Assembly (NCBI GenBank): GCA_037447655.1
Contig: JBBHKE010003519.1
Coordinates: forward strand, 393,362-434,965
Direction: 5' to 3'
Source: Zygnema cylindricum
Taxonomy: Eukaryota; Streptophyta; Zygnematophyceae; Zygnematales; Zygnemataceae
Length of the DNA stretch: 41,604 nt
Below, piece after piece: positions 1 through 41,604 of the stretch. Numbering within the stretch: position 1 is the stretch's first letter; each line of letters starts with the position of its first letter. A program made the translations under genes and the position numbers. The notes under the pieces were generated by a model. It made no database searches and was not told the DNA's origin. It saw only the letters and a program-made list of their open reading frames with translations.

Positions 1-1122
1 TAGCCAAGTTTATAGTCTAGATACGGTTAAGAAAAATTGGAAATTTGATGGTAAGGGAAAACACGTATATTTCATAGAATATGATGAGGTATGACTTAGC
101 AAAGCAAGATATCATTCTGGTCAAACACCTAATTGTTATGGATGAAGGAAATTCAATTGACCCCTTCAAATATACCAAAAAGATAAAAATCAAGTTTGAG
201 TCCGAAAGTGAGGAGAACTCTTTTTTTCTTGAAAATGACATGAGTGAGACAGTGATTGCAGATTCAGGGGAGATCCAAGAAACAAGAGAGTTATCGGACA
301 CCTCACATATTCTTATGGACTTTGAGGAGACAAAAGTGGAGGAACCAGACTCGACATTCATGGATAAGGGAGACGATGAGACGATAAGGAGAAACGCGAG
401 ACTTCCCTCTATTCTAGCCTCAGAGTTTGAGGGAGGAAGAAGGAGCAGCAAAAGGATACAAGAGAAACAACGTGCTCGTAAGGTAACTAAGCTATCCCAC
501 CCTGATGAGCCTCGGTCATACCTAGAGGGTGTGAACATCCCAGAAAATGACAAATGGATTAGAGCCATAAATGATGAAATGGCCTCCATGATGGAAGCAA
601 ATACATCGGAGCTAGCAGACTGTCCTCTATACAGAAAACCTATTGGCTGTAAATGGGTATTTAAACTAAAACTTAACCCAGATAATACCATTATAAGATA
701 TAAGGCTCGTTTGGTAGCAAAAGGGTTCACCCGAAAGGAGGGGATTGACTTTGAGGAGACATTTGCTTTAGTTGTTCGGTTCCCATCAATAAGGATTCTC
801 CTAAGTCAGGCGGCACCTAAAGACATGGAAATTAATCAGATGGAGATTTAGACCGCCTTCCTCAATGGTGAGTTAGAGGAAGAAATCTTCATGCGGCAAA
901 CGGAAGGGTTTCTGGAGAGTGGGGAAGAAAGCAAAGTCTGTAAGCTCATAAAGTCATTATATGGACTTAAGTAGGCTCCCCGACAGTGGAATAAGAAACT
1001 AGATGAATTTAATACTGGTCTAGGATATATATCAGGATCAGTTCTGGCCTTCTACCTATATGTTTAAAGATATGGATGGTGTGGTCTTTATTGCAATTTA
1101 TGTGGATGATGTGCTGGTGTTA
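1..1122 (+). pseudogene. copia pol remnant: integrase C-terminus and reverse transcriptase
   Basis: Bases 1-80 match the end of the copia integrase region seen in elements 2-4 (the part around SQVYSLD), then jump, with a few codons lost, into YDLAKQDIILVKHLIVMD. The open stretch 81-851 covers the acidic linker and the RT N-terminus: WIRAINDEMASMMEANT, GCKWVFKLKLNPDNT, RYKARLVAKGFT and EETFALVVRFPS. A TAG replaces the Lys codon in the usual MDIKTAF motif (stop near 850). A second TAG replaces Gln in YGLKQAP (near 972). The RT catalytic YVDD is at about 1099-1110. Frame is constant until the foreign segment that follows. Reverse transcriptase would copy element RNA in virus-like particles; this copy cannot make it. 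Confidence 0.92.
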
Positions 1123-1243
1123 AGTGTTGTTCTTTGGTCTAAAATAGACCGCAGAAGCGACCCAAACTATCATGCAAAAAGCTAAGCCAAAAATAGGTCG
1201 ACGAACAATCATTTGAAATGCATCCTCCATTTAACATACAACA
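1123..1243 (+). other. Unrelated segment replacing part of copia RT
   Basis: Directly after YVDDVLVLS the sequence leaves the copia consensus. The stretch that elements 2 and 3 encode as roughly KSLDKINKLK through MKDLGEAK (about 26 codons) is missing, and about 120 bp with no resemblance to it are present before homology resumes at ILGIQMERDRG near 1252. The reading frame changes across it. This looks like a deletion repaired with filler DNA. I cannot identify the donor. Confidence 0.6.
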
Positions 1244-2109
1244 ACATATATATTTTGGGAATTCAAATGGAAAGAGATAGGGGGAAAAGGATCATAAGAC
1301 TCACTCAGAAGAAAACAATAGGAAATATGCTTGAGAAATTTCAAATGGAGAAAGCTAATAGTTGTACCACTCCCATGGACTTGAAGAAAGTAAGTGATCG
1401 GAGAGTAGAAGGAGCAGTGATAATTTTAGATGATCAGATGAGTCCAGAGAAGAGAGAGTTTATGAAGTCTATTCCTTACAGATAGGTCATAGGAAGTTTA
1501 ATCTACTTTATGAACTGTACAAGGCTGGACATAGCGGTAGCAGTAGGAGTTCTTAGTAGGAGTCTTAACGATCCTAGAAAGAGAGATTGGGAGGCAGCCA
1601 AGAGAGTCATGAGATATCTCGTTCGAACTAGAGAATTATGGTTGCCTTTGGGAGGGGAGCATACTGATATCACCACTTGGAGTGATGCTTGTTATGGGGA
1701 TGCACCTATGAGAAGATGCACTTCTGGATATGTTTTGTATGTGGGGGAAAGTGCTTGCTGTTGGAGCAGTAAGCAACAAAAGGTGGTTGCTCAGTCTACT
1801 ATAGAGGCTAAGTATATGGCGTCTTCTTTTGCTGTAAAAGAACTAATATGGGTGAAATCGTTGTTGCAAGAACTATGATATATGAAGGAGGGAGTGCATG
1901 AAGTCTTTTGCGATAATGAAGTTGCAATTGCAATTACAGTTAATCCAAAACACCATTTCAAAGCAAAACATATGGACATAACATTAAGCTTCGTGAGAGA
2001 AAAAGTTGAGGATAAAATTTTAAATCTTGTGTATAGACCTGATGAAGAAATGGTGGCTGACATGATGACCAAACCCGTGCCCTTTCTTAAATTAAAATAT
2101 TGTCTGTAA
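1244..2109 (+). pseudogene. copia pol remnant: RT C-terminus and RNase H
   Basis: Translation in one frame gives ILGIQMERDRG, then FQMEKANSCTTPMDLKK, a stop at IPYR*VIGSL (TAG for Gln), and the RNase H domain. RNase H motifs visible are WSDACYGDAPMRRCTSGYV (catalytic Asp), CCWSSKQQKVVAQSTIEAKY (the usual Glu of EAEY is Lys here) and VFCDNEVAIAI (catalytic Asp). A TGA separates LLQEL from YMKEG at 1876-1878. The C-terminus ends near MVADMMTKPVPFLKLKYC, the usual end of copia pol. RNase H degrades the RNA strand during reverse transcription; this copy is interrupted and lacks one key acid. Confidence 0.9.
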
Positions 2110-2146
2110 AAAATGCGGGTTGAAAGAAAAATTAAAATTAGACTAG

Positions 2147-2159
2147 AAAATAAGGGGAG
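2147..2159 (+). other. Polypurine tract of element 1
   Basis: AAAATAAGGGGAG sits immediately before the TG that opens the 3' LTR. The same tract precedes the 3' LTRs at 3200, 11498 and (reverse complement) 13595. It primes plus-strand DNA synthesis in LTR retrotransposons. Confidence 0.85.
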
Positions 2160-3158
2160 TGTTGAAATAAATAGTTTTTTGGTATTTTCTAGGTCTTAAT
2201 ATAGTAGCGGAAAAAGAAACATGCAGGCAGCTTGACTTCATCTCTTCTCTCTTACCCCCATACTTGTTGTAGTCACTGAAGGAGAGAGAGAGTGATGGAG
2301 CCATGGCTGCATCAGCTCCATAGGCAGGGTTAGAGAGTGACCTTAAGTCACTCCCTACAAAAAGGTTGAGTCCAGCAGGACTCGAACCCCCGCCCGGTAG
2401 AGCGTGGCGTAGCCGTCCACTGTAACCAGTCTGTCGTAGATGTTTGCTAAAGTATATAGGGTGTGATTTATATTTAAACGATATTAGGTCCCCTGAACCA
2501 ATTAACAGAAATATAAATGTAACATCATAGAACAGGGTAAGATTCAGTGCGAACGAGATCTCGCACGAAACAAATGAATCTGACATTTGTTTCGAAGGAC
2601 GATATTTAATGCCGGTTCTTATCCAACGGCCTACGTCTTTGCCGAGATCCTGGAAATGTCACTTTGGCGTTTTGTGACGTGGCATGACCTGGAGCCACGT
2701 GGAAGGATGACATTTGGTCGTTGGAAATCCGAGGAATGTACGGACAAGTGAAAAGCCGACACGCGTCCACTTAATAGCCTTGTCGTACATAGGCCGTACA
2801 AAAGGTACACCGGCAATAGTATTTTTTTGGTATGGTACAGTAATCTGATTAGTCCGTACTTCAATAGATAGAAGTTATTAGCGGGAATCAAGACTTCAAA
2901 AATTTTGGTAGGTAGTCACCTCTCCCTTTGAGAGTGTGTACAAATTAGCATTTTTTACTGCCTCATAACTTATCGCCTGGTTGGGCGTTTTCAGAGATTC
3001 TTTTTCCTACAGACTCAAGGGAGTCCAGGTTGCACAGGGGTGCATCAGATTGTCAACCTGTCTGCTTGGGTAGCAAGGGTTGCCATTAAAAGTGGGTTAG
3101 TTAATAACTATCTAGGGGCTTTTGAATTCTGTAGTCTAATGGAGGACACAGAATTCTA
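2160..3158 (+). repeat. 3' LTR of element 1 (family A)
   Basis: About 1.0 kb, beginning TGTTGAAATA after the polypurine tract and ending near ATTCTA; the right edge is set by homology to the other LTRs, where a conserved ATGGAG lies 20 nt before the end. It contains an antisense tRNA-like module (2362-2439), an 11-bp inverted repeat of CGAAACAAATG (2566-2576 with 2584-2594), the G-box CCACGTGG (2695-2702), ACGCGT, a CTCTC..GAGAG hairpin and a GACTC..GAGTC hairpin. The terminal CA has become TA. Confidence 0.85.
2362..2439 (-). other. tRNA-like module in LTR (antisense to element)
   Basis: On the minus strand there is a tRNA D-arm/A-box-like stretch, GACAGACTGGTTACAG, followed about 35 nt later by GGTTCGAGTCC, a perfect match to the Pol III B-box consensus GGTTCGANTCC. 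The distance and order are those of a tRNA gene. A full acceptor stem and a normal 7-nt anticodon loop are not visible, so this is tRNA-derived rather than a functional tRNA. Equivalent modules occur at the same place in every complete copia LTR here. Confidence 0.65.
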
Positions 3159-3199
3159 GTGTGGAGTGAAGCAAAAAATAGACTAGAAAATAAGGGGAG

Positions 3200-4215
3200 T
3201 GCTAAAAAAGGATATTTTATATTCTATCTTTTTTTGTCTATGGTTATTGTGTAGTTCTCATACTTGTCGTAGTCACTGAGAACTGGCAGCAGCCATGGAT
3301 GTCTCACGCAGATAAGGAGACTAGCAAAAGATAAAGCCTCTGCAAAAGATATGAGAACTGGCAGGCAGCCATGGCTGTCTCACGTAGATAAGGAGACAGG
3401 CAAAAGACAAAGCCCTTGCAAAAGAAATCCTGTTGACTGCAAGGATTGATCCTTTGAACTACAAGGTAAATATCGTACGGCGTAACGATGTGCCTTATCC
3501 AATAAGTCTTGATAAAACGTTACATAAGTTGTATATGATAAATATTTAAATAATGACGCAACGACACATACGAAACAAAATGAATGTGAAACATACAGTA
3601 TCGCACGAAATACTGTACTATACGAAAAGACATTTAATTTTCAACAGACGAAATCAAATGTCGTGCGCGATCGACGGCTCGCAGAGGAGCCGAAATTTCA
3701 AAGTGGACATTCGGCGGTTTGCAAGCCAATGTCAGAGGACGACACGTGGCTTGATGTGGTTGGACAATAGATACTACGGGGGGAGCAACTGCCGCTCAGG
3801 AACTGACACGCGTCAGCGGAGCGGCCATGTCGTACTATGGCCGTTCAAGAAGTACACTGGTACATGTACCTTCTTGTACCTTACACTCATTTGATTGGTT
3901 AGTGTAAACTAGTAGTAGGTTTAGAGAGGGAGCTTAAGACTTAGAAAAAATCAAGGTAGCCGCCTCTCTCCCAAAATGCTTCGGTATTTACAGGCCATCT
4001 TTGGCCGGCCATAACTTAATGCTCGGGTGAGCAATTTCATTCATTCTTTGTGCTGCGGACTCAAGGGAGTTTGGGCTACACAGAGATGTAGTCGATTAGA
4101 GTTTTTGCGTGCCAATGTGGCACTTATTCATTGCCAAAGTCAAAAGTGCAAATATTATCCTAGAGGCTCCATGTAACTCGACATTTTGTGGACCAATGGA
4201 GGTCACAAAATTACA
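3200..4215 (+). repeat. 3' LTR, family B
   Basis: 1016 bp, TG...CA ends. It contains an antisense tRNA-like module, a diverged CGAAA-type inverted repeat, an ACACGTGG box near 3738, ACACGCGTC near 3808, the CTCTC region near 3964, a TGCTCGGGTGAGCA hairpin near 4019, and the GACTCAAGGGAGT hairpin near 4060. The conserved ATGGAGGTCACA (gag start in the 5' LTR) is at 4196, 20 nt from the end. Confidence 0.82.
3436..3514 (-). other. tRNA-like module in family B LTR (antisense)
   Basis: Minus strand reads AAGACTTATTGGATAAGGCAC (A-box/D-arm-like, closest to the tRNA-Arg D-arm pattern CCTAATGGATAAGGCG) and, about 40 nt downstream, GTAGTTCAAAGGATCAATCC, a T-arm/B-box-like sequence with a 4-nt expansion. 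It occupies the same relative place as the module in family A but resembles a different tRNA. Confidence 0.55.
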
Positions 4216-5253
4216 TAATTTGCTTACAACTTTGTGAATTTGCAAAGGAAGAGAACGCAAAATAAAGATTTTGTGTGGGATGAAGTTGTGGTTTGACGAG
4301 CAGGGCAAAGTGTTAAAGCGGAGGAATTTTCCATACTCCCCCTAAGCTTGCATTCTTAAGGTCGTCTCTCCAATATTGAGTTTGACGCTTTGATTGTGAT
4401 GTCTCTACTGGCTACAAAGGTTGAGGGTTTGATCAATGTCAAACTATTTCTTCTATTATCTTATAAAAAAAAAGGTATTGTAAAAGTTTAATTATGACAC
4501 TTAAAATTGATTTTAAAATATTACATTTTTTATTCTAAATAACAATTGTTTAAAATGATTAAACCATTGGGATCAAGCTTTTTTCCAATCTTTTTTGCGT
4601 CTCGTGTCTATTATTTAGAAAATGCATCCTTTTTTGAGCAAACTGTACTATAAAGTGAAATTAGCACCAATTTTCTCCCTAGCGTATGAAAGATTGTAGA
4701 AAATGAAAATGTTCCCATGAAATCATCAGTCTTTATAAACCTTTTTTACAATAATCAATGCAATCTTTTTTATTACCTAAGTGTTGTTATTGTCACCGAT
4801 TATGGAATAGCGAAGTTGTGAACAAGGTACAGTAAGGTACATTGTGAATCGGTACTAGTGTTAATAACAATTAGTCGGTGCCCCTAAATCACGCCCCATG
4901 AACTTACAATAAAATTAATAATAATATTTTCATGTGCCTCAATATAGGTGCAGTATGACGTGTCAAATCACAGTAAATCATGAGGTAGTTAAATCGTTAA
5001 CTATTTCTTAATGTTAAAATACGTGCGTTAGATGATATAAATTTAGAGCAAAAGTGCATGTTTGCGAGGTAACTTTGTCCCCATTATAAAGCGCAGTCAG
5101 ATTTGATAGATTGTAATATCAAAAACAATCTGCGCGAACCTATTGTTAAATGTTCAAACGGCAACTATGTCAACACATTATTTCGAAGTGCGATAGACTG
5201 AGTATAGTGGCTACATTATAGGAATGTGTATCCAATGTAAGGATATCTATATT
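4216..5253. other. No gene seen; AT-rich spacer with a mariner-MITE-like end
   Basis: No open frame with recognisable similarity. Positions about 4826-4890 (TACAGTAAGGTACATTG ... GTCGGTGCCCCTAAA) resemble the left end of the TA-flanked MITE at 29505-30103, but I do not find a matching right end nearby, so it may be a truncated copy. Confidence 0.5.
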
Positions 5254-6299
5254 AATAGTGATCAGTATTAATGTTATGTTGGATTAACCCATCGGACCCA
5301 GAATAGTGTTCGTAAAAGCTATATGTTTTCCTACACTAATGATTCTTTTACAATAACAACAATTCACGGTGTTGCTTAATGTCCATCCTTTCAAAGTCAG
5401 ACTCGGTTAAAAGATTGATTAAAGTCGCAAAAAAATGGATTTATAGCATATTTGTTCAAATAGCATAGTACGCACGAAACGAAAGCGTAAATAATATATG
5501 CATTTCACATTGAACAATTTTAAAAATTCGTTAAAATGCGTTCTTGATTATGTATTCCTACTACTCCGTACATTTTTCAAAATTTGAATTTTTCATCTGC
5601 CGTAGTTTGTACATTTTTTGTTTGATGATCGTTTTCCAATTGTAAGAATTTAAATAGCTATTGCCCTCCATGTGTGTATCGGCTCTTCAACATCAATTGA
5701 TTAACGACTGTTAGACTGTAGGGTTAATATGCAATCCAGACAAATACTACATTTTTGTTTTTTTCATATTTTTTGTCTGCCTAAGACTATTTGACAGCCA
5801 ACCATGGCTTTCTCTCTCCATCTCCCTAAGAGTCTACAATTGCTTAAATTCAGGCATCTAGGGATAGATGCTTCTAGCGCGGTTCATAAATGCTTTGACA
5901 CTGGCTTCAATGGCAGTTTTAGTGGCCTTTTCTGTGGCATCAACAATGGCGGCTTCCCTCTAGAAGAGTTTTAATGGCGATTTTTCTATACATATTAGAA
6001 AAGAACAATCGTAGAGAAATTTATACATACCGCGCTCAAATGGCGCAACTTCTTTTAAAAAAAAAAAAAACAGTTTCGGTACAAGTAACGTACAATTTCC
6101 CGTACAAAAAATACTAACCAAATTATAACGAAAAGTTGAAAACTCACGAATAATACATAGGAATAGTCAAAAATGGAAAAATTGCACCGAATTGAACAAC
6201 AATGCTTTATAGTCAACGACACTTCTTAATTCAAACTCGCGTCAACAATTCAAATGAATCATGTGAAAAAAAATAGGAAAACAACAATTATGTACTTTC
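5254..6299. repeat. Repeat R, copy 1 (1.05 kb, non-coding)
   Basis: Runs from AATAGTGATCAG to TGTACTTTC and is repeated, at roughly 92-94% by eye, at 12507-12709 joined to 18899-19739. It contains CGCACGAAACGAAAGCG, an A-run at 6057-6070 and no coding potential. No terminal inverted repeat or TG/CA LTR ends are apparent. It abuts the left edge of element 2 exactly where R copy 2 abuts the right edge. Confidence 0.8.
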
Positions 6300-7300
6300 A
6301 GCTTCTTAGATTTATAAAGATATTTTCTAGGTCTAAATATATCACTAGAAAAGAAAAGAAAAGGGCGTAAATCCTGCCTCCACCTCCTCTCTCTAACCAC
6401 CATACTTGTTGTAGTCATCGAAAGATAGAGGGGGTGGTTGAGCCATGGCTCGCTTAGTTAACTGGCAGGACTAAAGAGTGACTTATGTCACTATCAACAA
6501 AAGGTTGAGTCCAGCAGACTCGAACCTCCGACCGGTAGAGTACGGCGTAGCCGTTAGCTCTATCCAATCTGTCGTAGAAGTCTGTTAAATTACATGGGGT
6601 GTGATATATATTTAAACATGTACATGGTCTTGAAACTGATTAACTAAAATGTGAACAAAGGAACATAGAACTAGTCAAAGTTTCAGTACGGACGTCATTT
6701 AGCACGAAACAAATGAATCGGACATTTGTTTCGACGGTAGACATTTAATGTCGGATTTAATCCGACGGCGTCTATCACAGCCGAGATGGCGGAATGGTCA
6801 CTTTTGGCGTTTATGGACGTGGCATGACCTACCGCCACGTAGAGGGATAACATTTGGTCCCAAGAATTCCGTGGAGCATACGGACGAGTGGAATGGTGTC
6901 ACGCGTCCATTCAGTGGCCTTATCGTACACAGGCCGTACAGAAAGTACATCAACCGTAGTACATTTCTATACTTTATAGTTGTGTGATAGGTTCGTACTT
7001 CAGGAGATAGGGGTTGTGAGAGGGGTTTAGGACTAAGTAAATTTGGTAGGTCGACACCTCTCTCTTAGAGAGCTTTGTATAATATTGGCATTTTTGCCAG
7101 CTCATAACTTATCAGCTGGTTGGCCGTTTTCAGTGATTTTTTTTGCTGCAGACTCAAATGAGTCCAGGTTGCATAGGTTGCTATCAGACTGTCAGTTTGC
7201 CTTCGTGGGCAGCACTGGTTGTGGCTTGAAGTGGGTTAGTTAAAAACTATCTAGAGGCTTCTTGAATTCTGTAGTCCAATGGAGGACACAGATTTTTTTG
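6300..7300 (+). repeat. 5' LTR of element 2
   Basis: Matches 11498-12506. It contains the antisense tRNA-like module (6503-6579), the perfect 11-bp inverted repeat CGAAACAAATG/CATTTGTTTCG (6705-6715 with 6723-6733), ACGCGT at about 6902, the CTCTCTCTTAGAGAG hairpin near 7062 and a conserved ATGGAGGACACAGA at 7279 that is the presumed gag start. The left end is degraded. Confidence 0.87.
6503..6579 (-). other. tRNA-like module in element 2 5' LTR (antisense)
   Basis: Minus strand: CGACAGATTGGATAGAGC closely follows a tRNA D-arm/A-box (compare the generic AGCTCAGTTGGATAGAGC), then an ACGGCTACGCCGT hairpin where the anticodon arm would be (only a 3-nt loop), then GGTTCGAGTCT as B box. This is the best-preserved A-box in the window. 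Confidence 0.65.
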
Positions 7301-7311
7301 TGTTATGGGCA
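7301..7311 (+). other. Primer-binding site of element 2 (half-tRNA type)
   Basis: TGTTATGGGCA follows the LTR; it is a mutated form of GGTTATGGGCCCA seen in elements 3 and 4, which is complementary to the anticodon arm of initiator tRNA-Met (TGGGCCCATAACC) rather than to a tRNA 3' end. Confidence 0.65.
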
Positions 7312-8205
7312 CACCCTCTAGGGTGCCCCCTTTCAATGGATCAGGGTTCATCTATTGGGAAGCCATGATGATGGGGGCTTTGTGCGAAAAAAGATACTGT
7401 CAGTGGACAAGTGAAACGTCCACCTTCAAGAACTCCACCAAGATTTGGAGGAGTTAAGTTTCCTATAGCAGCGACTACTTCAACAGAGGAGGCAGATGAT
7501 GTGGACACTAGTAACATGGCTGCCAAGAACTTCATTTTAAGGCACCTCACTCAAGCTTTAGCCACCCCTCACCTTCACATTCACTAGGCCGAGGAGTTGT
7601 GGGTGAATTTGGTGGAGATCTATAGAGCTGGTACTATTCAGGAGCTTCAGTTGGTTGAGCAAAGGCTAGTGAGTTACTATTACAAAGGAGGAATGATGTT
7701 AGATTATTGTAATGATCTTTATTCCTAGTATATGGAGATGGAAAGTGTCGGGTGGACAGGTACAATCAAGATGAAAGTTAACACTCTCATCATAAAGCTA
7801 CCAGACGAATACAATAACATAATGTACCGAGTACAATAAATGACTGATAGTTCATGGAAGTGGAATACAGTGGTCCGGATGATACTTGTGCAAGAAAACA
7901 CTATAGAGATTAGGAGAGGAGGAAAGAGCATTCAAGCTCTAGTTGCAGACAGGAACCGATAGGGGAAGGTCTTCAAAAAACCGTACAAAGGGGAAAGAGA
8001 TCAGCCTGGAGGACCAAGGCCCCCAAAGGGCCTCTGTCATATTTGCAAAATGCCGGTACACTTTATCGCGGATTGTATCAAGCTGTCAGAGCTGAGGCTC
8101 AAAAAGAAGGGTGGAGAGGGTTCTTCTGGATGGAAGAAAAAGGCACTTCTGGTCACAAAAGTGACAAGAGAAACCAAGGACGAGTCCTCTGAGGAGTCTA
8201 CTTGA
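7312..8205 (+). pseudogene. copia gag remnant (element 2)
   Basis: Translates in pieces to SGFIYWEAMMMGAL, AAKNFILRHLTQALATPHLH, LQLVEQRLVSYYYKGGMM and TLIIKLPDEYNNIM, which parallel the gag of element 3 (LYWEMMMEG, YTYKGGSMDNYC, MMKLPEEYENII). A zinc knuckle reads CHICKMPVHFIADC at about 8037-8078 (C-X2-C-X4-H-X4-C, nucleocapsid RNA binding). Several stops and frame changes occur (for example TAG codons near 7589 and 7724), so no Gag can be made. In intact elements Gag forms the virus-like particle. Confidence 0.85.
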
Positions 8206-9510
8206 CGAGAGATTGGAGGAGAAGGAGATCCCTCGGAGACATAAGTGTGCCTTTGGAGCAATTCGGGAAGCTCCACAAAAAGGATGGATAATCAACTCAG
8301 ATGCATCCATGCACATGTGTCGTGATAAGCAACTCTTCACAAAGCTAAAAAAGATCCCTACTATAGAGATAGAGTATGGGGATGGGAGAGTGGTTACAAC
8401 ATATCTAGTGGGATCAATAGATTTGAAAGTCTGAGTGGAGGGTAAGACTTCTATACTCACATTCTCAGGTGTACTCTATATTCCTCAGCAGGTAAAAATC
8501 TTGTCTCTACGTCTGTGTTAGATGACAAAGAGTTTGATACCTTGACTAGAAAAATAGTCTTCACAGCTAACTAGGGGGATGAAGTCTACTTCACTGCACA
8601 TATCGGTAGCCAAGGCATTTTTAGGCTTAACTTGAGTAATGAAAAAAAGAATGCTTATTATGTTGGTGTTCCTAAATTTATGATTTGACATGAACTATAG
8701 GGGCATGTGTATTTTGATAAGTTGAGGGAAATGAAAAATCTTGGGGTAGTAGAAGGCATTCTGTTTGGGGATAATGAAATGATGAATGATTGCAGTGCCT
8801 GAGCTCAAGGTAAGGCTCACAGACTTCCCTTTCCCAAAGGTGCCACGTAAAGAGGTGAGAAAGTACTAGATCTGGTCCACACAAATATCTTGGGACTTGC
8901 AAAAGTACCTTCCGTTGGAGGAAAGAGGTTTATGTTGACGATAACCAATGACAGGTCTAGATACTCTAGAGTCTACTACCTAAAAACAAAGTCTGGAACT
9001 TCAACTTAATTCAAAGAATATAAAGCCTAGAGTGAGAAGTTGCATGGAACCCCTATTAAGAGAACAAAGAGTGATAATGGGGGGGAATATACCTCTAACC
9101 AATTTGGGGAATACTTGAGGGATGAGGGAGTTCAACACCAGAAAACCGTACCATATAACTAGGAACAAAATGGGGTAGCAGAGAGGTTGAACCGAACACT
9201 ATGAGATACTGCATGCAGTATGTTAGCCGACAAGAAAATATGAAAGAGATTTTCGGCAGAGGCCATGAAACTGTACCAACTACATTAAGAATAGAGTCCT
9301 TACCTATGCTGTAAAGGGAATAACACCTTATGAGAGATGGGTGGGAAGGAAACCAGATATCTCTCAACTTAAAGTATTCGGCAACTAAGTTTACAGTCTT
9401 GACAAGGATAGGAAAAACTAGAAACTAGATGTTAAGTGAAAACCAAGATAATTTGTAGGATATGATGAGGATGTCAAGGGATATAGAGTCTATGACTTAG
9501 CGAAGAGAGA
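8206..9510 (+). pseudogene. copia protease and integrase remnant (element 2)
   Basis: The protease region reads WIINSDASMHMCRDKQLF, where the catalytic triplet D-S-G is changed to N-S-D. Next come the zinc-binding pre-integrase region (WHKRLGHVH-type, altered near 8690-8720, with C-X2-C near 8797 partly lost) and the integrase core: DLVHTNILG (the first catalytic Asp of HTDVWGP is Asn), SDNGGEYTS (second Asp kept) and EQNGVAERLNR (Glu kept). At least eight stops interrupt it. Functionally it would process Gag-Pol and insert cDNA; this copy cannot. Confidence 0.87.
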
Positions 9511-11478
9511 TATCATTCTAGTCAAACACCTAGTTGTCATGGATAAAGGGAAGTCATTTGACCCCTTGAAATATACGAAGAAGAATAGAATCAGATTTGA
9601 GTCTAAAGGTGAGGAAAACTCCGTCCTTCCCAAAAGGGACATAAGTGAAAAAGGGTTTACAAATTTAGGGCAGATCCAAGACACAAGAGAACCAACGAAA
9701 ACCTCACATATTCCTATGGACTTCGAGGAGACAGAAGAGGAACCGGATTCCATAGATAGGGGAGCCGATGAGATAGTTAGGAGAAATCCAAGACATCCCT
9801 CCTTCCCAGCTTTTGAGTTTGAAAGGGGGAGAAGGAGCAGCAAACGGTTTCAGGAAAAACATGCCACTCACAAGGTAACTAAGCTATCTCACCCAGATGA
9901 GCCTCAATCATACTCGGAGGCAGTAAACAGTCCGGAGAAAGACAAATGGATTAGAGCCATAAATGATGAGATCTCCTCTATCATGGAAGCAAATGAATGG
10001 GAACAAGCGGAGTATCCTCCGGACAGAAAACCGTTTGGTTGTAAATGGATGTTTAAACTAAACTGAACGCAGATAATACCATTGAGAGATATAAGGCTTG
10101 ATTCGTAGCAAAAGGGTTTACCCAAAAAGAGGGGATTGACTATGAAGAGACTTTTGCTCTAGTTGTTCGATTCCCATCAGCAAGTATTCTCTTTAGTCTG
10201 GCAACAGCAGAAGACATGGAATTACACCAGATGGACATTAAGACTGCTTTTCTTAATGGTGAGTTAGAGGAAGAAATTTCATGAGGGAACCAAATGGATT
10301 TGCGGAGAAAGGAGAAAAGAGCAAAGTCCGCATGCTCATAAAGTCCTTATATGGACTGAAGCACGCTCCCAGAGAGTCGAATAAGAAACTAGATGAGTTT
10401 CTCACCGGTCAAGGGTATATCCCAATCAGTTCTCGCCATTTTATCTATATGTTTGAGGATAAAAATGGTTTCATTTCTATTGCAATCGATGTGGATGATC
10501 TTCTTCTGCTCAGTAAGTCTTTGGAAGACATTAATAGGCTAAAGAAATATCTTAGAAAGCAGATTTGATATGAAGGATTTAGGTGAGGCAAGATACATTT
10601 TGGGGATCCAAAATGAGAGAGATAGGGGGAAAAGGATTATCTGACTTACTCAGAAAGAAGCAATAGATAATATGCTTGAGAAATTCCAGATGGAAAAGGC
10701 TAACAGTTGTACCCTCCCATGGACTTGAAAAAAGAAAGTGATGGGATTGTAGGAGGAGTGATGATCTTAGATGATCAGATGAGTCTAAAGGAGGTGGAAT
10801 TTATGAAGTCTATCCCTTATAGACAGGTTGTAGAAAGTTTGATCTATTTTATGAACTATACCAGGCCAGACATAGCGGCAGCAGTTGGACTACGCACTAA
10901 GAGTCTTAATGATCCTAGAAAGAGAGACTGGGAGGCAGCCAAGAGAGTCATAAGATATCTGGTGGGAACCAGAGAGTTATAGTTGCATTTGGGAGGGGAG
11001 CACACTGACATCACTACTTGGAGTGATGCCTGTTATTGGGATGCACCTATAAGAAGATGCACTTCTGGGTATGTGTTGTATGTGGGGGAAGGTGCTTGCT
11101 GTTGGAGTAGTAAGCAACAAAAAGTGGTTGCTCAGTCTACTATGAAGGTTGAGTACTGGCCTCTTGTTCTGCTATGAAAGAGTTGATGTGGGTCGAGTCC
11201 TTGTTGCAAGAACCGGGGTATATGAAAGAGGGTGTGAATGAAGTGTTTTGTGATAATCAAGCTGCCATTGCAATTGCAGCTAATCCAAAACATCATTTTA
11301 AGGCTAAGCATTTGGAAATAAGATTGAGTTTTGTGAGAGAAAAAGTTGAGAATAAGATTATGAATCTTATATATTTATCTGATGAGATAATGGTGGCTAA
11401 TATGATGAAAAAACTAGTGCCTTCTCCTAAGTTAAAATATTGCAGAGAAAAGTATGGACTAAAACAAAAGTTAAATTA
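9511..11478 (+). pseudogene. copia RT and RNase H remnant (element 2)
   Basis: Open stretch 9539-10066 covers the acidic linker (KLSHPDEPQSYSEAVNSPEKDKWIRAIN in part) and GCKWMFKLN, then a 1-bp deletion shifts frame. RT continues with [26 protein letters not shown] and DVDDLLLLSKS (the YVDD box has become DVDD), 10281-10568. After another shift come FEFMKSIPYRQVV-like sequence, TRPDIAAAVG and, past a TAG at 10980, the RNase H motifs WSDACYWDAPIRRC, CCWSSKQQKVVAQST and VFCDNQAAIAIAANPKHHFKAKH. It ends KLVPSPKLKYCREKYGLK. The same domain order as element 1 supports family A. Confidence 0.9.
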
Positions 11479-11483
11479 GACTA

Positions 11484-11497
11484 AAAAATAAGGGCAG
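11484..11497 (+). other. Polypurine tract of element 2
   Basis: AAAAAATAAGGGCAG (last 13-14 bases) directly precedes the 3' LTR; one G of the usual GGGG is C. Confidence 0.8.
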
Positions 11498-12506
11498 TGT
11501 TGGAACTATTAGATGTATAAAGGTATTTTCTAGGTCTAAACATATCATTATAAAAAGGAAAAGAAAAGGGCGGATAGCTTGCCTCCACCTCCTCTCTCTA
11601 ACCACCATTCCTATTGTAGTCATTGAAGGATAGAGAGGGTGGTTGAGCCATGGCTGCCTTAGTTAGCAAGTGGGACTAAAGAGTGACTTATGTCACTCTC
11701 AACAAAAGGTTGAGTCCGGCAGGACTTGAACCTCCGACCGGTAGAGTACAGCGTAGTCGTTAGCTCTATCTAATCTGTCGTAGAAGTCCGTTCAATTACT
11801 TGGGGTGTGATATATATTTCAACATGTACATGGTCCTGAAACTGATTATCTGAAAGGTGAACAAAGGAACATACAACTAGTCAAAGTTTCAGTACGGACG
11901 TCATTTCGCACGAAACAAATGAATCGGACATTTGTTTCGACGACCGACATTTAATGTCGGATTTATTCCGACGCCGTCTATCAGTGCCGAGATCGCGGAA
12001 TGGTCACTTTTGGCGTTTATGGACGTGGCATGACCTGGCGCCACGTGGAGGGATAATATTTGGTTGCACGAATTCAGGGGAGCATACGGACAGGTGGAAT
12101 GGAGACACGCGTCCACTCAGTGGCATTATCGTACACAGGTCGTACAGAAAGTACATTCGCCGTAGTACCTTTCTCTACCTTTACAGTTGTGTGATTGGTT
12201 CGTACTTTAGTAGACAGGGGTTCTGAGAGGGGTTTAGGACTTAATAAGTTTGGTAGGTAGACACCTCTCTCTTAGAGAGCTTTGTATAAAATTGGCATTT
12301 TTGCCGGCTCATAACTTATCGACAAGTTGGTTGTTTTCAGTGATTCTTTTTGTTGCGGACTCAGGGGAGTCCAAGTTGCACAGGGGTGCAGTTAGACTGT
12401 CAGTTTCCCTTTGTGGGCAGTAGTGGTTCTTGATTGCAGTGGGTTAGTTAAAAACTATTTACAGGCTTCTTGAATACTGTAGTCCAATAGAGGGCACAGA
12501 ATTGCA
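11498..12506 (+). repeat. 3' LTR of element 2
   Basis: 1009 bp from TGTTGGAACT to ATTGCA. It contains the tRNA-like module (11708-11784), the inverted repeat CGAAACAAATG (11911-11921) with CATTTGTTTCG (11929-11939), G-box CCACGTGG (12041-12048), ACGCGTCC (about 12107) and the U5 hairpins. The gag ATG equivalent at 12487 is mutated to ATA. Confidence 0.9.
11708..11784 (-). other. tRNA-like module in element 2 3' LTR (antisense)
   Basis: Minus strand: CGACAGATTAGATAGAGC (A-box-like) and GGTTCAAGTCC (B box) at 11722-11732. The B-box change from CGAG to CAAG is still within consensus. Confidence 0.62.
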
Positions 12507-12709
12507 AATAGTTATCAGTATTAATGTTATGTTGGATAAACCCATCGGACCCAAAATAGTGCTCGTAAAAGCTATATGTTTTTCTACACTAATGATTCCT
12601 TTACAGTAACAACAATTCATGGTGTAGCTTAATGGCCATCCTTTCAAAGTCATATTCGGTTAAAAGATTGATTTTAAGTCGGCAAAAAATGGATTTATAC
12701 CATAGTTGT
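12507..12709. repeat. Repeat R, copy 2, left part
   Basis: Begins AATAGTTATCAG directly after the element 2 LTR and matches 5254-5460. It ends with GTTGT, the target site duplicated by element 3; the repeat resumes at 18899. Confidence 0.85.
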
Positions 12710-13595
12710 TGAAATTCTGTGGTCTCCATTGACCCACAGAATGAGCAGCCTATGTAAAGCCTCTAGGATAATATTTGCCCCTTCTACTTTCCCGCTGAAT
12801 AAGCGCCGCCCAAGCACACAAACATTCTGACCACTCTCACCGTTGTGAGGACAAGACTCCCCTGAGTCAAACGCAAAAAGAATCACTGAATTTGCTCACC
12901 CGAGCAGTAAGTTATGGCTAGTCAAAGATGACCTTTATAGTTACAAGCTCTCTTAGAGAGAGAGGTACCTAAATATTACTAAGTCTTGGTCTGCCTACTC
13001 ACGACTACCTACTATTAAACCCTAGTCCAATAGGAACACTATAAAGTACAAGAAGGTACAATGGGCGATGTACTTATTGTACAACCATTGTACAACAAGG
13101 TCTATAAGGTGACACCTGTCATATCGAAAGCCATGGTTCCTCCTCCCATCTTCTCCGATATCAAATAATGTGGCGCCACGTGGCACCGCGTGACGCTATA
13201 TCCATATGCCGCCAAAAAGCTCACTTCGCGTGGCGGCTATAATGCCGGCCGTCCGATCAAAACATATTTTACACGGTTCAGATTCGCGTACATGGAGAAA
13301 TTGCTCATTTTGGTTAGTCGGTTGTTAATTAGCTGTTTCGTTAATGTTTATATATTTATGAAACCCGTCACGTGTATCGTTTCGTAACGCCTTAATGGTT
13401 AAGGCGTAGGCTATAAAGTATCTAGAGGTCACAGGTGTCTACACCTAGGCATCATTTTAGCCAAAATACCCTTAACAGCAAAAACTGCCACTTTCTAAAT
13501 ATGGCGGCAGCCATGGCGCGCCTTTGATCCTTACTCTCTTTCTTTAAAACAAAACTAAAATAGGGAAGTGAACTATTAATTACCTCTTTTCAACA
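12710..13595 (-). repeat. 3' LTR of element 3 (family C)
   Basis: In element orientation it runs from TGTTGAAAAG (13595) to CAGAATTTCA (12710). It contains G-box CCACGTGG (13176-13183), a tRNA-like module on the opposite strand (13385-13450), the CTCTCTTAGAGAGAGAG hairpin near 12950 and GACTC..GAGTC hairpin near 12850-12866. Confidence 0.93.
13385..13450 (+). other. tRNA-like module in element 3 3' LTR (antisense to element)
   Basis: Plus strand reads ACGCCTTAATGGTTAAGGCG, like the D-arm of tRNA-Ser/Leu (GCCGAGTGGTTAAGGCG), and is also a perfect 9-bp palindromic stem. The expected B box about 35 nt on (AGGTCACAGGTGTCTACACC) is degraded here but recognisable in the other LTR. Confidence 0.5.
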
Positions 13596-13608
13596 CTCCC
13601 CTTAATTC
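13596..13608 (-). other. Polypurine tract of element 3
   Basis: Reverse complement AATTAAGGGGAG lies directly before the 3' LTR of this minus-strand element. Confidence 0.85.
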
Positions 13609-13639
13609 TTAGTCACTTTTCAATTTTAATCCACAGTTT

Positions 13640-13834
13640 TCTCTGCAATAAATCAACTTAGGGGAAGGCACTGCTTTTGTCATCATGTCTGCAATCATTT
13701 CTCTATCAGTTTTATGAACCAGTTAAATAATTTTATTTTCTACCTTCTCTCTGACAAAGCTTAGTCTAATATCCATATGCTTAGCTTTGTAGTGATGTTT
13801 CGGATTAGCTGCAATCGAGATAGCAGCTTGATTA
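13640..13834 (-). pseudogene. copia RNase H C-terminus, out of frame (element 3)
   Basis: After the frame change near 13835-13850 the usual end of copia pol is readable in another frame: RDNQAAISIAANPKHHYKAK, MDIRLSFVREKVENKII, a TAA, then LVHKTDREMIADMMTKAV and PSPKLIYCREN. The D of RDNQAA is the last catalytic RNase H Asp. Compared with element 2 (YMKEGVNEVFCDNQ), about four codons plus one frame position are lost just before it. Confidence 0.85.
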
Positions 13835-14608
13835 TCACGAAAAACATTTTGTGAACCCAAGTTCTTCAAGAAGAGATTTAACCCACATTAATTCTTTGGT
13901 GGCAGCACAGGAAGCCATGTATTCAGCCTCCATAGTGGACTGAGCAACTACTTTTTGTTGCTTGCTACTCCAACAACATGCACCGGATCCAATTTGCAAC
14001 ACATATCCAGTCGTACACCTCCTTAAAGGCACATCTCCATAACTAGCATCACTCCAAGTGGTGATGTCAGTGTGCTCCCCTCCCAAATGCAACCATAATT
14101 CCCTTCTCCCCACCAGATACCTCTTCACCCTTTTGGAAGCCTCCCAATCTCTCTTTCTTGGTTCATTTAGATTTCTACTAAGGACACCTACAGCTGCAGC
14201 TATATCCGGACGGGTACAGTTCATAAAATAAATTAAACTGCCTACAATCTGCCGATAAGGGATATTTTCCATAAATTTTCTTTCTATCTCGTCCATCTCA
14301 TCATTAATGATGAATATTCCTCCCTCTTCACTCCCCTCACTCACTTTCTTCAAATCCATGGGAGTAGGACATCCGTTTGCTTTCTCTATTTGAAATTTTT
14401 TTAGCATATTATCGATTGCTTCTTTTTGAGTGAGTTTTATAATTCTATTCCCTCTATCTCTCTCCCTCTGAATTCCCAAAATGTACTTTGCTTCGCCAAG
14501 ATCTTTCATATCAAAACTGCTTCTAAGATCCGTTTTTAGTTTGTTAATTTTATCTAACGACTTGCTTAAGACCAACAAATCATCCACATAAATAGCAATA
14601 AATATCAC
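13835..14608 (-). CDS. copia RT C-terminus and RNase H (element 3 pol, second part)
   Basis: 257 codons in the same frame as the large ORF upstream, separated from it by a single TGA at 14654-14656 and about 15 more codons. It starts at the catalytic box IAIYVDDLLVLSKS (both Asp kept), then SFDMKDLGEAKYILGIQRERDRG, the connection TRPDIAAAVGVLSRNLNEPRKRDWEA, and RNase H motifs WSDASYGDVPLRRCTTGYV and QSTMEAEYMASCAATKEL (Asp and Glu kept). It ends abnormally at LGFTKCFS by frameshift. The first codon listed is only where the open frame can start; in the ancestral element this was an internal part of one Gag-Pol polyprotein. RT and RNase H convert element RNA to cDNA in cytoplasmic particles. 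Confidence 0.88.
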   Translation of the reverse strand: MIFIAIYVDDLLVLSKSLDKINKLKTDLRSSFDMKDLGEAKYILGIQRERDRGNRIIKLTQKEAIDNMLKKFQIEKANGCPTPMDLKKVSEGSEEGGIFIINDEMDEIERKFMENIPYRQIVGSLIYFMNCTRPDIAAAVGVLSRNLNEPRKRDWEASKRVKRYLVGRRELWLHLGGEHTDITTWSDASYGDVPLRRCTTGYVLQIGSGACCWSSKQQKVVAQSTMEAEYMASCAATKELMWVKSLLEELGFTKCFS

Positions 14609-14653
14609 TCCATTCTCATCCTCAAATAAATATATAGAGTGATCTGAACTAAT

Positions 14654-17600
14654 TCATATATACCCCAAACCGGTCAGAAATTCGTCGAGCTTTATATTCC
14701 ACTGTCGCGGGGCTTGCTTAAGCCCATAGAGTGATTTTATCAGTTTGCAAACTTTGTTTTCTTCCCCGCTTTCCACGAATCCTTTCGGTTGCCTCATGTA
14801 AATTTCTTCTTCCAACTCTCCGTGCAAAAAGGCAGTTTTAATATCCATCTGGTGGATTTCCATATCCTCCGCTGCGGCTATACTTAAAAGGATTCTAACA
14901 AAAGGAAATCTGACTACAGGTGCAAAGGTTTCTTCGTAGTCTATCCCCTCTTTCTGTGTATAACCTTTTGCAACTAACCTAGCTTTGTACCTCTCAATGG
15001 TATTATCCGGGTTTAATTTAAGTTTAAACACCCACTTACATCCGATCGGTTTTCGGTCCGGTGGACAATCTACCAACTCCCATGTATTGGCTTCCATGAT
15101 AGAGGCCATTTCTTCATTTATAGCTGTGATCCACCGGCTACTTTCTGGAGTGTTTATGGCCTCTAAGTATGTTTGAGGTTCATCTGGGTGAGACATCTTT
15201 GTGAGTTCGTTATTTACTTGTCTTTCTTGAAGTCGTTTACTACTTCTTCTTCCCCCTTCAAAATCGGACGCCGGTATGGAAGGCATTCTTGGGTTTCGTT
15301 TTGGGAAATTTTCAGCTTCCCTATCTTCGAATTCCGGTGTCTCATCAAGTTCCTCATCGGTTTCCACTTCGTATTGTGGCGTTGCCTCAGATGTTGTCCT
15401 TTCCTCCTTCTCCTTTGGTAGATCTGCAGATTTTTCTTTTTCTCCCTCTTCCTTCTCTTCATTTTCAAAGTCAAAGTCAGAAAACTGATCCGTTTCAAAT
15501 CTGATTTTGACTTCCTTATTATATTTGAATGGATCAATGGACTTCTCTTCATTCATCACCACTATGTGTTTTACCAAAATTATATCTCTCTTTTTCAAGT
15601 CATACACTCGGTATCCTTTTGTGCTCTCATCATATCCTACAAGATATCCTGGTTTCCCTCTTCCCTCTAACTTCCATTTAGTCTTATCGGAATCCAAACT
15701 GTAGACTTGACTTCCGAACACTCTCAAACTAGACAAATCAGGCTTTCTTCCTGTCCACCTCTCATACGGAGTTTCCTCCTTATTTGCTGAAGTTAGGTCT
15801 CTATTTTTGATGAAATTAGCATAGTTCATAGACTCAGCCCAAAATTGCAGCCCTATCCTCTTATCACTTAACATACTTCTGGACATATCTCCTAAAGTTC
15901 TATTCACTCTTTCTGCTACTCCATTTTGTTCCGGATTATAGGGAACAGTTTTCTCATGATGAATTCCTTCTTCTTTAAGATATTCTTCAAAATCCCTTGA
16001 GTTGTATTCTTTCCCATTATCACTTCTTATCTCTTTTATTGAGGTTTCATGTAGCTTTTCACTCCATACTTTATACTTTTTGAAACATCTTAATACCTCT
16101 GACTTATGTCTGAGAAAGTATACCTTCGTGTATCTAGACCAATCATCTGTGATAGTTAACATCCATCTCTTCCCCCTATGTGAGGCATACCTAGCAGGTC
16201 CCCAAACATCAGTGTGAACTAGATCTAATACTTTCTCTCTCCTAAATGTGGTTGCCTTTGGAAATGGAAGTCTATGAATCTTCCCTTGGGCACATCCACT
16301 ACAATCATCAAAGGTCTCATCATCTTCAAAAGTAATACCCTCCACTATTCCATTTTTCTTCATTTTCTTTAATCTATCAAGATGCACATGCCCCAACCTT
16401 TTATGCCAAAGCATCATCTCACTTGCACACGAGTAGAGAACACTCTTTTCATTGCAAAGTAGAATTTTGAACATTCCTTGACTGCCCTTCTCAGCTATGA
16501 AATAAACCTCATTATCAAAGCTTGCTGTGAAGATTCCTTTCCTAGTTCCTGTTTCAAACTCCTTTTCATCTAGGACAGCTATTGAGACTAGGTTCTTGCT
16601 AAGTTGTGGAATGTAAAGAACGTCTGAGAGTGTTACAATTGAGGCCTTTCCATCAACTAGAACCTTCAAGTCAACAGTTCCAACAAGACTTGTGGTTTCT
16701 ACTCTACCATCTCCGTACTCTATCTCAACTGTTGGGATCTTTCTCAGTTTAGTGAACCATCGCTTATCTTTGCACATATGCATTGAAGCCCCTGAGTCTA
16801 TGATCCACCCATCGTCGGGTGGATCCCTCTTACCTCCGAAAGCACACTTTTTTCTCCGTGGAATGTCGACATGCTTTTCAGTGTTTTTCGGATTAAGGAG
16901 AAGCTCCTCAAGCTCCTCTTCAGGTTTAGTTTTTTCTTCCACTTCCTCATCGCGAACTTGAGTCAGGAAAGCCTTTTTCTTTCCTCCGTCCTTTGAGGTT
17001 CCTTGACCATCTTCCAGTCGAAGATTTGCAAGTCTGACACAATCTGCCATATAGTGTCCCGGTTTCTTGCAGAAGTGACATAATCCTCCTTGAGAAGTTC
17101 CTCTCCCCTGTCTATCAAATCTGCCACCTCCTTGTCCTCTTCCACCAAAGTTTCGATAAGGATCTTTCCCTCTCTCCTCATCACGCTTCCGCCAATCAGC
17201 TCCTGCAGACAATGCTTGAACACTTGGACTCCCTCTCCTAAGCTCTATGGTGCTTTCTTTCACTAAAATCATTCCCACAGTGTCATCCCAATTCCAATTG
17301 CTATCTCCTATGTCCTGCAATCGGTTAATGATATTCTCATACTCTTCAGGTAGTTTCATCATTAATGTGTTCACTCTTTGTCTCTCAGACCATGAGTTAC
17401 CTGCACTCTCTAACTCTCCAAACAATGCTCCTAAATCATTACAATAATTATCCATACTTCCTCCCTTATAAGTATAAGCTGCAATCTTATTTTCTGCCAA
17501 CTGTTGCTGCTGCAATGATCCACTCTTATATTTGTTAACTAGTGATATCCAAATCTGAGATAACGACTTGACATGCATAAGTGGAATGGCAATGCCCTTT

Positions 17601-18031
17601 GCTACACTTTTAAGAATTAAGAGCTTAGCAACCTTGTCTTTGTAGTTCCACTTTTCATACTCTGATCTTTCGGTCTGAACCCTTGTCGTTGCTGCTCGTG
17701 GTGCTGCTGCCGGTATCGCCTTCGGCAATGGTGTTACTTGAGTTGCAACTCCTTCCTTTTCTCCTTCCATGAAAATCTCTTCTCCGTCCTCATCTTCATC
17801 CTTGGTGATGGTGGCAGATGTTCTACCAACTGTAGAGGCGGAGGTGCCAGAAAAACGTGTCCCTCCAAACCCAGGTGGAGGTGGGCATCGAATTTGTCCA
17901 GACACTATGCCCCATAGATGCTTCTCAAATAGTTCTCCCTCCATCATCATTTCCCAATAAAGAAAGTCTGATCCATCAAATATGGGCACCCTAGAGGGTG
18001 GGCCCATAACCTGAAATTCTGTGGTCTCCAT
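14654..18031 (-). CDS. copia Gag-Pol polyprotein, gag through RT (element 3)
   Basis: 1125 codons open from an ATG that lies 20 nt inside the 5' LTR and reads through the primer-binding site (MG at residues 9-10 onward is encoded by it). Order: gag N-terminus VPIFDGSDFLYW (15-26); gag core about 120-260; zinc knuckle C318-X2-C-X4-H-X4-C331; aspartic protease D412-S-G-A; pre-integrase zinc finger H543, H548, C577, C580; integrase core D608, D671, E707 (DD35E); acidic linker about 850-915; RT from about 965 with WELVDCPPDRKPIGCKWVFK, D1063 in QMDIKTAF and [10 protein letters not shown]. It stops at TGA after GLGYI, before the YVDD box that lies in the next segment. All catalytic residues seen are intact. 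Copia elements normally make one Gag-Pol ORF, so this TGA is a lesion or, less likely, a read-through stop. Confidence 0.93.
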   Translation of the reverse strand: METTEFQVMGPPSRVPIFDGSDFLYWEMMMEGELFEKHLWGIVSGQIRCPPPPGFGGTRFSGTSASTVGRTSATITKDEDEDGEEIFMEGEKEGVATQVTPLPKAIPAAAPRAATTRVQTERSEYEKWNYKDKVAKLLILKSVAKGIAIPLMHVKSLSQIWISLVNKYKSGSLQQQQLAENKIAAYTYKGGSMDNYCNDLGALFGELESAGNSWSERQRVNTLMMKLPEEYENIINRLQDIGDSNWNWDDTVGMILVKESTIELRRGSPSVQALSAGADWRKRDEERGKDPYRNFGGRGQGGGRFDRQGRGTSQGGLCHFCKKPGHYMADCVRLANLRLEDGQGTSKDGGKKKAFLTQVRDEEVEEKTKPEEELEELLLNPKNTEKHVDIPRRKKCAFGGKRDPPDDGWIIDSGASMHMCKDKRWFTKLRKIPTVEIEYGDGRVETTSLVGTVDLKVLVDGKASIVTLSDVLYIPQLSKNLVSIAVLDEKEFETGTRKGIFTASFDNEVYFIAEKGSQGMFKILLCNEKSVLYSCASEMMLWHKRLGHVHLDRLKKMKKNGIVEGITFEDDETFDDCSGCAQGKIHRLPFPKATTFRREKVLDLVHTDVWGPARYASHRGKRWMLTITDDWSRYTKVYFLRHKSEVLRCFKKYKVWSEKLHETSIKEIRSDNGKEYNSRDFEEYLKEEGIHHEKTVPYNPEQNGVAERVNRTLGDMSRSMLSDKRIGLQFWAESMNYANFIKNRDLTSANKEETPYERWTGRKPDLSSLRVFGSQVYSLDSDKTKWKLEGRGKPGYLVGYDESTKGYRVYDLKKRDIILVKHIVVMNEEKSIDPFKYNKEVKIRFETDQFSDFDFENEEKEEGEKEKSADLPKEKEERTTSEATPQYEVETDEELDETPEFEDREAENFPKRNPRMPSIPASDFEGGRRSSKRLQERQVNNELTKMSHPDEPQTYLEAINTPESSRWITAINEEMASIMEANTWELVDCPPDRKPIGCKWVFKLKLNPDNTIERYKARLVAKGYTQKEGIDYEETFAPVVRFPFVRILLSIAAAEDMEIHQMDIKTAFLHGELEEEIYMRQPKGFVESGEENKVCKLIKSLYGLKQAPRQWNIKLDEFLTGLGYI
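17999..18011 (-). other. Primer-binding site of element 3 (half-tRNA type)
   Basis: In element sense GGTTATGGGCCCA, immediately after the 5' LTR. It is the exact complement of TGGGCCCATAACC, the anticodon arm and loop of plant-type initiator tRNA-Met. Drosophila copia and yeast Ty5 prime from this region using a tRNA cleaved in the anticodon loop. Confidence 0.8.
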
Positions 18032-18898
18032 TGACCCACAGAATGAGCAGCCTATGTAAAGCCTCTCGGATAATATTTGCCCCTTCTACTTTCCCGCTGA
18101 ATAAGCGCCGCCCAGGCACACAAATATTCTGACTACTCTCACCCTTGTTAGGACAAGACTCCCTTGAGTTAAACGCAAAAAGAATCACTGAATTTGCTCA
18201 CCCGAGCAGTAAGTTATGGCTGGTCAAAGATGACCTTTATAGTTACAAGCTCTCTTAGAGAGAGAGGTACCTAAATATTACTAAGTCTCGGTCTGCCTAC
18301 TCACGACTACCTACTATTAAACCCTAGTCCAATACGAACACTATATAGTACAAGAAGGTACAATGGGCGATGTACTTATTGTACAACCATTGTACGACAA
18401 GGTCTACAATGTGACACCTGTCATATCGGAAGCCATGGTTCCTCCTCCTATCTTCTCCGATATCAAATAATGTGGCGCCACGTGGCACCGCGTGACGCTA
18501 TATCCGTATGCCGCCAAAAATCTCACTTCGCGTGGCGGCTATAATGCCGGCCGTCCGATCAAAACATATTTTACACGGTTAAGATTCGCGTACATGCAGA
18601 AATTGCTCATTTTGGTTAGTCTGCTGTTAATTAGCTGTTTCGTTAATGTTTATATATTTATGAAACCCGTCATGTGTATCGTTTCCTAACGCCTTAATGG
18701 TTAAGGCGTGCTATATAGAATCTAGAGATCAAGGTTCAAATATAGACCTAGGTATCATTTTAGCCAAAATATCCTTAACTGCAAAAGCTGCCTCTTTCTA
18801 AATATGGCGGCAGCCATGGCGCGCCTTTGATCCTTACTCTCTTTCTTTAAAACAAAACTAAAATAGGGAAGTGAACTATTAATTACCTCTTTTCAACA
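18012..18898 (-). repeat. 5' LTR of element 3 (family C)
   Basis: 887 bp, TG...CA ends, about 95% identical to 12710-13595. It carries the better-preserved tRNA-like module, G-box CCACGTGG (18478-18485) and, in its last 20 nt, the gag start codon (18029-18031). Confidence 0.94.
18688..18753 (+). other. tRNA-like module in element 3 5' LTR (antisense to element)
   Basis: Plus strand has ACGCCTTAATGGTTAAGGCG (Ser/Leu-type D-arm) and, 25-35 nt later, AAGGTTCAAATATAGACC (18731-18748), a B-box/T-arm-like sequence (consensus GGTTCAANTCC). No full acceptor stem is visible. Confidence 0.6.
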
Positions 18899-19739
18899 GT
18901 TGTTCAAATAACATTGTACGCACGAAACAAAAGCGCAAATAATATATGCATTTCACATTGAACGATTTAAAAATTCGTTAAAATGCGTTTCATATTATGT
19001 ATTCGTACTACTTCGTACATTTTTCAAAATTTGAATTTTTTATGTGCTGCAGTTTGTGCATTTTTCGTTTGATGATCGCTTTCCAATTGTAAGTATATAA
19101 ATAGTTATTGCCCTCAATGTGTGTATCGGCTTTTCTACATCAACTGGTTACGGACGACTGTTAGACTGTAGGGATAGTATGAAATCTAGACAAATACCTC
19201 ATTTTTGTTAGAGTCATATTTTCTGTTTGCTTGAGACTATTTGACAACCAGCCATGGCTTTCTCTCTCTATCTCCCTAAGAGTCTATTATTGCTTAAATT
19301 TAGGCATCTAGGCATAGATTCTTTTGGCGGGTTTTGTAAATATTTCGACACCGGCTTTAATGGTAATTTTAGTGGCCTTTTTCTGTGACATCAGCAACGG
19401 CGGTTTCCTTATAGAAGATTTTTCATGGCGGCTTTTCTATACAAATTAGAAAAGAACAATTGTAGAGAAATTTATACATATTGCGCTCAAATGGTGCAAC
19501 GTCTTTTAAAAAAAAATATGTACAGTTTCGGTATAGGTTATATACAATTTCTCGTACAGAAAATAATAACCAAATTATAACAAAAAGTTTAAAACTCACG
19601 AATAATACGTAGGAATAATCAAAAATGAAAAAATCGCACGAATTGAACAACAATTATTCATAGTCAACAACACTTCTTAATTCAAACTCGCGTCAACAGT
19701 TCAAATGAATCATGCGAAAAAAAAAGGAAAACAACGATA
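18899..19739. repeat. Repeat R, copy 2, right part
   Basis: Resumes with GTTGTTCAAATAACAT after element 3 and matches 5453-6299, ending at TGTACTTTC. With 12507-12709 it rebuilds a full 1.04-kb R, so element 3 is a nested insertion. Confidence 0.87.
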
Positions 19740-19800
19740 ATGTACTTTCGACCCTGCTTGGAGTTAAATTAATAATTTGAACCTATCGAACCATTACGTG

Positions 19801-19983
19801 CCTTAGGGTACTTTTGCATGTGCTAAAGTTACAGTTATTTTATGTCGTTTTCATCCATAATTTAGGGTACTTTCGCATGTGCTAAAGTTACAGTTATTTT
19901 TCTGTCGTTTTCATCCATAACTTAGGGTACTTTAGCATGTGCTAAAGTTACATTTATTTTCTGTAGTTTTCCTCCATAACTTA
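19801..19983. repeat. Tandem repeat, three ~60-bp units
   Basis: Three consecutive lines start TTAGGGTACTTT(T/C/A)GCATG and end CATCCATAA or CCTCCATAA; the spacing is 60-61 bp. The unit is also present once, inverted, at about 28803-28860, at the junction of modules L and X, so the tandem expanded from an end of the palindromic array. Confidence 0.85.
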
Positions 19984-20190
19984 GTAAAAAACGTGAAAAT
20001 TCGCAGCCGTACCAAAAAATTGAAATTTCCACCGTACAAGTTGCATTACCGTGAGACTTTATATGTACTACAGTTTGTTTTCTAGCCCGATGTAGTTTGT
20101 CGTCTACCGCGTTTTAACCCAATTTCACGTCCCTTCATCTCATCCTCAAACTTTATATAAAATCACCTCACGAACTGATTGTAAATATAG
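19984..20190. repeat. Module L, copy 1
   Basis: AAAAAACGTGAAAATTCGC to AAATCACCTCACGAACTGATT; it matches 20884-21090 (same orientation) and 28590-28850 (inverted). No coding potential. Confidence 0.75.
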
Positions 20191-20196
20191 TTACAT

Positions 20197-20877
20197 GAGG
20201 TGAGCCAATAGGCAGGCGATGTCACACGTGTCAAATGATTTTTGACAATTTTGTGCGCGCAGTACCAACAAAAAGAACCCACCGCACGTTTGCTACCTTT
20301 TGCGTGACTTTATTTCTGTGTGCTATATTTCGTACAAGGGCCGTGGAGAGGGTTTTGACCAACGGACGCTATTTAGTAAAAAAAAAGTCCGTGAAAGCGC
20401 CTCTCTCTCCCACTAACGCGTCTATCTCATAATTCTCGCAATGAAAAATAGCAAGAAAGGTATTAAATGAAAGATATATAAAAATTACTTATTTTGGCTG
20501 TCTTTTTGTTTATTTTGATGGCAAGTCGAGTGAGAACGGACGAAAAAACAAAATCGGGGAACCATGGCGGAATGTTTTGGAATTAGTGACGTCGACGCTA
20601 TCATAATTTGAGCGTGACGTCAAAATATCACAAACCCTAAACATCTACAATGTCACAAGTAGCTAGACGTCTACAACCGTCCCTATTTTGTAAACGTCAT
20701 CAATTGTCGTGAGTTTTGTACTCTTCTACAATCGTCACAAATTACACCCACGTCTACTTGCGTCACAATCTAAAGTCACGGTTTCATTTCTTTACATACG
20801 AATGCTCTGAAAGTTGTATTGAGAATCTTCGCTAAAAAAAAAGTAACAAGACTAAGTTTCAGTTACATGCGAAAGTA
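20197..20877. repeat. Module X, copy 1 (reverse orientation)
   Basis: Starts GAGGTGAGCCAATAGGCAGG and ends CATGCGAAAGTA, matching the start and end of 28858-29382. The middle (about 20400-20780) is different, carrying repeated CGTC/TACAA words (GACGTCTACAACCGTC and similar), so the interior diverged or was replaced. Confidence 0.65.
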
Positions 20878-20883
20878 TTTTTA

Positions 20884-21101
20884 GAAAAAAACGAGAAAAT
20901 TCGCAGCCGTATCAAAAAATAGAAATTACCACTAATCAAGTTACATTACCTTTAAACTTTATACGTACAGTAGTTTGTTGTCAAGCGCGATGCAATTTGT
21001 CGTTTAGCGCATTTCGACCCACTTTGGCGTTCTTTCAGTACATGTTTAAACTTTAAATCAAATCACCTCGCGAGGTGATTTGAAATATAGTCGAATAATG
21101 G
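20884..21101. repeat. Module L, copy 2, with 22-bp perfect palindrome
   Basis: It contains the palindrome AAATCACCTCG/CGAGGTGATTT around 21059-21080 and lies between two X modules facing each other (ends CATGCGAAAGTA and TACTTTCGCATG). Confidence 0.75.
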
Positions 21102-21316
21102 TACTTTCGCATGTAACCGAAACTTAGTCTGGTTACTTTATTTTTTAGCGAAGATTCTTTGTACAACTTTCAGAGCATTCGGATGTAAACGCAAATGAAT
21201 TGTCACTTAAAAGTGACTTACGTAGACGTGTACAAAACAAAATGACAGATGAAGTGGTACACAAAATGAGGCGAAACTTCCACTCGGCTTCAATTTGAGG
21301 CGTTTCTTAGCAAGCT
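21102..21316. repeat. Module X, copy 2, outer part
   Basis: From TACTTTCGCATGTAAC to GCAAGCT; it is the reverse complement of the end of 28858-29382 over its whole length with scattered mismatches. It is interrupted here by the gypsy element and continues at 28289. Confidence 0.82.
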
Positions 21317-22285
21317 TGTAACAGTAATAGCGGATCGAACTTTTTTATAAATGGGTATTTAGGTGTTAAGATTATAGAGTACTAAAATTGGTAGACGTCC
21401 GCGAAAGAATCATGCTATTTGGAGTTATATTTTAAAAGTTATAGCAATGGGTGTATTTAGGTGACAGCGTGGGATCTAAATAACAAGTGGGTATCATTGA
21501 AACGGGTTAAGGGTCAAATTATTACCGAAATTACGCGCGTACGTTTCATAAAGTTCTAATGAAACGTTTAGTATGCACGGTGCTTCGTTTCGTACAAATT
21601 TTAGTACGAAACGTCACTTTCACTTAAGGGAATTTCGTAGGAAGTTTCGCGTGCGAAATTTGTTACGCACGCTCGTGCGAAGTCGCGTTTCGTTTGGCGC
21701 GCAATTTTGCACGTAAATGTTACGTAGTGAAACGTAACGTTTGATTGGTTAGTAAAGCGCTAAGTAGTTAGTAAGAGATTTCGCACGTTTTTGCATTGGT
21801 CAGTCTGAGTCTTAGCTGATCAATGATTGGCCCAGGTAAAAGCCTGTTAAAAACGGAGCGTTGACTCTGGCCTGGCGAGTCCAGGGCGATGATGGATAAA
21901 TAGTGAAGTGTAAGAGGAGAGTAGACATCTTTTCCTTTGGAGAAGTTTGTGGAAATTCCAGCTGATCTTGGTCCTGAGCGATTAATACCAAATTGGAGAA
22001 AAGGCATTTTTGCATTGAAATCTCTTACTAACTAAATAGTGTTTTAGTAGTTAAGAGATAGAATTATTAAGAGTGGAGAGTAGAGGAAACACTTTAAATT
22101 GAATGGGTTGAGCCACGAGGGCAAGAGACCAAGCTAATGTTATGTGGACAGAAGCTTCTTCTAATTTAAAGTTATCCTTATGTGAGTGTTTTCCAATGTG
22201 GATGTGTACATTCCAATGTGTGGAATGTGTGGTTGGAATTGTTTGTAGTAATGGGATTTTCTGAGAGGTAGGAGATCCTGTTATA
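21317..22285 (+). repeat. 5' LTR of gypsy element
   Basis: TGTAACAG to CTGTTATA (TACA in the 3' copy). U3 holds three close inverted repeats: ACGTTTCAT/ATGAAACGT (21541-21567), CGTTTCGTAC/GTACGAAACG (21586-21613) and GTTACGT/ACGTAAC (21719-21738), in a CG-rich stretch. Another inverted pair GAGATTTC/GAAATCTC spans 21776 to 22024. Confidence 0.94.
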
Positions 22286-22287
22286 TA

Positions 22288-22299
22288 TGGTATCAAAGC
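22288..22299 (+). other. Primer-binding site of gypsy element
   Basis: TGGTATCAAAGC, two bases after the LTR, matches the complement of the 3' end of initiator tRNA-Met (TGGTATCAGAGC) with one mismatch. This is the usual plant gypsy primer, unlike the anticodon-arm site of the copia elements here. Confidence 0.82.
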
Positions 22300-23065
22300 T
22301 TTGGTTAAAAACCAAGGAGAAGTTTGCTCACCCGAAAATCGATTGCCGTGACCGGTGAGGGTGCTCTTACCTGTGTCGGTAGAACCACAATGTGAAGTGG
22401 TAGGGGATTGGAGGGAAACTGAGTGATCACACTGCCAGCGGCCGCTAGTTAGATGTGGGGCGTGCTCAGGTCCTAAGGACTAAGGCGGGGTGGGCAGTGT
22501 AGCCACCGCCGAAGCTCACTCCAATTACCTAGAGGCCAAATAAACTTGCCTTCTCCTAGCAATGATTCATGTGTAGAGGGAGGGCTTGAAGCCATGAAGG
22601 GTGAGGATGTGAGGATTATAGAACAAAAGATCCTGATGTAGTGGGAAATGGGGAATTTGCTGATGGTGGAGGAGGAAAGTGGAGTACTTTACTTCTTCAA
22701 GAGCAAAGGAGTCCAGAAATGACTCAAAACTTTTCAAACCCTAAATTGTTACCTTTGATTGATTTCAATTTTGCTGTTGCAAAATTTATGGTTAAATCTT
22801 ACATTTGATAGCTTTCAATTTTTGCTATTGCAAAATTGGTGGGGAAATTCTTACATTTCTGTTTCAATGTTGGGAAATTGAAAATTTGAATTTGTACTAA
22901 CTTATTGTCAATGTCTTTTTAATTTCTCAGATCTTGATCTTTTCAAAGGATTTGTTAAGGAGAAGAAGTTTTGGATTGGAGCAATCTGAAGACTTCAAAT
23001 CTGCAGCAAATTTCTTTGGGAAATTATACTCTATCTTTCCTTTTGCTTGATTTAATTGTGTGATA
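22300..23065 (+). other. Leader of gypsy element, no coding signal
   Basis: About 0.77 kb between the primer-binding site and the first plausible gag ATG. It contains near-duplicate lines TTTGATTGATTTCAATTTTGCT and TTTGATAGCTTTCAATTTTTGCT (parts of about 22750-22840). No homology recognised. Confidence 0.5.
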
Positions 23066-23128
23066 ATGGCAAATTCTGCATGGAAACGTGAAATGGAGAA
23101 TGCTTTGAATGTGTTTAAGAGGGTTTGA
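23066..23128 (+). pseudogene. gag N-terminus, truncated (gypsy)
   Basis: An ATG opens MANSAWKREMENALNVFKRV and then hits TGA at 23126. The next gag sequence in a different frame is already the basic region before the zinc knuckles, so the capsid (normally 200 or more residues) seems to be deleted between codon ~19 and 23119. This is an inference from length; the gag start itself is not confirmed by homology. Confidence 0.45.
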
Positions 23129-23565
23129 ATGCTGGTCTGGTGAATAGGCAAAATATCTTCAGGGGAAATCAAAGGGGTGGACATAGTGTTAATGCAGGAA
23201 ATAAATTTAACAATAGAGGGGGGTACATTAAAAGTCCTAAACCGAACATTAATGCTCAGAAGCCTAACCTTACCATCCCCACATGCACTATTTGTCAGAA
23301 AAGGGGTCATAGAGCATTTGAGTGTGCACAATTGAAAAAGATTAACTGTTGTAACTGTGGAGAGGATGGACATTTTAGTAGAGAGTGCACAAAACCCAAA
23401 AAGAAAGTCAGTTGTTTCAAATGTGGAGGTCCAAATCATTACGCTAAAGACTGTACAGATAAAGGTTCTCTCAAAACAGTCGATGTAAATGAAGGTCTCC
23501 AAGAGGATATTGCATTATATCTAGCTGAGCAGGAAGCCCAGGAGGTGGGAAATGGAAAGGACTAA
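23119..23565 (+). CDS. gag nucleocapsid part with three zinc knuckles (gypsy)
   Basis: About 147 codons, open from 23119 with no ATG needed if it was once internal to gag. A Gly/Asn/Arg-rich basic region is followed by three CCHC knuckles: CTICQKRGHRAFEC, CCNCGEDGHFSREC and CFKCGGPNHYAKDC (all C-X2-C-X4-H-X4-C). Nucleocapsid binds and packages element RNA. The frame ends in TAA at 23563-23565, just after a GGGAAAT slippery heptamer; pol continues in the -1 frame. Three knuckles is more than the one usual for plant gypsy gag. Confidence 0.85.
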   Translation, partial: EGLNAGLVNRQNIFRGNQRGGHSVNAGNKFNNRGGYIKSPKPNINAQKPNLTIPTCTICQKRGHRAFECAQLKKINCCNCGEDGHFSRECTKPKKKVSCFKCGGPNHYAKDCTDKGSLKTVDVNEGLQEDIALYLAEQEAQEVGNGKD

Positions 23566-24188
23566 CTGAAAGTCCTCAGTTTAGTCAACCGGATCCAGAA
23601 GTTAAAGAATTGACTTTGGAGGGCAAATTAATGAATGGAAAAGTTAGGATAGCTGAATTTATTATGATTCTCACTACACTGCATAGTTTAAAGAATCCTT
23701 CTGATGAAATTCTCAACAACAGACCTATGTTAGGACAGTTAAGTAATGATGACACCAAACACAGTTTGATTAGATTCGAGTCATTAGTGGAAGGAAAACC
23801 GTTGAAAGTAATGGTTGATTCAGGTGCCACACATAATTTTATTTCACATAAGTTTGTAGAGGAAAATAAAATTCCTACTGTCATAAGGGAAAAGCCTTTA
23901 CATGTTGAAGTGGCAAATGGTAATAAGACCACATTAGACTTACAAACTGACACGATAGAAGTTGATATCCAAGGTCATAAAATGAAAGTTGTGTGTGAAA
24001 TAATGAATTTGGGAAGTGAAGAACTAATTCTGGGAAAGCCTTGGTTAACAGAACATAATCCTCAAATTAATTGGGAAATTAACACCTTAAAAGTGGAGTC
24101 TGAAAACGGTTGGAAGGTTTTGCAAGCATTATCTCCTAAGAAATTACATAGGAATCATATAAATAACATAACCAGATTGGGAGTATAA
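23529..24188 (+). CDS. pol, protease segment (gypsy)
   Basis: Open in the -1 frame relative to gag from 23529; would be reached by frameshift at 23547. It contains VMVDSGATHNFISHKF at about 23814-23861, the retropepsin active-site triplet Asp-Ser-Gly-Ala, and LILGKPWL, the typical flap-to-C-terminal ILG motif of gypsy proteases. It stops at TAA 24186-24188, after which the same frame continues into RT. Protease matures the Gag-Pol polyprotein in the particle. Confidence 0.86.
   Translation, partial: AGSPGGGKWKGLTESPQFSQPDPEVKELTLEGKLMNGKVRIAEFIMILTTLHSLKNPSDEILNNRPMLGQLSNDDTKHSLIRFESLVEGKPLKVMVDSGATHNFISHKFVEENKIPTVIREKPLHVEVANGNKTTLDLQTDTIEVDIQGHKMKVVCEIMNLGSEELILGKPWLTEHNPQINWEINTLKVESENGWKVLQALSPKKLHRNHINNITRLGV
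23547..23576 (+). promoter_or_regulatory. -1 ribosomal frameshift signal between gag and pol
   Basis: The heptamer G GGA AAT (23547-23553) is read in the gag frame as ..G GGA AAT, the X XXY YYZ form needed for -1 slippage. After a 4-nt spacer comes a 6-bp hairpin AGGACT/AGTCCT (23558-23563 with 23571-23576, 7-nt loop) that includes the gag stop. The pol frame is exactly the -1 frame and is open from 23529, so the overlap fits. Confidence 0.72.
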
Positions 24189-25982
24189 GGTTTAATATCT
24201 GCTAAACAATTTAAAAACCACTTAAAAGATAAAACGAATCATGATTTCTTGTTATTAGTAACTAAGGCAGTTACTGATGAAGGGGGGGGAGAAAACACTA
24301 ACATTGATGTCATCCCTAAATCTGACACCGCTAAAACTTTCGAAAAACTAAAATCTGATTTTGTAACTGACATTAATACATCTGATGTTGTTGTTAAGGA
24401 TTTGATTTTTGAATTTCAAGATGTTTTCCCAAGTAATTTACCCTCGGGAAGACCACCTTCCCGAGATGTAGAACATGTTATTAACCTTGAACCTGGATGT
24501 AATCCTCTTGTCACAAGAATTTATAAACACAGTTTTTTTGAGCAAGAGGAGTTAAAGAAACAGATCAAAGAACTGCTAGAGAAAGGACATATTCAACCCA
24601 GCAAATCACCGTACGGAGCACCAGTTCTTTTCGTCAAAAAGAATGACGGAACGTTGAGAATGTGTGTCGATTATCGTAGTCTGAACAAGATTACGGTGAA
24701 GGATAAGTATCCGTTACCTTTAATTTCTGATTTGATAGATCGTTTAAAAGGTGCTAAAGTATTTTCGTTGATTGACCTGCGTAGTGGCTTTAATCAGGTG
24801 CCAATTAGAATTGAGGATGTTGATAAAACTGCTTTCACGACTAGGGTGGGTCATTTTGAATGGATAGTGATGCCATTCGGCTTAACGAATGCTCCGCCTA
24901 CATACCAAAGATTAATGAACCAAACTTTTTCGGATTACATAGATGAGTTTGTTCAGGTGTTTATTGATGATATTATAATTTACAGTGAATGTAGAGAACA
25001 ACATGTAATTCATTTAAGAAAAGTGTTAGAAAGGTTAAAAGAAAGAAAATTATACGGAAAATTGTCAAAATCTAGCTTTCTTAAAAGTGAACAATTATTT
25101 TTGGGACATATAGTTAGTGGGGAAGGTGTTAAAACAGATCCATCCAAAATCACTGCAATCCAAAATTGGAAGCAACCTACTAATGTCACGGAAGTTAGAT
25201 CATTTTTGGGATTGGCAACTTACTACAGGAAATTTATAAAGAACTTCACTATGATTGCCGCACCTTTGACGGATTTACTTCGGGAAAAGGAGACGTTTGT
25301 GTGGGGAGCTGATCAAGAGAGAGCATTCAAGGAACTAAAAGGGAAGTTGACCTCTGCCCCTACACTGGTGTATCCTGACCCTGCTGGAGAATTTGAAGTT
25401 CTGATCACTACAGATGCTTCAGACAAAGGTCTAGGTGCAGTCATAAGTCAAAAAGTCGGCAAACACTTTCATCCTATTGCTTTTGAGTCCAGAAAATTCA
25501 ATGATGCTGAAAAGAACTATACAGCACAGGAAAAAGAATTACTTGCGATTGTACATGCATTGGTGAAATGGCGATGTTATTTGCATAATAAAGAATTTAC
25601 AGTTCACTGTGATGATAAAGCACTTTCTTATTTACAAAGATTAAGTGATGCACAGATTATGACTGGCAGACAGGTTAGGTGGATGCAAAAATTAGCATAT
25701 TTCAAATTTAATGTCAAACATATTCTTGGGAAGACAAATGTAGTTGTAGATCCTTTAAGTAGATGTTTTGAAATAAGTGTTATGGTTCAGGATGATTTGT
25801 TTTTGGATACAGTTAGATATGGTTATGATAAAGATCCTTATTTTGTTGTGATTTGCAAGAATATTTTGGGAGGGAATTCTGACCCACTGAATGAGAGGCA
25901 TGTTAAAAACCTTAGAATAGAAGATGGTTTACTGTATTTGCGAACAGGGGATAGGCTATGCATTCCTGAAATGGGAGACTAG
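24189..25982 (+). CDS. pol, reverse transcriptase and RNase H segment (gypsy)
   Basis: Same frame as the protease piece. Numbering codons from 24249: RT entry [20 protein letters not shown] (about 120-139), [14 protein letters not shown]176 in [23 protein letters not shown], catalytic FIDDIII with D240 and D241. RNase H: D389 in [13 protein letters not shown]430 in QEKELLAI and D455 in [10 protein letters not shown]. All catalytic acids are present. A spacer with PDPAG and [13 protein letters not shown] (usual NVVADALSR) precedes integrase. The frame stops at TAG 25980-25982 directly before the integrase zinc finger. Converts element RNA to cDNA. Confidence 0.93.
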
Positions 25983-27095
25983 AGAAAACAACTTTTACAG
26001 GAAGCCCATGAGCATTTAGGACATCTTGGTCGAGATAAAACTCTTAGTCGGTTGCAGGGTAGATTGTTTTGGCCAGGGATGGCAAAGGAGGTGTCGAAAC
26101 ACGTGGAAAGTTGTGTCCCTTGCCAACAGAGTAAACCTAGTAACCAGAAACCTAGAGGTCTCTTAAAACCTTTAGATATCCCCGAAAGACCATGGGAATC
26201 TGTCAGTATGGATTTTATTGTCAGGTTACCAGCTACATCTAGAAGAAATGACAGTATCATGGTCGTAGTCGATAGGTTCAGTAAAATGGCAATCTTTATC
26301 CCTTGCAAAACTACTCATTCAGTTGTAGATATTGCAAAGTTATATTTTGACAACGTGGTCAGACATCATGGAGTTCCCCTGTCTATAGTCAGTGATAGGG
26401 ATTCTAAATTTACATCTGCATTTTGGAAAGAATTGCAGCAAAATTTAGGCACTGAATTGAAAATGAGTGCCGCTTATCATCCTCAGACAGATGGACAGAC
26501 AGAAAGGATGAACCGTACACTAGAGGAAATGCTTAGGACTGTTTGCAGTGGAGTTCAAAACACATGGGAATCTAAATTGCCATTAATACAATTTGCATAC
26601 AATTCATGTAAACATGCTAGTACAGGATTCTCACCATTTGAAGTTGCATACGGATACCAACCTAGAGAAGCATTAGACTTAATAACAGGGGTCACTCAAA
26701 AGAATAGAGGTTCAGGAACAGAGTTTTGGGAATACATTCAAACAGTTTGGAAAACTGTCCGGGATACATTAGTGGAGGCACAAAAGAGGCAAGAATTAAA
26801 TGCTAACCGCAAACGGGGTGATTGGGTGTTAAGCACAGGCGACAAGGTTTGGCTTTCTACAACTCATTACAGGTGCAAGATCGAGGGACAATCGGATCTT
26901 TTGGGAAAATTTGCTCCTAAGTACATTGGACCATTTACTGTAACCGAGATGATATCGTCAGTTGCTGCCAAATTAGACTTGCCGCCTTCAACAAAGATTC
27001 ATCCAGTGATACACATCAGCCAATTGAAACCAGTAAATCTTCGCCCAACTGAAAGAGAATTGGAATTGGATCCCTCAATAATTATAGAACCTTAA
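25983..27095 (+). CDS. pol, integrase segment (gypsy)
   Basis: In frame with RT across one stop. The zinc-binding HHCC domain is complete: EAHEHLGHLGRDKTL then CVPCQQSK. Core residues, numbering from 26052, are D54 (VSMDFIVRLP), D115 (IVSDRDSKF) and E151 (TDGQTERMNRTLEE), a DD35E spacing. The C-terminal GPY-like region reads LGKFAPKYIGPFTV followed by KIHPVIHISQLKP. It ends at TAA 27093-27095 just upstream of a chromodomain-like tail. Integrase inserts the cDNA; the perfect TSD shows it worked in the source element. Confidence 0.93.
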   Translation, partial: RKQLLQEAHEHLGHLGRDKTLSRLQGRLFWPGMAKEVSKHVESCVPCQQSKPSNQKPRGLLKPLDIPERPWESVSMDFIVRLPATSRRNDSIMVVVDRFSKMAIFIPCKTTHSVVDIAKLYFDNVVRHHGVPLSIVSDRDSKFTSAFWKELQQNLGTELKMSAAYHPQTDGQTERMNRTLEEMLRTVCSGVQNTWESKLPLIQFAYNSCKHASTGFSPFEVAYGYQPREALDLITGVTQKNRGSGTEFWEYIQTVWKTVRDTLVEAQKRQELNANRKRGDWVLSTGDKVWLSTTHYRCKIEGQSDLLGKFAPKYIGPFTVTEMISSVAAKLDLPPSTKIHPVIHISQLKPVNLRPTERELELDPSIIIEP

Positions 27096-27266
27096 GTTCA
27101 CAGATGGGTAATAGATTGGGTTGGTCAACGGTTCAAGGTAGGTGATACTATATTCTGGCAAGTGCATTATCTAGGAAGGCCTGAGGATGAGTTGGCTTTA
27201 GAGGATAAAAATTATGAGTTTTTACAGAGGTACTGGAGGGATAATAATATAGAAGTCCCGTCTTGA
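27096..27266 (+). pseudogene. Chromodomain-like C-terminal tail of integrase (gypsy)
   Basis: After the TAA the same frame stays open for 56 codons: HRWVIDWVGQRFKVGDTIFW, QVHYLGRPEDELALEDKN and FLQRYW. The layout (HR, a hydrophobic strand, VHYLGRPEDE, then a helix ending YW) resembles the chromodomain-type tail of chromoviruses (pattern HR...yLVKWkGyp.e..tWEp), but the usual aromatic W of the WxGY and WEP positions is altered. Likely targeting module; weak by eye. Confidence 0.5.
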
Positions 27267-27302
27267 TAATTAAAGGTGTTTTAATTGAGGTCAGTTAAAA
27301 AT

Positions 27303-27315
27303 AAAGAGGGGATGA
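27303..27315 (+). other. Polypurine tract of gypsy element
   Basis: AAAGAGGGGATGA directly before TGTAACAG of the 3' LTR. Confidence 0.85.
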
Positions 27316-28283
27316 TGTAACAGTAATAGCGGATCGAACTTGTTTATAAATGGGTATTTAGGTGTTAAGATTATAGAGTACTAAAATAGGTAGACATCCG
27401 CGAAAGAATCATGCTATTTGGAGTTATATTTTAAAAGTTATAGCGATGGGTGTATTTAGGTGACAGCGTGGGGTCTAAATAACAAGTGGGTATCATTGAA
27501 ACGGGTTAAGGGTCAAATTATTACCGAAATTACGCGCGTACGTTTCATAAAGTTCTAATGAAACGTTTAGTATGCACAGTGCTTCGTTTCGTACAAATTT
27601 TAGTACGAAACGTCACTTTCACTTAAGGGAATTTCGTAGGAAGTTTCGCGTGCGAAATTTGTTACGCACGCTCGTGCGAAGTCGCGTTTCGTTTGGCGCG
27701 CAATTTTGCACGTAAATGTTACGTAGTGAAACGTAACGTTTGATTGGTTAGTAAATCGCTAAGTAGTTAGTAAGAGATTTCGCACGTTTTTGCATTGGTC
27801 AGTCTGAGTCTTTGCTGATCAATGATTGGCCCAGGTAAAAGCCTGTTAAAAACGGAGCATTGACTCTGGCATGGCGAGTCCAGGGCGATGATGGATAAAT
27901 AGTGAAGTGTAAGAGGAGAGTAGACATCTTTTCCTTTGGAGAAGTTTGTGGAAATTCCAGCTGATCTTGGTCCTGAGCGATTAATACCAAATTGGAGAAA
28001 ATGCATTTTTGCATTGAAATCTCTTACTAACTAAATAGTGTTTTAGTAGTTAAGAGATAGAATTATTAAGAGTGGAGAGTAGAGGAAACACTTTAAATTG
28101 AAGGGTTGAGCCACGAGGGCAAGAGACCAAGCTTATGTTATGTGGACAGAAGCTTCTTCTAATTTAAAGTTATCCTTATGTGAGTGTTTTCCAATGTGGA
28201 TGTGTACATTCCAATGTGTGGAATGTGTGGTTGGAATTATTTGTAGTAATGGGATTTTCTGAAAGGTAGGAGATCCTGTTACA
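27316..28283 (+). repeat. 3' LTR of gypsy element
   Basis: 968 bp, TGTAACAG to CTGTTACA, followed by the duplicated target aagct (28284-28288). The three U3 inverted repeats are unchanged relative to the 5' LTR. Confidence 0.95.
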
Positions 28284-28288
28284 AAGCT

Positions 28289-28586
28289 GTACAATTTTTG
28301 TGACTTCGTAATGTCCGTACGTCACATTGTCGACGTGTCGAAACCCTAAAATACATTTCGCTGTCGCACAAAAACTCGGTTTCGTTTTTCGTCTTCCCAC
28401 TTGCCGACATGTGGCCAATGTTTTACTACACGTTATATGTGAAGACACGCGTGTTTGAGAGACGGCCTCCGTATAGAAATCAGCGCACAGAAAATAGTAC
28501 GCACAGGCTAGAAACGTGCAGCCGCGCACAAAAAATGTACAAATCTTTAGACACATGCGACAACGTCTGCCTATTCACTCACCTTA
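28289..28586. repeat. Module X, copy 2, inner part
   Basis: Continues from 21316 across the gypsy insertion; ends GTCTGCCTATTCACTCACC. Together 513 bp that pair with 28858-29382. Confidence 0.82.
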
Positions 28587-28857
28587 TTGGACTTTATTTC
28601 AAATCACATCGCGAGGTGATTTGACATAAAGTTTGAACATGTGCTGAAAGGACGCGAAAGTGGGTCGAAATACGCTAGACGAAAAATTGCATCACGCTAG
28701 ACGACAAACTACTGTACGTATAAAGTTTCAAGGTAGCGCAACTTGTACGGTGGTTATTTCTATTTTTTGGTACGGCTGCGGATTTTCTCGTTCTTTTTTA
28801 AGTTATGGGGGAAAACGATAGGAAATAACTGTAACTTTAGCACATGCGAAAGTACCC
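28587..28857. repeat. Module L, copy 3 (inverted), loop of long palindrome
   Basis: Reverse complement of L at 20884-21101 and 19984-20190. It includes the near-palindrome CAAATCACATCGCGAGGTG around 28600-28623, with one mismatch to the perfect copy at 21059, and ends with the ~60-bp unit seen in tandem at 19801. Confidence 0.8.
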
Positions 28858-29382
28858 TAAGGTGAGTGAATAGGCAGACGCTGTCGCACTTGTCTAAAGT
28901 TATTAACAATTTTTGTGTGCGGAATACCAAAAAAAAACACACAGCACGTTTCCAGCCTGTGCGTACTGTTTTTCGTGCGCTAATTTCCCTCTCTCTCAAA
29001 CACGTGTCTTCACACATACGACGTAGGAAAAATATTGGCCACCTGTCGCCAAGTGGGAAGACTAAAAACGAAACCGCAATTCTGTGCGACAGCGAAAGGT
29101 ATTTTAGGATTTCGACACGTCGACAATGTGGCGTACGGACATTACGAAGTCACAAAATTTGTTCAGCGTGCGGAGAAACGCCTCAAATTGAAGCCGAGTG
29201 GAAGTTTCGCCTCATTTTGTGTACCACTTCATCTGTGACACTGTTTCGTACTCGTCTACGTAAGTCACTTTTCTTAAGTGACAAGTTATTTGCGTTTACA
29301 TCCGAATGCTCTAAAAGTTGTACGGAGAATCTTCGCTAAAAAACAAAGTAACAAGACTAAGTTTCAGTTACATGCGAAAGTA
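28858..29382. repeat. Module X, copy 3 (inverted arm)
   Basis: TAAGGTGAGTGAATAGGCAG to CATGCGAAAGTA, the reverse complement of 21102-21316 plus 28289-28586. Before the gypsy inserted, the arms would have formed a 1.3-kb foldback with a 271-bp loop. Confidence 0.85.
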
Positions 29383-29504
29383 TCGCTCTACACTGCCTGT
29401 TTCAGTTCGTAGGGGTGCACATAACGGTACAATCGACAGTTTTTGATAAAATAGTAAAATATGTTACGCGGCTACTTGGAATAGGCGCCGCGACATAAGT
29501 ACAG

Positions 29505-30103
29505 TACAGTACACTGTCGATCGTATTTAGCGTGTTGAACACTAATTCGGCGCCCCTAAATTTTGAGGGTTTTACCTAAAATAGGGTAAACGATACCAAT
29601 TTTTCTTGTACGCTAATTACGAGATGAACAATTAGTGTACACCATTTTAATTTATGTATGTTTTTATTAGTGTGGAGTACGGAACGTGTCAGTTTGTATA
29701 AAAATGTACTTTTGAATTATACAAGTACATATATTTTTAAAAATATATTCTATCACACGAAAAACTGCCCTGTGAATTAAAAGATTTCGTACCTGTACCT
29801 GTTTTAGTGTACATTTATTTGTCGCGTATTGCCTACACCCCTAAAATACCGAAATTAGAGTTAGGAATTAATTACTGTGAAAGTTTGCGACAGTGTACGA
29901 ATTGTCAGAATTTGTTTATTTTACCTATATTACTGTGAATATCCTCTCGACAAATCAGCTGTACCCATATTGGCATTCGTTGAAAAATTAGTGTATAACT
30001 TTTTTTCCAAAAAAAATCTAAGTCAAAATTAGTGTACATGACACTAAATTATTCTACACACTAATAATTTCTACACGCTAAATACGATCGACGGTGTACT
30101 GTA
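29505..30103. mobile_element. Tc1/mariner-like MITE (595 bp, TA target site)
   Basis: Terminal inverted repeats of about 29 bp (29507-29535 and 30073-30101) start CAGTACAC and differ at one position near the tip; the outer dinucleotides are TA on both sides (29505-29506, 30102-30103). CAGT ends with a TA duplication are typical of Tc1/mariner. No transposase is encoded. The interior is rich in ATTAGTGTAC-type words. Confidence 0.75.
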
Positions 30104-30116
30104 TCTTCCTTGCCTT

Positions 30117-30330
30117 CAGATTTTCCGTTTGAAGAATATTTTTATATTTTTAATATGTGAACATGAACCTACGTGGCACCAATCATAATTGGCTGTTTAT
30201 TGGCCCGACAAAATGGAATGGACTGCCACGAAGATATATATAGAACTGTCCGTACGTTTTCTGGGATCGCCCAATGGAATCGAGGCTTAAAATAGGCCAA
30301 AAGAGTGGTCAAATTCTTGTAAAAAATCAT
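30117..30330. repeat. Promoter-like segment, copy 1
   Basis: Shared, with many differences, with 32068-32284. It holds CCTACGTGGC (ACGT box), CCAATCATAATTGG (CCAAT box within a palindrome), and GATATATATAG (TATA-like) about 60 nt downstream. No gene recognised after it. Confidence 0.5.
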
Positions 30331-32067
30331 CATACGGATTATGTACGGTACATTTAGCCTCACTGTGACGTGGAGCGTAGAGAGACGCAGGAGGGCATGT
30401 GAGGGTCCAGATAATATATATTCCATTACTCATAACAGGACGACATTTTACGGTAGACATGCAAAGAATCTGGGTCGTCCAGTTTTGTTTTTCGTCTCCG
30501 GTCGATTGTCAATTTGCAGAAGACCGATTTTTTATTTGAAGGAGACCGATTCTCATTTTGCAACAGACCTGGCAACTTTTGGACCGACACTTAACTGTAA
30601 CTTTTGCCGGTGACCTCCGCGGTTGTGCGCCATATTTTTACCGGTTGGTGAGTTATCATCTAGTGCAGGTTCGTCTTTTAAGCGAGCGGTCCTCTAATGT
30701 AGTGTAGTTAATTTGTTAGGTCAAGTGTTTTATTAGTTGTCGTTGTCTATTTGCGATATTTTTCAAGTTAAACCTGTTTTCCCCTTTTTCACTCTCGACC
30801 TCTCGTAGTGTTTAAAAGCTCAAATGTTTTAAAGCGGTACTTAGGGCTTATTTTGTTAGGAAGTCATGGTTGACGATGGTTCAAAACAACATTTTTTGTC
30901 CCTCATCCCTTCTGGTTTCTCTTTCCCCTTCTCCCTTCTTCTTCCAATAACGTTTTGTTTTTGCCCCTTCCTTATCTTATTGCACTTCTCGACCGACTCC
31001 ACCTTTCACCTTCCTCTCCCTTTCTCCCTTCTTTCCCTCCCTTGCTCATATCAATCAAACCTATAGCCTTAAGGACCTTCATGCAAATGATGATGGTGAG
31101 GTGGGTGAAGGGGAAAAGTAGTGAACGATTAGTTAAAAATACAATATGATGGAAAAGTACAAAAGATGAAGTAAGTCTTTATTGGTTTTGTTACAATGAA
31201 ATTTGGTTAAATTATAACAAATTTCGGTATAACTACATCGTGTATCGCTATTAGTGTTAATACTTTTTTTTGTCACTAAGGACATCTTTTCTCCGTACAC
31301 AATTGTTATATTTTCAAATGGAGACCGCCAATCAAGTTAAGAATCTTAGCTTTCAATTTCAACCGTCGGATCCACAATCTGACTTGTGTGAACGTAGAAA
31401 ATTGTTTTAAGTGGAAAAAAAACATTAAGACTAATAGCGCTACACGGTGTAGCTATACGATTGGTTACGGTCATGGAATTACAATAATATTTAATCATAC
31501 GTGGTCAAACATGAGTCCTATTTAGCAAAAAACAAAAAAAAATAGATTCAAATAATGGGTGAACTTCCATTAGAGGAAAAGTGGAGTTGTTAACTTATTC
31601 TCGTACGATTTCGTACAGATTCGTACCATTTTATTTTTTTGTCATACGAAACATGTCTAATGGATGGCTCCAATATTATAGGCGTAAATGTCGACCGTTG
31701 GATTTTTCATTTTTTTAGATTCGCGAAGCAATCATGCACATCATCCGATGTGAAGAGACTCTCCTCAAGAGGAGAGTGTCTTCACACTGGTCGCGTACCA
31801 TTGGTACACGTGAAAATTATAAAAGAAATCCACCACGAACAGGCAATGTGAATCGAACACGTCGTACACGCCATGTGCCTTCCGCCACGGTGTATGAAGG
31901 TCCACCGAAATATCTTCGCACGCTCCTTCTGACATCCGCTAACCTTCAAATTTTGCGGCGCTTTTTTGACATTTCGTTCCGAAATTTTGATTTTCAATTT
32001 CAAAATTAAAATCTGGTCGCAAAATTTTCGTACGAGTCATTAACTACCTCCACCCATACAAATATTA
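30331..32067. other. Unassigned region with a pyrimidine-rich tract
   Basis: No recognisable gene. A C/T-rich tract spans about 30890-31060; an ATG at 30866 opens MVDDGSKQHFLSLIPSGFSF and runs 66 codons, hydrophobic mainly because of the tract, so it is weak as a gene. A 17-bp hairpin lies at 31750-31785 and a GTACCATTGGTAC palindrome at about 31795-31807. Confidence 0.45.
31750..31785. other. Near-perfect hairpin, 17-bp stem, 2-nt loop
   Basis: GTGAAGAGACTCTCCTC, loop AA, GAGGAGAGTGTCTTCAC; one mismatch. It is not associated with any mobile-element end that I recognise. Confidence 0.8.
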
Positions 32068-32284
32068 CGTACAGATTTCCAGCTTGAAGAATATTTATAG
32101 ATTTTAAAAATATGAAAACTAACCTACGTGGCTCCAATCATAATTGAGAAACGATGTCTACTGGCACGACATAATGGAAGGCCGTGCCAGTAAACAGTAT
32201 AAATAGACGTATCCGCATGTTTACTAGGACCGCCTAATGGAGAACAGGCCTAAGAGGATGAAAGATGACATTTTATAAAATTAG
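32068..32284. repeat. Promoter-like segment, copy 2
   Basis: CCTACGTGGCTCCAATCATA followed about 75 nt later by AGTATAAATAGACG, a good TATA box. It ends at the hAT MITE insertion. Same order of ACGT box, CCAAT box and TATA box as copy 1. Confidence 0.55.
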
Positions 32285-32727
32285 TAGTGTTGTGTATCAG
32301 TAAGAAATTTATCACGATAACACCGATACCAATAGTTATCAATTATCGAACAGTCACGGATCCCGATATATCGCTCCGAGACCAACAAATTCCTTATCGG
32401 CGATAAGTAGAAAAAATATAGTACGCTACATAATAGTAATTTATAATATACTGTAATATATTTTCACTGTAAATAGCGTGGTATGCCACGTGTAACAACT
32501 CGTACCTTGTGTAACATAATAATCGCGGTTCATTACGATTGGATAAATTGTACAACCATACCGTTTGAACCGTACAGTTATCACCGATAGCTACCGGTAC
32601 CAATGTTATCCACTTTTTATCGGCAATAACACCAGTGTCGATATATCGTGCCAATATATAAAATATCGGCAAGCCAAAAAAAAATACATATCGATTATCT
32701 GCAAAACCTTGCCGATACACAATACTA
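32285..32727. mobile_element. hAT-like MITE (443 bp, 8-bp TSD)
   Basis: Inverted ends TAGTGTTGTGTATCAGTAAG and TAGTATTGTGTATCGGCAAG (reverse complement of the right end), 4 mismatches. It is flanked by a perfect 8-bp direct duplication AAAATTAG (32277-32284, 32728-32735). TAGTG/TAGTA tips and an 8-bp TSD are hAT hallmarks. The interior has repeated TATCGGCGATAAG-like words and no transposase. Confidence 0.82.
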
Positions 32728-32735
32728 AAAATTAG

Positions 32736-33217
32736 GGTAAAATTTGGTAAAACATGAGTTGAGTCAAATTTGGCAAATATGGATGTGGTAAATAATAATT
32801 ATAATTTATTGGTGTAAAATTATGAATCGGGTACACGTGTCGTTTGCGATTTGTCACTGCTGATGAAATAGTATGACGAGTACTGTAGTCCAGTTGAGAA
32901 GGAGATCGGTGGCTAGACGCGCCAGTAGATAGTTAATCGGATAGCTGAAATTGGTGTTCGCAACTGGTTTATTAAGATGTACGATTTAGTGCGATCGACG
33001 TGGCATTGGAAGTACGGAATATCTAAAATTGTCAATGTATGTATCACATCCGAATACAGGTTTGTGGCAAACACGGAAAATTTGATGGAGATTCACGATG
33101 ACCGTAGATTTAAGAGTGACGCTTATGCTGACACGTTTCAAGTATTATTTAATTACGATTATCTCATAGTTCAAAAGTAGGTGACCGTACCATAGTTCAA
33201 AAGTAGATGAAAGTAGG
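32736..33217. other. No gene seen
   Basis: Short open frames only, none recognisable. A 16-bp direct repeat CATAGTTCAAAAGTAG occurs at about 33166 and 33191. Confidence 0.5.
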
Positions 33218-34245
33218 CCCATACAATATGCCTATTGTATGTAAAACATACAATATGACCTTAAGACCCATATTGTATTGGTCGCAAAATGAAAAACAAT
33301 ATAAAAGGGTTGAGTTGCACATCGTTCCATAGAGAATAAAACGTCATGTCTAAAATTTGAAAAACGTTCGGACAAAAAAATTAAAATATGTGAGTTTTGA
33401 GGTATTTTTTATTTAAACCGTCATATTTAAACGATCGCACGGTCGCTGATCAAAGTAGCGATGTAAGAAGACCACATGAAAAGCCCATAACACAACTCAT
33501 CCTACGCTGTGTCGTTTCGCTGAAATTTCGTCCAGCCGCGTGCGCTGTACTATGATCATACGTTATATTAGTACGTTCGTACAAAAGTGTGCAGAAACGC
33601 ACACCCATACAGTATGCCTACTCTACGCGAGTTTTGTGCCAAGTTTTGTACGCCTACCAAAGGCCTACGATAAAAACGCCTACTTTAGAACTATGGACCG
33701 TACGCCCATACAATATGCCTATTGTACGCAAAACATACAATATGCCCTTAAGACCCATATTGTATTGGCCGCAAAATGAACTAAAATAGGAACAGGGTTG
33801 AGTTGCACATGGATCGATAGAGAATTAAACGTCATGTCTAAATTTTGAAAAACATTCGAACAATATTTTTGTTCTTGTGAGTTTTGAGGTATTTTTTATT
33901 TAAACCTTCAGATTTGGACGATCGGACGGTCGCTGATCAAAGTAGCGATCTAAAAAGATCACATGAAAAGCCCAAAACACAACTTACGATAGGACTTACG
34001 TCCGCGTTTATTTTTTTTCGGGGTTTTCATTCTCGCGGAATGTCATCCTAAGTCGTATCAGTTCGCTAAAAAATTTCGTCCGGCGGAGTGCGTTGTACTA
34101 TGATCATACGTCAAATTCGTACGCTCATATAAGAGTGTGCACAACGCGCACACATACAGAATGCCTACTCTGCGCGAGTTTTGTGCCAAGTTTTGTGCGT
34201 CTACCAAAAGCCTACCATAAAAACGCTTACTTTTGAACCATAGAT
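33218..34245. repeat. Tandem duplication, two ~500-bp units (period 487)
   Basis: Unit 1 starts CCCATACAATATGCC at 33218 and unit 2 starts with the same 15 bases at 33705. Both continue with GAGTTTTGAGGTATTTTTTA, CGGTCGCTGATCAAAGTAGC and GAGTTTTGTGCCAAGTTTTG. Each unit opens with ACAATATG/CATATTGT inverted repeats. Unit 2 has a ~40-bp insertion near 33990-34030. No protein similarity. Confidence 0.85.
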
Positions 34246-35113
34246 TATGTGGATTGGTGGAGCCGACTGTCGAGCGTGCCACAAACATCAGAGGAGGGCC
34301 CACTGCCCGGGTAATTGGCATTCGAGTCTTGCAAACACCCTTCCCCAGAATGCGAATGCTCCCCACAACCATGCTTGTGGTCAGTGCTGCCCGCCTTGTT
34401 CGTGTGAGCATGCAAAGGTGGGGATGAGTGCTTGGGGAGGGCGAAAGATATCCCCTCCCCCCCCCCTCTCCTTTCCCCTCCTGGCCGGGGGAAAGGAGGG
34501 AATCCTTAGAGGTGGAGCCGGGTCCTTGATTTTGTGACTATCTGTTGGAAGCCTAACAAAAATCCTCTCAAAATCCACTATTCTGGTACAAAAGATTTTG
34601 GTAATCGACCAAGGAAGAAACCCGACCAGAGCCCCAAAAAGGACTACCAAAGAAAGAACCATTATGCTTCCACTCACAAAAAAAATGAAAGAATAGAAAT
34701 ATAAAAATGCTGTCTCAGAATTAACAATATCACCTTGCCCTTAGAAAATAGAGATATAAAGTTAGAATGTGGAATAATAGCAAGCGAGCTCAACCTACCC
34801 CCAAAACGTAACGTGGACAACCAAAAGGAGACGAAATCTCCCCCTGAAAACCCCGGACTAGGTAGGGCCTCCTTAACTCCTCGGTTTTCGCGACCCGGAA
34901 CCGGCAAGACCCTTCTTGGTTTCCAACAAACACTAGTCCCCAAACCGCCCAAAAAAAGAAAGACGGTGCCAACCACCCAACCGGACTACGATTTCCACAA
35001 AGGACGGATGCAAACCAAGATGGCAATAGGGTCACAATCACAAGCAAAACAAAAGTTCTCCACAAGAAAGTTTGCTGGAATTTCCCTTCGTATTACCAAG
35101 AAAGAAACCATCA
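34246..35113. other. GC-richer block of unknown origin, left of gap
   Basis: Composition changes sharply (C and G homopolymers, few GTAC words). Several open frames overlap on both strands: a plus-strand frame from 34735 and minus-strand frames over 34381-34677 and 34674-35065 with hydrophobic stretches such as LVVLFGALVGFLPW. None is recognised. Part of it (about 34310-34510) resembles 36815-37045. Organelle-derived DNA is possible. Confidence 0.4.
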
Positions 35114-35123
35114 NNNNNNNNNN
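35114..35123. other. Assembly gap (10 N)
   Basis: Ten undetermined bases. The two sides may not be truly contiguous or may be misjoined, so order and distance across this point are not safe. Confidence 0.99.
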
Positions 35124-35329
35124 GGACTGGAGCAATATAAAGTCGGTCTCATCGACGGTGGGACCTTCTGTTTTTTAATTGTGGAAATGGGGACACTTCC
35201 GTTCTGAGGGACTCAGATATCATTTTTCTTAGAAACTTAAACGAGGGAACTCGTCATTCAATACCACCCAGTTTCAATTGGAAAAAAATGTTTTCGGTTC
35301 TGAGAGAACTCAGATATCGTTTTTCTTAG
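35124..35329. repeat. Unassigned stretch with ~31-bp direct repeat
   Basis: TTCTGAG(G)GACTCAGATATC followed by TTTTTCTTAG occurs at about 35194 and 35298. Otherwise nothing recognisable. Confidence 0.55.
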
Positions 35330-35770
35330 TGTACAACAAAGTAATATGATTCGTGCCGTACATCAATAGATAGAGTTTTAGAGAGAGATAGGACTTAGAA
35401 AAATTGGTAGATAGGACCCTCTCTCCCAGAGAGCTTTTGTACAAAGAGGTCAACTTTGACCCACCATAACTTACTACTCAAGGGAGCAAATTCAGAGATT
35501 CTTTTTGCTATAGACTCAAGAGAGTCTTGGCTTTTGTAAAAAAAGGTTAACTTTGACCCACCATAACTTACTGCTCAAGGGAGCAAATTCAAAGATTCTT
35601 TTTACTATAGACTCAGGGAGTCTTGCCTTCACAGGGGTAAAGGTGTTAATTTTTTGTCTTCCAGGGTGGCAGCTACTCTGGCTGAAATATAACGAGGTCA
35701 GGGTTATCCTAGAGGCTTAGTGTGAGGTGCCTACTCTGAGGACCTATGAAGGTCTCAGAGTAACATCATC
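35330..35770 (+). repeat. LTR fragment, family D copia-like (R/U5 part)
   Basis: It shares the LTR downstream block of the other copia families: CCGTACATCAATAGATAG, GGACCCTCTCTCCCAGAGAG, CCATAACTTACTGCTC, GATTCTTTTTGCTATAGACTC. The region 35436-35531 is repeated in tandem at 35532-35630 (96-bp period). It ends in an ATGAAGGTCTCAGAGTAACA equivalent of the conserved ATGGAGGTCACA end. Upstream LTR and internal region are absent. Confidence 0.65.
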
Positions 35771-36539
35771 TATTGAGGTCTTAGAGTTACATCCTAGTTT
35801 ACTAAAGCGTCATTTCGTGGTATTCAAAAATGAATCTAACATTAGAAATCGTACGTCGTCCTGAAGTTTAAATATTTGTACATGTATGACTAATTGACGT
35901 GTCAGAATAATCCCGTTTTTTGAGCGCACGATCCTATGTGTGTGCGTTTGATTTAATTATTTTTTGTAAATGTTTCACTTGAAAAGGTACATTTATGTAC
36001 AGTTTGACATTGACCCTTCACCACACTTTTTAGATATTATTGTACTTTCATTGTTAACGCTATTTTGTACGGTACAAATATTAACGTCAAGGAAAATTTA
36101 AAATCATGTATCCTATTTGAGGAAAAAAATCAAAATTTTAAGAACCCAAATTAGTGACTTTGACATTAATAATGATTCGCGGTGTAGTTGTGTCTTTTTT
36201 TCACATTTTAAGTACAGATTAGTAAAAGCTACGTACCTTTGATTTTATGCTCAAACCGTTAAACAACTAACATAGGACAAATAAGGCCGTACCACACTCA
36301 GGGCAAAATTTTTTACTTCAGACCGAATCCGGAATTGATAGTCCAAATCGGATCTACTAATCTATCAAAGGTACATAGGTGGCACTGAAATGCCGAACCT
36401 AGACCTACGGTAATTAATGAACCGGAAGCTTGTTGGAGCTAAACTAAAGCCCGACTGATGTCTAACAGCAAAATCTAGATTGCAATCCGAAAAGTTATAT
36501 GCAACTCCACAATGTACACTGTGCTAGAGGTGTGGGAAA
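35771..36539. other. No gene seen
   Basis: AT-rich; GTAC-containing words; a 27-bp imperfect repeat of the LTR end follows at 35770-35795. Nothing else supportable. Confidence 0.45.
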
Positions 36540-37229
36540 CTGCTTCACGGTGGAGAAACTCCAATATTGGGAGCCGAATAACTTAGTTGTCCAACCTCCG
36601 CTAGGCGTACACCAAATTGAGTCACGCTCTGTGGGAAAAATTGAGGAATTCGGTACGGTTTGTTAGACCTCAATATCCGTACGTTGATGACCGTACGGGA
36701 AAAGGGGTGCCAATAATCTAAGATATATGTGGGTGTGCCGGGAAGGCACACGAGCTTGATAGCTCTCGAGCTTGCCGGATGATAAGAGGGGAAGGGTCTA
36801 GGATCCAGAGAGTTGTCGAAGGGAGACCTGCAAAGAATCCCAGATGCGAATGCTTCCCTGGGAAATGGTCATGTCCCGTTCTTCCCCTATCCCTCCGGTG
36901 TCATGAATGGAAACGTAAAGAAGATTGAGACATGCCGAATAGATGGGTGCTGGAGAAAGCGAAGGGAAAAGAAAAACAAGATAACCCCTCTCCTTCCCCC
37001 TTTCCCCATGAGGTCAGAGGGAAAGGGATAGGCAGATATCCCAGTTTCCCCCCATCTTAGTCATCAAGACTAAAAAATAAATCTGTTCCGCCTCATTCGC
37101 ATTTCCTGCAAAATCAGAGGGCAAGGGGTTAAGGACGAGAGTCCGAAAGGATGGAAGGAAGGCCTGATGACAACAGTAGTCAAATCGATTGCAAACTATT
37201 ATAGGGCCCGGCTGAGATGGTTTGAGGCA
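36540..37229. other. GC-richer, hairpin-rich block right of gap
   Basis: It contains GTGTGCCGGGAAGGCACAC and GAGCTTGATAGCTC hairpins (about 36732-36766) and a segment (about 36815-37045) related to 34310-34510: both have TGCAAA..., GATGCGAATGCT and later GATGGGTGCT or GATGAGTGCT, then a C-rich and a G-rich run. No protein recognised. A structured RNA or intron remnant is possible. Confidence 0.4.
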
Positions 37230-38337
37230 GGCTAAAAGTGATATTTTCTATTCTACCTTTTTTTTTAGTCTTGCAGTTCATATACTTGTTGTAGTCACTG
37301 AGAATTGACAGGAAACCATGGCTGCCTTAGACAGATGAGAAGATAGACAAAAAGACAAAGCTCATGCAAAAGTATTTGCCACATAGAGGGTTTGATCGTG
37401 TAACCTCATGACGAAGGCCGTAAAGAAAAATGCGTACGCCTTATCCGTTAGGTCTTGATGAATCGATACATACATTATGTTTCATAACTATTTAAAGATG
37501 TCATGGTGAGATATTCTTTTTAGCGACTTACAAAACGAAACGAAACATGGAACGTGTGGTACCGCACGAAATGCAGTATCGCACGAAATAAATGAAACAG
37601 ACATTTGATGTCGACGGACGAAATTTAATGTCGCGATCGACGGCTCGCGAAGCAAGAAGAAAATTTAAGAGGTCAACACGAAATGTTGACCATTGAAATT
37701 CAACAGTCAACACGGAACTTTGACTGGTTAAATTCAAAGGTCAACATTTATTCGGCGCGCCTTCGATCGAACGGCTGCAATTGATCACCGTGAAAAGAAC
37801 GGACGGCACGCGTGAGTGTTAGGATGCCGACTATCTGGGAGAAGTACAGCAAAATGGGAGGAAATGGCACGTGGCATCATCCTATAGGATGCTGGAAGTG
37901 AAAAGGGACAAAATGTGATTGAGCTATTTTGCCACGTGGCAGACCGGGAATGGTGCCGAATATATCCGTACATAAAGTACGGCGGCTGTTGTACTTTGTA
38001 TGCACAATAATTAAGGTACTTTACTTTTATTTGTTTAGAGTAGGTATTAGGAGTTTTCAAGACTTAGAAAAATATTGAAAAGTCCTCTCTCCCAGAGGCC
38101 ATCTATACAAATATGTTGTCTTTGATCTGCCATAACTTAATGCTCAGGTGAGCAAATTCAGTGATTCATTTTGCAACGCACTCAAGGGAGTCCAATCTAC
38201 ATAGGGGTGTTGTTAGCCAGAGTTTTTCAGTCCCAGGGTGGGACTTATCTATTGTCAAAGTCAACGGTGCATATACTATCCTAGAGGCTTTACATAAGCT
38301 CAACATTCTGTGTACCAATGGAGGTCACACAATTATA
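37230..38337 (+). repeat. 5' LTR of element 4 (family B)
   Basis: About 1.1 kb. It contains the antisense tRNA-like module, a diverged CGAAATAAATG...CATTTGATGTCG inverted repeat near 37577, two ACGTGGC boxes (about 37867 and CCACGTGG at 37932-37939), ACGCGT near 37809, hairpin TGCTCAGGTGAGCA near 38140 and GCACTCAAGGGAGTCC near 38177. ATGGAGGTCACA at 38318 is the presumed gag start, 20 nt before the LTR end. Confidence 0.87.
37386..37464 (-). other. tRNA-like module in element 4 LTR (antisense)
   Basis: Minus strand AAGACCTAACGGATAAGGCG is very close to the tRNA-Arg D-arm (GTGGCCTAATGGATAAGGCG); the T-arm-like region about 45 nt on, GAGGTTACACGATCAAACCC, is a poor B box. It matches the module at 3436-3514. 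Confidence 0.55.
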
Positions 38338-39310
38338 GGTTATGGGCCCATACTAAAGGGTGCCCATTTTTAATGGAACAGGGTTCATTTAATCAGAAAG
38401 CATGATGAGGTGTGCATTGTTTGAAAAACGACGATGGGGCATTGTGAGTGGCTGTGTGCGTCGGCCATCCGCTAAATTGGGAGTTCCACCACGGTTTAGA
38501 GAATCTCGGTTCATTAGAGGATCTGCAGGGGCAGAGGGGGTGGAGGATGATGCAGAAAGCACCATGTCGGAGAAAAGGATGGAGAAAATCACACCAATGG
38601 CTAGTGGATCGGCTCTAGTAGCACCTGTTTAGAAAACAGAGGCGAATGATACTGAAATCTGGGATTTCAACAATACCATGGCGACTCATTTTATTCTCGG
38701 GCGTCTCACATAGGGAGTGACTACTCCTTATCTTCATGTGGAGAGGGCAGACGAGTAGTCGGAAGCTCTTGTCGACATTTACAAGAGCAGTACGATTCAG
38801 CAAGAGAAGCTGGAAGATCAGAAGGTACAGGCATATGTGTACAAAGGGGGAAAGATGTTAGATTTTTATAATGATTTGGCAAGGTTATTCATGGAGTTAG
38901 AAAGTGCAGGGAAAAGGGAGACTGAGAAAGAGAAGGTGAACACTTTGCTAATGAAACTCCCAGATGATTAGGGGAATATTGTTAACAGGGTCGAGGATTT
39001 GTCAGATCATCTTTGGATTTTGAATTTTGTTGTGGGGATGATTTTGATTCGGGAAAGCACAATTGAGATCCGTAGGGGAGGAAAGGGTGTTAAAGCATTG
39101 GCTACAGGTACTGACTGAGGGGGTAAAGATTCCAAGAAACCCTATGGGAACTTTGGTGGAGGAGGAAGAGGAAACTATGATGAATCTGGACCAAGGGCTC
39201 CGAAAGGGCTTTGCCATTTCTGTAAGAAGCTCGGAAACTACATAGTGGAGTGCACTAAGTTGACGGAGTTGCAATTGAAGGAGGAATCAATTGGAAAACC
39301 AGCCGGAAGG
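38318..39310 (+). pseudogene. copia gag remnant (element 4)
   Basis: From the LTR-internal ATG the frame reads VMGP through the primer-binding site and RVPIFNGTGFI, but has TAG and TAA stops within the first 15 codons and more later. Gag core pieces: FEKRRWGIVSGCV, VQAYVYKGGKMLDFYNDLA, NTLLMKLPDD, GMILIRESTIEIRRG. The zinc knuckle at about 39211-39252 reads CHFCKKLGNYIVEC, where the zinc-binding His is Asn. The frame then shifts near 39310 in an A-rich run. Confidence 0.87.
38338..38350 (+). other. Primer-binding site of element 4 (half-tRNA type)
   Basis: GGTTATGGGCCCA, identical to the site in element 3, directly after the LTR. Complementary to the anticodon arm of initiator tRNA-Met. Confidence 0.8.
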
Positions 39311-39764
39311 AAAAAAAGGCGTTTGCTGTGACACAAGTCGTGGAAAATATGTCGATGATAATAATAAAGAACTTCTCTTCAATAAGGAGTTGGAGGTGAA
39401 AGGTGAGCATGAGATTCAAAGAAAGCAAAAGTGTGCTTTTGGTGGAGGAAAGAGTGAAGAAGGATGGATCATTGATTCATGAGCCTCAATGCATATGTGC
39501 AGAGAAAAACCATTGTTTACCAAAATGAGAAAGATCCCTACTGTAGAGATAGAGTATCGGGATTGGAGAATAGTGACCACTAATTTAGTGGGATCAGTAG
39601 ATCTGAGGGTCCTAGTTGATGGAAAGACATCTACAATCACTTTCTTTGATGTTCTTTTTATTCCGGAGTTGAACAAAAATCTTATCTCTACGTCATTCTT
39701 AGATGATAAAAGATTTGAGACTACTACTAAGAAATGAGTCTTTGTTGCTAGCTATGAGAATGAA
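39311..39764 (+). pseudogene. copia protease remnant (element 4)
   Basis: KQKCAFGGGKSEEGWIIDS then TGA at 39480-39482 exactly at the Gly codon of the D-S-G active site (GGA to TGA), then ASMHMCREKPLFTKMRKIPT and IEYRDWRIVTTNLVGSVDL. A further TGA at 39735-39737 separates it from the integrase part. Same frame as the integrase ORF. Confidence 0.88.
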
Positions 39765-40901
39765 GTGTACTTCACAGCTGAAAAGGGTAGCCAAGGAATG
39801 TTTAGGCTGAATTTGAGTAATGGAAAGACGGGAGTTTACTATGCTGGTGTAAGTGATTTGATGATGTGGCATAAAAGATTGGGACATGTGCATCTAGATA
39901 GATTAAAAGAAATGAAGAAAATGGGTGTAGTTGAGGGAATACACTTTGAGGATAATGAGACTTTGGATGATTGTAGTGGGTGTGCACAAGGAAAAGCCCA
40001 CAGATTGCCTTTTCCAAAGGACGCAACATATAAGGGTGAAAAGGTTTTTGATTTGGTTCATACTGACATATGGGGACCGGCCAAAGTGCCATCAGTTGGA
40101 GGGATCAGATTTATGCTTACTATCACGGATGATTGGTCTAGATACTCTAGAGTATATTTCTTGAAAAACAAATCTGAGGCTTCGGCTTATTTTAAAGAGT
40201 ATAATGCATGTAGTGAAAAGCTCCATGCGACACTTATAAAAAGAGTGAGGAGTGATAATGGGGGGGAATTTACTTCTAATGGGTTTGAGGATTTTTTGAA
40301 AGAGGAAAGGGTTCAACACCAAAAGACTGTCCCAAATAATCCAGAACAAAACGGTGTAGCCAAGAGACTAAATCGGACTCTAAGTGATAGTGATCGTAGT
40401 ATGTTGACGGATAAAAAGACAAGGAAAAGTTTATGGGCAGAAGCTATGAATTGTGCTAACTATCTCAAAAATAGAGTCCTTACTTCGGCTATAAAAGGCC
40501 AAACACCTTATGAAAGATGGACCGGAAGAAAACCTAATATTTCACACTTAAAGGAGTTTGGAAGTCAAGTGTTTATTCTAAACAAAGAAAAATCTGATTG
40601 GAAGTTAGATGCTAGAGAAAAGGCGGGATACTTACTTGGGTATGATGAAAATGTAAAGGGATATAGATTTTATGATCTCGGAAGAGAAGACATAATTATA
40701 GTAAAACACTTGGTAGTTATGGATGAGGGAAAGTCCATAGATCCCATTAAGAACACCATATCGGTGAAGATTAGAATTGAATCCGAAAATGAGTTAGATT
40801 CAGATTCTTCTAATCGAACTCCGGTTCAGCCTGACCATGCAGAAGAAGAGGAAAAATTGACCGAGAGTGACTCTCTCTTGGAGCCACAACATCCCCTTTA
40901 A
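39765..40901 (+). CDS. copia integrase segment with DD35K core (element 4)
   Basis: 378 open codons. Pre-integrase zinc finger H36, H41, C70, C73 (MWHKRLGHVHLDRL, CSGCAQGKAHRLPFP). Integrase core: D101 in LVHTDIWGP, D164 in VRSDNGGEF, and position 200 in QNGVAKRLNRTL, where the catalytic Glu present in elements 2 and 3 (NGVAER) is Lys. Loss of this acid abolishes strand transfer in retroviral-type integrases, so this copy is inactive. The domain continues through YERWTGRKP, GYLLGYDENVKGYRFYDLG and the acidic linker, ending TAA at 40899-40901. Confidence 0.92.
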   Translation: MYFTAEKGSQGMFRLNLSNGKTGVYYAGVSDLMMWHKRLGHVHLDRLKEMKKMGVVEGIHFEDNETLDDCSGCAQGKAHRLPFPKDATYKGEKVFDLVHTDIWGPAKVPSVGGIRFMLTITDDWSRYSRVYFLKNKSEASAYFKEYNACSEKLHATLIKRVRSDNGGEFTSNGFEDFLKEERVQHQKTVPNNPEQNGVAKRLNRTLSDSDRSMLTDKKTRKSLWAEAMNCANYLKNRVLTSAIKGQTPYERWTGRKPNISHLKEFGSQVFILNKEKSDWKLDAREKAGYLLGYDENVKGYRFYDLGREDIIIVKHLVVMDEGKSIDPIKNTISVKIRIESENELDSDSSNRTPVQPDHAEEEEKLTESDSLLEPQHPL

Positions 40902-41604
40902 ACCGAGGAAGAAAACGAGGAAAGACCACGAATGGACGATGAACGTTTAGAGATGGATTCCACGGATTGGGGAGAAGGTGAAGTCATTCGGAGAAACCCA
41001 AGATTACCCTCTATCCCAATGCCGAAGTTTGAAGGAGGAAGGAGAAGCAGTAAGAGACTTCAAGAGAGACAAGTGAACAACAAGGTAACTAAGCCGTCAC
41101 ATTTGAGCGAACCCCAGACTTACTCGGAAGCAGTTAATAGTCCGGAGGGTGATAGATGGGTGACAGCTATTAATGATGAGATGGCTTCCATTATGGAAGG
41201 AGACACATGGGAGTTGGTGGATTGTCCTCCAGATAGAAAGCCGATAGGATGCAAGTGGGTATTTAAGTTAAAGCTCATCCCAGATAACACTATCGAGCGA
41301 TACAATGCCAGATTAGTGGCAAAGGGGTTCACACAGAAGGAGGGGATCGATTATGAGGAGACTTTTGCTCCGGTTGTTTGATTCCATTCCGTTCGGATTC
41401 TACTGAGTCTCGCGGCAGCGGAAGACATGGAAGTGCACCAGATGGACATCAAAACCGCTTTCTTACACGGAGAATTGGAAGAAGAGATCTTCATGCGACA
41501 ACCGGAAGGATTTGTGGAGAAAGGAGAGGAAAGCAAGGTGTGCAAATTGATAAAGTCCCTTTATGGACTAAAGCAAGCTCCACGCCAATGGAACAAAAAG
41601 TTGG
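40902..41604 (+). pseudogene. copia reverse transcriptase N-terminal part (element 4, runs off window)
   Basis: Same frame as the integrase segment. GGRRSSKRLQERQVNNKVTK, WVTAINDEMASIMEGDTWEL, GCKWVFKLKLIPDNTIERYN, KGFTQKEGIDYEETFAPVV, then TGA at 41379-41381 (CGA to TGA, the Arg of VVRFP), then [20 protein letters not shown] with the first catalytic Asp, [20 protein letters not shown] and [16 protein letters not shown] at the edge. The YVDD box would fall just beyond the window. Confidence 0.93.

Follow-up and report, generated by a model that had tools for sequence, protein, structure and literature searches.

Our data show that all seven copia LTRs in a 41,604-nucleotide stretch of the Zygnema cylindricum genome (hereafter the window) carry a tRNA-gene-like unit in their 5' part, in antisense orientation (Table 1). 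As in plant tRNA genes, an AT-rich box is followed by a D-arm, a B-box (lost in C1) and a T-run, and the unit recurs throughout the families to which these LTRs belong and resembles tRNA sequence without a conserved fold. We give an even chance to the idea that these modules are tRNA-derived Pol III type-2 promoter units, inherited in antisense by related gag-pol copia families and acting on their own LTRs.

Table 1. Copia LTRs, associated features and antisense units in the window.
Feature	Position	Strand	Details
A1 LTR (family A1)	2163..3160	+	3' LTR of a copia element starting upstream of the window; repeat map
A1 unit	2359..2478	-	TATA 2466-2478; D-arm 2419-2427 (decayed); B-box 2378-2388 (GGTTCGAGTCC); T5 2359-2363
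B1 LTR (family B1)	3201..4220	+	
B1 unit	3420..3554	-	TATA 3538-3554; D-arm 3492-3500 (GGATAAGGC); B-like 3442-3452; T4 3420-3423
A2 LTR (family A2, 5' LTR)	6291..7298	+	repeat map
A2 unit	6499..6616	-	TATA 6604-6616; D-arm 6557-6565 (GGATAGAGC); B-box 6516-6526 (GGTTCGAGTCT); T4 6499-6502
PBS-like motif	7302		GTTATGGGC; after A2 5' LTR
A3 LTR (family A2, 3' LTR)	11498..12506	+	repeat map
A3 unit	11704..11819	-	TATA 11810-11819; D-arm 11763-11771; B-box 11722-11732 (GGTTCAAGTCC); T4 11704-11707
C1 LTR (family C, 3' LTR)	12709..13600	-	repeat map
C1 unit	13347..13458	+, antisense to LTR	TATA 13347-13359; D-arm 13397-13405 (GGTTAAGGC); lost B-box 13435-13445; T4 13455-13458
Family C gag-pol	13835..18085	-	ORFs 14654-18085 and 13835-14653
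PBS-like motif	17999..18011	-	GGTTATGGGCCCA; after C 5' LTR
C2 LTR (family C, 5' LTR)	18010..18900	-	repeat map
C2 unit	18649..18761	+, antisense to LTR	TATA 18649-18661; D-arm 18699-18707 (GGTTAAGGC); B-box 18733-18743 (GGTTCAAATAT); T4 18758-18761
B2 LTR (family B2, 5' LTR)	37229..38340	+	element continues beyond window end; repeat map
B2 unit	37368..37496	-	TATA 37489-37496; D-arm 37438-37446 (GGATAAGGC); B-like 37388-37398; T4 37368-37371
PBS-like motif	38338		of the B2 element

The family C element encodes a gag-pol that a stop within the RT splits into two ORFs, with Pfam domains in the order Retrotran_gag_2, rve, SH3_retrovirus, RVT_2 (integrase before RT). ACAAC flanks the element on either side, which we took by eye as a 5-bp target site duplication. 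By its gag, its integrase-RT order, this duplication and its PBS-like motif, it is a Copia superfamily LTR retrotransposon. We take the PBS-like motifs at 7302, 17999 and 38338 to be the anticodon half of tRNA-iMet. The A3 3' LTR is 88% identical to the A2 5' LTR, and a purine-rich PPT-like stretch at 3192 lies just before the B1 LTR. Several copia elements lie close to one another in the window.

In 7/7 window modules, a W-run lies 56 to 39 nt ahead of the GG end of the D-arm and TTTT follows 9-18 nt past the B-box position. B-box scores (maximum 9) are 9 in A1 and A3, 8 in A2, 7 in B1, B2 and C2, and 6 in C1. Measured against the textbook A-box consensus, TRGYNNAR..GG, B2 and C2 match at 6/8; in A1-A3 and B1 the A-box was not recovered in the D-arm register. 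The 5' half of the A-box is imperfect in the window copies; one C-related genome copy reaches 8/8 by eye. The modules combine the Pol III type-2 features of an upstream AT-rich/TATA element, a B box at tRNA spacing past the D-arm, and a T-run. The unit's TATA could be a sense Pol II TATA. Plant tRNA genes are described as having an AT-rich or TATA upstream region, CAA, A/B boxes and poly(T) (PMC11700998). Among the host's own tRNA genes, AT runs extend into -43 to -20 in 12/12 inspected; T4 within 25 nt was found in just 3/8, so a T4 there is no host rule.

We scanned both strands of the window (83 kb) for a composite of D-arm (at least 8/9), B-box (at least 7/9), T4 and AT box, with a D-arm consensus picked partly after the data were seen. 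This gave five sites, all inside these LTRs (B1, A2, A3, C2 and B2), against a mean of 0.03 and a maximum of 1 in 100 Markov shuffles and 0 in the reversed sequence; A1 and C1 pass only under looser limits. An independent Smith-Waterman comparison of 1384 window tiles with 24 E. coli tRNAs placed the top four tiles in the three A modules, all matching argQ (tRNA-Arg ACG) with scores of 50-54 (A1 51, A2 54), and the highest tile outside the modules scored 39. Gypsy LTRs gave no significant match. The seven module positions and strands reported in the initial annotation were all confirmed, and the composite scan and family-wide copies agree with its description of an antisense D-arm/B-box module at a fixed place in every copia LTR.

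The resemblance does not extend to a cloverleaf, and by covariance score the modules are not functional tRNA genes. ARAGORN found no tRNA, and RF00005 gave no match at E ≤ 10 either across the window or in 161-nt pieces around A2, A1, B2 and C2; the sole tRNA-like model match was mascRNA-menRNA on A1 (19.8 bits, E 0.059), under the cut-off. The initial annotation had held that covariance scores at background would speak against its proposal, and with the tRNA model they are at background, a result that counts against it. A consensus RNA structure was likewise absent from the B modules (26 of 30 compared).

Could the likeness be chance, or a reader's artefact? A plain textbook A-box plus B-box scan fails to single out the modules in the window, and against the 24 E. 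coli tRNAs the lone window copies of B and C are not clearly separable from shuffles (module-only shuffle p: B1 0.11, B2 0.05, C1 0.24, C2 0.48). The exact TATA/D-arm/B-box pattern, however, occurs 718 times in the organism's own assembly (352.8 Mb) and 0 times in the backward control, and similarity to a 46-tRNA pool exceeds the shuffle 95% level in 22/22 A2-type rows, 20/20 A1 rows (42/42 for A together) and 31/31 C rows, as well as 17/30 B rows. At the family level the pattern count and the C and A rows refute chance resemblance, which we regard as extremely improbable.

Sampled genome copies largely retain the module. D-arm (at least 8/9), B-box (at least 7/9), AT box and T4 were present in 19, 19, 19 and 20 of 20 A2-type copies, 27, 23, 26 and 27 of 29 B2-type copies, and 29, 29, 28 and 29 of 29 C-type copies, with T4 lying 5-26 nt past the B-box in 20/20, 27/29 and 29/29. 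Among 20 A1-type copies, in which AT box and T-run were left unscored, the B-box is 9/9 in 15 and at least 8 in 19. The module is antisense in 10/10 LTRs common to the LTR search and the two-strand pattern search, the remaining sampled copies having been scanned on the antisense strand alone. Modules of gag-pol elements lie about 5.2-5.35 kb apart; a shorter class, with ~3.1 kb between modules, probably exists as well.

The D-arms of B and C match an arginine tRNA of the host. Over positions 8-33 of host tRNA-Arg(TCG), two members of a C-related class match at 24 and 25 of 26, C copies L074 and L076 at 20/26, and three B copies at 17-19/26; within the window the top two matches are B2 (19/26, the best) and C1. 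The nearest tRNA to the A modules is tRNA-Arg(ACG), and among E. coli tRNAs the top match is an Arg tRNA in 22/22 A rows and 21/30 B rows, although in that comparison just 14/30 B rows lie above the shuffle 95% level. The C D-arm that matches Arg(TCG) here had previously been read as Ser/Leu-like. Alignment of whole C modules to host tRNAs was less uniform, with an Asn-type tRNA nearest in 16/31 rows, slightly more often than Arg(TCG) in 12/31.

We found that the stretch from D-arm to TATA aligns without gaps between B and C (B1-C2, 71 nt, E 5e-9; B2-C2, 64 nt, E 1.7e-8) and with one gap between A2 and B1 (77 nt, E 3.5e-5); the B-box lies outside the block conserved between B and C. With the Arg(TCG)-like D-arm of C, these alignments leave little support for the earlier proposal that the tRNA type was swapped while the module stayed in place. 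The broader view that different families drew on different tRNAs is likewise not well supported, though some results favour it: besides the Asn-type matches of C, A2 and C2 share just a 23-nt stretch, at the TATA, and no part of the A1 module matched either B or C at a threshold of E ≤ 1.

Conservation within families gives a mixed picture. In B, the boxes have diverged less than the remainder of their module (p 8e-4); in A this holds only with TATA and T-run counted (p 0.02; the two boxes alone, p 0.18), and there is no significance in A1 (p 0.31) or C (p 0.062). Compared with the LTR average, the boxes are no better conserved in A (p 0.31), B (p 0.7) or C (0.955 against 0.982). The initial annotation had also named, as evidence against its proposal, boxes no better conserved than neighbouring LTR sequence; the comparison with the LTR average shows just that, though in B the boxes exceed the remaining module. 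In C, the LTR's most variable 40-nt window sits between the boxes and across the B-box, and the TATA (0.995) and T4 (1.0) are almost invariant. When 5' windows were ranked in pairwise comparisons, the module came 1 of 450 in A1-A2, but 47 in A1-A3, 84 in A2-A3, 177 in B1-B2 and 408 in C1-C2.

These patterns bear on two other readings. The block could be a sense Pol II core promoter, with the TATA serving genomic RNA, the D-arm-like stretch acting as an upstream control element and the tRNA likeness reflecting origin only. The half common to the families runs from TATA to D-arm without the B-box, the TATA is nearly invariant in C, an AT box is present in 7/7 LTRs, and a TATA motif is reported in only 22-32% of angiosperm tRNA genes (PMC11700998). 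This reading leaves unpredicted the B-box at tRNA spacing and the T4 that trails it in all seven window LTRs and nearly all sampled A2-, B2- and C-type copies. Moreover, long cross-family matches resume at ~540-630 of the ~1000-nt LTR, preceded by G-box-like motifs (by eye), so R may begin there. We judge a sense promoter unlikely, though a serious contender. We also think it rather unlikely that the module is a neutral fossil of some ancient tRNA or SINE insertion, hitch-hiking without a current role. The lack of a cloverleaf (A1, A2, B2 and C2 pieces) and of RNA structure (B modules) fits a fossil, as do boxes conserved no better than the LTR mean and C's most variable stretch falling in the module region. 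Against it, most sampled copies of the four LTR types keep D-arm, B-box, AT box and T-run (the last two unscored in A1-type) despite a U3 that differs elsewhere, and B keeps its boxes while the bases in between diverge.

If the modules are instead Pol III units, a single capture may have brought a tRNA gene (tRNA-arginine being the likeliest) or the head of a tRNA-derived SINE into an ancestral copia LTR, antisense within its U3, from which several descendant families inherited it: the gag-pol elements and, probably, the shorter class. The remnant would comprise an AT-rich TFIIIB/TBP site near -30, a D-arm with a degenerate A-box, a B-box and a T4-5 terminator. TFIIIC and TFIIIB would bind it and initiate an ~80-100-nt RNA heading away from the LTR's Pol II promoter. 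Because it faces the opposite direction and terminates in ~100 nt or less, the unit cannot drive genomic RNA; any benefit would come from the bound complex and short antisense transcript acting on the LTR, by maintaining an open state or forming a boundary. Alternatively, the antisense RNA could act through its complementarity to the 3'-end U3 of the element's RNA. Such pairing might provide self-specific copy-number control, like plasmid RNA I: promoter signals are kept while the RNA between them changes fastest in the LTR (as seen in C), and each subfamily would therefore recognise only itself. We consider such copy-number control improbable. More improbable still is a role as a target-site lure, in which a TFIIIB/TFIIIC site draws integration of related elements. 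Ty1 and Ty3 do insert upstream of Pol III genes via TFIIIB or Pol III (PMC7175516), and the window's copia elements are near each other, but no aligned A or B LTR is interrupted by another element near the module.

Earlier LTR Pol III promoters were described as Pol II substitutes in tiny non-autonomous elements. An antisense promoter in gag-pol copia elements, with its pattern at hundreds of places, would therefore imply either a role beyond genomic RNA or a remarkably persistent passenger. With these modules it becomes practical to ask whether DNA resembling a tRNA gene can protect, insulate or regulate a retrotransposon, and hundreds of tRNA-like loci in one genome could mislead tRNA annotation.

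Among the closest known systems is Helenus, a TRIM whose LTRs contain a tRNA-like sequence (Kojima 2024, PMC10886601). In common with the copia elements described here, Helenus has many families per genome, mostly without a functional tRNA, 5-bp target site duplications (in fungi and plants) and an anticodon-loop PBS (in fungi). Helenus elements are short (311-1263 bp) and non-autonomous; their Pol III promoter is understood to aid their own propagation, and the paper argues that autonomous partners must use Pol II and would hardly have long stretches of LTR in common with such TRIMs (PMC10886601). Like Helenus and TRIMp3, the units described here place tRNA-derived A and B boxes within an LTR, with the A-box 5' half degenerate in the window copies. 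Unlike them, they occupy LTRs of about 1 kb in gag-pol copia elements (gag-pol is encoded by the window C element) and are antisense, in 7/7 window LTRs and 10/10 doubly listed LTRs; the Helenus promoter reads from 5' to 3' LTR, and the word "antisense" is absent from the main text of that paper (PMC10886601). In Cassandra, a non-autonomous TRIM, a 5S rRNA promoter in the LTR replaces the Pol II promoter (PMC10853983). Like Cassandra (PMC10853983), the copia elements have a plant host and keep Pol III promoter boxes in the LTR amid varying neighbour bases. Unlike Cassandra, the window has no 5S rRNA-derived sequence in its LTRs, the 5S rRNA model being absent among 9 Rfam matches at E ≤ 10. 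Simian and bovine foamy virus LTRs hold Pol III miRNA clusters in elements that also use Pol II, and are thus similar in placing a Pol III-type unit in the LTR of a Pol II-using element; these are animal retroviruses, and their units are miRNA hairpins that, as far as we are aware, do not derive from tRNA-Arg. Plant SINEs likewise have an A/B-box head derived from a tRNA, but are independent elements mobilised by LINEs, whereas the copia module belongs to an LTR, within which its position is fixed. Pol III promoters carried by LTRs are already known from the short, non-autonomous Cassandra and Helenus, and what is new here is their antisense placement in gag-pol elements.

The window contains a single gypsy element and copia elements whose LTRs fall into several related types. 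The complete or near-complete copia LTRs number seven (A1; B1; A2 and A3, from one element; C1 and C2, from another; and B2), and all seven contain an antisense tRNA-gene-like module 148-314 nt from the LTR start. Taking plant tRNA gene anatomy, as set out in an excerpt of PMC11700998, as the standard of comparison, we found its order of parts in all seven: a W-run, a D-arm, a B-box and TTTT. The W-run lies 56 to 39 nt ahead of the GG end of the D-arm, the D-arm and B-box are 32-46 nt apart, and TTTT follows the B-box position by 9-18 nt. Equating the D-arm GG with tRNA positions 18-19 places the AT box near -30, and the unit, measured between the predicted +1 and the T-run, would be 79-98 nt long.

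We scanned the two strands of the window for a composite of D-arm (≥8/9), B-box (≥7/9), T4 and AT box, and detected five sites, all inside these copia LTRs; the reversed sequence gave none, and 100 shuffles gave a mean of 0.03 and a maximum of 1. Looser limits admit A1 (D-arm ≥7) and C1 (B-box ≥6). Because window data had partly shaped the D-arm consensus, we used 24 E. coli K-12 tRNAs as an independent yardstick. Compared with 1384 window tiles, these placed the top four tiles within the three A modules (scores 50-54, all to tRNA-Arg(ACG)), versus 39 for the best tile outside modules; the window B and C copies were not clearly distinct (p 0.05-0.48). A plain A-box/B-box consensus scan of the window did not single out the modules, and the textbook A-box is imperfect, reaching 6/8 in B2 and C2 and lying out of register in A1-A3 and B1. 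The antisense D-arm/B-box modules of the initial annotation stand.

We searched the assembly (352,776,454 bases, 2689 contigs) with the LTRs, scoring the best 40 candidates of each search, so that copy numbers are minimum values, and analysed 20 A2-type, 20 A1-type, 29 B2-type and 29 C-type genomic copies; copies of type B1 were also located elsewhere in the assembly. The A2-type copies keep the D-arm (≥8/9), B-box (≥7/9) and AT box in 19/20 each and T4 in 20/20; at the same thresholds, the corresponding counts are 27, 23, 26 and 27 of 29 for the B2-type, and 29, 29, 28 and 29 of 29 for the C-type. For the A1-type, the B-box matches 9/9 in 15/20 copies and at least 8 in 19/20, and the D-arm at fixed distance matches 9/9 in 14 and 8/9 in four, with a one-base shift in the other two. 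A B-box of at least 8 occurs in 10/29 B2-type copies, as GGATCAAATCC or, in one, GGATCAAACCC; that of the C-type is mostly GGTTCAAATCT or GGTTCAAACCT, and its intactness across copies indicates that the weak B-boxes of C1 and C2 reflect local decay. The exact TATA, D-arm, B-box pattern occurs 718 times in the assembly and the backward pattern 0 times, counts that were reproduced when the pattern was entered in reverse, and in all ten LTRs listed by both an LTR search and the two-strand pattern search the module was antisense. The modules are therefore family-wide, with four LTR types keeping the boxes in most sampled copies.

For the origin of the modules, we used a pool of 46 tRNAs, 24 from E. 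coli and 22 from the host, the latter being those fetched among at least 63 matches; the A2-, B- and C-type rows of the comparison include window copies. Scores exceeded the shuffle 95% level in 22/22 A2-type, 20/20 A1-type, 31/31 C-type and 17/30 B-type rows. E. coli tRNA-Arg(ACG) was nearest in 41 of the 42 A rows; there was no Arg(ACG) gene among the 22 fetched host tRNAs, and a host genome search with E. coli argQ gave no match. The C rows were nearest to a host Asn-type tRNA (16/31), host tRNA-Arg(TCG) (12) or E. coli metU (3). A 26-nt probe from host tRNA-Arg(TCG) (positions 8-33) matched two members of a C-related class at 24/26 and 25/26; identity was 20/26 for genomic C copies L074 and L076, 17-19 for three B copies and 14 for A. 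The probe's top window matches were B2 (19) and C1 (18). The block from D-arm to TATA is common to B and C and also to A2 and B1. Between A2 and C2 it shrinks to 23 nt at the TATA, and A1 has no module stretch in common with B or C. It had been proposed that the tRNA type was swapped between families; the common block and the Arg(TCG) matches in C and B make this unlikely, and we read the modules as the putative remains of a single ancient capture of a tRNA-Arg-like unit, a case that is weaker for A than for B and C. When the A modules were compared by BLAST with phages, plasmids and E. coli genomes, all matches were at chance level, and viral and genome collections yielded no related elements. 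The lone collection match, L001, was rejected as a chance match within an ORF.

Evidence for selective keeping of the module is mixed, and one remaining way to read the unit is as a passenger. In B, the two boxes are better conserved than the remaining module (0.877 vs 0.749, p 8e-4); in A, the module signals exceed the rest only when TATA and T-run are counted (p 0.02; two boxes alone, p 0.18), and boxes versus the rest of the module gave p 0.31 in A1 and p 0.062 in C. Measured against the whole LTR, the boxes are no better conserved in A (p 0.31) or B (p 0.7), and fall below it in C (0.955 vs 0.982). Ranked pairwise among 450 5' windows, the module comes 1st in A1-A2, 47th in A1-A3, 84th in A2-A3, 177th in B1-B2 and 408th in C1-C2. 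Across C copies (median pairwise identity 98.3%), the most variable 40-nt window of the LTR covers the B-box and sequence separating the two boxes, and TATA (0.995) and T4 (1.0) are near-invariant. C1 and C2, which stem from one insertion and are about 95% identical overall, show 15 differences across 50 alignment columns of the T-arm part (maximum of 11 in 5000 permutations), a divergence that may reflect a mutation hot spot or a template-switch event. A covariance search, named as a check in the initial annotation, detected no tRNA, nor did ARAGORN; single-sequence folding of the modules gave no cloverleaf, and RNAalifold found no common structure in 26 of 30 type-B modules. Given this lack of a common fold and the pattern of boxes, TATA and T4, what is kept, if anything, would be promoter signals and not RNA shape.

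The antisense orientation and immediate terminator exclude a role of the Cassandra or Helenus type, in making the element's own RNA. We give roughly even credence to a Pol III-competent unit that would act on its own LTR. TFIIIC and TFIIIB would bind the unit, which may then act next to the Pol II promoter, either as a barrier or to keep the LTR open; alternatively, a short antisense RNA might act against the U3 sequence at the element RNA's 3' end. Our confidence in this explanation is held at that level by the A-box result, the Asn-type C matches and the absence of the common block from A1. A real rival is that the unit is a re-used part of a Pol II promoter, since the TATA half is what the families have in common. 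Among the host tRNA genes examined, AT runs extend into -43 to -20 in 12/12, a TATA-like word lies between -40 and -19 in 11/12, and 3/8 have a T4 within 25 nt downstream. The other remaining reading is a lure for integration.

With up to three mismatches allowed, a probe for the C-related class gave 199 matches, true tRNA genes among them, and 0 backward. In one member, C5, the TATA block is identical to that of family C letter for letter over the printed stretch. In a listing of 100 of these places, 21 contigs show a total of 25 same-strand spacings of 3025-3119 bases, compared with a C-pair spacing of about 5.3 kb; from this spacing we infer a shorter element of ~3.1 kb, which is probably non-autonomous. 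Three assembly contigs (C205, C326 and C1349) have module matches every ~3.1 kb, three or four in succession, a pattern suggestive of short LTR elements arranged in tandem.

The C element has a target site duplication, ACAAC, read by eye; its gag-pol spans two ORFs separated by a stop within RT, and its pol shares 59% identity with an unnamed database protein. The top match to the gypsy pol was a Closterium protein (47%), the pol matches pointing to a plant-like host, and tRNA comparison of the gypsy LTRs gave nothing significant. The thrU-like match in C1 lies far from the module and is probably due to chance. The PBS-like motif corresponds to the anticodon half of tRNA-iMet. In plants, only several copia lineages use 3'-truncated primers of such a kind, according to an excerpt of PMC10886601.

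Coordinates of further features in the window
Position	Feature	Observation
3277-3428	B1 LTR	~75-bp tandem duplication, apparently absent from many genome copies (main match begins at query position 152-156)
5254-6299; 12507-12715 + 18900-19749	Repeated segment flanking A2 element	Second copy interrupted by C element
7302; 17999-18011; 38338	PBS-like motif	GGTTATGGGCCCA or core
12964-12999	C1 LTR, sense strand, LTR positions 602-637	Borderline E. coli thrU match (score 37, p 0.045)
13400-13460; 18700-18765	T-arm part, C1 vs C2	
21317-28281	Gypsy element	LTRs 98.4% identical; pol spread over several ORFs
35392-35638	U5-like fragment, isolated	~97-bp tandem duplication
37678-37752	B2 LTR	Long imperfect hairpin, mir-192-like (29.4 bits, below model cut-off), mostly opposite a gap in aligned B1 LTR

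Helenus had already established tRNA-like sequences within LTRs, and its author states that not a few Repbase LTRs hold part of a tRNA (PMC10886601). Among the titles and abstract openings listed by our searches of open-licence PMC papers, none describes a tRNA-like unit lying antisense in the LTRs of gag-pol copia elements. The Pol III promoter of Cassandra (PMC10853983) is known, and that of Helenus proposed, to make the element's own RNA, whereas the unit in the window is antisense with a T-run close behind it.
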